This document shows positions 1-64,000 of a stretch of 64,000 nt of DNA, piece by piece. Both the position numbers and the translations under genes were made by a program. A model generated the notes under the pieces. The model was not told the origin of the DNA and searched no databases. It saw only the letters and a program-made list of their open reading frames with translations. Positions within the stretch are counted from its first letter, which is position 1; each line of letters starts with the position of its first letter. Origin of the DNA: Utricularia gibba (taxonomy: Eukaryota > Streptophyta > Magnoliopsida > Lamiales > Lentibulariaceae); contig CM007989.1 in the NCBI GenBank assembly GCA_002189035.1, positions 2,170,001 to 2,234,000 of the forward strand. Direction: 5' to 3'.

Positions 1-662
1 CTAATTTTTTGAATTATTATTTTTTAAACAAGTTTGACCAGCAGCCATGCGTAGGCGGCATGCAACTTCTCAATTTGGAAGCCGCGTTGACGAATGACGG
101 CTTTAACCCTAATAGAAAACCACGTTTTTCGTTGAAAATTCTGATAATTAGACTCCATCATTGCTTCTTTTAAATATCAGAATTAAATATTTATAACATA
201 TCCCAATTGGAAAATATTATGTGGGAGAGATATTTTGAAAAAGATTAAAAACCTTAAAACCGACCCGATATTTTTACCTTTACCGTGGATAACCCGCCCT
301 CCGGCGCCGTAAAAATCGTTTTTTTTTTTTTTGGGTTTTCCGATGAGAAGCGACAGCTGGGGTGGATACGGATCCAGCCGTTAAAAGTGATAAGATCCAA
401 GTTATGTGGGGACCACGTCACCGTAGCGTATCCACATTGTTTGCCCCAAAATCGACGGTCAACGCTGGACCCCTTCGAAGTCGATCAACGGTCCAGAGAC
501 TCCCGAGGCGGAGATATATATTAGGGTGCACCCTAGATACGCAGGAAATTTGGCTTGGCCTTTTATTTCAATTATTCCTGCTCCCAGCCGCCTCTCTCCG
601 CGTTTCTTCTCTGGCACAAGTCGCCGGGATTTGAATCGGAGTTATTTCCGGAGAAACAAAGC
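1..662 (+). promoter_or_regulatory. Promoter and 5' UTR region of the RBP45-type gene
   Basis: No coding exon is visible here. The first half is AT-rich and the second half more balanced, ending in a leader that runs into the ATG at 663. An AACCCTAA telo-box-like word lies at 105-112, a motif common upstream of plant translation and RNA-handling genes. A run of 14 T sits near 318-331. Short reading frames around 285-634 lack homology and overlap one another, so they are taken as leader sequence. Confidence 0.5.
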
Positions 663-2938
663 ATGAACGGCGGCGAGGATTCGAGTCAGCAGCAACAACA
701 ACAACAGCAGCAGCAGCAGCAACAACAGATGCAGCAGCATCAGCAATGGCTAGCGATGCAGCAGTACCAACAACAATGGATGGCGATGCAGCACCATATG
801 ATGTACAATCAACATTACGTGCCTTATTACCACCAGCAGTTTCTTCAGCAGCAGCAGCAATTTGGACCGCCGAAGCAAGGTACTCAGATTCAGCCGGCAG
901 GGGAGGATAACAATACGATCTGGATAGGAGATCTACAGCAGTGGATGGATGAGAGTTATCTCCATTCGTGTTTTTCTCATACGGGAGAGGTAATTCACAA
1001 AATTCGCTTGGTCCATGTTTTCTCGCTGGATTTATATTCTGCCCTTGGAATTTACCTCTTACATTGCTGCTTTCATGTTTATTCTCCTTAAAATCTCAAG
1101 ATTGGGTATGCGGTTGTTCTCAAGTTGCTTTTGATTCAAATAGATGCATCTATAAAATTTAATCTTTTGTGTGAAAAGTTTCCCTAAGGTTAGGTTGAAA
1201 CGCCAATAGGCTTCAACATGAATTTAGAGCCACCTGAATTGCATTTCTGTGCTGAATATCGACATTTAGGAAGGAGCACCATGATGTTATTCTGAGACTG
1301 CTGGACTAAACTAAATACCATCTTCATATTTTTGTTTTTTTTATTTCTTGTAATATGGAATAAGTCCATATTGGATGATGTCAGACTTCCTAAAGTGGAA
1401 TCAACTGGTATGCTATATTGGGTACTATCGCTGTTTTCACATTAAAGACAATATGAAGCCTTTTGTGCTTGAGGTTTTTTATTCGCGTTTGGACATTCAA
1501 ATTAGAAGTTTATATTTTCATGATGATTTAATGGAAGTGTGGACTTATATTTTCTATGTTTGACTAATAGTGGAGATACCAATATTCAGGTTGTTTCAGT
1601 CAAGGTAATTAGGAATAAGCAGACTGGCCAATCCGAGAGATATGGATTTCTAGAGTTTAGTTCGCATACAGCTGCAGAGAATGTTCTGCAGAGCTTCAAT
1701 GGCTCTGTCATGCCAAATACAGATCAAGTATTTCGTTTAAACTGGGCATCCTTTAGTACTGGTGAAAAGCGTTCTGATAGTGGTTCAGATTTGTCCATAT
1801 TTGTTGGAGATTTAGCTACTGATGTCACTGATGAGATGTTGCAAGAAACCTTTGCTAGTAGGTATCCCTCAGTCAAGGGTGCAAAAGTTGTTGTTGATGG
1901 AAATAATGGCCGCTCGAAAGGTTATGGCTTTGTGCGTTTCAATGATGAGAATGAGAGAGATCGTGCCTTGGCAGAAATGAATGGTGTTTATTGCTCAAGC
2001 AGACCCATGCGTATTGGTCAGGCCACTCCTAAGAAATCTTCAGCACATAAGCAATATTCTTCTCAAGGTGCAAACATCAGTATACGTATTATCTCCCAAT
2101 ATCTCTTATCTCAGAACAGCCTTGACTGAGAAAAACACTCTCTCTACGTATCATTCATTTTTTATTCTTTGGGGGTGCTTCTTACATGATATGCTGCAAT
2201 TCTCTCGTGTTGAATCTACATTTTCAGCTGTCATATTGGCGGGAGGACATGCAGGCGGGGCTATTCCCCAGGGTCAGCCAGAGAGTGATTCATCTAATAC
2301 GACAGTAAGTTTCTTGCAGAAAGACATCTGTTTCATTTGGAAGTTGATGAACCAATATGCTTGGCCCCATTCCTTTCAGATATTCGTTGGAGGACTCGAC
2401 TCTGATGCTAGCGAAGATGATCTGAGACAGTGTTTCAGCCCATACGGAGAAATTATGTCCATAAAAATACCAGCTGGGAAGGGCTGTGGTTTTGTACAAT
2501 TTGCAAACAGGTAATTCACAAAATGAGGATTGTGATTTCAGGAAGAAGTGTTGCTCTTGACATGGTTGGCGTGAAGCCTGATCTCTTGTCTTTTGTGAAG
2601 AGATGGTATGAGAAAACTATTGTGAAATGTCCTTTTTAAACAGAAGCAGCGCAGAGGATGCACTCGAGGGATTAAACGGAGCCGTAATCGGCAAGCAAGA
2701 AGTACGCCTTTCCTGGGGCAGGAACACCGGAAATAAACATGTGAGAGCCGCCTGAATTCTCTTTCCATGTTCGAGCTACCCCATTGTATTAACTGTTTAG
2801 TTACCCTTGCAGCTTCGAGGTGAAGGCAACGGCAATGGAGCTTACTACGGAAGGTACAATGGACAAGCATATGGATATGGATATGGATATGGCGCAGCTT
2901 CAAACGGGCATGGGAACCACAGCCATCCACTCAGCTAA
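663..2938 (+). CDS. RBP45: RBP45/47-type RNA-binding protein with three RRMs
   Basis: Six exons: 663-989, 1590-2067, 2228-2304, 2380-2510, 2644-2740 and 2813-2938, all with GT-AG junctions, giving 411 residues with no frame break. The protein opens with a glutamine-rich segment (a run of 14 Q from about residue 9) and then RRM1 (NNTIWIGDL, from about residue 79). RRM2 has RNP2 LSIFVGDL and RNP1 SKGYGFVRF. RRM3 has RNP2 IFVGGL and RNP1 GCGFVQF. The tail is rich in Gly and Tyr. Domain order and length fit plant RBP45/RBP47, nuclear oligouridylate- and poly(A)-binding proteins that also enter stress granules. RNA targets are not visible from sequence. The start is the first ATG before the Q tract. 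Confidence 0.93.
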
Positions 2939-3719
2939 CCCATGATAGAATCCAGTGTGCTACCGGTACCATCTGCCGGCATCACTTCTGGCAGAAGGAA
3001 CGATTTTTGCAGCTGTACCAGGACAAGAAGAAGGAGATAAGAAGCTTCTCCTCAGTGTTCTCTCTACTCTACCCCTTTATTATGATGTTGACTTATCCAA
3101 GCAAACGTCATGTGATAGTAGTGCTTTTATGTCCAAACCATTACTTTGGTCATGATTCACTCAAACTGCCGATGTGTTTGTTATACATAATATTAACAGG
3201 AAGCGCGCATCTGGTTTCCAGGTGCATACCTTAATCATTGTCTGTGTATTGTTTATAATAGAAACTGAAAGCAGGAGACACTGGTGCCAGAATCAGAAGT
3301 GTTACCATGTTGGCATGAAGGTTGCTTTCCTGCATGCTACATGAATGAATATCAAATGCCGAGATGGGGAACAGTTCAAGCCGAAGAGCGAATCAGCATT
3401 CTTGAGACAGATTTTTGTACCCTTTGAAGGCTATGGCGAAAGATGCCTATAGTCAGAAGTCAGTTCTCTCATTGAAAAACGGCATGCTGTGAGGATAAAT
3501 CGATGATCCCACATTGAAATGGGTTCACTATATGATTTGAAACATGCTGTTTATCTATCTATGCCCATGACAAGCATCATCATGAATTAAAAATGAGAGG
3601 AGAAGAAAGTATGGAAGTTACTCTGAAGTTGGTTAAAATCACTGGGGATACATAAAGAGGAAAGAAGGACATGGATACTTGGAGAAAACAGCAGTAGTGA
3701 TGTGTTCCTGAGTGTGAGA
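2939..3719. other. Convergent spacer and 3' UTRs, no gene seen
   Basis: This stretch holds the 3' ends of the RBP45-type gene (+) and the short-chain dehydrogenase (-), which face each other. Reading frames here are short and unlike any family I know. I see no RNA gene or repeat. Confidence 0.5.
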
Positions 3720-5717
3720 TCACTCAGAGATAGAAGAACTGAGCATTGTGGGAGTACTGAGAACATCGAGTGGAAGCTTCTGCTGCTGCAGGAATTTGTC
3801 TTGCTTCTGTTGCTCAGGGATAGAAGAAGACGATGATGCTATACGGTACTTGTCTTGTTCCTCAGGTGTTGGCCAGTATTCAAATCCTTTTCTGTTGGTT
3901 ATCCACAAGCACGAACCTGCCTTCGTTTCATCGCAGATCAACTCCATAGCCCCTGCAGTTTCAAACTCCAGGCATTTTTCAGATCGAACACGAGAAAAGA
4001 ATAAGGAAATTCTGTATTAGTTAGTTTCTTTGGATCACACAGGCCCAATACTCCAGGCCCACTTCATAAATCTTTTTTTTTTGGTACAAAAAAAATAAAA
4101 AAAATCACATATCCACAAGGTGAAAAGGGAATAGATAATTTTAACCCCCAAAATAACACATGCCAATTGAGAACATGATTCAGTTCTTCCCTTTGAAAAT
4201 CAAATTCTGGGAATCAGATGATTTTTTCATTCCAAGGGGGTGAGAGCACATGCATGTCTCAAGGCCCACAGAAGAGATCTCGTATGTCCTCGGGACTGAG
4301 GGAGGACCCCCACCCTTTATTACACATGCTCCCAGATTGTAAGTATCTCATCATATCATATCATGGCATTCTATTTCTATTTCTATTTGGGTCGTCTGTG
4401 TAAAAAAGAAAAGCAGATGAAGGAGATGGCGCAGTGCTTACCCTTTACCACCATCTCCATGGGGATGAACCCCCGGACATTCGAACGACCTCGGGATCCA
4501 TCCTCGCCGCCAACTCCGTTTGCACAAACTGCAAACCCCATTAAATCAAAGCCTTCTGAAATGGAACAGACGACGAGTTGTATTACCTCAGGGCAAAGGG
4601 CATTCACGCGGATTCCCTGACTCTTGAAGAAACCCAACGATCGAGTGAAGAGCACCACGCCGCCTGGATTATTGTACATGTAATCCATTTAACACTTACT
4701 CGTCTGGTGGAAATCAAGGATTCAAATGATTGGTTTTCCAGGGTGAAGAAGTGTGTGATGTTTCAGCATGTGCCATCCTGCTTTACTTAAACATCATCAA
4801 AGTGGGGAAGAAAAAAAGAATGTAGCTGAAAATGACGCAGGAGAGCAAAAGGAATCGAAGACATTACTTTCCTCACAGCTGCCCATATGGAATGTGGGTG
4901 TGCGTCAACTCCAATTCCCAAGAAATAATTTTTTCCCATTAAGTTAAGAATGATTTTTCATTGTAAAGTATTTGTGCCTGGATTTACATTTTTAGAGACG
5001 TAACTCCACAACATCTAAAGAGCAAACCTTTGGATCCGGAGTATATGGGGTCGGCATCCATGGGATACAGCCCGGCGGCAGAGCCTACGTTCACGATCGC
5101 ACCAATTTGTTTTCCTCGCATCATTGCTGCGATCTGTGCACACGCATGCTAGGCAAATAAAGCAGAGAAAAACCAGAGTGTTTGTGAAGACAAATAGTGT
5201 GGATGAAAAGGGGAAGTGACCGCAAGACGAGTGGAGTCGATAACCGCAACAAAGTTGACGTCAATGGTGCGCCTCCATGTGGTGGAGCCATCGCTCGGGT
5301 CCGCGAAGAAAGGAATGCGGGTGGCGATCCCCGCGGAGTTGATGCAAATGTCGAGCCCGCCGTGAGTCTCCACGTGTTTACCGAACGCCGCCTCCAGCTC
5401 ATCTGAAACATTTCATCAAACATCTGGCGTATATCGTTTGCTATTCGTTCGTATTCAAACAGGATGCTGGGAAATAAGTAAAACTGACGTGGGTTGGTCA
5501 CGTCGCATCTGATGAACAGCGCCAATGGCCTTCCCAATCCTGCATGAAACTTGAGCAGCTTTTCTTCAGCGAGCGCCGCCGCATCCTTGCCCCTGTCATC
5601 GCAAGAATCGACAATCGTCACGAAGATCCCCTTGTCGGCGAGAGATAAAACCAGGGCTCTCCCGATCCCGGATGCTCCTCCGGTGACTAAAGCCGAGAGT
5701 CCAGGCCGAATCTCCAT
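3720..5717 (-). CDS. Classical short-chain dehydrogenase/reductase, frame broken in exon 5
   Basis: Exons (minus strand): 5717-5489, 5402-5221, 5133-5028, 4663-4587, 4528-4442 and 3952-3720. The Rossmann motif TGGASGIG lies at about residues 12-19, the NSAG motif replaces the usual NNAG, and the catalytic pair is Y-S-G-S-K with an upstream Ser in VGSAAG. The last exon reads NRKGFEYWPTPEE, typical of plant SDRs annotated as 15-hydroxyprostaglandin-dehydrogenase-like; the real substrate is unknown. In exon 5 the frame is lost at a run of five G (about 4475): as written it stops soon after MSGG. One further G would give the family sequence FIPMEMVVKG, and the exon sum, 914 nt, is one short of a multiple of three. 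So this is either a consensus error or a young null allele. Apart from that the gene looks complete at about 304 residues. Confidence 0.85.
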
Positions 5718-7164
5718 TCTCCGATGACTTCAGACTTTGCAAGTCCACGTCCCTAATCCTCCAGTCCCCCCGCATTAAATAAATACAAGGGATGTTCCAA
5801 AGGCATACCAACCAACACACAGGATCGATCGAACAATATGAACTCATCCGCTAATGGGATGGCCCCACCCCCATTAATAAATAAGATGGCTTTTCTATCA
5901 TTTAAAAAAAAATTATAATTTATTAAATTGTTTAAAAATTCTAATTTTTAATCTAAATTTAAAATTTGTAATTAACTTCAAAAATGATTAAATTTATTGA
6001 ATATCTGTTTAAATAATTAAATAAGATATTAAATACAAATACTATAATATATTTTTTTATCTATTATAAAAATATATTTATATTATGTATTTACTAAAAA
6101 ACACGTACTCAATAGCGTACATATGTACTTAAATGCATAAAATAAACATATCAAATATTAGAATACTAATTAACTATGGGGGATAGCCTTATTAATTATT
6201 AGTTGTTAATAATAACTGCATAGCCTCACAGTTAATTATTATTTACAATTCAAAGCTTACATTTTCCATGAATTTGTTTTGATTAAGACATCTATTAATG
6301 GGCGTAATTATATTTCCATAGAATCTATCAAGCAAAAAAAAGGATATTGTTTATTTAATATATTGATTTCGCGGAAAAGCGAAATAATCGACTCAGAAAA
6401 TTGGCCACCGGTGGGTTAAGTGACGTGTGGTTTAGTTTGATAAAATTCTATCCTCAGAATCACATGTGCCAGCAAAGGGGTGATTATCACGTTTATTAAA
6501 CGCGCCCCCAAAGTAGATTCCCTGATTTTTTTTTCTTTTAAAAAATTCTGTTGGACGATGAGGACTTTTTATTAAAAATAAAAGTTAATAAAATCTGAAT
6601 AAATTGTCCCAGGAATTGGGTCAATTCTATTTTAATCTGAACTACATTTTCAGGCCCCAACAATCTAGAAATAAGTATTTTAAAATCAATTTTGTTGTCG
6701 ACTAACTTTAAAAAAACATAAAAATCTTGAACTACTTTTAAACAATTGTAAAATATATCAAATAGAACCTTAGTTCATGAATGGTGGGAGTTTATTTTTA
6801 TCTACTCCCATGATGGAGGCATCGATGCACATGCACTTGGTTGGGACATGATGGAACCTTGAAGAATGTGATATGGAAGCATAAAAGGGTGGAAATTAAA
6901 AGGAACTTTATATTATTCAAATAATTGGTGTATTTGAAAACACCAAATGTCTAGTTTTAAGCATAAAAAGGATGAACTTAAAATGGGTTGTGGTTAAGAG
7001 GAGGAAGGGTGAAGAGCAAGCAAATGGCGATAGGAACATGTAACTGCTGAATCACTAGCAAGATCCCCATGTCGGATGGGGCTCTTTGCTACGACAAGAA
7101 GAATTGGGTGAGTCTATGACAATTATTGATCCTCAACTAGAGAGGGGTATCTGTCTCCTTGGTC
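5718..7164. other. AT-rich intergenic region, no gene seen
   Basis: About 1.4 kb between the dehydrogenase start and the DJ-1 stop; both genes are on the minus strand, so it contains the dehydrogenase promoter and the DJ-1 3' UTR. Apart from about 150 bases at each end it is very AT-rich. I see no conserved reading frame, RNA gene or clear repeat. Confidence 0.5.
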
Positions 7165-9230
7165 CTATAGCCTGGGGCACTCGTAAACAAGCCCTTCAGC
7201 GACACTCCTTGCTCTGGCATGCCCAAACAGCTTACTCACAATGGTGAGTGCAAAATTTGTTGCAGTTGAAAGTCCTTTGCCGGTGATAATTTTACCGTCG
7301 ATTACCGTCTGGGTGCCTCTCACTGCACCGGTGAGCTCGCCCACAACACGGGGATGAGCTGTTGCTCGCTTCTCCTGTTTCAATGACAACAGACCACTTC
7401 GCTTGTTGTATCAGTCATTTTTTGTAGGTCTCCTGAGTTTTAGAGATTTCTTACCTTCAGCAATCCTTCTTTCTGCAGAATGGCCGGGGTTGAACACATT
7501 GCTCCCAATATTCTACCACCTGATTCCTGATCCTTTAGCAACTTTTTCAGTATCCTTGACTTGCCCAGCCTCTCTGCACCCCGAGTTCCTCCCTAAACAG
7601 GCTTCAAAGAAATCAAATAAGAGAGTTTAAGAAGATGGTTCATACAAGGTGAGTTGTAGAAGATTTACTGTGAGGATTATCAGATCATAGGTTGAATCTG
7701 CTACTGCACCAATCAATGCATCTGCAACTATGTTTACACCGTTGGATGCTGAAACCTGCAGTGACTTCTCGACTGAAGCTACTGAGACGTTTGCTTTTGC
7801 TCTCCTTAGAATATCAATGATAGTCACCAGTTCAGTCTCTTCAGAACCATTAGCAATGGGGATCATGACCTACAACATTTGCAAGACTATGAAGAGTTAG
7901 TTCATTATGTCTAGTATTGATTTATCCCAAAAACAAATGTCAAAGACTTCTGCAAACCTTTGGAGTATGTTCAAGCAGCCATGAAACCTCGTTGAATTCT
8001 TCCCTTTTGGTTTCGTCTTCTGGGGTGCTTAGAAGCTACCGAAACAACAAGAGCAGTTCAGCATCATCCATCCAACTTCGCAAAAAACACACATTTTTTT
8101 ACCATATCATTGCATATATCCACTGCTGATGGCTCACCAAATAACTGCTCCACCAGTGAAACAGCAAACTCAAAACAAGTACCGGGGCCTCGACTAGTTG
8201 TCAGCTCTCCCGAGACTTGTAAATTCGATTTAACAGCCCAGAAAGTGGGCAGCTTGTCTGTGAAGGCCGGATGACAAGTTGTCTAGGAGAAATAAACCAT
8301 CCCATCAAATTGAAACGTGGAGTCCATTCATGCATAAGTGAAACTGCATGAATCCAAAGAAACTACCTGTTTCCTTCTCAGTAATCCCCAGGGCAGAAGT
8401 GTCACGGCTGGAGCAGACGAAATCGCGCTGTACAATCTCTTCTCCTCAGCCTGTTTGGTCGTGATTTGTTGAAGAATTTTGCAATCTCGAAGGCGTGCAG
8501 AACCTGGCATGCCCCCCTGTATAGTACAGATAATCGATTCAAATAGCTCATCCTCCCCCCCCCCCGAGTTTTTCTCAAATTTCATATAGGTCTCTTACGT
8601 AAAGCAGAAATGTTTGTGAATCTGATACCCTATATGACAAGTACAAAAAGTTTCATTCTTAATCCTGAATCAATGGAGCCCATGCTCAAAACCATGACTT
8701 GACTTGGTTCGATATAAGAGCAATGTGTTGGTGGGAGAAGAGAGGGTTAACAAAATGCTTACCGGTAACGCAACGAGGTCGAAAACCTCTGCTGAACAAG
8801 ACGAGATGAACTCATCAGCCACAAGTGTAGTTCCACCAGAAGCCTCAACCTCCAGTTGCTCCTCCACAGAGGCGACAGTCACTGACGCACCGGCACGCCT
8901 CAAAACGTCGATCATTATCACCGCCTCCATCTCTTCTGTGCCAAACCCAATTGGAACCAGAACCTTCAAAGCTGAAGAAGTCTCAACAGAAGAAAAAAAA
9001 ATCGGAGCACGCAAAATTGAAATCGCAGAATGGTAGTTTTACAGAGAAATCACCCTTTTGGTGGGGTTCACGCCCTTGTTTTGCTTCGAAGTGCGACGTT
9101 TAGGAACCGGCTTCTTCTGGGTGGCAGGAATTGCGATTTCTGAAATTGAAAAACGACATCCATTACCAGAAACGGCCGCCGGAGTCCGGTGAATCGGCGC
9201 CAGGAACACCGGAGATAAAATGGTACGCAT
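7165..9230 (-). CDS. DJ1C: Tandem DJ-1/PfpI-domain protein, plastid DJ-1C type
   Basis: Eight exons, all in phase 0: 9230-9054, 8981-8763, 8516-8367, 8282-8103, 8035-7958, 7869-7669, 7592-7455 and 7374-7165, giving 450 residues. The first about 60 residues are basic and hydroxylated, like a plastid transit peptide. Two DJ-1 domains follow: the first starts [15 protein letters not shown] and the second [15 protein letters not shown]. Domain order and the end ([20 protein letters not shown]) match Arabidopsis DJ-1C, needed for chloroplast development; biochemical activity of that class is unclear. The nucleophile-elbow Cys of DJ-1 is Ser in domain 1 (AISSAPA) but Cys in domain 2 (AMCSTPA). The start is the first ATG in frame. 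The gene diverges from thioredoxin m. Confidence 0.9.
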
Positions 9231-9420
9231 CCTTTTGCGATTCCCACTGTACTTCAAAACACCTGCTTACCGTCCCGCCATAAGAACAGCAGGAAAACCG
9301 CAAGCATTTCACGAGGCCTTATCCCCTGATCTTAGCAGTTCCACTCCCAACTCCATTAGCCTAATGGGGATTACCGACCCGGCCCGTACATTTTCCTGTG
9401 CCGCTTCAAAAATCAATAAC

Positions 9421-9485
9421 TGGGCCCAATCAAATAATAATTTATCCCCCAATAAAATCAGCATGGGAAAACATTAAAACCCTAA
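9421..9485. promoter_or_regulatory. Site II palindrome and telo-box between DJ-1C and thioredoxin m
   Basis: The 623 bp between the divergent start codons at 9230 and 9854 contain TGGGCCCA at 9421-9428, a site II word readable on both strands, and AAACCCTAA at 9477-9485, a telo-box. Both motifs are bound by TCP and telobox factors in plants and often occur together in promoters of organelle and translation genes. Use by both genes is inference. Confidence 0.5.
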
Positions 9486-9853
9486 TTTTTTATTTTGCAA
9501 ATTGAAACAATAATTGATGTTTGTGTTCAATTTTTCCAATTCATTTCATAGAAACCTTTCTCAAAATTCACACAAAAATAAAATAGAATAAAATAAAAAT
9601 ATGGTTAGAAGGACAAGGGAATGCCTGTTTTGGAATCGGGTAAGGTGGTCCATTTCCTGGCCCGCAGGCCCCAGGAAATGTGGCTCTAGGGTCAGAAAAA
9701 TCCACACGTGTGTTATTCTCCGGCTTCAGCTACCCGAAGGCCGTCCGTTTACTTTTAAGCTTTGAAAGATTCAGACAGAGGACGATCAAGCGGGCTATGA
9801 AGGTTTGTCGGTGAGAGATTTTTCTTATTTCTTTGATCCTGAGTGACCCATAG

Positions 9854-10924
9854 ATGGCTATTTCGTGCGGCTCCGCATTTCCCCTTTCGCTTTCCTGCAC
9901 GCAGCGCCGTTGTTACCGGATAGTATCAGGGGTGAACGCCTCTAGTCTTCGACGGCCGACCCACCGATGTGGGTTCGCATTTCTTGGGGAGAAGAGGGCC
10001 CCTGTTGCCAATTTGGTGCTGGTGTCCTGTTTTGGTGATCACGCGAGTGAGTACCCGTCACCGATTCTTTGGATGATTTTATGATTTTTTGCCTTTGATG
10101 CCCGATTGTTTGAAATCGATTCTATGATTGTAATCGGTTGGATTTCCGTTCTGATTGTTTTTACCGACCGGTGAAAAAATGCCTTTTATGTGTTTGCTGC
10201 TGCATTGCCTGACTCTTCACTTTGTATATGTTGTCCTCGAGTGCTCACTCAGGGGATTCTGCTTCAAATGGGTAACATGGCGTAATGATCCAATAAACCC
10301 TCTTGAACAATTTTGCATCTTTTTCGTTTCAAGGTTTTGAGATCCAATCAAGCCTCCCTTTTCCTATGTCATCCATCATTGTTCACAGGGGCTTGCTCTG
10401 TTTCTCCCGTGAATTTCAGCTTTCTAATAACTTGGTGAATGCAGAAGAATCTGTTATTAGATTTTTCTGTCTGTAAATGTCTAAAAGAAGGTTGGATTAT
10501 CTTGTATGAACTTAGTAATCTATCATGGTGAGATGTTCACTCCCCTACAACTGCTCATATTACTGTGAAGTTCCCTCAAAAAGTTCTGTTCCCTGATTCT
10601 GCAGCTCCAACAGTCACCTCCAAATCATGGGAGAAGCTCGTCTTGGAGAGCAAGGCGCCGGTTCTAGTGGAGTTTTATGCGCGTTGGTGTGGCCCCTGCC
10701 GTATGGTTCACAGAGTGATTGATGAGATCGCGACGGAGTACTCAGGGAGGCTGAAATGCTTTGTCATCGACGCAGACAAAGACTTCAAACTCGCAGAAGA
10801 GTATGATATCCAAGTTGTTCCGATGGTGCTGCTGTTCAAAAACGGCCAGAAATGCCATTCTATTCTTGGAACCATGCCGAAACACTTCTATGTGGACGCC
10901 ATTGAAACTCTTCTTGCTCCATAG
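9854..10924 (+). CDS. TRXM3: Chloroplast thioredoxin m, closest to m3 type
   Basis: Two exons, 9854-10046 and 10605-10924, give 170 residues; the intron splits codon 65. The first about 60 residues are rich in Ser, Arg and Ala, and look like a plastid transit peptide. The mature part carries the redox site WCGPC at residues 92-96 within [12 protein letters not shown], the cis-proline region [11 protein letters not shown], and ends near ETLLAP. Wording such as [13 protein letters not shown] resembles Arabidopsis thioredoxin m3, linked to redox control and plasmodesmatal traffic, more than the m1/m2/m4 group. The enzyme reduces target disulfides in the stroma, fed by ferredoxin-thioredoxin reductase. 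No frame defect was seen. Confidence 0.9.
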
Positions 10925-11986
10925 ATTTCTCTTCTTTTTTGTCTTCTCATTTTGTGGCCTCGCCGTGTTAATGCTTGTTTTCCGATCTCCCTCTCTGACC
11001 TTCTGACGAACACTTGTCTTGTGCCGGCCACTTCTGAAAAATAAACATAGTATATTTTATATCTCACCCGCAATATTAAAATATTAGTATTAAATATGAT
11101 GATCTAGTGATTAAATTAATGATATATTTTAATAAGTTATAATTTAAAATATGTATATTGTATAATTAAAATTATATTTGATACATAAATTTAAGTCTTC
11201 CATATTTTGATATGAAGATCTTGATTAGAGAGCAGATTTTCTCAGATCGAAGGGATGATCTCCTCCTCATAGATACTGGTTTTGGTGTTTGTAGCCCCTT
11301 CTTTGCATCCGCATTTCACGATCACCGTCTTCGATCATACCTTTCTAGCGAGCCCGACATTAGGAAGTGTTGTGTGTTCTGTTTTAGTTTAAAAGTACTA
11401 GAGGAGGAGCGATGTTCTACAACCGATCCACATCGCCGTTCGGGTCCGCGGGTTTGAAGAACTGACGTTCCCGATTGAACCAATAAAAATAAGAAACGCT
11501 TATCCGACGAGTCTTTACCACCCGCGGTTATGCGGGGTCTTCAGGTTAGGGCTTTTTCAGGGTTTTTTTTTTGTTGTTGACCAGAGTTGGGATTCTTGAT
11601 TTCCTCTTGTCAATGTATTGTTTTTTAGAGGATTTTTTTTGTGAGCCATTGTTTTCATTGTCTGTGAGAACATTCGATCAGGATATTGGGTTCATGTGAC
11701 TTGCTTCCATTTTTTGTGATCATTGGCAACAATGTTAGTAAACATTTGATGGAAACACAGTAGGGTTTCAATTAGAAAACATGTTTATTTAATTATCTCT
11801 TCAATGATTGTATTGGTGCCTCATGTTGCAGTTAAACTGTAGTTTTTGTTGTATTTTGGTTGCTCATTATGTTGCTTTGGACCTGTTATTTTATTTCAGA
11901 TTACACTCTTCCCTCATTCTTCGATCAGTTAAATTGTTGTGACAACGATAATTTGGGTAACCAACGAACTAATTAATGCTTGGAAG
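10925..11986 (+). other. 3' UTR of thioredoxin, promoter and leader of the NYN gene
   Basis: An AT-rich stretch (about 11080-11210) separates the two genes. A likely leader intron runs from 11545 (donor after CTTCAG) to 11899 (acceptor TTTCAG), inferred from splice signals only. Splicing it would create a 15-codon upstream reading frame beginning at ATG 11530, ending TAA at 11930-11932, ahead of the main ATG at 11987. Confidence 0.4.
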
Positions 11987-13249
11987 ATGTCGAACTGTGA
12001 CAAGTCTATGCAGCAGCCAGTAGCAGTTTCTGAATGCACCCACAGGATTGCAAGTGAAACGGAAGGGCCAAATGTAGATCCTATGAAATCATCACATCAA
12101 ACATTGGGACAGCTGCAGGGACCATTAGCCATTTTTTGGGACATTGAGAACTGTCCAGTTCCTACTGATGTTTGGCCCGAGGATGTGGGCAGTAACATCA
12201 GGACGACAGTACAAGGGGATTGTTTTACTTCAGGAACAACGATCACTGCCTTTTCAGCTTATGGGGATTTCAGTTATTTTTCTAGGAAACTTAGAGAGGG
12301 TTGCCAGAGAACTGGAATCAAGCTTGTTGATGTTCCAAATGGCCATAAAGATGCTGCTGACAAAGCCATCATGTTGGACATGCTTCTCTTTGCAATGGAT
12401 AACCGTCCTCCATCAACTATCATGCTTATTTCTGGAGATGTTGATTTTGCTCCTACGCTCCATGTTTTGAATCAACGTGGATACACGGTTATTCTTGCTA
12501 TTCGTGCAGGTGCTCAAACCTCATATGCACTGAAGAATGCTAGTCGATTTGTCTGGGATTGGCCTAGTTTGGCTCGTGGGAAAGGGTTTCTGCCTCCTTA
12601 TGAGCATTGTCCTCCATTTACATGTGCAGCTGAACTTTCTGGGCATCCTGTTAGATATCAGGCCAATGAGAAGAGACATGTTGTGGCTCATGCAGAACCA
12701 ATGGAGCTTAGCGAGTTCTCATTTGCACCATCTCAACTCGAGTATACTAGACCATACTTCAACCTGGATGCTGAAGCTGGCCATTCAAGCGCTTATTTCT
12801 CAGAAGCATCAGCCAGAATACATATTTCTGAAAACGAAAGCAATGTGCTATGGATGCAGCCTAGCAATCTAAATAACCTGAAGGGTAGGCTTGTGAATCT
12901 ACTTGAATTCTCAGGTCATATGTTGCCTTTGGCCCTTATTTCTGTAGAATATTTAAAGATTTATGGGCATCCTCTTTGTGCTTCCGACTATGGGGCCAAT
13001 GATCTCATTCATCTTCTGGAAAAGATGTCGGATACTCTCCTGATAGGAGGCAAAGATGAATACAGAATCGTTTATCTTCCCTGGGCGAGAGACAAAAGAG
13101 GCCAAGTCCCAAACCAGATGCCATGCGAGACAATGACAAAGAAGCAACGTAAAGAAATGATGAAAACAACAACCCAAAAAGTAATGACAAGAAAGCAGCG
13201 AAAGGAAATGATGCAAGCACTCAGAAATGCTGGTGCAATGCCATACTGA
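11987..13249 (+). CDS. NYN-domain (limkain-b1/MARF1-type) putative RNase with LOTUS-like C-terminus
   Basis: One uninterrupted exon encodes 420 residues from the first ATG; the open frame extends upstream but without ATG. The NYN core starts at about residue 46 with LAIFWDIENCPVP, where the Asp and Glu are the usual metal ligands. It continues through HKDAADKAIMLDML and TIMLISGDVDFAPTL to SYALKNASRFVWDW, all standard for plant limkain-b1-type proteins. Residues from about 300 (NNLKGRLVNLLE to the GKDEYRIVYLPW region) resemble an OST-HTH/LOTUS domain, which binds RNA. The tail holds repeated KKQRKEMM-type basic stretches. The fold predicts an endoribonuclease; targets and location are unknown. 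Confidence 0.85.
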   Translation: MSNCDKSMQQPVAVSECTHRIASETEGPNVDPMKSSHQTLGQLQGPLAIFWDIENCPVPTDVWPEDVGSNIRTTVQGDCFTSGTTITAFSAYGDFSYFSRKLREGCQRTGIKLVDVPNGHKDAADKAIMLDMLLFAMDNRPPSTIMLISGDVDFAPTLHVLNQRGYTVILAIRAGAQTSYALKNASRFVWDWPSLARGKGFLPPYEHCPPFTCAAELSGHPVRYQANEKRHVVAHAEPMELSEFSFAPSQLEYTRPYFNLDAEAGHSSAYFSEASARIHISENESNVLWMQPSNLNNLKGRLVNLLEFSGHMLPLALISVEYLKIYGHPLCASDYGANDLIHLLEKMSDTLLIGGKDEYRIVYLPWARDKRGQVPNQMPCETMTKKQRKEMMKTTTQKVMTRKQRKEMMQALRNAGAMPY

Positions 13250-14305
13250 GATTGGATAGCAGAAATGGATTCAGGTATTCCAGCAGCGAAAGGAAAGATG
13301 TTTTGATGAGTGTGATTCGAGCTTCCATCAAGAAAATATGTCATTCATGATATGTCATCCTGTCTCATTATCTCCGAAGCCTCATCTTATCTTGTTGGAG
13401 GCTCCAACATCTTTTCATCAAAACATCTTTCTTTGCGCTTTCTTAATATTCAGCATTTTGTTGTTGTCTTGTGGTTTCTTTGGGAGTTGTTTCACCCTTT
13501 ACATGGTGTAGTGGTAATATGGCTTTTTCCAGATCTTTTTTTATTGAGAAACATGTTCCTTACTAAGGCTTTGTTTTGTTCTGCCTTAGGATGCGTGCAT
13601 TCTAATACATGACTTGGTTGTTCATCAAGACGTATTTTTATAAATGGAATGAGAAGATTCATAAGAGCGCCAGTACTTTTCATCAAATCCAAAAGAAACA
13701 AAAATAACAAATCGCGAGGTGAAATATCTCAGATGCATACACATGTGTGTATCTTATGTTACTGCTTTTATGGAATGGATCATATTTTTCTTTTAATTTG
13801 TTACTATTCAATGTGGTAATATAGAAAAAGATGGAGTAGGAGCTTCTAGCAAGTCCTCTGGTGAGGAAATATGGCTATTTTAGTTCATAATTCACAACTA
13901 TTCATCATATCCAAACCAATTTCAAGAATGAGCTTGAAGAGATCATGGTTACCTAGCTTCCTCTGCGCGGATATTTCTTGGTTGATTTGAGGCGGTATGC
14001 CAGCTGAGGTATAAGCAGAGAGCTGACTACTGATCGCATGGATTGGTTTTACGTGAGATAGAAACTCTGGTCCAGTTACCAGGTGACCCTGAAAAGTTCC
14101 TTTATCTAGAGTGAATGACTGATTGAGGTAGTTCAGTTATGGATGGTTTTTAGACATGGAATATGTTAAATATATGCATTGCACTTTATGGATCCGTTTC
14201 CCGAACTCAAGGCATGCTTCCTTTTAGTTCCAAACAATGTGTTCGACAAGAATACAAAACAAGCTATCCAAGTGTTTCTTTTAATGTGCACTCTCAGCTC
14301 AAACA
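13250..14305. other. Convergent spacer between the NYN gene and the receptor kinase, no gene seen
   Basis: About 1 kb of 3' UTR and spacer, AT-leaning, with a T-rich stretch near 13430-13560. Small reading frames have no recognisable family. No RNA gene or repeat was identified. Confidence 0.5.
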
Positions 14306-17121
14306 TCAATAAGGGGCATTGTTAGGAGACTGCGGGAAACCTGTTTCCAGAAGGCTTCTTCGACTGCAGTACGACCTCGTTGTGCTTGAAGAAGATGCCA
14401 AGCATCTTGCACCGCAGAAGATACCCTTTCTCCCTCTGTAATTGCCACCTTTTCCTCCATTTCCTGACCCTTCTTCGTCCTCCACAGCTTCCACGAATTC
14501 ACCTTGCAATGGATCTGCACTCTCATATAGAAGCCTGAGGACCTGCTTGATGGATGGCCTTGCCTTGCCTTCGCTCTGCGTGCACAACTTCACTATTGTT
14601 ACCAGTGTACGAAGTTGATCAACTTCGAAGTCTTCACCAAGGTATGGATCCACAAGCTCGGTTAACATTGACTCTGAATTCAGATATTCTTGTGACCATT
14701 CTACCAGATTCTTATTATCTTGTATTGCTGGTCTTCCAGTAATTAATTCAAGCAGAATGACTCCATAGCTATACATATCACTCTTTTCTGTAAGCTCTTT
14801 TGTTACTGTGCACTCCGGATCCATGTAGCCTAGCAACAGGACTGAATGTAAGTAGAACATAATTTTTAATGCACGCTTTCCAAGGCTATCTAACCTTGTG
14901 TTCCTCGTATCTCTGTGTTAACAGGCTCGAACCATATGGAACCATCTTTTGAAGCAAGGCCAAAATCAGCAACCTGCATGAGAACTTGTAGAGTGATAAA
15001 ACAGTTTTTGGGTATGTTCTACTATGGACACCTTTGATTATTGTAACTTCAATCTAAAATCTACATGTAAGATGGCCACCGAGGAAAGCATGCATTTTGA
15101 GTGTGTAACTTCATTTCTTCTCACCTTTGCAACGAAGTTCTCATTGAGTAGTACATTGCTTGACTTTATATCTCTGTGACGTAGAGGGGGGTTGCAATAA
15201 ACATGGAGGTATTCCTGGAGAGAATGCATTATATCTTATACAAATGAGTTGTCCAGATGGAACTTGTATGAATGGACGGATAATTCAAACCATTACCAAA
15301 GCGTTTGCCACATCAATAGCAACTCGGATTCTTGTGGCCCAACTTAGCGGAGTTTTGCTTCTTGCTGCAGAGTATGAGAAGTTACCATCACAGGGACTAA
15401 AAAACAAATTACTCTGGATAGACAGTAAGTAATGGTTTTCATACAGTGAAGGTGATCCTTTAAGCTTCCTTTTGCCATGAATTCATACACAAGAAATCTG
15501 AAACCACAGCATTCCTTCATTCAAATATGTTTGGTTTCTGATGCATGAAAGGATTATTCGGTTACAGTGACTACCTCTGATGTTTTTCTATGCAGAAGCC
15601 TCTAAGAGCAACGAGATGTCGATGATGGAGGCGGGCTAGGAGCTTCAGCTCCCGGCAGAAGTCATCTTCTGCCTGCACCGAGACTCTGGTCATTTGTTTC
15701 ACAGCTGCAAGTAGACCATCCAGGAACTCAGCTTTGTACACGATCCCAAATCCTCCTTCCCCAATAACAGTGCTAAAGTTCTTGGTGGCTTTCTTAATCT
15801 CCATGTAGCTGAATCTTCTAAACATGCATGATTGTACTTCACGCATTATTTTCACCCCAGCAACATGAACAGAATTTTCATCAGCAACTTCATGGTCATA
15901 TTACTTGCTCTATTGAAACAAAACAATAAAATACCATCTTGATTCTTTTTCGCCAGAGGAACGGGTTGAATTGAATCCAAGTTACCGTTGTTGGCATCCC
16001 GCAGTTCTTGCTTTTTCCTACGAATGAGAATGATAAGTACTACAAGAACTGCTGTAGCAAGAGCTGCCACTGCAATGCCAATTACTGGAACTGCTGTAAA
16101 ACGGAATGAATGATGAGATTCTGTGACAGGAGCTAGCTGAGGACTTGCAGTACCAGGTGAAACTGGGAATGATCCTGAAACAGTTAACCTAATTAGACAC
16201 AAAAGCAACAACACATCCTCAGTCCAGCACAATTAGATGATGAAAAAAAAAACCTACCATTAAGTGACAAGAGGCCTTGAACCTGAAAGAAACAACTTCC
16301 AATGTCAATGGCTGAATCATAATCAACTTGGCTAGCGAGAGCAGAAAAAGTTGCATCTCTGCAAGTACTCAATGTAATATTATCAACTGGCCCAAGCAGA
16401 TTCCGAAGAAACAGAATACCAGCATTCAAGCACTGCCAACAGCTATCATCTCCCAACATAGAGACCTTGCAGTTTTGAGAAACGTTACTAAAATTCGGAG
16501 ACTCCATCATTTCTCTGACATTAGTTCGACCCTGGCAATTGTAATTTACAGGTATTTTGGTCCCAAAGCCACATGATACCAAAGCGTTTTTTGTCACGCC
16601 ATAGAGCTCAAAAGTTTGGGACACAGAAGTGAGACAGATATCAGATAAAGCTGAGCCATGGCCCAAATCCCCTGTCACATTGGCATAACGCGAGACAGAA
16701 ATGGCGACTACGGCGTTGATGTAACGGCAGCATTTCCCTCTAAATTCTTGGCTGGAGCAAAGCGACGCAGCCAGAGTGAAATTTGAATGGCTCAAGTCCA
16801 ATTGACAATCTGCTGATACATGGAACAAAAAAACTCGAATGAATAGTCAGTCATACATGAAAAACGAAGGATCAGAAATTTGAGATTCGTTTATATTCCA
16901 CATTGCTTCAATTCATTCTGCAATTCATCAATCCCCACAGTTTCTCACAGAAAAATAACAAAGACCCACTGATTCACAAACCCAAATCCGGACATAACCC
17001 ATTTCTGACAACCAGAAAAACAAGCAGTAAATTCAAATTCACCTGCAGCAGCCGTAGTGAATGAAACCCGTGCTACTAGAAACACAAACCCGAGCAAAGC
17101 CTCCACCGGGCCCTGCGCCAT
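14306..17121 (-). CDS. SPARK-domain receptor-like protein kinase (At1g49730 type)
   Basis: Nine exons: 17121-17043, 16812-16258, 16174-15935, 15887-15575, 15497-15445, 15364-15297, 15214-15125, 14973-14895 and 14829-14306. Together they give 666 residues in a closed frame. A signal peptide (residues 1-26) precedes a Cys-rich SPARK ectodomain (about 27-215) with [18 protein letters not shown] and [21 protein letters not shown] transmembrane segment rich in Val/Ala/Ile follows and ends at IRRKK. The kinase has the glycine loop [13 protein letters not shown], Lys in [17 protein letters not shown] and ADFGLAS, so it looks catalytically complete. The Ser-rich tail ends SPNNAPY. Plant SPARK kinases include symbiosis receptors, but this subgroup's ligand is not known. 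The junction into the fourth exon at 15887 was chosen because it restores phase and avoids a TAA just upstream. Confidence 0.88.
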
Positions 17122-20100
17122 GGAGAGAAAAGTGGGACCAACTTCTTTCAGCTCTTGGGCATTTAGGAAAGAATCCAAATAAACGAGATGCAGCTCCCGT
17201 TGGCTGGAGCTCAGGGGGAGTTCAGTGAACAGGCGTGTGAGCAAATGGGTCTCTGTCTTTTGTCGACTAGTTTCCAATAGACGCCCCAAATGCGAAAACT
17301 CCGGTGGGTTTAATCAAAAAAAGGCCAGGAACCGAATGATGCTCTTAATCCACTCTTGGAGCTTTATATATTCATACGTGCCTTTGCCTGACCCGACGAC
17401 GCCCGCCATGAATGAGATTCTTTAACTCTGTTTTTCTCTACGTAACGCGCGCTTTTGAAAACTGGGCGGATGTTGACATCGGGTTCAAGAGTCAAGATCC
17501 GACCATGAAACAAACCGAACTGAATTCATTCTTACATAATTGCGACTAATCCTACATAATTAAACCTGATTTATTTTAAAAATTACAGTAAGCAAATAAT
17601 ATATTTAAAAACAGCTTTTACTTTTATAAAAATATTATAGAAATATTTTTTTACAAAATTACTTATATTCTAAAAAATAAAAATTTGGAAATATTTTTAA
17701 TTTTCGATAAATTGCAAAAACTTAGAATGTGTTCCACACAATTTCTAAAAATAAGTTTTTAGAAAAATAAAACGAAAAAAAAATAGAATGAAAAAATATT
17801 ATGTAATTTGAAATAGAAATTACATTCAAAAAATAATTATATTTATTTCTGATTTCTAATACAAATTTGTAGAAATTTATTTCTTTATAAATATAAATAT
17901 GTTATGTTTTGTAAAATTATTAATTCCTATTTTTGAGAATGAAAAATAAAGAAAATATAAGTTGTATAAAACACATTCTTAATTTTTGTTTTATTAAAAA
18001 TAAATTAAAGAAAAACTTAAAAACTAAAACATAGAACAAGAATGCCATAATCCATCTTTGGCACTGTTAAGGACGACAATCCGCATGAAGAGGTAACAAT
18101 CATTCATCATCTAGATGTATTATAAATATAGCTACTATATTTTGTGGGTGTGTTTTTGTTTACATAGTACGTAATTAATTTATTGTAAATATTTTTAGAT
18201 ATGGGTTTGAAATTGAAAGGACCCAAAACTCTTTTATTCGAGGAAGGCCCCAACATTTTGTGTAAATGACACAAGAGGAAACGCGAGGCGCGTGAGGAAT
18301 ATATGCTCCCGCTAGACAGTTCTCTGAGAGGGATATTCGGGATTCACATTTACTGACCACATGGAGTGTAGTGTGGTTTTGGAACAATTCCATCTCTCTC
18401 CCCTTGATTTTCGCTAATTCAAAAAGTCACCCCACGGGAAATAATATTTACCCCAAACCCAATTATTCAACTTCAATGAAAACAAACTAAGACACTCTTT
18501 GACTAAATTTTAATATTTGTAACATATAAAAGTCAAAAAAATCTCTTAATATTTTTTTTTAAAAAAAAGCAATAAATGGTAGTCATAAAAGTATACCTGT
18601 TGCTGAGTTTTGTGCTTCAACTATATGACTGTGGATGCACAGTTTACAGTAAAAAAAACACAAGAGAAATGGACAAGAAACAGAAGGAAGGAAGATGGAG
18701 TGGGTGTGGGTACCAGGAATGAGAAGTCACTGTTGAGGTGCGGGTGCAGTAAATGACAAGTCGTTCGCGAGGAGTGGGGGGCAGCCGAACAACAGACGGC
18801 GAGATGAGAGTGACCATGAACGCTTGCGTTTCAGCTCCGACGTGCACTCTCACGTGCCCTGCCTCAAACCCCTTTTTCTGGTTTTGGGTTAGCAGCACCC
18901 CCAGGCTTGATCCTATGTCATATGTGTTGCTGCACGAGATGGGAGCTGGTTGTGGGTTCACATAGGATTTAACTAATATGAAATTCCTTTCCCGATGCTT
19001 AATTTTGATGACTTCCTCGGGTCCCTTTCCATCCAGAATCAATCCAAGCTTGGGCAGAATGGAAGGAAAAGAGAAGGAAAGCTTGATACTTTACATAAAG
19101 AATAACTCAATGCATTAGTGTAGACAGTGATGGAGGGTGAGAATTAGTTTTAATAATTTGTCTCAAGTTTGTTATTTGCGGGCTTTTGCTAACACTAGTT
19201 GGGCTGTGAAAGTATAACACAATGGGGCAGGTTCCAACTGTAGAACAATTCTATGGATCAGAAATTTGTAAGGTCTGAATTGCGATCAAATAGGCGGCTC
19301 TGGTTTTAGCCCTTGGTTTCTTGCAGACTGGAACTGAACGTGATATGCTGGGCCGTGGCTGTTTAGAACATGGGCCTGGTAGTTGAGTCACCCACGTCCT
19401 AAAGCACCAGCAGGAGGTTTCTACTTTCCAGAGGTGGAACAGATCAACGCGTGTTGGGTGGAAAAGAATTCCGTCTGTTCAAAGGGCTGTCTATAAGCAT
19501 TGTGTGCGCTGTGTCACTTTCCTAACTCAGATCAGTTGTGCTCGTTGTGTAATATACATTTGATTTTCTTTTTGATTGTGAACCAAACCCAGAACGTTCC
19601 CCAGTTCATCTGGGTTTTATCTGACTAAACCGCTGTGTTCCATTGCTAATTTACATAAGCCAAAGCTTGCTGCTAAGCATCAGTGATACAACAGCAACGT
19701 CTTACATAGCATTTTAAATAAACCAGCCCAATACATTGCCTCCATGTTGTTCATTATCGTGTGTTTGAGCTGGTAATCACTCACGCGAGGATTGGCCTCC
19801 GATCTGGGAAGAAAGGAATCAGAATTATCAGAATTTGCAGGCAAATATGGAAGTTATCCCCATTTGCAGGGTTCCATTCATTTGGTGGATCCATGGCCAA
19901 GAAGGATCAAGAGAGACAGATGACAGTATACGGTATTCGACTTTGAAAACCGACAGGGTCTGGTTTCAAAGAAAACCGAACATTTCTAGAAGCTTCCCTG
20001 TTTGGTTGTGGTCTGTGGATGCACCTTTCAGGTTTCAGAATGCTGATAGGTTATTACATAATAAAGACTCCCGGATGTAAAAGGAAAAAATACTTCGAAT

Positions 20101-20576
20101 ATGGAAATACTCTAAATATTATTTATAGAATTATAGTAATTTTTGTCATTCTAATTTCCATAAAGGATTTGAAATGAGAGCTAAATTGGGAAATTAAAAG
20201 TAATTTGTTTTTATACCCGAAATGGAAAGGAAAATATCACGGATATGGAAATAGATTATCTATCTTGATTTTGTATAAATGTGATCGCTCATTTATTACA
20301 ATGGTAAAAAAAAGTAACAGTTTATTTTTACCGCCTGTGGGTTACTCAGACCAGGTGAAAAGCACGTGATATGCACTTCCTCTTTTTCGAACCAACGGCC
20401 TGCGTAGGTAAGTAATGAGCACCACGCGCTTTTAATACTCCCATGTGATAAATATTTTTAAATAGTTTTTGAGACCAAGAGATGCGAACAAGACTGGGAT
20501 CTCCCCCTGTCTCTTGATCAAACTCCGATAAGTAGTCGGCATCGATTGCGATTTCGCGTTGCTTGTCGCATTCGGA
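17122..20576. other. Long AT-rich intergenic region with one GC-richer block
   Basis: About 3.4 kb with no confident gene. The stretch 17500-18640 is strongly AT-rich. A block near 18690-19040 is more GC-rich and open on the minus strand (listed separately). From 19100 to 20340 short frames occur but none resembles a protein family. The last about 230 bases form the promoter and leader of the DUF579 gene. Confidence 0.5.
18644..19042 (-). other. Unidentified open frame in a GC-richer island
   Basis: A minus-strand frame of about 132 codons stays open through a block with higher GC than its flanks. It has no ATG at its upstream end (the first codons are TTG ATT CTG, with a stop further upstream), so it could only be an internal or terminal exon, or a fossil. 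Readable parts include GPEEVIKIKHRERNFILVK and VRVHVGAETQAFMVTLISP. I do not recognise a family. The plus strand is also open for 70 codons at 18753-18965, so the coding strand is not certain. Confidence 0.2.
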
Positions 20577-21446
20577 ATGAAGTCCGCCGCGAAATTCATT
20601 GTCATTCATCCCCGGCACACAAATCCGGCGCCGGCATTGCCGCATACCAACGCGCGGTGCTGATGGTCATAATCCTGTTCTTTGCATTTGCCTTCTGTTT
20701 AAGCCTCTACACCACCGGGAACAGAGGGACGCCCTCCGGGAGAGATGATTCGCGGCTCCCGGGATCTGTTTCAGAGGCCCTTTTACACTACGCGACGGAG
20801 AATTTCACTTCCGTGAAAAGCCGCATGTCTCCCTCCGAGGTGAAATACACGGCGGATGTGCTCCGGCGGTGCCCGCGGCCGTGCAATTTACTTGTTTTCG
20901 GGCTGACTCACGAAATGCTCCTCTGGAACTCACTCAATTTAGGGGGCCGTACCGTTTTCGTCGACGAGAGCGCGTATCTAGTTTCCAGATTGGAAGAGAG
21001 GCAGCCTTCAATTGAAGCGTACGATGTGCATTACTTGACGAAAGTGGGGAGCTCCAAGATTTGATTCAGCATTACAAGGCGGAGATCGGCGGCGAGTGTC
21101 GACCTGTGCAGAATCTCCTCTTCTCCGATTGCAAACTGGCAATCAACGATTTGCCAAATTACGTATACGACGTCGCATGGGATGTGATTCTTGTGGATGG
21201 GCCACGTGGCTACGACGACGAATCCCGGGTAGGGCGCCGGCGCTGTTCACCGCTGGCGTACTGGCGAGGAGTAAAAAGTACGGCGCCTCCGCTACCCACG
21301 TTCTGGTTCATGAATTCGACAGAGAGGTAGAGCGCATTTGCAGCTACGAGTTTCTCTGCCGCGACAATCTGGTGCAGATCAACGAAACCCTGGCACATTT
21401 CGTGGTCGGCGGATCATACCCCGCCGGGAAACTCGGTTTCTGTTAA
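20577..21446 (+). pseudogene. DUF579 IRX15/IRX15-L-like xylan protein with two or three frame breaks
   Basis: Single exon. Family sequence is readable almost end to end but in three frames. The N-terminus MKSAAKFIVIHP (from 20577) resembles IRX15 starts. A hydrophobic anchor (ILFFAFAFCLSL) and the core CNLLVFGLTHEMLLWNSLNL follow in the next frame. [19 protein letters not shown] and [11 protein letters not shown] are in the second, and [19 protein letters not shown] to the end in the third. Breaks fall near 20660, 21053-21058 (GCTCCAAGATTT) and 21224-21230 (TCCCGGGT); each is repaired by one extra base. If translation starts at ATG 20663 the first break is not needed. IRX15 proteins are Golgi membrane proteins required for normal xylan in secondary walls. 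Conservation around the breaks suggests a sequencing or consensus fault as much as a dead gene; about 261-290 residues if intact. Confidence 0.8.
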
Positions 21447-23777
21447 AAGCGAAAACCGATAAAGTAATTGTCGGTTACCTTTCCCGTGTACAATTAGACC
21501 CATGATTGCAAAATCAATGATCAATTAGTGTTGATAATTGTCGTCATTACACGACAAATTTCTCTCTGCTTCCTAATATTTCAGTAATAACCAGAAAATA
21601 TGCTGCAAATCTCCGACTCCGATATGTCAGGTGAGAGGCGCTGTCGGTGCAACAAAAGGGTTGAGTTGACCGATATGCATGTTATTATAATTAATACTGG
21701 ATATGATCATTTTTATTTTAATAAAATAGATCATTTTCAAAATTCATGTTGAACACATTGACCAACTCTTTCTGCCTCTGGGCGGCTCCCCTTGTTTGCT
21801 GATGCGGCGTTTTCCCCACCGGCAGGCGGCGGCGGCGCAAGAATCGACGTTGCGGTGAGATCAACTATGAACCCGACCAGCAGACCAGAGAGTCATGGCA
21901 GCTTTGTTATAATGCAAATCCACGTGAGCTTCTTTCCATCTTCTGATGCATGCATGTGGGCAGGGGGCCAAAGACTAAGCTCGAAATCAATAACATTTTC
22001 CAAATCCCTAAATTAAATGTTTCTGAAATTTTGGTCACTTTCCCCAAACTTCGAAAATTGGATTGAATTGATACCATAAAATCCCAAAGAGTCCGTAATG
22101 CTGATTTCGTGATCACATTTCTCTTATTAATTTGCGTGTGAAATGACTTTTATATCAACCTTCTTGGTTAACTTTTTTTGAATTCAATTGGATATAAAAA
22201 AAATATTCCATGCTCTGAGTTGTTTTTTTAACATTATTGGGAAGAATCTGTCAGAAAATATCTTTCAAGGAAATGTGTCCCTTGCATTCAATTAATTTGA
22301 CTGAAGGGTAGTTGGAGCTAAGTGCTGAGAAATAATACCTTGCTCTCGTGTATTATATAAATCATCACCTTACAAACGTTATATCTAATGGTATATATTA
22401 ATCATGATATATAATACCGTAATGAATGCAAAGCATTGAAGTCTTTTTGAATTAGTTAACAAAAAATTGAGATTTAATTATATTGCCTCAAAATATATTA
22501 TTATTTTGTCTTTTTCAAAAATTTTACCGTTAGCCATTATTTTAATTTTAAAAAATAACGAGATTATTTTATGTAAACGTAATTATAATACTTTCTACTT
22601 AACACGCTCATATTTTATTGGCCTAGGCCCACTAACTGCCCATTAAGAAACATGGTTGGGTCATTAGGAAATAAGAGGCCCAAACGAGAATAAAAATAAT
22701 AAACTCCAATTTTCTTGGACAATATTTAGTTTAGGTTTTAAAAATATTTTATGATGCATGGAGTAAGTCTGTAAGTGTGAGGTCCGATCATCAATTTGAA
22801 TAATATAAAATCATTTTTTTCCAATTACCAACATATTTTTTAACCTATAATATATTGTTTTCGTTATATGTTTATATTGTTTTCGTTATATGTTTATATT
22901 GTTTTTGAATTTATATATCATTTCTACAACAATTAATTATTCTAAAAAATTGAATTTGGTCGAAAAGCAGGTGTTATAAAGAAAATCCTCCTAATTAAAA
23001 AATGAAATGTGTAATTTTTCTTTTTATAATTCAATTTTGTTTCACGATGGCAATTAGTAATTAAAATACATTTACGATGCCATTTAGATCTGGGAATTGG
23101 GTTCGCGATCCTCAGGAGCTGAATAACGGCAATTAAAAAAAAAGAAAAATGTTAATTACAAAGATGGAGGACGATCCGTCACTACGGCGCTCTTGGGGTG
23201 TAAATCCAGCAACAGCTTCCTCTCCTCGTCGTTGACCCCCTGAATTCGGTTATCATTCTCTCCTTTTTTTTTTTTTAATCCCGTTGTTTTATTTAAGCGC
23301 AATCGAGATTGTGCAATTCTTTCGCTTTTCGATTTGTGAATTTTTTATCAATTACTGTAACTCTGTGCTTATTCATGATATAATGTGACTGTGCTGATTT
23401 ATATGTATGGGAGAATCGCGGCGTGAGCGCGGGTAGTTGTTATTGGAAAATCATGGGGGCAAGATTTTATTTTTGTCGCTGCCCATATGAGTACTGGATT
23501 GGTTTATGCTCTAAATAACCTTGTTCGTTGAAGGATCGGCTGAGTTTCATTTAATGTACATGCGCAAGGATCTTTCTGTTTACCTTCCTTCAGTGAATTG
23601 AAGTTTCCGATGACTCATATTTTTCTGCATCACTGAGTAGTGTTCTGAGAGGCTTGCATCTATTTCGTGGTCATTGTTCGCAATTTTACTTCATTTCGTT
23701 GATTTAGGGTGTCCGGGATACGGGAATCGAGTTTTAATTCGTTGGATACTCAGGAATTGAAGTCCACAGATACACAG
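21447..23777. other. AT-rich spacer and leader of the PTEN2-type gene
   Basis: About 2.3 kb. The stretch 22300-23150 is strongly AT-rich and contains a short tandem repeat (separate entry). From about 23160 to 23707 the sequence looks like a transcribed leader with an intron ending in the acceptor TTTAG at 23703-23707. An ATG at 23165 opens only 23 codons and cannot be joined in frame to the next exon with GT-AG sites. No other gene seen. Confidence 0.45.
22852..22905. repeat. Short tandem repeat of about 22 bp
   Basis: The unit TATATTGTTTTCGTTATATGT recurs two to two-and-a-half times head to tail in AT-rich spacer, the last copy degenerating into TATATTGTTTTTG. It looks like a microsatellite-scale duplication with no coding role. 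Confidence 0.7.
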
Positions 23778-26560
23778 ATGTCTGCCTCTCCGGATACTTC
23801 TGTTGATAAGTCTTCTGATTCGTTAGACACTCAGGAAATTAAGTCCAGGGATACAAAGACTCCAGATTCTTCAGAACCCTCCCTTGGTAAATCTGAACCC
23901 GTTGCAACTTCAAAATTTTCTGTTTCTGGCATCTCAAACTGGGCAAAGAACCTCAAGATCACTCAACCCTTCGTGGGGTCCCATGAAGAATCATCATCTG
24001 GGAACTCAGCCAAGTCACCTCTTTCACGTTTTACTGGCGGGTTTGGTTTGCTGTCTCCCAAATCTTCTTCTCAATTAGAGGAGACTTCATCCGGTCCATT
24101 GTCTCCCTCACAGCCTGGTTTATTTGGAACCATAACTAAAGGATTGGTTGACACGTCTAAGAACGCAGTGAAGGCTGTGCAAGTTAAAGCTCGTCATGCT
24201 GTTTCCCAAAACAAGAGAAGATATCAGGTACCTTGCTTGCTTTTCTGCTATTTATTTTAGTCATGTCTTGGACTTTTTGATGCGGAGTTTTTCCTTGAAT
24301 TTTCATCTTATAATTATTTGTTATAGGAAGGAGGATTTGATTTAGACATGACTTACATCACCGAGAATATTATTGCCATGGGCTTCCCTTCAGGTGATAT
24401 GAGCTCTGGTCTGTTGGGCTATGTTGAGGTAGTTAGCCCTGCATTATCCATTTGAAGGTTTCCTATGTTCATTCTATAGTTTTCTAGTTTAATTTTGGTG
24501 CTGTATCAGGGACTTTATCGGAACCACATGGAAGAAGTTATCAGATTCTTTGAAACCTATCACAAGGTAATGAAGTGTCTCTCTGAACTTTCTTCCATTT
24601 CAAGCACACGTTGTTTTGAACTTTGTTGCACCTGAATCATGTAGGGAAGATACAAAGTTTACAATCTCTGTTCTGAACGGTTGTATGACGCGTCTCTATT
24701 TGAGGGGAAGGTACTAATCTTGTAGATTTGTAATGTTATGTGGATCAGAGGCTGTTTGTTTTTTTTCTTTTTTTGTGTTGAAAATGTGCTCTGGTTATCG
24801 TTTGAGATTCTTTTGGTCTTATTTGTCTACAGGTGGCTAGTTTCCCTTTTGATGACCATAACTGTCCTCCTATTCAGCTCATTATTTCATTCTGCCAAAG
24901 TGCATATTCATGGTTGAAGGAAGATATTGAAAATGTCGTAGTAGTACATTGTAAAGCTGGTATGGCAAGGACAGGGTTGATGATTTCTAGTCTTCTTCTG
25001 TATCTTAAGGTAAAAGTAATCCCAGCGTTTTCATTTTTTAAAATTAGTTCTGACTTTTTGATTTGTTTTCTGTGCTTTTAGTTCTTTCCAACTGCTGAAG
25101 AATCAATTGATTTTTACAATCAAAGACGTTGCCTTGATGGAAAGGGACTTGTTCTTCCTAGTCAGATTGTGAGTCTGATCTTTCATGTTTTTGACGCCTT
25201 GTCAAAAAATTCTTGTTCAACGTATCTGTAATTATATGATATTTACTCACAGAGATATGTCAAATACTTTGAACGGATTTTGGCATATTTCAATGGTGAA
25301 AACCAGCCTGGTCGGAGGTACGTAGTCTGATAATTATTTCACATTATTGATATCATTCATCTAGAATTAGGAACTTGCTTTAAAACTAGTACGCATAGTT
25401 TTAGTGTTATCAAAATACATGGGTGGAGTGAGAAGGCAATGTGTTGAAATAAGTGCCTGCTTCATAATTAAAATCCAAATGCAGGGTTCTCCTTAGAGGG
25501 TTTCGGCTGCGCAGATGCCCATACTGGATAAGGCCCTCTATAACTGTCTCGGACCACAATGGTCTCTTATCCCTTCTGCCTCTATTTTCTTTTTGAACAA
25601 CATCTCATTTTGAAAAATGTTCTGTTCAGGTGTTCTCTTCTCAACTAAAAAGCATCCCAGGACCAAGGATTTGTCGGTATGTTTTCCTTGCACATACTGT
25701 CTATTTCTACTCTCTTCGGGTTTTCAAGTTCAGTTTTATTGCAGCCTGAAGATTTTTGGTTTGCTGCACCTAAAAAAGGAATCGTGGTATTTGCACTTCC
25801 TGGAGAGCCCGGTCTCACAGAGTTGGCGGGTGATTTCAAAGTGCATTTTCATGATCGCCAAGGGGACTTTTATTGGTAAGATAATTTACATTTTGAATGA
25901 TTTTGGAGTTTAGTGAATGTTTATGTTTTTATCATAATCTTAATAGCTGGCTAAACACGACTATGATTGAGAACCGAAAAGTGTTGAACACAAGCGACCT
26001 TGATGGGTTCGACAAGGTAAAGAATTTATGTCCTACCATGGGGCTTATAGGACTTCTCTGAATAAGCAGTGGTTTCTCTGCAGAGAAAATTGCCGTCCCC
26101 AGGCTTTCAAGTCGAAGTTGTCCTTGTTGACTACGATCCCTCTGCTGTTTCAGCAAGACCTCCGGCTGGAACAACTACTACTTCGTCAGCGAAAAATAAT
26201 ACAACAGTTTCAGCTCCAGGTCCCAGTCCAGCAGAGGGCAACACAGTAGCCGTCAACGAACAGAGTTCAGGAAAGGAAAAACATGAGTTCTCAGGCAACA
26301 AAGTGGAGAATCTTTCAACAAAATCTGTGCTATCCGAAGTTACTGGGTCCGCAGCAACCGAAGTTGGTGTCCTTCATAGCAAGAATACGATCACAAATCC
26401 AGCAGCAGGCCAAGTTTCATCTGTTCCAAAGGAGACTCTAGATGAAGCTTCAGAAACTGCAAAGGCCAATCCAAGTGGGGAGGTGAGTGAATTCAAGGCA
26501 ATGGCAGCTGACGCATCAATCTTCTCATTTGGAGATGATGAAGATTACGAAAGCGAATGA
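23778..26560 (+). CDS. PTEN2: PTEN2-type phosphatidylinositol/protein phosphatase
   Basis: Twelve exons: 23778-24227, 24327-24428, 24510-24566, 24645-24710, 24833-25009, 25082-25168, 25253-25317, 25485-25561, 25630-25676, 25745-25875, 25947-26016 and 26084-26560. They give 601 residues with a closed frame. An acidic Ser-rich N-terminus (about 110 residues) leads to SKNAVKAVQVKARHAVSQNK, conserved in plant PTEN2. The dual-specificity phosphatase core has the P-loop HCKAGMARTG with catalytic Cys near residue 265. A C2 domain follows, then a low-complexity tail ending FKAMAADASIFSFGDDEDYE, as in Arabidopsis PTEN2a/b. The family removes the 3-phosphate of PI3P and PI(3,4,5)P3 and binds phosphatidic acid. 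The start is the first in-frame ATG; the frame opens upstream at a probable leader-intron acceptor at 23707. Confidence 0.95.
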
Positions 26561-26800
26561 ACTGCAAGTCTTTCGTCGTCGAATCATGTAAAAAGCGTAT
26601 CCTTGTGAATATGTTGTTCTTTACCTTCATGGTGGTGACCGGGATCATTGGTCTGCATTCGCTGCTCTACTGTTAGAGCAACATGCAAGGGGAGGTGGTC
26701 TCAAAGACGTGAAAAAGCACTTTATATTCACTTTATGTTCAGAAAGAACCCCATGATCAACAGGTACATAGCGTGCATCACACAATGCATATGATGCATT

Positions 26801-28228
26801 TCATTCGTTTATAAGAATGCATCTGATGGGTGAGCCCTCGGCACCAAGCAGCCTCAAGGGCAAGCAATGGACGGAATATATTCCTGGCTGGACGCCGTCG
26901 AGTTTGAGGCCTTCTACAAGGATGATATCCTGGCAGCAAACACAATGCTTAGAAACTGTCCACAAGGTTTTGCCCTCAGATTCATTGACCGACAAGATGA
27001 AAGGGAGAGAACTCTTACCCTGCCTTCAAGGAAAACAAGGTGGGATGGAATTAAATCATCGTATGCAGCAACAGACAAGTAATCGATTCCTGCAAGACAA
27101 GGAAAAACATCAGGAACTTCGCATTTTCAGTTCATCTGCAGCTCAAGATATGAATGGTTGTGAACCTTACCAACAAGTTTGATGTCGGTATTATCCCTAA
27201 GCCACTGTGCCCCATCCTTCATGAATCCAACATAACTTGTATCGAACTGCTTAATGTGCATCAGACGCCTGAAAGAGAATACCTTTATATACAATATTTC
27301 CTTCCCAATTCGAAGCCCACATTTAGCTACAGAAACATAAGCCACTCAAAGATTTCCTCTTCATGGCTGACTTAGCGCACCTCTGCAATTACCTTCTTAC
27401 AAGTTATTGATTAGGGTGGGGGAAAAGGGCATGTGAGCTTCCTTATTTCAATGTACTTTCACTTAGCTACGGAAACCGAGGAACTACCCTCGTCATGATT
27501 TCAGACGTGTGGTTACCTATCCGTGTTTAGCGTTCTGAAAAGCACTCTTTTCACGCCCTTGGGAATTTGTAGAGACTTCATAACATCAGCTGAAAGCAAT
27601 AGGAGAAGGATGAATCACAAGCTCATCTATAAGAAATGCCAAGCTGCAAAAAGGAGTTAAGAGGTATCCCAAATGCAGACCTGTTATGTTTTTGTCTCGG
27701 GGTACATCCACGAGCAATGCACGTCCTGCTTGAAATCAAGAATTACCAAGAAGATATGAAATAATCAAGAGGAGGACAATTACTCATACTGTTGATACCA
27801 TTCAGAACATCAAGGTCAAGCGTATCGACATCGAACCCAGCATCGAAGTAATGATCGAAGACGTGCCCAGGCGCATCGACGTGGGTTCCAGTGTGAGTAG
27901 GAAGCTTCATCTCAGAGTTGTTAGCCAGCGATCCGTTCTTCATGCTATGCGGAAGCCAGAGGAAGCGACCAACTCCATCCGACGAACCCCACGAAGGCAT
28001 ATCTGGATGATAACGATGGCTGATGTCAATGATTCTTCCGCCGCCGTATACCTCTCGCCGTACCGGTAACACTTCATCACTCGACGCATAACAAGAGGAT
28101 GCCTCCGGAAGATCCAGGCCGTACGGCGGCGGATATGCTGCGTCGGAGTCTGAGAAAACCAGTGGAGCCACCACTCCCAGAAGCAGGAACTGTATGCAAG
28201 GAAGACGGAGCTTTTTCGACATCACCAT
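26801..28228 (-). CDS. Secreted cyclase-family protein (kynurenine-formamidase-like fold)
   Basis: Six exons: 28228-27799, 27725-27681, 27589-27517, 27268-27171, 27089-27019 and 26929-26801, giving 281 residues in a closed frame. A signal peptide (about residues 1-27) is followed by the cyclase fold: [18 protein letters not shown], then the metal-binding motif [25 protein letters not shown], and near the end [20 protein letters not shown] and [15 protein letters not shown]. This matches the plant cyclase family of Arabidopsis (CYCLASE1/2-like), thought to act in the secretory pathway or apoplast and linked to programmed cell death; substrate unknown. The gene converges on the PTEN2-type gene (240 bp apart) and diverges from the LRR gene. 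Confidence 0.9.
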
Positions 28229-28568
28229 CGTCGAAGAATGGAGAGGTCCATGCCGCACCTGTCAGAAACTTTCTTAAATTTTCTGATACGTCCTTACATT
28301 TTCTTTTCTATTCAATATCACCCCCAGCAAATTTTTGTTTCTGAAAATTTTCTTTTTGCAGCTTTTCTTTCCAATGATAAGACTCCACGTGGCACCATTT
28401 TTCTGTAAAATACCTTTAACAGAATTATGATATTTTATCACAAAATACATTTTTTAATCAATATCTTGTTAATACATTAAAAATAAAAGTTTTTTATTTT
28501 ATAATTTCCAACTGAATTACAAAACTCAGAAAAAAAAGGTTCTTTTCGCCGAGTCCTGGGTTCTCACC

Positions 28569-29726
28569 ATGCCTCCCGGTGCTCTCTGTATCGTCGCCTT
28601 CTTCTTCCTTCTCTGCACCCTTCATCTCCCGATCACCTCCGCCGCCGCTTTGCCGTCGGATGTTCGCGCTCTCCGTGCCTTCAAATTTGCGATCAAACCG
28701 TCATCGATCCCGGCGGCGTCCTGCCTCGCCACCTGGAACTTCTCGACTGACCCATGCGCCGTCCCTAGGACCACCGCGTTCACCTGCGGTGTTGTCTGCT
28801 CCACCGGTGGCGTCGTTCAGCTCACCCTCGATTCTCAGGGATACTCCGGCGAGCTTACTCCGTTGATCTCCGAGGTCACTCAACTCGTTGCCCTGGACAT
28901 CAGCAACAACAATTTCCACGGCTCGATTCCGTCTACTCTTTCTCTACTTCCCAATCTAAGAACCTTAATTCTCACTGGAAACTCATTCTCCGGTTCGATT
29001 CCGCCGTCGATCGCAACCATAAGATCGCTCGATTCTCTTGATCTGTCACGCAACTCTCTGAATAGCAACGTCCCGGAAATGGAATCACTCACAGGATTAA
29101 CAAGATTGGATTTAAGCTACAACAATCTAAGCGGCCAACTTCCGAAACTTCCCCTGAATCTCGAAGAACTCGCTCTCAAATCCAATTCACTCTCGGCGCC
29201 GCTGCTGAAATCCTCATTGAATGGGCTAATTCATCTCATGGTTTTGGAACTCAGCGACAACAATTTCACAGGGAGATTGGACTCCTGGCTCTTCCTCCTC
29301 CCTTCTCTACAGCAACTTGATTTAGCCAGAAACTCCTTCAATTCAATCGCCGTCGCGTCGCCGCCGCCCAATTCCAACTCCCAGTTGGTGGCAGTGGATC
29401 TGGGGTACAACAAAATCAAGGGGCTCTTACCGGAGAATTTCGCGGAGTACCCAATGATGAGATCTCTGGCTTTACGATACAACTTTTTTCGTGGCCCAAT
29501 TCCGAGAAAGTACGGGAAAAAGGCCACCCCATTCAAGAGATTGTACCTTGACGGGAATTACCTGAATGGTTCGCCGCCGGCAGAGTTCTTCAACGGCGAG
29601 GCAGCAGTCGCCGGCAGCCTTGGGGACAACTGCCTCCGGGAGTGCCCCTTGTCATCGGAGCTCTGCTTGAAGCCTCAGAAACCGGTCAAAATGTGCCAGC
29701 AGGCATATGGTGGGGCACAATATTGA
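28569..29726 (+). CDS. Secreted leucine-rich-repeat protein without kinase or membrane anchor
   Basis: Intronless frame of 385 residues from the first ATG. Residues 1-26 form a signal peptide. An N-terminal cap with Cys pairs around STDPCAVPRT and FTCGVVC precedes about ten plant-type LRRs, such as LVALDISNNNFHGSIPSTL and LTRLDLSYNNLSGQLPKL. After the last repeat the chain ends with a short Cys-rich tail (NCLRECPLSSELC, then MCQQAYGG) and a stop; there is no transmembrane segment or kinase. It belongs with plant receptor-like or LRR extracellular proteins and probably works in the wall or with a co-receptor; no ligand can be named. Codon use is GC-rich at third positions near the 5' end, common for intronless plant genes. 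Confidence 0.85.
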   Translation: MPPGALCIVAFFFLLCTLHLPITSAAALPSDVRALRAFKFAIKPSSIPAASCLATWNFSTDPCAVPRTTAFTCGVVCSTGGVVQLTLDSQGYSGELTPLISEVTQLVALDISNNNFHGSIPSTLSLLPNLRTLILTGNSFSGSIPPSIATIRSLDSLDLSRNSLNSNVPEMESLTGLTRLDLSYNNLSGQLPKLPLNLEELALKSNSLSAPLLKSSLNGLIHLMVLELSDNNFTGRLDSWLFLLPSLQQLDLARNSFNSIAVASPPPNSNSQLVAVDLGYNKIKGLLPENFAEYPMMRSLALRYNFFRGPIPRKYGKKATPFKRLYLDGNYLNGSPPAEFFNGEAAVAGSLGDNCLRECPLSSELCLKPQKPVKMCQQAYGGAQY

Positions 29727-30116
29727 TTTTTAGTGCTGTCGGTGCCCATCTCCGGGGATTCACCCATGTGCTGCACTTGATGTAGTCTATCTTTCACACA
29801 GGGTGAGCAAAAACCCAATTCATCAAGAATTTTGAGGGTGTTACAGAATTTGTTCACACAACGAAGCAATTAGTTCACGCAGATGAAGATACTGCACCTG
29901 CAACTGCGCACCTGGACCACATGGAGATGAGCATCCAGGGCTCTTCTTACTCCCTTCAGCATCATGGGATGGCTCACATGATGGCAATTTGGATAACCAA
30001 ACATACAGCAGACTAAGTGTCATTTAGCGCATTGCAAGTCCCGGTGCGACAATGCGTCATGGCTGGACTGAAAGGCTGATCAAGGGGAAGGTCTTATCTC
30101 ATGAATGTCTTGATAC
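29727..30116. other. Convergent spacer between the LRR and PPR genes
   Basis: 390 bp holding both 3' UTRs. Short open frames on the minus strand show no family resemblance. Nothing else seen. Confidence 0.5.
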
Positions 30117-31829
30117 TTATCCTTTAGGTACAGCTTTCGCGGCCCCAGCCAAGATGGGTACCAATTCCTCGACTCGCTGCTTCTCTTTGTGCATACCTTT
30201 CTGCGTCAGCCGTTCAATGAGAATGTCATATGTGCAAGCCATTGGGACAAATCCCTTGGAAACCGATTCTTCAAACAAGGAACATGCGACTTTTAGTTTC
30301 CCCTTCCGACACAGTCTGTTGATCAGGAGGGAATAAAGTCCAAGGTCAAGACTGACATTATTATCAAACATGTGTCTCAACAGAGACGAAAGCACCTTCA
30401 TTCTTCCCAATCTGCAGCACATTTTCAGTAGCGGAACATAAGTATTGCTATCCGGTTTGTACCCATTTTCTTCCATTTTCTTGAGCAGGCTCAAAGCTTT
30501 CACCTCTTGCGAGTTCTGGGCAGCAATGGAGATAAGTGTGTTGTAAGTCGAAACAACTGGGGAGACGCCCTGCTTTGCCATGTCCTCAAAGACGGTATGA
30601 GAGTCTTTTAGCCTACCAGATTTGCTCAGAGCAAGAATGAAAACATCATAAAATGAAGCATCTGGCAAGCAATTATCTTTTTTCATCTTCTCATACACTC
30701 CCATGGCTTTGTCCATCTCTTTTGCTTTTGCCAAAGCTTTCATCACGATTGTGAAAGTCACTACACTGGGACGACAACCTTTCCTTTCCATTTCCTCAAG
30801 AGTATCACTGGTTTTGCGAAAATCTTTGTCACGGCAGTAGGCCTCGATAAAACATGTGTATGTATATGAAGTGGGCCTAAATCCATGTTTCTTCATCTGA
30901 TCAACAGTCCTTGAAGCCTTATCAAGCTGCCTTGATTTGCACCAGCCATGTACTAGCACATTGTAACTGTCTGAGTTCGGAGGAATGACATCCTTAAATT
31001 CTGAAAGCACACTTTCCGCATTCTCAACACTCCCCTGCTTCACCAATGCATCCATTAGCCTATTCAGGGAAAATATATCCTTTTTCACCCCGAACAGTTC
31101 TATGTTCTTGAATGCCATGATTGCTTCCTCATACTTGCCCGCCTTCGCGAGACGCCTCATGATTATAGTCATTGTGTCCAGAGAGACATATCCTCCCAGA
31201 AATTTCATCTCTTCAACCAGTTCCCACATGACGTCAAACTTCCTAGTCTTCCCCAAATTATCAACCATCAGGTTGCACAATTCGGGAGAATGAACAAAAC
31301 CCTTCCTCAACTGAGCCCACTTGAAAAACCCATATGCTGATATCCACTCAAAACTGTATCTCCGCAGCACTTGCTCTACCAAACAGTGAGAAACATTTGC
31401 ATCACAACTACTCAAGGCGTCCACCACAAGTCTTGGGGATTCAAACTTGTTCATTAAAATCCTAGACACCTTATCAATATCACTCTCAGCAATCTCATGA
31501 TCTCTGCTTTTCGTATCCAGACACTGACCTTGGATCTTGGGATTCCGAATCCAATAAGATACCGAAGGGGGGATGAAGTCATCCGTTTGATCGTTCGAAC
31601 AACTTACCCCACCCGAATCCTGAACCCAATCCGGAATCGCAGCCGACTCCTCAGCGATAGACGGGTTTCTAAACTCGGGGGCGTGGGTGCCTGAGCAAAA
31701 AGTGGCGCGCAGTTGAGGGCTAAATTGATTAACGTGACTACAGAGGCGAGCTCGTGGTTGGGACAAAAGATAACCATTCCTGAAATTTGCAACCATTCTT
31801 CTCCCATAAAGCATGGCCATGGGGAGCAT
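30117..31829 (-). CDS. P-class pentatricopeptide repeat protein, probably mitochondrial
   Basis: Intronless frame of 570 residues from the first in-frame ATG (31829); ATGs at 31820 and 31814 are also possible. The N-terminus is Arg- and Ser-rich (RRMVANFRNGYLLSQPRARL), like a mitochondrial presequence. From about residue 175 to the end about ten 35-residue PPR motifs follow in plain P-type order, for example SYNVLVHGWCKSRQLDKA and TFTIVMKALAKAKEMDKAM. There is no E, DYW or SMR domain. Overall it resembles Arabidopsis At3g22670-type proteins. Such proteins bind organelle RNA to guide processing, splicing or stability; the target RNA cannot be named from sequence. Confidence 0.9.
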   Translation of the reverse strand: MLPMAMLYGRRMVANFRNGYLLSQPRARLCSHVNQFSPQLRATFCSGTHAPEFRNPSIAEESAAIPDWVQDSGGVSCSNDQTDDFIPPSVSYWIRNPKIQGQCLDTKSRDHEIAESDIDKVSRILMNKFESPRLVVDALSSCDANVSHCLVEQVLRRYSFEWISAYGFFKWAQLRKGFVHSPELCNLMVDNLGKTRKFDVMWELVEEMKFLGGYVSLDTMTIIMRRLAKAGKYEEAIMAFKNIELFGVKKDIFSLNRLMDALVKQGSVENAESVLSEFKDVIPPNSDSYNVLVHGWCKSRQLDKASRTVDQMKKHGFRPTSYTYTCFIEAYCRDKDFRKTSDTLEEMERKGCRPSVVTFTIVMKALAKAKEMDKAMGVYEKMKKDNCLPDASFYDVFILALSKSGRLKDSHTVFEDMAKQGVSPVVSTYNTLISIAAQNSQEVKALSLLKKMEENGYKPDSNTYVPLLKMCCRLGRMKVLSSLLRHMFDNNVSLDLGLYSLLINRLCRKGKLKVACSLFEESVSKGFVPMACTYDILIERLTQKGMHKEKQRVEELVPILAGAAKAVPKG

Positions 31830-32109
31830 AGCAATGGCAAATCCGAAGCTGAAAATCAGAACCTGCTGCAGCCAAATCACTATGGAACGAAACTCCAAAA
31901 ACCTAAAAGGAGATAAAATGTGCCGATAAGAATGAAATCACTTGGAATAAACATGAAACTACTACCCTTAAATCATCTGACTCTTCACACACATACTGCT
32001 AACATCTGACAGCAAGCCATTGGGTGAACTGACAGAAGACGAACTCGAACGATGCTAGTAGGAAGAACGAATTTGAAGAACAGAGTGCAGGAGGAGAAAA
32101 ATTGACCAA

Positions 32110-32144
32110 AGCCCATTGTTTTGGGCCAGAGCATCAAAAGCCCA
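32110..32144. promoter_or_regulatory. Site II cluster in the PPR/BGAL17 divergent spacer
   Basis: Within the 660 bp between the divergent starts at 31829 and 32490 are AGCCCA at 32110-32115, TGGGCC at 32122-32127 and AGCCCA at 32139-32144. Site II words (TGGGCC/T) in close array are typical of promoters of plant mitochondrial and ribosomal genes. Assignment to the PPR gene is likeliest. Confidence 0.45.
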
Positions 32145-32489
32145 TGAACTTAATTTTTAAGCTATAACTATGAATATTTCAAAATCTTTTTGATAATTTT
32201 GATATAAAATTTTGCTTGTTAAATTAAAAAAATAAATCATATATTTAATTTCAACATGCGAATGTGGTCTATTATTCATCACAACATAAGACAAATGGAT
32301 TTTCACCGGCTCCTCCATCTTCTTCTTTTTAATTATCGTACGCCTTGATTGCTTTTCTCCAGATTCAGTTCCACTCCGGCGATCCATCTCAATACGTTCC
32401 TCAACATAAAAGACAAGAAGGCTCAAGCTACGAGTTTGGTGTTGTTGGAAACTGAATCAGAGAGGCGAAGAGGGAGTCCTGTAGGCAAG

Positions 32490-35400
32490 ATGGAAAGAAG
32501 GCCATGTCTGCTGAAAAAGGCTGCACTGATGTTTATCTTCTCAGTATATCTCTTGGTTTCGACAGCCCTAGCATCGTTGTCTTCAATGTCACAGGATTCT
32601 CGGACACTTAATGTATCTAGAGTAAGTCGTGTACGAACTGGCAGCATTTTCTTGAACAACTGAAAAGATTTTCTGGAACAGTGGATGCCGAGGATTCTTA
32701 AAACTCATGTGTATCCGTGGATAGTTACAGGATTCGTGTTTAGGGTTTTCTTGTATTGTGTTGATGAATGAATGGGGTTATGTACGACTAAGAAAGATTT
32801 GATTTTCTTTCGGATATTGAACTTTTGGTTTTTTTTTGTGTGTGTTTTGACAGGGAAATAGTAGGAAGTTTATAATAGAGAACAACATGTTTTGGAAGGA
32901 TAAGGAGCCATTTAGGATTATTGGAGGAGATTTACATTACTTTAGAGTACATCCTGAGGTACGCTTTTGTTACTTCCCATCATAGATTCATTGGAATCCA
33001 TGTTTTAGAATCGGTTCGAAATATAAGGAAAACGTGTGTGTTACAATTTTTACAAAGTGATACAATGAACCTTGAACTATAATATTGTGATATTGATTAT
33101 AAAATTTTGTTGGTGTTTCGGGATGGGGACACTCCCTATTAGTACTGGGAAGATAGATTGCTGAGAGCTAAGGCCTTGGGCTTGAACACAATTCAAACAT
33201 ATGTACCTTGGAACCTACACGAGCCAAGACAAGGTGATTGGGTGTTTAAGGGGTTTGCGGATATCATTCATTTTCTTAAACTATGCCAGAAGCTGGATTT
33301 GCTGGTGATGCTGCGACCAGGGCCTTATATTTGTGGAGGTCAGCGTAATTTTCATGTACATAAAACGTAATTTTGATCACATTCATGATTTTCGTCCCAC
33401 ATTAAGCATGATGATCCTAAATCAGCCAAGGGCCCTTCCCCAGTTGAGTTCATGGATCTGTGTGTGGTCCTCAAAACAAAAACTGTTTGAGTTACAAATT
33501 CCAATCACCTTTTTGTTGTCACTTTTGATGGTAGAGTGGGATTTTGGTGGCTTTCCCGCGTGGTTGCTCTCCAAAGATCCTCCCATTAGACTCCGGTCTT
33601 CAGACCCTGCCTTTCTTGCCTTGGTAAGCTTTTTAAAATTGCAAGAACCATATACTTCAAGAATGACATGCTTTCTGTTCCGTGGTATATCATACAGGTG
33701 AAGGAGTGGTGGGACATCCTCCTTCCAAAAATACAACCTTTTCTATACAGTAGCGGAGGCCCCATTATAATGGTCCAGGTGTGCCTAAACAACAGCAATA
33801 CATTGAAATGGATAGAAATATAATAATTTTTTATCGACTCTGGGTGGGGAATGCCTGGCAGATTGAGAATGAATTTGGTTCATTTGGGGATGACAAAGGT
33901 TACCTCCATTATTTGGCCATGCTAGCACGAAGGCACCTTGGAAATGATGTGATATTGTAAGTTGAGGGCGCGAAGGTTTCTTTCTTTTTTTTTTTTTTTA
34001 AGTTGATACAAAGCCTGTCTTTTCATATCTAATTGAAAATCTTGTTTCAGGTACACAACTGATGGAGGAACTCGACAAACACTTGAGAAAGGAACCATCC
34101 CCGGTGATGATGTTTTTTCAGGTTTCAGAACCACTACCTATTCGTTATGCATAAGTCCAAATTGGCCTATCTCATTCTTTCCAATATTTCATGTGCCTTT
34201 TGAAGCTGTCGACTTCACAACCGGGGATGATCCATGGCCCATTTTCCAGTTGCAGAAGGAGTTCAATGCACCTGGAAAATCACCACCTCTCTCATCGTCT
34301 GTATATTATTTTATTGCAATGCATCTGCTACTCAGAACATAATACTTTCACAATCTATAGTGAGTTCTACACTGGTTGGCTTACACACTGGGGAGAGAAG
34401 ATTGCTAGTACTGATGCAAACTTCACAGCCAGTTACCTGGAGAAGATTTTGGCAAATAACGGTTCTGCTGTCCTCTATGTATGCATTTATATTTTCTTAT
34501 TGAATATGACTACCTCTGTATTAGATTACTTGTGCTGCCATCTAGATGGCGCATGGTGGCACAAACTTCGGGATGTTTAGTGGTGCTAATACAGGAGATA
34601 ATGAATCAGACTACAAACCTGATCTTACATCTTATGACTATGTGAGTGCGGTTACATAATAATGATGACTCCTCAGATGTGCAACATTTATAAACTGATC
34701 TTATTCAATTCTGCTTCCTTATTGTTCTGCAATTTCTCTCTAGGATGCACCAATTCGAGAATCTGGTGATGTTCACAATGAAAAGTACAAAGGTGGACCC
34801 ATCAGACCTTAGATGCTTCATAGGCAATACTGAAGTTTTTCTTGATTTCGTTTCAGTTAAATAATTTGCTTTCAGCCATTCGGAAGATAATCAGCAAGTA
34901 TTCTGGAGAGTCCCTTGTTCCCATTCCACATGATAATGAAAAGATATCATATGGGAAGATTAAGCTTGAAAAAAGATCATTTTTATTTGATCTGATCAGC
35001 AACTCTGAGGGTCAAGTTTTTCACTCAGAAAATCCAGTCCCCATGGAACTCATGGGACAGGTAAGAAAAATGGAAGAGTTTCAAAGCTTATGCTTTGTTT
35101 AAAGCTCTTGAGGGTTTTTCTCTTTTCATGACTCCTGAATCCCGTGAGACTTTTAAGCAATTCCAATTTTTTCTTTTTTTTAAGGCAATGTGATTTTAAT
35201 TTCTATGATTTTCAATTCCATTTCTCAGATGTTTGGCTTTGTGCTGTACTCCTCTAAGTACTCTCAAACGAGCAACGGGAGTACACTGTATGTGCCGAAG
35301 GTCAGCTGCTTGCATCTGCATTAAACCTAATATATCTTCTTCCTGCTGTCTAATTTCCCAGATAATTATTCGTTTTAGGTTCATGATAGAGCCCAAGTGT

Positions 35401-36685
35401 TTGTTTCTTGTCCAGAGTATCGTGAGAGAAGACCTATATATGTTGCTACCATAACTCGGTGGTCTAATGTGCCTATTGATTTACCTTACTTTGAATGTCA
35501 ATCAGTGCATAAAATACTGATCTTGGTATGTTTTACTCTTCTTTGTGGGTAACAATCACTCATTTCCAATGTTCCAACACTGAGATACTATTGACATAAC
35601 CATCAATGCTGCAGGTTGAAAATATGGGCCGCTTGAATTATGGCCGTTACATTTTTGATAGGAAGGTAATGTGGTTATCCATCTTCTAGTTTTTTAAACT
35701 GACGCTGTGGTTGATATCTTGTGCTCATTGACTTATATTCTTGCTATTTGTGTTGCGTTCAAGAAAATCACTGGTTATAGTTAAATGTTGATGAGAGAGC
35801 CTTTAGCATCATTATAGTAGCATTTACACTCAACGTTTCAGGGTATCTTGTCTCCAGTTTTTTTAGATGGAAGGCCGCTGCACAACTGGGAAATGCATCC
35901 TATTTCATTTCAAAATATAAATGAGGCTCCAAAGTTCAACTCTTTCATCAGACTCAAAGGCCAGACAATTTTCTCTCAAGGTTTCGTGTATAGGAACTGA
36001 ACATGAAAACAATCTGAAGAGCAGACATGATTGTTTGATTTTGTTTGAAAATCGAAGATTTCCATGACTCTTCTATCCTTGCAGATATTAAGTTGGAGCC
36101 AGCTTTTTATTCGGGTATCTTTCATGTTGAAGAACCTAGAGACACATACTTATCCTTTAAAGGCTGGAGCAAAGGAATTGCATTTGTAAATAACATTACC
36201 CTCGGGCGTTTTTGGCCGGTGAGAATACTTTTTTTTCCCTGGTTTTACTATTTGTTTTGTGGACATCGTTTTCCATTTTAGATATATTACAGCCTCTCTA
36301 GATTTTGATGCTGCTTTAGTTTAAAATACAAGGATTATGGGTAACCTTCAGTTTTTTTCAGTCAGCTGGACCTCAATGCAATCTCTACGTTCCTGCTCCC
36401 TTCCTCCAACAAGGAGACAACACTTTGGTAAGACAAATTTTTTCTCCGTTGAAAAAAATAACTTATGGAACACTTGTTGCTAAGGCAATGCACATCTGCA
36501 AATCTGCTGCTCACAGAAAACATAGCCGTCTTGCTTGACGTACCTATCTGCACATTCAGGTTATTCTGGAGCTAGAGTACCCAAATTCTAATCTCACTGT
36601 CAGCTCACTTGATCATCATGGCTTCACCTGCGGCCCAACAAGTTTAAAGCCTACCGAATCCGTACGTCGTCTCAGGACTTCCTGA
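32490..36685 (+). CDS. BGAL17: Beta-galactosidase 17 (GH35)
   Basis: Nineteen exons: 32490-32621, 32854-32958, 33143-33338, 33535-33623, 33698-33778, 33862-33956, 34051-34121, 34206-34296, 34361-34478, 34546-34641, 34744-34792, 34876-35060, 35229-35300, 35379-35525, 35615-35665, 35842-35980, 36085-36218, 36362-36427 and 36560-36685. They give 680 residues with a closed frame. A signal peptide or signal anchor covers about residues 8-30. The GH35 barrel has VPWNLHEP, the acid/base motif IENEFG (acid/base Glu at residue 205) and the nucleophile motif EFYTGW (Glu288). The C-terminal jelly-roll parts ([27 protein letters not shown]) match Arabidopsis BGAL17, an outlier clade without the SUEL lectin domain. 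It likely trims terminal beta-galactose from wall glycans or glycoproteins. Confidence 0.95.
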
Positions 36686-37531
36686 TGAATTTTGTGAGGG
36701 TCTTCTATCTCGGCGGTGGGAAGGAATAAGGAACCGTAATGGGGAATCGTGTGAGCATGACCCAAATAGCTTAGACATGAACAACATTCATCATTTGTTG
36801 ATAGAATGATTAGCATGCCAAGAGGCCAGACATAAAAGGCCTTTAACCATTTGTCTACTTTTGATTGGCTCGGATCTGGGCTTTCCTGCTTTCATATTTC
36901 CCATCGTGCATCTGGTGGAAAGTTGCTCTTTTGGGCCTCTCTGCCGGTAGGTCGCTTTCTGAATGAGTTTATTAGTGTTTCTAGAAGTACTGGCATGGTT
37001 TCATTCTCGGGGATTCAGTTCAGTGCTACTGATCGGAGGCTCTCATTGCCGAACTACACATTTGAATTCTCATGGATTCCGCCCAACGGGGACTGATGAA
37101 ACAACCCACGTGGCGTCAAGTACTGATACACAGGAATTCCATCTTTCATAGTGCTACCGGATTCTGTATAAGCACAGGATTCATTGACAGATTTCGGTAA
37201 GTGTAGCTGTGCGGCATCTCAATCAGTCCTTGTGATGGCTAATGGTTTCCTTCGAATGCAGATAATAATGCTGGTGGTCGTCGTTGGATGAGGTTGTTGA
37301 TCGTTGTGCAATGCAAATGCGTCATAAAAAGGTTTTGTTTTTGGAGTACAAAGCAGCCATGGCCATGGAGGCATTATAGTAAGTGCGATAAGTCCAAATC
37401 ACAACCAGAAAAAAGGCTTTCTGAAGTGACAAGGGAGCAGAAAAAAAGGCTTTCTGAAGTGACAAGGGAGCAGAAAACAAGGCTTTCTGAAGTAACAAGG
37501 GGGTAATGAACGATGATCATCGCCATCTGTG
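36686..37531. other. Convergent spacer between BGAL17 and the CAD-like gene
   Basis: About 850 bp of 3' UTR and spacer. It contains the three-copy tandem repeat at 37405-37502. Small open frames (for example 36851-37096) do not resemble known proteins. Confidence 0.5.
37405..37502 (+). repeat. Three-copy tandem repeat of 32-33 bp
   Basis: Three head-to-tail copies of a unit built on CAG, an A-run, then GGCTTTCTGAAGTGACAAGG. Copies two and three are 33 bp, and the first has one A fewer. The plus frame reads KRLSEVTREQK three times before a stop. Copies are almost identical, so the array is young. It lies downstream of BGAL17 and of the CAD-like stop codon. Confidence 0.85.
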
Positions 37532-38933
37532 TCAATATGACTGGAGTTTGCTGCCAGCAACGTCGATAACGAACCTGTACCTAACGTCATTCTTCTCCAA
37601 TCTCTCCATTGCAGTATTCACGTAATCCATCTTCACTGTTTCAATGGTGGAAATGATCCCTTTCTCATTGCAGAAATCAAGCGCTTCCTGCGTCTCCTTC
37701 ATGCTCCCGATGAAGCTCCCTGTTATGCTCCTCCTCCCTGCACCCAAATTCACCATTACCCACATCAGGGAAACCTCGATTTTGGTAGTTTTCTACGAGG
37801 AAATCGAACCCAACTCACCGAGCATCACCAACGGAGAAATAAACTCCAATGGCCTGTTGATGACGCCCATCAGAATCAATTTCCCGTCCACCTTCAGCAA
37901 TGTGAGGTACGGGATCAGGGGATGATGAACTGGGATTGTGTCGATTATGTAATCGAAGGACTCGGCGAGCCCCTCCAGTTTTCCGGCATCCGAGCTAAGG
38001 ATGTAATCATCGGCACCCAAGTGATCCAATGCTTCTTCTCTCTTCTTGTCGGATGAGCTGATAACCGTCACATGGTGGCCCAGGGCCTTCGCGATCTTGA
38101 CACCCATGTGCCCAACACCTCCGAGGCCAAGGATGGCGCCTCTCAGGCCACTTCCGGTGAGGTTGAAGTGGTTCAAGGGGCTGTAAACAGTTACCCCTGC
38201 ACAGAGTATAGGTGCTGCTTGCTCTGGATCCATCCCTTCTGGGATCTTCACCACGAATCTGGTTAAATAGGAAGTCTTTGTTGGCTTGAAGATCACAACG
38301 GAAAAAGAAACAGACAGAGCTCAGAGGAGAAATTTGCTTACTTCTGATTAACAACCATGGCATCGGCGAATCCCCCATAGTAGGCTTCCATCGGAGTAAA
38401 CATCGTTGTAGGACCAGATCTTCTTGCTGCAGTATTGCTCAATCTCCGCCTTGCAAGGATGGCAGTTGTTGCAGCTTCCGACGATGCAGCCGACTCCGAC
38501 GACATCTCTGGCCTTGAAACCGGTGACCTTCGATCCAACTTCGATCACCTCTCCGACCACCTCATGCCTATGAATCACATCAACCACACCTCTCAGCCCG
38601 GTTATCATATCAGAACATCAATCCAAGATTAAACAATTACCCGGGAACCATGGGGTAATTAGACATGCCGAGATCGTTCTTAAGCTGGTGAATATCAGTG
38701 TGACAGATCCCACAGCAAATCACCTTCAGATAAACGTCTTCATCCCAGTATGCCTGTCAATCGACACCACAAACAAGAAAAAGGAATGATCCACCTCGAT
38801 CAAAACAAAAAAAAAAAACAGAGAATCCACAGAAGTTGCCTCACCTTAGATCGTACGTGAACGGAGACAGGACACCAGAAGAGTCCCTGGCAGCCCAGCC
38901 CACGGCCTTCCTCTCCGTTTCCAAACTCCCCAT
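37532..38933 (-). CDS. CAD: Cinnamyl-alcohol-dehydrogenase-family protein, frame broken in exons 2 and 3
   Basis: Exons: 38933-38845, 38753-38641, 38567-38342, 38258-37819 and 37737-37532; about 358 residues if intact. Zinc-enzyme features are clear: catalytic zinc motif CGICHTD, GHEVVGEV, and structural zinc Cys residues in [14 protein letters not shown]. The NADPH-binding motif is GLGGVG, and the end is [19 protein letters not shown] to DVAGSKLQS. The sequence fits bona fide lignin CADs, which reduce hydroxycinnamaldehydes to monolignols in the cytosol. Two places lose frame. Exon 2, at GGG 38744-38746, needs one base to give R-H-T-G-D-E-D-V. Exon 3, at about 38371-38382, is two bases short of the family spacing before GGFADAMVV. 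As written the protein is not translatable; see the frame-break finding. Confidence 0.85.
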
Positions 38934-40073
38934 TTGCTGCAGAAGAATATTTTTTGTCACAGAAGCGCAGCTGCAGTGGCCGAGAGAAAATGGCGTCTCG
39001 CTGAGGAAAGTTCGGAATGGCTGAATATATATACAAGAAACGCAGGAACGGAGAAAGCGGCCTCCAGACAAGCATATCCAATCAGGATGAAATCAAGCCC
39101 GCCGGTGGTTAGCTGGGCCCTACAGGGGTTGGTGAAGTGGGTCTCACGCGACGCACATTAGGTAAGAATTGCGAGTGGGGAAAGGAAAAAAAAACATGAA
39201 CTTTGTGGCGGAAATAAAATAGTTTAAAATAGAAATCCAAACATGCTTAAAAGTACGCGCAGAAAAACTTGTAATAATATAACATGTACCTCGAAACAGT
39301 AACTGACTTCATGTCTAAACGCATAAAACATGTCCAAATTCAATCAATTATTACAAAAGGACATACATTTATTTTATTGCCTTTATTCACAAGAAAAAAA
39401 ACTATAAACAAATAAATAATATTAATATTAATAAATCCTCGATTTTATATATTTACATTTTATATTTTAATTTTTTTCGGTCCCCCGAAAATAGATTATT
39501 ACATTGGTGGATGATGGCGACCGAATTCGGTGGTTTCAACCAAATGCGCGACTTCTCTTCTTATTATTATTATTATTATTTTCACTATAGATGTGAATTG
39601 CCAACCTCCACTTGACTTTTTCGGTCACAAATTGTTAGATTTTTTTTTAATCCTATATCATATAAAAGTATTTTTTTTCCCTCAATATAATGTGGAGAGT
39701 CAGTCATTAGCACAGAGTACAAGACATCGATAGATACCTAGAAATTCAAACAAATCATTGACGCTCAACAGGTCAACTTGGACATCTAGAATACTTTACA
39801 AATACTGCGATTATATCCTTCTATCATATATATTAAAATAAAAAATTAATATCGAAATTAATCAATTTGTTAACACACATATTATAGGATAATAAGATTT
39901 GTAAATCATTATAAAAAACTATTTCCCTGCGTAATTATATTTAAGCAAACAAGTTTTGGTTTTATTTTTAAATATAAAATTCATATATTAAACATACTTT
40001 CAACTTTATTACTTTCTATATATTTATACAATACGAATCATTCAAGGGTAACATTATTGATTAAATTACCCTT

Positions 40074-40274
40074 AGACCTTGTTTGATATGAAAGTATAAG
40101 ATTGGTTTATAATGAATTTAATAAAATTCTATTATTTAGTAGTAGTTATATATGAGTATAGTTACATGTAAGGGGAGATATGAGTATTTTTATATCTGTA
40201 TGTTTGAGTTTGTCTAATCCCAAATAATTTAAACCCATGAAAATCTAAATTAACTAACCAAACGTATTCTTAAG
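40074..40274. mobile_element. MITE-like element, copy 1
   Basis: About 200 bp sharing both ends and much of its interior with the element at 41783-42028. The left end reads CCTTGTTTGATATGAAAGTA, followed by TTTAATAAAATT. The right end reads TTTAAACCCATGAAAATC and then TAACTAACCAAACG. The ends form imperfect terminal inverted repeats around a TTGTTTGAT core. No coding capacity, so non-autonomous. Superfamily not settled because target duplications are not clear. Confidence 0.55.
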
Positions 40275-41782
40275 ATTTTATAACAACGAGTGTGTGTGGG
40301 CTTCTCTAATTATGTTTGCTCAAAGTCATATAAGGTCATGACATGGCCTAAAACTTTGGGCCTAATATTTAGAGGCCCATGACCTGCAAACTCGTTTATT
40401 TTTACTATGTCGAAATCAGGATCGATCAGAAGTTCAAAGATCTCGATTGAAAATATAAGATCAAGAAGAAGCGCTAAAAAATATAGTAGTGCAGCTGAAC
40501 GCATGTCTGGTGGCGGGCGAGAATGCTATTTGGTGACGATTATGAGTGATGCGTCTTGGTTTGGAATTTGGATGTTGTTTGTTATGAGTGACGCATCTTG
40601 GGTTCCATTTATGGGAGGGTTTCATTTGGTGGGCTCGCTGCTGAAGCGAACTGTGTGTGATGTAGAGAAGCCCGCCCAATGCGCAAGACGACATAGGAAG
40701 ACGTCAGGGTCGGTTTGCTCTCGTTTTCAATTGACGAATGTACTGGAAGGATTTACAAATATTGGGTCGTTTTCTAGTGCATGTTTTAGTTATTAATCCT
40801 GTAAAAAAACGTCTGATCTTCAGTGTCCCACAGAGAGGGAGTGCACATCACTGTGTCTTCATAGCATGACAGCAATGCACATCAGTCTTCCCCGTTGAGC
40901 CACTGAGGGGGCGTCTGCTGTCCCCCTATTTTCTCATCGGAAAATGATGAGTGGGAGCAGTCTCCCCACTCTACTAGAATCTTCTACCTACTCCGCATCG
41001 AAGAAGATGGGATGCCACTGGGTGAGCTGAGTAATGGGGAACAGGGCTGATGATTCTGCTTGCCAGTTTCATATCTTTCTTGTGGTTTCGCCCACACCGT
41101 CCAAAACGTCGTAATTGACAGACGCCGGTTGCTGCCTTCCACGCAACCTCCAGCATACGTCGACTCGTACCCCAGATGTCTTCCAGAGTGGGCAGGGGAT
41201 GTCCCCCTTTTCCGACTAACAACACGACTCGGAATATTCAAAGATCCACTTCAAAAGATTCCTCTCGTGATAATCTTTGTTTAGCCTCCCTCCCATGTGT
41301 TCAACTCAATGACTTGGCCGAAATCTGTTCACAAAAGGAGCGACTGCGAAAATAAGCAACCCACCGCATTCGGGGTCCATGGGTTTGTCCAAAACCTATT
41401 TGCAAAATATATGTAGTTTTCAAATTCAAAATATATAATGATTTTTTTATATAATTATAGTATATGAAAATATATGTAATCTTTAATTTAATATTACATG
41501 AAATATTAAAAATGAGTGATTTAAATATAAAAGAGTATTAAAAAATAAATTAATTTATAAATTGTTATAAGTCTAAAGGTTTTACTTATTTTTCAGAAGA
41601 TCAATATTCATTTTTAGTCAATTGATTGAAAATATTTTCAAATTTCATTAAAATATTAATTTATAAAATTATTTTGATTTGTAAAATATATTTATTTATC
41701 TAAAAAAGTTATAATATTACAAGTAAATCTTTACAAAAAAAAATAATATCTTGTTTCTTTACATGAGTACGTCGAAACAATC

Positions 41783-42028
41783 ATGTCTTGTTTGATATGA
41801 AAGTATAACATTGTTTTATGATGGGTTTAATAAAATTATGTTGTTTAATATGTAGATATAATGATATGGGTATAATTATTAGTATATCTATATAATATCC
41901 TCATATATATGTATATATATATCCAAGAAGGATATGAATATTTTTATACCCACATATTTGGGTTTAAATAAATCCAAATAATTTAAACTCATGAAAATCT
42001 AAATCAATCAATCAAACAATGCCTTATA
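41783..42028. mobile_element. MITE-like element, copy 2
   Basis: About 245 bp, the longer relative of copy 1. The left end is CTTGTTTGATATGAAAGTAT and the right end CAATCAAACAATGCCTTATA. Reading the right end in reverse complement gives GGCATTGTTTGATTG, matching the left end over the TTGTTTGAT core. The extra length is a TA-rich middle part (TATATATGTATATATATAT). Confidence 0.55.
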
Positions 42029-42939
42029 GTATAATAATCATCAAAATAAATATTTTTTTATCTATTATATATGAATATAAAATTAATATTAATATACGAA
42101 ATTTCATTAAAAATATTAATATTAATTTATAAAACTATTTTAATTTGTATTTTACAAATAATTAGCAAATATCTTATATTTTACAAACTATTTGATAAAA
42201 ATACAGCGTTCACTCCACCACGTTCATCTCCGGTTATTACAGTAATTATTGAAGATAACTGTACGGCGCAGCTTGGACAGTTGACCTCACCGCAGCCCAG
42301 ATGAACTCCGAAATTCGTTGGCCAGTTTTGTAAAAGACCCCTCCCAAATTCATTGGTGGCAGAATAATGACGTGGGCAGTGGCCTGTGTGGGGGCTGCCG
42401 CCACTTATTTGGTGGTTGAAGGAAACCTTGGTGTTTGGTGGAATTTGCGTAGGTGGGAAATACAACGTGACCCGATCTCAACCACTCGAACCCCTTGTGC
42501 AACCGGATCCACAAGTGAACCCATCCCAGGTTTAGTCCCTTGCCCAAATATGCAACAAAATGGAATATTCACCTGGCAAATCACTCTACAAGATGCCTTC
42601 CAATTGAATTCCTCCTCCGACTACACAAAAGGCACATTAAACATGTCTCATGTCCTCCTGTTAGAATTAGATTTTTTGCCACCGTATTTTAATCGTGTTA
42701 GAATGTTGACCATGTTTTATTGTGTGAGATAAAAAGTTAATATGACCATTTTTGTAAAAGACTTACATGACGGAGAAGAGAAGACCAATATGGTTAAAGA
42801 AGGTCATGCTTGTAATTTGATAATAATAACAAATTTTTTTTTTTTTTTTTTTTGTTACAAGATGCAACTAGTAAGTAATTAACCACAGCGGGTAGAATTT
42901 ACGAACGGTCAGATTGAACACGGCGTTTGCTTCCTCCTC

Positions 42940-42947
42940 TATATATA
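42940..42947 (+). promoter_or_regulatory. TATA box of the UGT84 gene
   Basis: TATATATA lies 44 to 51 bp before ATG 42991. Transcription would start about 30 bp downstream, leaving a leader of roughly 15-20 bp to the first ATG or about 45 bp to the ATG at 43018, which has the better Kozak context. Confidence 0.55.
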
Positions 42948-42990
42948 CACGTATGGGGGCACTTCTGGGTTCGAACGGCAACTAGTGTCG

Positions 42991-44484
42991 ATGCAATTGA
43001 AGCAGGAGGTTGCTAAAATGGGGGAGATTGGAGAGGACGTAGTGGCGGTGGAGAACGAGGATGGGATCCAAAACGTACACGTTTTCATGGTGTCGTTTCC
43101 CGGGCAGGGACACGTCAATCCTCTCCTCCGATTGGGTAAACGTCTCGCCGACTTCGGGTTACTCGTCACTCTGTGTACGCCGGAGTTCGCTGGCCTCAGC
43201 ATCAAAAAAGCCAACAATATTAGCAACGGGGAGGAGACGGCCATGGGGAAAGGAAGGATCCGGTTTGAGTTCTTTGACGACGGTTGGGATTTCATGAACC
43301 CGAACAGGGACCAGTTGGACGCGTATCTTAATCAGCTGGAGCGCGTCGGCAGGGAGAAGCTACCGGAGATGATTGCGACCCAGAGAGAAATGGGTCGGCC
43401 CGTTTCTTTTCTGATCAACAACCCGTTTATTCCCTGGGTCTCGGATGTTGCAGAGGAGCTCGGAATTCCCAGTGCGATGCTATGGGTTCAGTCCTGCTCT
43501 TGCTTCTCTGCTTACTATCACTATCACAATAAGCTTGTGAAGTTTCCCACAGACGAGGATCCGGAAATCGATGTGCAGCTTCCATGTCTGCCATTGCTGA
43601 AGAGCGATGAAATCCCTAGCTTCTTGCATCCGCAGAGTCCTTATCCCTTCCTGGCCAGGGCGATTTTAGGGCAGTTCAAGAATTTGGAGAAACCGTTCTG
43701 TGTTTTAATGGATACTTTTCACGAGCTGGAGCCTGAGATCGTGGATTACATGTCCAAAATAGGTCGCCCAATTAAGACAATTGGTCCCCTGTTCAAGGAA
43801 ATGAAAACGGATCTGAAATCGAAATCGCTTAAAGCTGATTTCTTTACGGCGGAGGAGTGTCTAGGTTGGCTGGGGACGAAGCCGGCAAGATCGGTAGTCT
43901 ACATCTCATTCGGGAGCATTGTGCAGGTGGAGCAGGAGCAAATCGACGAATTAGCTCACGGGCTTTTAGAGGCTGGAGTTTCGTTCCTCTGGGTGCTCAG
44001 GCTCCCGGCGAAGGAATCCACCGCGGCGCCGTACGTTTTACCGAATGGGTTTGTGGAGAAAGCCGGGGAAAAGGGGAAAATCGTGCAGTGGAGCCCACAG
44101 ACAGAGGTGCTCGCGCACCCCTCCACCGCTTGCTTCGTCACCCACTGCGGATGGAACTCGACGATGGAGGCGCTGACGTGCGGTGTTCCGGTGGTGACGT
44201 TTCCACGGTGGGGGGACCAAGTCACCGATGCAAAGTTTCTGGTTGATATTTTTAAGGTGGGTTTGCGACTGTCGAGGGGAGAAGCGGAGGGGAGGATCAT
44301 TCCCCGTGAAGAGATAGCCAAGTGCCTCACGGCGGCAACTTTCGGCCCGAAGGCGGCGGAGCTGCAGAAGAACGCAGAAAAGTGGCGAGAAGCGGCGGAG
44401 GCGGCGGTGGCGGAAGGCGGCTCCTCGTTCAACAATATGGTGCATTTCGTCCAGGAGATCGTTCGCCTTCGCGATGACCATTAA
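42991..44484 (+). CDS. UGT84: UGT84-family UDP-glucosyltransferase (hydroxycinnamate/gallate type)
   Basis: Intronless frame of 497 residues from the first ATG; the ATG at 43018 would remove nine residues and fits relatives better. The catalytic His lies in FPGQGHVNPLLRLGKRL (about residue 41). The PSPG box runs from about residue 367 (WSPQTEVLAHP) through HCGWNSTMEAL to WGDQ at 410. FLINNPFIPWVSDVAEELG and RAILGQFKNLEKPFCVLMDT are hallmark UGT84A/B strings. Members make 1-O-glucose esters of gallate, cinnamate, sinapate or, in citrus, limonoids; the exact acceptor cannot be read here. No frame defect. Confidence 0.93.
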   Translation: MQLKQEVAKMGEIGEDVVAVENEDGIQNVHVFMVSFPGQGHVNPLLRLGKRLADFGLLVTLCTPEFAGLSIKKANNISNGEETAMGKGRIRFEFFDDGWDFMNPNRDQLDAYLNQLERVGREKLPEMIATQREMGRPVSFLINNPFIPWVSDVAEELGIPSAMLWVQSCSCFSAYYHYHNKLVKFPTDEDPEIDVQLPCLPLLKSDEIPSFLHPQSPYPFLARAILGQFKNLEKPFCVLMDTFHELEPEIVDYMSKIGRPIKTIGPLFKEMKTDLKSKSLKADFFTAEECLGWLGTKPARSVVYISFGSIVQVEQEQIDELAHGLLEAGVSFLWVLRLPAKESTAAPYVLPNGFVEKAGEKGKIVQWSPQTEVLAHPSTACFVTHCGWNSTMEALTCGVPVVTFPRWGDQVTDAKFLVDIFKVGLRLSRGEAEGRIIPREEIAKCLTAATFGPKAAELQKNAEKWREAAEAAVAEGGSSFNNMVHFVQEIVRLRDDH

Positions 44485-47024
44485 TTGCATTTATCTGTAT
44501 TATTATTTATGGAAAAAATATCGTTTTGCATTAAATTTTCAAATTTCCTGTAATATTGAGATCATTCCCACCTCCCGTCACCCATATTCATTATTCATAT
44601 TTACTAAAATTGTGCGACACTCAAAATTATACTTTTGTAAGGACCACATTTTTTAATAAATAATTTATAAACGCTAATTTTATGAATATGAAATAGATAA
44701 AAAAATATTATAACTAATGATTCAGCATTTAATTAGAATAGCAAATGAGTGACCTGTTTTTTTAATTAGAATTATTTTTTTAGATTTTTATAAATAGATT
44801 CAATTTTCATATTGTAAAATTGTTTAATTAATATATATTATATATTATAGATTTTAATATATTTCAAAATATATTAAATATTAATAATATAATTTTCTAA
44901 TTAATTTCTTATTTAATTATTTAAATATAAATTCAATAAATTTAATAATTTTTTAAATTAATCATATAATCTAAATTTTTAATTTATCACACAATAGGAT
45001 AAAATTGAAATCTACAAAAATTCAACGGAATCAGTTCAAACAATTTGGTTTACGGAAGAATTCCGAGATATCACGTAATCGGACAAAAAATACATAAATT
45101 CCTCCCACTTCATGCATGACGTATCCTCATAATTTGGCATTGTCAACGTCTATGGGCGGTAGCTATCCACATTGAGATTGTGAACAATTTCGATATTATT
45201 TAACAAAAAAACAGCATCCAATTAAATTAATTATTTTGTTCACAACTTTTTGAAAATATAAAACTGGGGGTGGCAGTGGACGCTGCGACGCAGTGCAATT
45301 TAATTATCATGGGTAGTAATGCAGAGCACCCATTCCTCCCGCGTCACCACCTAAACCCTCATAAGTGTTATTTATGGAAGAGAAGAAGCAACCCACCAGC
45401 CCACCAGGCATTCATTGCCTACTGATTTGGTTCCATTCCACTTGTGCATGATTATTATTTAAAAATATATATATTTGAAGTATATTGACAATATTTATAT
45501 TCTTTTAAAATTAAAAAGAATAATATTGAATTACATATTTCATTAATATGCGTTTTAACATTAAAAAAAGCATTCCTGTCATGTCCAATCAAATTTTATG
45601 TCAGGATTTGGGTCTTATATGCGCTGTTACTGGTGTTGGCGGGTTTTCACCATTTACGTATGAGTGGTGGAGAAGGTGGGGAGTAAATGGAGAAGGGCCC
45701 GTACGGATCATTCAAGGGTTAATTCAAGATTGTTCCGACGACCAGCGACAGTGGCAAAGGATCAAGAAGCTACTGTGTTTTGACAGTAGACAAGTGAAGG
45801 ATCTTGCCCAATTGTATGTATAGGTGTGTTGGGCTGGGGAGTTGAAGCCATGGCGGGATGCGATTTCTTTCCAGTACTTGTGTTTCGAACTGTAAACTTG
45901 AGCCTGGAATGCGAACACGGAATCTCGGATCGGTATTTTTCGTTTCACGGCTTACGATGAGCTTATACTCTCTGGGGTGGACTCTCCTAAGCCAAACCTG
46001 ACAAAAAGCAACGATGAATTGAGGGCCCCCGGAGGCGCATGCTTTTGGAAAAATGAAGCTGGCTCATCCGCCGGTCGTCTGCCGGAGTTTACTGAGCAAG
46101 CCATGATCAGTTCTGGTTTTAGCCTGTTAAAGGCGCCTGTCTTTTTAAGCCATTGTCATCAAATCGTTTTTTGTTTTTTCTCTTTGCAATTGAGCTTCTT
46201 CTGCTTGTCGGTGCAAATGCCTGCTTCCATTTGCATCACGCAAAGATCAGAACAAACAATGGGTCGCAGTACCTATTGTGCAATAAAAATCGATTAACCA
46301 GTGATCAACAACGCACCAGCATTTGATCCTACATTATGAAAGATACAAGCAGTAGTGATCAATCCAACGACGCCGTTGCAACAGTTGACGCTACGAAACT
46401 TCCCGAGATTGACAGCCAGGACCCTGAAGTCATCTTCGTCTCCAGGGAGACCATGTATGCAGATAAAAACACTCGATGGAACCAACAAGTCGTGGTTTAG
46501 ACACAGGCACCCTCTTACAACGATTTTTCTTTTTTTTTTTTTTTTTTTGGGGCCCTGAGATGGGTATTGATGAAGGAATCAGTCTCGCAAGAACATCCAT
46601 GATTGGGAAACACACTTGCAATTTGAACAGTCAGGACACTTGCAATTATTTCCTGTTCCATTCTTGGTAGAAGAGTAGAAGGTGACTGAGTTACTACTCC
46701 TGCCCTTCCTCATAGAATTGTGGAAGCACGAAGACTCCATCACCTGCGGTTTAGGGTGGAGTTACGTTTTGCGTGATTTGCATCTGGAGCACAGAAGCTT
46801 CTTCAGATTTGGTTTCTGGAACCGAAATTTTAGCAAATTGCTAAATATAGAATTGGAGATATGTAATAATTTAGTAAGGTCTATTTATAGAATTATATTT
46901 GAATTATAAATCATTTAAAAACTGCAATTAAAAGATAAAATTTAGAATGAAAGGGTGAAAATGTAGCGGTGCAAAACCCCGCAAAAGGAAAAACAAGAAA
47001 CAAAAGGCTTGGCCAACTATGACA
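44485..47024. other. AT-rich intergenic region, no gene seen
   Basis: About 2.5 kb between the UGT84 stop and the bHLH stop. 44490-45550 is extremely AT-rich. Around 45550-46300 the composition is more balanced and a 91-codon plus-strand frame exists at 45548-45823, but it has no family resemblance. A T-run of 18 follows a short T-run at 46527-46549, possibly a retrotransposed tail. Confidence 0.45.
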
Positions 47025-47959
47025 TCACCCAACGGACGATGACGACCAGAAATCAGCGCCATTGGGCTCCGCCGCCACCCGCCGCCCAATCTCCACCGGA
47101 ACTAGACAAAGCCCGCTGTTCCTCAGATCTTCCTCCTGATTCCCTACAGTTTCCTACACTCACCAGGTAAACAAGAAACTGAATACTTGCAACTGGAAAG
47201 AAGTCAAGTTTGGCTTCTTTTTAATGTAAGATTTGCTCTTACATCTCGCTTTGGGATGCGTTGGAGGTACGGAGAACACAGAACCTGAACCTGATCTTGC
47301 AGGAACTTAATGTACCCTGAGGCTTCATGAAGCACTGAAGCCGCATCCGTCTGTACCGTGAAAAATAACACAAGAAGTATGTTAAACACGAAATTGCCCT
47401 AATGCTCCATGATTATTCAAACTACGTATTAAGAAGCTTGCCTTTCCAAAGGGCGAAACCAGCTGCTGAAGCACATTGATCCTTTCTCCTAGCCTCTCCT
47501 TCCTCCCCACCTGAACTCGTTTAAACTCCAAAATGTAAGCAAATATTATTATTCGAGGAGGCTGGTAATGGCTTCACCTTTGCATGTTGATTCACAGATG
47601 ACTTGGATTTCTTCGCCGCCATCTTCTTTCCCGTTTGCAATCCGACCCGGAACTTTTCTTCCCCTGCATGGCAACAAACGACAGCACTGTAGAAAAAGCA
47701 CAGAGGATTCGGAATCTTTCTGTTTTATTTTTCTCTCTGGCAACAAATTACAACTAACTGGGGCGGTCTTGGAATCCAGGGTGCTATTGAGAAGTGGATT
47801 TTCTGGGTCAGGTTTGCTCTGAGAACCTCCAAAACGGAGCATTTTGAAGTCATGTGATGATGAAGAAGAGGAAACAAAACACAGATTGTATTCGTATTCG
47901 TATTCACCGAGGAGCTGCGAGTAGCACCCGGGGGATTGGAATCCGCCATTGTTGGCCAT
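47025..47959 (-). CDS. Atypical bHLH transcription factor (bHLH113/bHLH123-like)
   Basis: The conserved exons are 47663-47578, 47510-47442, 47350-47243 and 47135-47025. They encode SSVNQHAKVGRKERLGERINVLQQLVSPFGK, helix two TDAASVLHEASGYIKFLQDQ, and the tail DLRNSGLCLVPVE. The basic region lacks the His-Glu-Arg triad for E-box contact, as in the plant bHLH113/123/68 group. The first exon begins at ATG 47959 (MANNGGFQSPG, SQLLGEYEYEY, KMLRFG), like bHLH113. Joining it to the bHLH frame needs either an intron of about 88 bp (47751-47664, weak donor), giving 193 residues, or a frame correction near 47690. The intron after SPFGK uses a GC donor (AAG|GCAAGC at 47441). DNA targets unknown. Confidence 0.75.
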
Positions 47960-48529
47960 TCTCTGCTATATTTCTCAGAAGAGACTGAGGAAGAAGAAGC
48001 AGAGGTCCGAGGGGAAGGGAAAGCTGCTAGTATAGGGAATATGGAGAGGCTCTCTGTCTCAGGATATCGGTATTATCGCTTCATTGTATTGACTCATTTC
48101 GAGAAACATGACATGGGGAAGACAAAGGGACATCAGGGGAGAAGAGCTTCGAAATAGTCGCCCGCCCCTTGCTCCCAAAAGGACCAGGTCACCATAGTTG
48201 AGGACGTGGCGGAACAAGATGTATCACTTAGCCACCAATTGCCATATTTCAATGACATTGAGATTCCCATTTCAAACCCCCAGAACCTCATTTCTGTCTA
48301 CGTTACCCTCTTGGACACTTAATCATCACCCATTTTGTCTCGTTTCCCAATCGTCTGTTGGATTCGCGTTCGCTTCCGTTCTCACAGATTGTGTATGCGG
48401 TATTTGCATACAGGAACTCGTGACCACATTCTTGAACATTTTATTGAACATTTGATTCTGAAATCCTGGTCCAGATTGTGGAAATGTCGGTGGGGAAATA
48501 AATCAAACACCTTGTACGCATGTCAACTG
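47960..48529. other. Promoter of the bHLH gene and 3' UTR of the LYR-like gene
   Basis: Both flanking genes are on the minus strand, so this 570 bp carries the bHLH leader and promoter and the downstream end of the LYR-like gene. A GA-rich tract lies at 47970-48030. No other gene seen. Confidence 0.45.
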
Positions 48530-48881
48530 TCAGGCCAAGCAGATCTCCTTCAGCTTACACGCCGCGGAACCATCCACCGAATACTGCAACCCATTTGCAG
48601 GACATCAGAGAATGAGCAACACGCGAGGAAATCTCAATCTGCCTGGTAAAGAAAGGGCCGGGCTGATGAGGAACTATGAATGTTACCTTGCCGAGAACCC
48701 AGAGAGAATGGTTGTAGGTTCGCTTGAGGAGCTCGTCTACGGCGGCTCGGTCATCGGGGTCTACGTCTCTGTAGTTAACGAAGTTCTCGCGAGCATATTT
48801 GGCGTAATAGGCTCTTGTATCCGCCGGCAAGCGGCGGACAAGCCTCAGCACCTCGCCGTACGCTCTTAAAGCCTTCTGCAT
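48530..48881 (-). CDS. Small LYR-like mitochondrial protein
   Basis: Two exons, 48881-48687 and 48583-48530, give 82 residues. The chain MQKALRAYGEVLRLVRRLP is followed by YYAKYARENFVNYRDVD, the helix-rich pattern of the LYR (complex1_LYR) family with its downstream Phe. The short second exon adds YSVDGSAACKLKEICLA. The tripeptide is Ala-Tyr-Gly rather than Leu-Tyr-Arg, as in some small plant members. LYR proteins bind acyl carrier protein and help assemble iron-sulfur or respiratory complexes in mitochondria. The gene shares a 259 bp divergent promoter with an NFD6-like gene. Confidence 0.75.
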
Positions 48882-49029
48882 TTTCTCTCGAAAATCCTAA
48901 ATTCAAAATTAATATCGCGAGAATTTCCCAGCCGGAGACGATTCTCCGATCCCTCTGAAGATTCCAGATCGGTGAAGAAGGCTTGAAACTTCGTGTTATT
49001 ACTGGAAATCAAATTTGAGGGATGAAATT

Positions 49030-49109
49030 TGGGCCTTATTACTGGGGCAGAGGCCCATTACCCATTTGGGGAGAAAAAAAAAACGTTAACCCCCTTGGGG
49101 AAAACCCTA
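49030..49109. promoter_or_regulatory. Site II pair and telo-box in a 259 bp divergent promoter
   Basis: Between the starts at 48881 (-) and 49141 (+) lie TGGGCC at 49030-49035, GGCCCA at 49052-49057 (the same word on the other strand) and AAACCCTA at 49102-49109. This combination is typical of plant promoters for mitochondrial and translation genes, and the opposed site II words suit a bidirectional promoter. Confidence 0.6.
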
Positions 49110-49140
49110 CTTGGCGATAGCGAGCAAAACCTCTGCAACA

Positions 49141-49535
49141 ATGGCTTGGCGCGGTTCCTTTTCTAGATCGCTGATTTCATCAGCTAGGGTTGCTGGATTA
49201 CGTTCGTCGACGGCGCATTCAATCCCTGGTTTCCGGCGTCCGCCTCCAATTCCTCGTCGTAATCGGCATGGCATTCCTTTCACTAATTCCAGGTCTGGAT
49301 ATTGAATCCTGCTAAAACCATGTACTTGTTACTCTATTCGGGATCCTGTCAGGCTGTAACTCTCTGAGTTTCGTTTCAACATTTGAAATTCAGAATATTT
49401 GCGGAACTTGGAGGCCTATACTCAGTAATGCCAATGGTCGTCGGAGGGCAGTTGGCTTCTCACCTGACACACGATGTTCGAGCTTTCTGCGAGCTGTCCC
49501 ATGGTACCTTTCGCCGTTCTTGTCAGGATCGCTAG
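49141..49535 (+). CDS. NFD6-like small mitochondrial protein
   Basis: Two exons, 49141-49292 and 49394-49535, give 97 residues from the first ATG (Kozak context ACAATGG). The N-terminus is Arg-, Ser- and Pro-rich (MAWRGSFSRSLISSARVAG, RRPPPIPRRNRH), a likely mitochondrial presequence. The second exon reads ELGGLYSVMPMVVGGQLASH and a short tail, resembling the conserved core of Arabidopsis NUCLEAR FUSION DEFECTIVE 6 and its homologues (ELGCVQSLLPLH type). Function of the family is known only from karyogamy and mitochondrial phenotypes. These genes often have alternative last exons, so the region downstream may be transcribed. Confidence 0.65.
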
Positions 49536-51372
49536 TAATTTCTTTGTGAGTGACGATTATTGCCATCATGAAGGCACCAGTGTTAGTTTCATAGGAGTAG
49601 ATCATCTTAAGCTCTTGTTTATTCCATCTTTCAATTGATTCCAATAATCTTCCTGCGAAACAATTGGCCGTAAGTGTACATTTCGATAGACTGATGTGTG
49701 GTAGCATGGGACTTATCCGTTGCATGAATCTTCAATTTTAAGGATAGCCTTCAACTACACTTTAATCAAGGGGTGAGTCATTAGGCACTCTTTTTTTGTT
49801 ATCATGTTCAATGTGTGGAGTTAACCGAGTAAATATGATGCTTTCCACCCTGAAGTGTTTGAGTTCACTTTTGTCTTGTTAAGCTGTAGGCATGTCTACG
49901 TTTGTTTCCACTACGGCAGTCCACTTGCTAATTATTTTACGATGGCACACCATACACTAGAGATTCATATTCTGTTCATATTATCACCTCGTATTCTTGA
50001 CTGGCATTTGATGCTACTTCAAACTTTTCGTTTCCCCAGGCACTTGAGCATATTGTTTTGTTACCTTCTGCTATCAAGTCTCAGTGAACAGAGGATTATG
50101 CTGTGGTCCTATTCCATTTTATTCGGGCAGAAGTGAAGGTTACAGGGCAACCATAATCCTGATCACCAGGTTGTTCTTTTGCTGCCATCCCTTTAGAATA
50201 GTGCCCATTTCCGTGTTACATCTTACAACCTGAGCATGCTGTCTACCCTTATCACCATCACTTTTATTTGTTCCTCTAGTAGATTTTCCATATAGCTTCA
50301 TGGAATTATGTGCTCTTATGACCCTTAAAGCATATTACAGAGAATGAACACCCCCTCTATGCCTTCCCAATTCATGTCATAATTTTATCCTGAGGCGCAG
50401 CAGCTACATGTTTCACTAGTTTTAGGACCTAGAAAGAACACTCGACATAGGGATGGAGAGAGAGACTGATTTCATCATGGACTGCTGGTGGATGTGTACA
50501 TTTTTGAAGTTGAGTGATGCTTAGGGACAGAATAAAAGTTGCGGCTGGTGTGGCTGAAGGATAAAGATATGTTAATCAAGTGTGGGGCGGGGAGATGATA
50601 AGGCTTTGCGATCTTTTATCTTCTTTACGTAAAGCATGTTAAAAGTCGATCCAGTCAAAAGCCATGACGACATCAGAATCTCAAATATCAACAGCACAAA
50701 CAACTCTCATGGATGGATGGATGCACATGCACCCTCTCTTTTTCCCTTGTCGAAGCTATAGGTAAACCCACAACACTCAGCCTCTCTATAGTTAAACCTA
50801 CGTACGACCCATGCTTCCTTCTACATGGAGAGTGCATAGTTGGCTTCCGGATGCTCTTCTTCCTCTTGTACCATGGTGTATGGTCATCATGAAAAGGAAC
50901 ACACCATATGCTGGGGGTAGTGGCACCAGTGAGGGAGGAATCTGGAGCCACTATCTCCAGCATTTCATTATCTTGCTCCTTTTTTCCCGGACCAATGAGG
51001 GCATGTTTTTTTTGAACTGACAAGCTTTTGGGGAGGGTAAGACAGGGTCCTGAGATACAATTGAGAGATAAACACTCAGACATCAGGGTGGTTCAATGAG
51101 GATGATCAATCGGTTGATCGAATTCCCCATTGGTTTCTGTCATAAAACCTAAGCAGATCAGGAAAAGCAACAATAATCCAAAAGGAGGAACAAAGGGGAG
51201 AAGGAAAAAAAGTATCTGGGGTGATGTAATGGGGAGCTACAATCTTATGATAAATAAAGGCCTTCAGCCTTCAGGCCTAATTTATTCAATAGAAGGAACC
51301 AGTTGAAGTTGATGTATCGGATAAGGAGGAGAAGGGAGAAGAATCTATTATTCCAGAGGGGCATTGAGGCAA
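49536..51372. other. Spacer and possible alternative 3' exons of the NFD6-like gene; promoter of the zinc-finger gene
   Basis: About 1.8 kb of balanced composition, less AT-rich than other spacers here. It may include downstream introns or alternative exons of the NFD6-like gene and a long leader of the zinc-finger gene. Frames at 50688-51083 (-) and 50811-51020 (+) overlap and match no family. Nothing else seen. Confidence 0.4.
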
Positions 51373-52002
51373 ATGAAGTATGTCGTCACCATTCCCCTTG
51401 GTGGGGGCACACCAAACAAGCCCTATTTATTCAGCTTTACGCTTCATGAAACAAGTTTCAGGAAACAGACCATGATTCAGTCAGCTACTCCCTTTCAACC
51501 AGCAAGAAAAGGGGGAACTATGGCCGGTGATCAACAACCTACTCCACAGAGCTCTGAGGAATGGTTAAGTCTCAGACTGGGGAGGGAACCATCACAAGAG
51601 TCAGAGAGACAGTCAAGGATTACATCAGCTAGTGTATTTTCCTGCAACTTCTGCTTGAGGAAGTTCTACAGCTCACAAGCTCTGGGAGGACATCAAAACG
51701 CACACAAAAAAGAGAGGGGAGCAGTTAAGCAATACCAGACGCAGAAAATGATGGGAATGGTGCCGATGTATGGCACCACGCCGAGATCACTAGGAGTGCA
51801 CGCTCATTCCCTTGTCCATAAGCCACCAAGGATCGCTCCAAGTTCAAGAGGTAACAACACAAGAGTTGGAATGTTATGTGAATCCAGCAAGCTAGAGAAA
51901 GAAGCAAATACCTTGTGGCCTGGAAGTTTCCGAGTAGGTACCAGAGAACAAGAAGAAAATCCATGGAATTCAAATGCACTTGATCTAAATCTGAAACTGT
52001 AA
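51373..52002 (+). CDS. Single C2H2 zinc-finger repressor with EAR motifs
   Basis: Intronless frame, 209 residues from the first ATG; an ATG at 51520 (MAGDQQPTPQ) would give 160 residues and may be the true start. One plant C2H2 finger, FSCNFCLRKFYSSQALGGHQ then NAHKKER, has the QALGGH signature (C-x2-C-x12-H-x3-H). EAR-type repression motifs lie at both ends: EEWLSLRLG before the finger and LDLNLKL at the C-terminus. Such proteins are nuclear and recruit TOPLESS co-repressors. The layout resembles the ZFP1/3/4/7 and KNUCKLES group, which acts in trichome, organ or ABA responses; the exact orthologue is uncertain. Confidence 0.87.
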   Translation: MKYVVTIPLGGGTPNKPYLFSFTLHETSFRKQTMIQSATPFQPARKGGTMAGDQQPTPQSSEEWLSLRLGREPSQESERQSRITSASVFSCNFCLRKFYSSQALGGHQNAHKKERGAVKQYQTQKMMGMVPMYGTTPRSLGVHAHSLVHKPPRIAPSSRGNNTRVGMLCESSKLEKEANTLWPGSFRVGTREQEENPWNSNALDLNLKL

Positions 52003-52328
52003 TTAGCCTAGTACGAATCACTCAAAGCTAGTGGCATTCAAGTTGCCGCCTCTCCTCTCCCATGAGACCTGCAAATAATTTAGAGGATATTGTAGCATAC
52101 ATTACAATATTCCCTTGCATGGTTCCACTTTCCATCTATCTGTACATCCTTCAACATGACAAATCTAACACAAATTAACCTAGCACGTATTCAGTTTCCA
52201 CAAACTAATAAAACACAAAGCTCCATTAAAAATCAATTATACATTATTTACCATGGAAAAGCTAAACTACATGATCAACAAGAACTTCGTTTACAAATCC
52301 ATGTCTTCTTTTATGTTACATCATAATC
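52003..52328. other. Convergent spacer between the zinc-finger and TIP41-like genes
   Basis: 326 bp of 3' UTR sequence, AT-rich, with no reading frame or structure of note. Confidence 0.5.
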
Positions 52329-54315
52329 TTATGAGATTATCAGCTTCTGGGTCTTTCTGGACATGATTGGCAGCATTTCACTGACAACGCCAGGATCACT
52401 ATACGCAGCAGAGTCAGTAGGAAACCCTCTCTGCGACAAAAGAGAACAACATCAAGGGCTGCACTTTGACACACGTACTTTCTTCACGGATAGAGTAGAT
52501 TAACTCACGGAGGCAAGGAACGGAAAAGTAGCTTCTCTCCAGGATATTTCACGAAGAACAATTGGTTTTACAATATCACTGAAAGTGCAATGCATACGAG
52601 TGTCCCGCAATCTGAGAAGTACTCCATCGACTCTCAGCTATAAAACGATATCAATATCACTTTGACAGCAAAACATGTTTGATAAAGCATTCCAAATAGA
52701 CCCACCCAGAATCGCAACAGAAGAAACCATCCAGATGGCATGACTCTCTGCAAAAGCACAAGAATGAAAACAACGAAACATTATCCACCGATCATTTTTC
52801 CAGTCAAACAAAAATAGGGGCATACCACTTTCACTGTCAACAAAGAAATCCCGTTGTCAGCTAGTTCATCTTCATATAGTATTACCTGTTCAAAGATTGA
52901 AATGCAGAACATGCACACACGAAAATACGGGGATTAGTTGCATCCACATACCTAACTTTTTAGAAACTCTACAGTGAAATGCACACTGGCAAACCTCATC
53001 ATAAAAGAGAATGGGCTCTTTTGCAGCCAATGCAACCATATCAATTTGCTCTGAACAATCTTCCCAGCAAGCATTGCTAAATCTCTCGCCATTGTTCTCT
53101 CTTCCAGGCTAAAAACAAATAATCCCTTACCCCAGAACTCAAATGCAAATATTAAGTGAACAAGCAGGACAACTCCCACGATACACAAATCCAACATGCA
53201 TGTTTGGTGGTTCAGGAAGAGGATAATTAAACAGGCATGATTACAAGGTGAAAAGCTCAATGGTGTAGAGGATATTAGCACAATTAGCCATCACGTTCAC
53301 CTACAAAATATACGCTGAACTGAAATTTTAAATAATCCGAACCTTAATGTTTTCCTGGATACATACACTTCCACTGTAAGGTGTTGTAAATGTGTAGTCA
53401 TAATCCAATATCACCTGGTCAGAGGGCTTACTGCAATGTAGCACACCAACTAAGAGTATGCACCACAAGGTTTCAAGATTTTACTTTGATACCGTAACAG
53501 ATGACAAAAAAGAAACTTTCATTGGCTAACGCATGTTAATCATAGATCCGCGCTAAATTGTGTTGATGCTGGAAAAATAATCATATGAGGCTTGAAAATT
53601 GAATGCATAAAACAATTAGTCTCGGCTTCAATGTATCATAACAAATTATCACCATAGTTTGGTATGATTCGAAGCATCTAATGTAATATTGCAGAGACAC
53701 ATGAAGCGAATGCATATTTTTGAAATTTTCGTTTTTTAAAATTCTAGAGACATGCTACAAGGAAAACTGCAAACACAGAGAGGGGTGAGGAAAACTGAAA
53801 ATACACCTTCTAAATTTCCACACTGCAGCTGCCGGGACTTCAACTGGTGGTAGGGCTTCTTGCTTCCAGCCACAAAGTGCATCATATGCATTGAAACTTA
53901 AGTTTATACCACTGCTCAAATGCTTAAGAACCAAATAACTCTCCCCGAAAATCATCTCCGGAAAATGGGATGTCTGAAGTTTCGCCTCCCACCTGAAAGC
54001 AAATACCCAACGTAACACCAACCATTTATCCTTCTCACCCATCAGGTAAGGAGTAACTAAAACCCGTAAAAAAAAAAAAAAAAAAGAGTTGATGAGGAGG
54101 GAGATTAAACTATCTCCCACAACGCACAATCGAGTCCGATCACTGCAGAGGTAAGGTAGGTGACCAAGGCATTACCGCTGAAGCATAGAAGAACTGAGGA
54201 TCGGACGCTTCCGAGACTCAATCTCCCAGCCGCGAATAACAAATCCGATGCGCCCACCTCCCAGAGGCTTCGCACCAGCGGCCTCCCGTTCCTTCTCGTC
54301 CCCCTCATACTCCAT
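52329..54315 (-). CDS. TIP41L: TIP41-like protein (PP2A/TOR pathway regulator)
   Basis: Eight exons: 54315-54176, 53992-53807, 53430-53367, 53108-52995, 52885-52826, 52747-52706, 52637-52509 and 52430-52329. They give 278 residues with a closed frame. Family landmarks are IRGWEIESRKRPILSS, LQTSHFPEMIFGESYLVLKH, NAYDALCGWKQEALPPVEVP, KPSDQVILDYDYTFTTPYSG, EPILFYDEVILYEDELADNG, RVMPSGWFLLLRFW and LRVDGVLLRLRDTRM. TIP41 binds PP2A catalytic subunits with TAP46/Tap42-type partners and affects TOR signalling; in plants TIP41-like is widely used as a stable reference transcript. Site II words lie upstream at 54443-54448, 54459-54464 and 54499-54504. Confidence 0.95.
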
Positions 54316-57300
54316 CGATACCTACTCCCGCCACACGATTCGCCCGTCAGTTCTCTTTGAATCAAAAAGAAATCTTCACCGCGACACGAGCGGCGATTTC
54401 TCCTAGGTAGAGTGAGTGAGTCGAGTGATTCTTTCTACAAAGTGGGCCATGGATCTGAAGCCCAACAACGTAAACCCGTTGCCCACCATTTTCAGTGGAG
54501 CCCATTAAACAAAGTATTTTCCTTTTAAATCATCTCAACAGCCTTTTTATGGAAATTAAAAATAAAAAATAGAAAGCACAACCAGATCTAAAATCACTTT
54601 TTTACTAAACTTTTAAACAATTCAAATTACAACACAAACAATTCTACATGATTAAAAATTATTGAATCTGATTCAATATATTATTAAAATAATTCAATTT
54701 AAATTTATTATTAAATCAAATAATAGATTCAACTCCCTTTTAAAAGGTGGAAGTAAATGATCGTATATGTGTGTTTATGTAATACCTCATACTTTTTTTT
54801 ACATGATATTATCTTTTTCGAATATTCAATCTTCATAATTTTACATTTTTTTTCATACCTTTAAGTGTTTTCTCAAAATTTCATTCATCTTCACTTTATT
54901 TCATTACAACCAAAAACATTTAACTTTGGAGTTAATATCAATGATCCTTCATCATATTGGGAAAAAAAAACTTTGTACAAAATTTATGTAATTATTCTAG
55001 TCAATCCCATTTTCTTCACATAATTAACCAAACGGGGCATCACAAACATGCGTGTAGCGGGCACTGAAAACATGGAGAGAGGGTAAAACGGGAATTTCGT
55101 TAGTCCTTGAATACGCGGTCCTGTGGGTAGCGTTTGGGCAAGAATTTCGTTTGCCTTCCACCTTACGTGATCATTTCTGTGGCATGTCACGTCCTCTCCG
55201 ATTTTCAAGCTTAATTAGCACGTGTTTTTTATGTTTAACGCACGTGGCTTCATCACCTTCGAATGGGAGTCAAACTGTCTTGTAAGGACGGTGATTAGTC
55301 ATCGGTTTTTAGGCCTCACTTTAGAATTTGGACTCAGTTGGAGTAACAATTACATCACCTTAAAGCGGAAAAATAATCAATTCCTGTCTTTTTTTAAAAA
55401 TTCCTTCAATAATTGATAAATGCGCAGGAGCCTATCACATTTAAAATTACACTGCCCTAGTAAAAAAGAAAAAGGATGAGGACGACAGAACTTAAGGGAT
55501 GTTCCCCAAATCTCGACCCCGATCATTTTTCACGTGCCTCGAGTAGTCTTTTATCCGATAATTCCTAAAAAAAATAAGCCAATAATTTATATTCATGAAT
55601 ATAATATTAAAAATAGTAAGATAAGGGGGGAATTATTGCCACCCTTGTCCCCAAGTTTGCAGTGCAATAACAGTTCATCGTTTGTGGACCACTTATTATA
55701 TATAATATATCATTATTGTTGCCTTGGGAAATAGCCCATCCACGATCATGTCATGTATATGCCTCTTGGAAACCGTTATATACTTTTTCAAATGCAATAA
55801 TGGATATTTTTTTTAGGCCCAGTGATATTAAGCATCCCACATTGATTATGGAAGAATGAGTTGATATACTTAGATAAAGATATTCTTTTAATCTTACATG
55901 AGACATTTTTCATAAAAGAATAAAATGTAAAATCGTGAGAATTGAATATTCGAAACGAACAATATCATATAAGGTAAGTGTAGGTCGTGACAGCATGCCT
56001 TATTGCCTAATGGTTGGTTTCATTACACGAATGTTGTCGAATTATAAGAGTTATTCACTTGGTGTAAATTACAACGATGCGTGGAATCCGTTGGACAAAT
56101 GCTTTGGGGTGAAAGGGACGATGTTGTGAGGTGGGGCGCATACGAAGAAGTGCATTCATGTCCTTGTTCCTCCCCCATCAACCTGTTTCCTGCTACATGT
56201 CTATCTCGTCCACCACATTTTGTACTTTAGGGTAAAATTAGGTGGACAGAAATGGGGTCATTAGCTAGCTAATAGCTACTATGCATTTAAGATAATGAAT
56301 GCAATTATGTTAAGTAGCTCAAAAATGCCAGCTTGATTACGTGGTGGACCCTTAAAGAACAAGCCAACCACAATTTTGGACCCATTGAGCGTGCGATTCG
56401 GCTCGTAGGACACGTTAAATACTCTTCTTTTTCTTTTTTAAAGTAGGCTCTATTAGGGTTTGCGCCTTTGGGACTTGAGGAATGTATGTGATAAAAATAG
56501 ACATTTTATATATAAAAATTTGATCGTAATATATGACCACTTTTCGAAATAACTAGGGATTTAAGTGACTGTTCCTCTCTCCCTTGTATTAAGCTTTTCT
56601 TCTTATTGTTCTTTCAATCGTGTATGAGAAGAGTTTCCCTCGTGGACGTACTGCAAGAGATGGAACACAAGCAAACTATGAAGGTGTGGGACTTGAGGGG
56701 GGATTCTTCTTCTGCTATTTACGAGTTTATCCTTGGGAAGAAACAAGTTATTTACAAAAATGTCATTAGTACACTTTTTATCATATATTAAGTTAAAAAT
56801 TTTACATTATAACTATCTAATTTTATCACATAATATCTGACACAGCGATATTTATAATTGAAAAAAACAGCACACCCTGTCCGGGGCAGTTGAAGTTGGT
56901 GTGGAGGCATACAGTAGCGGCCGCTGGGCACTGTTGGGGTGGTCCTCCGACTTTACCCGGAAATGGCCGGCCCAAAGCTCGTGTCTTTTTTACGTGTCCT
57001 TGGCCGGACCCCACGTGTCCCCAAGATCCGATACCAGATTAGACCTCTGCGGGGCCCATCATCCCCCATCATCCCCCGTTCCCACCGTACACAATAATTA
57101 CCAGATTACCCGTCTTGACTTGACCCCTGTCTCTTGTCGTTCGTAATCCTTTGAAATTCCGAATTTGACCAAGTCCGCGCCTCCTAATTTCTGTAATCTA
57201 CTTAACTAACGTACTCCAGAGTGTGGTCCCCACCATGACGCACCACGTGGTGGTTTGTGGTGCGACGGGCGCCTCTTGCTACCTCTATTTATACCCCTCC

Positions 57301-57370
57301 CGCGCCCCCACACACCAACGGGAAAATCGTCCTTGTTTCTCTCTTAGCTGTCTTTCCTTCTGCTCCTCCA
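54316..57370. other. Divergent intergenic region: TIP41-like promoter, AT-rich core, GH3 promoter
   Basis: About 3 kb. The proximal 200 bp hold TIP41-like site II words. 54520-55000 and 55540-56840 are AT-rich with no gene. The last about 500 bp before GH3 are GC-richer and contain several ACGT cores and an auxin-response word (separate entry). Small frames at 55222-55416, 55935-56129 and 56606-56791 are not recognisable. Confidence 0.5.
57128..57293 (+). promoter_or_regulatory. GH3 promoter with AuxRE, G-box and TATA box
   Basis: TGTCTC, the canonical auxin response element bound by ARFs, is at 57128-57133. A palindromic G-box, CCACGTGG, is at 57243-57250, with further CACGTG-like cores near 57011. 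TATTTATA at 57286-57293 is placed as the TATA box, about 78 bp before the ATG at 57371. The set fits the auxin-inducible behaviour of GH3 genes. Confidence 0.6.
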
Positions 57371-59315
57371 ATGGCGGTGGAATCAATACTAGCGTCTCCG
57401 ATGGGGCCGCCACCTTGCGAAAAGGACGCGAAGGCGCTGCAGTTCATCGAGGAGATGACTCGCAACGCCGACGCCGTTCAGCAGCAAGTGTTATCCCGAA
57501 TCCTCTCCACAAATGCTAAAACAGAGTATCTGCAGAGATTCAACCTCGACGGTGCCACTGATCGCGAAACCTACAAGTCCAAGATTCCTATAGTGTCCTA
57601 CGACGATCTGCAGCCGTTTATTCAAAGAATCGCCAATGGCGACCGTTCGCCGATTCTTTCTGCTCAACCTGTCTCTGAATTTCTTACCAGGTAAGAGAGC
57701 TCCGTCGAGAAATTAGGTTAGTGGAAGTTGATTTTTGTAGGTGTTGCTTTAAGTAAAATTCAAATTTCTGTGTGCCAGCTCTGGAACTTCCGCCGGCGAG
57801 CGGAAGTTGATGCCGACGATCAAAGAAGAATTAGACCGGCGGCAGCTTCTCTACAGCCTTCTTCAGCCGGTGATGAACCTGTGAGAAGAAAAACACCATT
57901 ACGTAATCTCAGGATTTCTCAACGCACTCTGTTCTAAAGCTTTTTTTTTTTCGTTGCACCAGATACGTGAAGGGGCTTGACAAGGGCAAGGGGCTTTACT
58001 TTCTGTTCATCAAATCGGAAACCCGAACCCCCGGCGGCCTCCTCGCCCGCCCCGTCCTTACAAGCTACTACAAAAGCGAGCATTTCAAGACCCGCCCCAT
58101 AGACCCGTACAATATGTACACCAGCCCCAATGAGGCGATCCTCTGCCCCGATTCATTCCAGAGCATGTACACTCAGATGCTCTGCGGCCTCTACGAAAGG
58201 CACCAAGTACTCCGCGTCGGCGCCGTCTTCGCCTCCGGCCTCCTCCGCGCCATCCGCTTCCTCCAGCTGCATTGGCCCGAACTGACCCACGATATTCGAA
58301 CCGGGTCACTCAGCCCGCAGATCACGGATACATCTCTCTGCGACTGCATGACCCGGGTCATGAAACCCGACCCCCGCCTAGCTGACGAGATTGCCAAGGA
58401 ATGCTCTAAGGATAACTGGGAAGGGATCATCACCAGAATTTGGCCCAACACGAAGTACCTGGATGTGATCGTCACCGGCGCCATGGCTCAGTACATTCCT
58501 ACACTTGATTATTACAGCGGCGGGTTGCCTAAAGCGTGCACCATGTACGCCTCGTCGGAGTGCTATTTCGGCCTCAATCTGAATCCGATGTGCAGCCCTT
58601 CGGAGGTCTCGTACACCATCATGCCCAACATGGGGTACTTCGAGTTCCTCCCCTGCAACGGCCACTCCGCCACTACAGACTCTCACTTGGTGGACCTTGC
58701 GGACGTCGAGATGGGGAAGGAATACGAGCTTGTCATCACGACGTACGCCGGTCTATACCGTTACCGGGTCGGGGACATTCTCCGGGTCACCGGTTTCCAT
58801 AACTCAGCGCCACAGTTCCAGTTTGTTCGCCGCAAAAACGTCCTCCTGAGCATCGATTCCGACAAAACGGACGAGGCGGAGCTGCAGGCCGCCGTCGAGA
58901 GCGCCTCGGTTCTTCTCAAGGAGCACGCCACGACCGTGGTGGAGTACACGAGCTACGCCGATACAAAAATGATCCCCGGGCATTACGTCGTCTACTGGGA
59001 GCTGCTGGGGGAACACCCAGCGGTGACTGTTTAGAAAAATGCTGCCTGGCAATGGAAGAATCGCTCAACTCGGTGTACCGTCAGTGCCGGGCCGCGGATC
59101 ACTCAATCGGGCCGCTGGAGATTCGGGTGGTGAGGAACGGCACGTTCGAGGAACTGATGGACTACGCCATCTCCAGAGGCGCGTCGATTAACCAGTACAA
59201 GGTACCCAGATGCGTCAGTTTCGCGCCCATCCTCGAACTACTCGACTCCCGAGTCGTGTCCACGCATTTCAGCCCGTGCCCGCCGAAGTGGACGCCGGAG
59301 CGACGCCTCTCATAA
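57371..59315 (+). CDS. GH3: GH3-family acyl-acid amido synthetase (IAA-amido type), one frame break near the end
   Basis: Three exons, 57371-57690, 57779-57880 and 57963-59315; 591 residues if one base is restored. Readable motifs include [15 protein letters not shown] (the phosphate loop, across the first junction), [20 protein letters not shown]-region [15 protein letters not shown], and [16 protein letters not shown] (the Y-x-x-G-D nucleotide motif). The end is [17 protein letters not shown] and [20 protein letters not shown]. It resembles group II GH3 enzymes such as GH3.1, which join IAA to amino acids with ATP. At 59029-59032 a run of three T should be four: as written the protein ends after residue 497 (EHPAVTV) and loses about 94 C-terminal residues, although those remain well conserved in the next frame ([14 protein letters not shown]). 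Confidence 0.92.
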
Positions 59316-61506
59316 ACCTGAACTTGTATCATAAACCAGACCCTGCAGCCTGAATCTGTATGTGTAGACTTGTGTCAAGAGGTACGCCGTTTTGTTCAGT
59401 CCTCGTCTCCATGCTGTACATGCATCGCCTCTTCCTCCATCAACTCACCCATCCCGATCAGACCTGGAATTTCTGCATTTACTCCGGCTACTGTTCTGAT
59501 CTCATCTCAAAGGCAAAACAACGCATGCAAGTAAGAAATTTCTGTTTCAAGAATAACGCCAACTACCGGTCAAGGTCACATTAAATCACGCATGCAGCAA
59601 AATAAAAGGCAGATAGGAGTACACGTCGCCATAACCGAAATCGGGAATTGCTGAGACCGGAGGACAGTGCACCCATGTTGCGTGTCTGTCTTATCCTGAT
59701 TGGTCCAGACATGCAATAATAATAGCACACGCCCTGCGCTGCCCTCCATGCACCCAGCACCCCATGTGATCCTGCTGCTGCTCATTACAAAAAGATTGTG
59801 TGCATTTTAACCCCATGAGTAGGATTCCACGTGTCCTCCCCGCCAGCAACAAACAAACCCTTGTTACACATTCCATGATTACGTTGAATGGCTTCAGCAA
59901 TGATTTCATTTAGCATCGCACATGCCACCGTCTACCAGTACCAAGATGTCCCGTCGGTAACTTTAGCAGAAGCCGATGCTACTTACTATTACCGCCAGGA
60001 ATCAGCTGCCTCACTTGTAAAACAACAAAATCTACCACATTTTCTTTTTTGGAAGGTTGATGATTCATGATAATGGTTGATTGTGCCACCCATCAGCAAA
60101 GGGTTGGTAATTTACCTCATGTTGTTTGACAATAAACGTAGGGTTTAACCATACGAAAGGTCTACGGTTGCGTGGGCATGTGAGCGGAAGTTGTAGTCCA
60201 TCAAACCCAGTTGCGTAAGGGGAAGTACGTCCTCTAAAGGGAGTCAATGTAACTCAGAAGCATGAGATCAGAACTCCGGACGTCCAAGTAACCGCTAGTT
60301 AACTGGACATTCCGGCGGCCGCAGTTCCCGATGATGCCCTCAGTCAAGACCACAAGTGTCCATTCAATGAGTTTAACCCAACCAGCTTTAATTCTGAAAA
60401 GCAAAAAAGGGCCTATCAGTCTTATCCTCGGGTGGTTGCTGCACTTTCGGCTGGGACCTCATCGAATGGATATTTTATTTGCATACTTTGACTGTTTTCT
60501 TTTGGCTGCTGCCTTGCCACGACGAGCCGAAAGTATGCAAATAAAGTAGTTACCTGAAAGTTGGCTGTGGCCTTCCTGAACTCAAAGGGTTTATTTGCAT
60601 ATTTTATTCGCATACTTAGCCACGAGGGGGCAGGGTGTTGTCTTCCTGAACCTTCCTTTCTTACAGTTCGGCTTGCTGCAAAGAATGCCGGGTTTAGTAT
60701 AGCTGCTATAAACACAGATTCATTATCATTCTGATTCTACAGGAAATAGCTACCCCTTCCAGAGCAATCCACACCCCCCGAGTCCGAGCAATGCATTCAA
60801 CAATTGGAACTAAGAAATACTAAAGAAACCAAGTTGCTCCCATTCTAATCACACCTTGGATTGAAGGGCTCCTAATATTAATAATAATTAAATCGTTTCA
60901 AATAATTATATCTAAATTAGTTGAAAACCTTATAATAGCAACATAACTGGGAGTTCCCGCACCATAGCTAATGAAAGATGAATTGGGGGCTATCCATCTA
61001 CTGTGGAGATGGGCTGGCCCAACTGTCTTGGCCTACAAGCGAGAGAACAAGGAAGTCCTTTGACACTTGGAGCTGGATTTTTCTCATGGATAGACGGCCT
61101 GCTCAAGATTGTAACGTGGAAGCGTACAAAGAGAAAGTCACATCATGGTGGGCTTATACAAGGAGGCTTGATCAACTCTCTTAAGATAAATGAAGGACAA
61201 GCAAAGTATGAAGTAAAAAACATGACTAGCAAGGCAAAGATGGATAGCAGTTGGAGATGCGTAAACTTGTCATCCATTTTGTGTGAATTTGGGGCAAAAT
61301 GAGGAGTTACAAGAGATATGCCTTTGGCAAAGCATTCACGATCCTAACTTGCAGAATAAGCACAACAATTTAAAACAACTCCGCAGCAGCTGAACATCAC
61401 CTTCTCCATGGCAAAAGCTCATGCATTTCAAATAAAATTCATGATGTGGGACTTTAGCAAACAATCAGCGCATCGAGAATGGCTGAAGAAAATTACCAGG
61501 GTCAGG
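59316..61506. other. Spacer with an inverted-repeat block, no gene identified
   Basis: About 2.2 kb between GH3 (+) and the TXNDC9-like gene (-), whose 3' ends face each other. It includes unusually GC-rich text at 60160-60350, the inverted repeat at 60443-60545, an AT stretch near 60870-60950 and small frames at 59888-60070 and 60978-61302 without homology. No tRNA or rRNA was found. Confidence 0.45.
60443..60618. repeat. Inverted and direct repeats around TTTATTTGCATACTTT
   Basis: TTTATTTGCATACTTT at 60474-60489 is repeated exactly in inverted orientation at 60530-60545, leaving a 40-base loop. ACTTTCGGCT at 60443-60452 is inverted at 60525-60534, overlapping the other arm. Partial direct copies follow at 60590-60601 and 60604-60618. 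The block could fold into alternative hairpins. It matches no tRNA or known small RNA that I recognise. Confidence 0.6.
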
Positions 61507-62555
61507 CTACTCAGAATCTGATGAATAAGAGGTGGAGCTCTGCCGTACATTTCTTGATGGAGCCTTGGATTTGTATGAATTCCTTGATGCTTCCCCCTCG
61601 TATGTAATTACCTCTGCTTTTGATAACCTTTCTTCCAGTTCGTCTGTGCTGAAATCATCCGTCCCACCAAGCTCATCAAAACCAACCTAAAATTTTGAGA
61701 ATGAAGGTCTCAGGCAGTGTTATGAACACCAAAAACACGAGTGAAGAGACAACCAACCACATAGTCTTCAACTTTGGCATTCTTTACTAGGGCAACTGTA
61801 GGGAGCACAACAATCCGGAGCTTCTCACTCAAGTATAAACTTTTCTCGGCATTAATCTTCACAAAACGTGTTTCAATATGTTGTTTAGCAAGTATTGCCA
61901 AATGCTTATCCATTACCTGCAGTTTGATTGGGTTTGTTAATATTAACAAGAAGAGAACACATTCAGATTCCTAGAGAGTAGAAACGTAGATCCTTCAAAG
62001 CTTCCATTCTAAATCATGTGACAAAAATTCACAAACTATGATTCTCATCAATGCTCTGCATTCCGATAATAGATCCCAACCAAAAAACAAAGCTAGCAAA
62101 CACGAATCAAGTAAAGCCTCGGCCGCAGAAAACCGAGATCAGAGTTCACAAGATACAACATTTGCGGTAAACGTACCTTGCAAGGCCAATTCTCGCGATA
62201 GAAATGGCAGACAACGCGTTCACTTGCTTTAACAACGGAAAAAAACTCCTTCTCATTTGGGATCTCGGAGTACTCGCCGTGACCAAGGGCTAACCAACGG
62301 TTCCTTTTCTCCGCCATTTTCTTCATCTGCTGCAACCTCCGCTCCTTCAACGCCTCCAAGTCATCTATATCCAGCCGATCCAACGCCGCTATCTCCTCAT
62401 CGATCTTATCCTCCACAGCCTTCGCTACTGCCACAACTTGCCTCTCCAAAATCTGCAATAAAACCATACCCAATCGATTCCAATAAAACCTCGAGATCCG
62501 AAGCATCAGCATTCATCTCGAATCTGCATACCTCTTTCACCGCGGCGTTCTCCAT
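61507..62555 (-). CDS. TXNDC9/PLP3-type phosducin-like thioredoxin-fold protein
   Basis: Four exons: 62555-62532, 62452-62177, 61916-61758 and 61686-61507, giving 212 residues in a closed frame. A helical N-terminus (VEDKIDEEIAALDRLDIDDL) leads to RRLQQMKKMAEKRNRWLALGHGEYSEI. The thioredoxin-like fold follows, with VVCHFYRENWPCK, HIETRFVKINAEKSLYLSEK and LPTVALVKNAKVEDYVVGFDELGG. Only one Cys is present at the redox position (WPCK), so it is not a standard oxidoreductase. TXNDC9 and Arabidopsis PLP3 proteins help the CCT chaperonin fold tubulin and actin. Upstream words GGCCCA (62641-62646), TGGGCT (62660-62665) and TGGGCC (62698-62703) form a site II cluster. Confidence 0.92.
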
Positions 62556-64000
62556 CTCTGAACTGAATTCGTCGATTCAGAGACAAGGTGCTGAAGCACT
62601 CATTTCACAAACGTAAAGCCAAACAAAGAACCGCAACCAAGGCCCAATAGTGTACGTATTGGGCTTTTATGTACAACCATGAACGGCGTGCTGGATATGG
62701 GCCAAACAGTTCAAACATAAAGAGCGCCGTTCAATTCGACCTTCCTGATGTGGGGGGGAATCAAAGAATCTTCATTATGTTCCCTTTATGCCCCCGTGTG
62801 GATAAAAGGCTGCCGACAAGGTATTAATTAATCCTGATTTAATACAACATTCAATTAATAAATGGAAAAATTGTTCCCAAAAGATGATCGAGTCATACCA
62901 TTCCAAATTTTCCGTATATTATTTAAAATAATTTTAGGATTGGAAAACCCAGAAACGGTATGAATCGGATCAAAGGTAAGGTTTTAAATTTTTCCCAAAG
63001 GGGATTAGTTCCATTTATTATGAAATAAAATAATTTCAATTATAATTTGAGTTTTTTAGTCCACTATACCAGTGTTTATTAATACTATGATCATTGTTTA
63101 TAAAAACATTTCACGATTTTTACCAAATGTCAAAACTCACGTTTATGATATTCGCTCAACCACTGAAGTCTTATGATTTTAGGTTTTACTTTTTTTAAAG
63201 AAGAAATATCATATAAAATTAAGAATATCAATCTATTTAAGCATTTCCATTATAATGTTCTTGATATGAAATAGTTAATACATATTTCATTTTTTAAACA
63301 CCCTTCATTTCATGAGTTTTTACCTGAAAATGTTATGGATGCAACACTTTGGATTCTTATCGACTGAATTTGGAATATTGATTAAGAGGTGTGTGTGGGA
63401 AATTGAAGATGTAAAAATGAATGCAATTATTAGAGTTGTTAGTCAAAAAGATGCTTGAAAAGGAAGGAACTTTGGTGCATGTGTCCTTACCCTGTGTGGT
63501 GCTGCCCGCCTGGTCCCTCATCAATTAATTGCCATAGAATTTCTTACCATGGGAGTAAATGAAATGGTGAAATTCTACCCTGAAATTATTCTGCCTCTCG
63601 ATATTCTCTTTTTCCTGGGATCAACGCAAACCCCTGCTTTATCTCTGGGAAGAGGACGCAATTATGAACCCTAATCTTGATTAATTAGCACTGGTTAAAG
63701 TGTTTAGTGGGAGCGTTAATTGCCCAGATCACTCCAAGTGGCAAAAGGGTAATTGTCCACATCCGTGGCTGTCCACGTCATTACCGGCTAAATGAAATGG
63801 GTGTTTTTTTTTAAATTGAATTGTGTAAAAAAGAAAAAGAAAAAAAAACATTGACTTTGGGTGGGTCAATTATGAAATTCCTGGCTGCGCGGTGGTACAG
63901 TGAAAAGTGAAGTTACCGGTCCATGACACAGAGCGGCCGGAAGGAATTTTGTTGATGGAGGCGGAGGCGGAGGCGCATCATTTTGTTTTTTTTGGGGTTA
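62556..64000. other. Promoter of the TXNDC9-like gene and AT-rich spacer to the window end
   Basis: The first about 150 bp carry three site II words. From 62800 to 63450 the sequence is very AT-rich; after 63450 it becomes more balanced and may belong to the promoter of a gene beyond the window. A short GAGGCG repeat lies near 63958-63976. No coding exon recognised. Confidence 0.45.

Follow-up and report, generated by a model that had tools for sequence, protein, structure and literature searches.

One-sided frame breaks at G/C runs in four conserved Utricularia gibba genes as probable long-read consensus errors

Introduction

Four conserved genes within one 64 kb stretch of the Utricularia gibba genome assembly (C1:2170001-2234000, the whole stretch of DNA analysed here and hereafter the window) lose their reading frame. 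This raises the question whether the plant has lost four genes or the assembly has lost a few bases. An earlier note on this sequence had favoured the latter, proposing long-read consensus error on the strength of one-sided losses and homopolymers. The published PacBio assembly of the species was produced with HGAP at 88x and has a contig N50 of 3.4 Mb in 581 contigs (PMC5793159); the assembly searched in this study comprises 100,091,633 bp in 516 contigs.

Results

Frame breaks in the window

In order to place the breaks in the GH3, DUF579 and cinnamyl alcohol dehydrogenase (CAD) genes, a protein-to-DNA aligner tolerating frame shifts was written and run with relatives taken from this genome or the PDB as references; the break in the short-chain dehydrogenase/reductase (SDR) gene was placed by eye. 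Seven breaks are found over the four genes, six of them net -1 and one net -2, and in each gene the similarity to the family continues immediately in a different frame, as had been described before. Genes and breaks are located in the window as follows.

3722..5712, minus strand: SDR gene, multi-exon, one net -1 break (adh_short match; intact paralogue exons in L035)
4470..4474, minus strand: G5 run (C5 on the plus strand), net -1 break of SDR (read by eye; paralogue L035)
20577..21446, plus strand: DUF579 gene (IRX15/IRX15L/GXM family), single exon, three net -1 breaks (PF21729; alignments with L011 and L013)
20610..20613, plus strand: C4 run, net -1 break 1 of DUF579 (frame-aware alignments)
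21046..21049, plus strand: G4 run, net -1 break 2 of DUF579 (three references concur)
21224..21229, plus strand: CCCGGG, net -1 break 3 of DUF579 (references L013 and L020)
37541..38933, minus strand: CAD gene, AtCAD5-like, two breaks (alignment to AtCAD5, 2cf5; GT-AG introns)
38744..38746, minus strand: G3 run (C3 on the plus strand), net -1 break of CAD (frame-aware alignment)
38372..38385, minus strand: net -2 break of CAD, placement ambiguous, stretch including a G5 run (38372-38376) (frame-aware alignment)
57372..59315, plus strand: GH3 acyl-amido synthetase gene, one net -1 break in the last exon (PF03321, PF23571, PF23572; paralogues L002 and L003 intact across that exon)
59007..59011, plus strand: G5 run, net -1 break of GH3 (references L002 and L003; alignment with PDB 4b2g)

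All seven breaks lie within or next to a G or C run of at least three bases. The indels are of one sign only (-1 or -2), with no +1 break in the window, and nonsense substitutions apart from the shifts are not seen, the stop codons in the frame-aware alignments stemming from the shifts alone. The earlier statement that no added base is needed is correct at all six -1 sites; for CAD, the -2 break can formally also be written as +1 with one codon lost, the family length being kept by -2. Among the positions given previously, those of the SDR G5 run, of CAD 38744-38746 and of DUF579 21224-21229 stand, whereas those of GH3 and of the other two DUF579 breaks are shifted. The assignment to short homopolymers is borne out for G/C runs, the one T run (in GH3) being wrong. 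In protein and DNA searches of the assembly each window gene is found once at 100% identity, and no second independent copy appears. Other long genes of the window, described earlier as closing in frame, appear so in the open-frame list, for instance a PPR gene of 606 aa and a UGT gene of 533 aa.

The GH3 and SDR genes

The GH3 break had been assigned to a T3 run at 59029-59032. Comparison with the paralogues L002 (84% identity) and L003 (80%) puts it about 20 bases earlier, in the G5 run at 59007-59011, since the residues that follow this run already belong to the second frame. The dN/dS ratio against the paralogue is 0.099 overall and 0.114 after the break, and the two intact paralogues give 0.12 against each other; selection on GH3 is thus unrelaxed on either side of the break. 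Since dN/dS would not yet register a very recent real mutation, any single break could be true. The window copy has 38 unique amino-acid changes versus 7 and 22 in the paralogues, a point against an intact gene, although it is also the outlying one of the three compared. A further GH3 copy on C505 was listed as frame-broken in the match table, but contains an ordinary GT-AG intron at that point in the sequence.

The SDR gene retains the conserved TGxxxGIG motif. Its paralogue L035 (C1 at 218930) is unbroken at the corresponding point and reads ...MFGGYIPMEM...

The DUF579 and CAD genes

PF21729 matches the DUF579 gene in two frames, at profile positions 2-71 and 129-189; PF04669, tried as the plant DUF579 profile, was the wrong accession. 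The break previously put at 21053-21058 is located in the G4 run 21046-21049, and the one marked as possible at 20660 does exist, at the C4 run 20610-20613. The dN/dS of the gene is 0.17 and its conserved VDGPRGY motif is retained. A duplicate on C321 carries a -1 break of its own, which lies in a C4 run away from the break sites of the window gene.

A repeat of about 690 bp was found in at least eight places (L014-L018, at about 1267-1956 of the matched strand, as well as L012, L019 and L021), with copies on C3, C328, C414, C4, C304 and C451 that are 94-99% identical. From the 5' half of a DUF579 gene it includes about 400 bp, which are 87% identical to L011 and contain stop codons common to the copies. 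Its ends are imperfectly inverted, and direct flanking repeats of about 8-10 bp are present in some copies; both features suggest a Mutator-like element with a captured gene fragment, of the Pack-MULE kind, that would have spread recently.

The CAD gene, of the bona fide type, shares 207 of 278 residues with AtCAD5 (2cf5) over the aligned part (74%) and retains the zinc-binding cysteines and histidine. The second CAD break, placed before at about 38371-38382, is confirmed as a net -2, its exact place within approximately 38372-38385 being ambiguous.

CAD and DUF579 both function in secondary walls. Real and recent pseudogenisation of some or all of the four genes would fit this common role, lignin (CAD) and xylan (DUF579) being less needed in a rootless aquatic plant, and would also fit the absence from the assembly of a close second copy of CAD, the next best match being only 50% identical. 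Furthermore, deletions are commoner than insertions in natural pseudogenes. On the other hand, GH3 and SDR have no link to secondary walls, stops arise from the shifts only, and neither relaxed selection in GH3 (dN/dS about 0.10 on both sides) nor loss of conserved residues in CAD (metal-ligand motifs intact) was found. The other DUF579 copy is broken too, at another G/C run, and HSP70, GRAS and KCS genes carry the same one-sided breaks at such runs. Pseudogenisation is thus a very improbable explanation.

The same fault elsewhere in the assembly

Profile searches of the assembly with the KCS, GRAS, HSP70, UGT and BAHD families split many genes into two matches that adjoin or overlap but differ in frame. 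Among the touching or overlapping junctions of these families, 17 exact -1 offsets and no exact +1 offset are counted, a bias beyond chance; junctions of KCS genes offset by some +70 to +95, which probably are introns, were excluded from this count. From 18 stretches fetched, 16 were aligned with the frame-aware aligner, L087 (an intron) and L080 (unscored, intron-like) being left out. The 16 aligned loci contain 19 shifts: 17 of -1, one of +2, which modulo 3 is the same as -1, and one of -2 in a poorly matching copy. Over the approximately 146 kb that matched in four families the rate is about one break per 7-9 kb, which is a lower bound because breaks near match ends escape detection, and it varies among families. 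The breaks are therefore general to the assembly and occur on many contigs, whatever the function of the gene.

With seven breaks in a coding length of roughly 20 kb (a rough estimate), the window exceeds this rate, as would be expected if the fault were confined to low read depth around the window and were not a property of the assembly as a whole. Detection in the window is more sensitive, however, so that the excess is modest, and breaks of this kind also occur on many other contigs, which makes a purely local fault unlikely. The framing of the breaks as a matter of four genes in one window was consequently too narrow, the window being only modestly richer in breaks than the remaining assembly.

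Several other observations were made along the contigs. A tandem array of KCS (3-ketoacyl-CoA synthase) genes at C413:4945000-4998000 comprises intact, partial and stop-bearing copies. Two adjacent HSP70-like genes at C1:2259939-2268247, some 26 kb downstream of the window, are matched in several pieces with in-frame stops, which may reflect introns, decay or further missing bases. The lengths of the contigs C1 (8,500,000), C2 (6,192,500), C409 (2,492,500), C505 (3,452,500) and C507 (642,500) are exact multiples of 500 bp, which is perhaps a trace of windowed consensus processing.

Sequence context of the breaks

Within 18 bp of the 24 break sites the longest G/C run has a mean length of 4.0 bases, compared with 2.24 around positions drawn at random from intact coding DNA of this genome (50% G+C), and none of 5000 control draws reaches 4.0. 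A/T runs near the break sites do not differ from those at control coding positions. One break in L079 and one in L084, as well as L074, are accompanied by G/C runs of one or two bases only. In base counts inspected for a depletion of long G/C runs, the run-length ratio starts at about 0.25 and drops to 0.16 for lengths 6-7, but on counts too small, and with no reference, for this to be used as evidence.

Six GRAS genes shift frame at one common profile position, in a Gly-Gly-Pro-Pro stretch with C5-C6 or G4 runs. At first this resembles conservation, and it would speak for a correct genome sequence in which G/C runs provoke programmed frameshifting or slippage of the transcript. The exact site and base nevertheless vary between the copies and most other GRAS genes are in frame there, and the GH3, DUF579 and SDR paralogues are likewise in frame at the break sites of the window. 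A conserved or programmed GRAS site was therefore rejected, different G/C runs being affected in different copies and L080 looking like an intron, and such frameshifting has a negligible probability as the general cause. Recurrence at a G/C-rich stretch is instead as expected from a run-dependent error. It is just as hard to credit that the genome sequence is correct, with G/C runs truly shortened in many conserved genes and the frame restored at the level of RNA or translation.

Redundant contigs

Missing bases are directly shown by C316 (38 kb), which duplicates a locus of C412: over about 9.8 kb the two differ by 13 indels, all of them missing in C316, and by about five substitutions. Since several of the missing bases are A/T and they lie largely near the contig end, this pair documents missing-base error in general and not the G/C type alone. 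C241 and C304 were considered as a second redundant pair, but here, unlike in C316 and C412, substitutions exceed indels (16 versus 2 in 3 kb, 99.4% identity). The HSP70 loci on these contigs, L066 (C241) and L067 (C304), share a +2 offset between their matches; with the 16 substitutions this gives them the look of sequences that may be alleles, a recent duplication or paralogues.

Discussion

Taken together, the seven breaks are very probably consensus errors of a PacBio continuous-long-read assembly of the HGAP/Quiver type, in keeping with the earlier proposal. This reading is based on the -1-only pattern across the genome, the G/C runs, the losses between C316 and C412, the selection on GH3 and the error type known for HGAP/Quiver. 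One base, occasionally two, would have been dropped from the consensus, nearly always within a G or C run; the reads would be expected to contain the missing bases, and the four genes are very probably intact in the plant. Because the same one-sided fault recurs throughout the assembly, we strongly infer, as distinct from directly proving, that the breaks are ordinary assembly artefacts and neither features of the genome nor a biological event.

The breaks in the four genes would accordingly have no biological consequence, and their importance lies in the use of the assembly. If breaks occur about every 7-9 kb in conserved coding sequence, truncation or splitting could affect approximately one in ten gene models. 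Where gene loss, pseudogenisation or a 'truncated' protein is claimed from this assembly alone, a check against reads or cDNA would then be needed, in the way that DCL3 was checked by 5' RACE (PMC8333044). The one-sided signature, -1 only and at G/C runs, offers a simple screen for such errors.

Residual indels in long-read assemblies are a general problem according to Watson and Warr 2019, as cited in PMC9985148. The closest parallel is a bacterial genome assembled with HGAP v3 and Quiver from P6-C4 data, where short reads introduced 205 corrections, 'nearly all' in G or C homopolymers (PMC4832174). As in the present case, the residual errors of that PacBio RS II consensus are single-base indels almost wholly in G or C runs, and they stay in the consensus until polishing with short reads. 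The rate appears higher here, with about one error in 7-9 kb of conserved coding DNA versus 205 in 7.2 Mb at 262x, and, unlike in that study, the errors are known from the side of the coding sequence alone. The bacterial long-read case of Kastor (PMC12007338) is similar in that mostly false deletions after short homopolymers were found via related genomes, but there the deletions, in a bacterial assembly, come after A/T runs more often than after G/C runs. A lost frame in a recognisable gene is also the mark of true processed or unitary pseudogenes. In contrast to these, the window genes show neither mixed indel signs nor nonsense codons beyond the shifts, and selection on GH3 is not relaxed.
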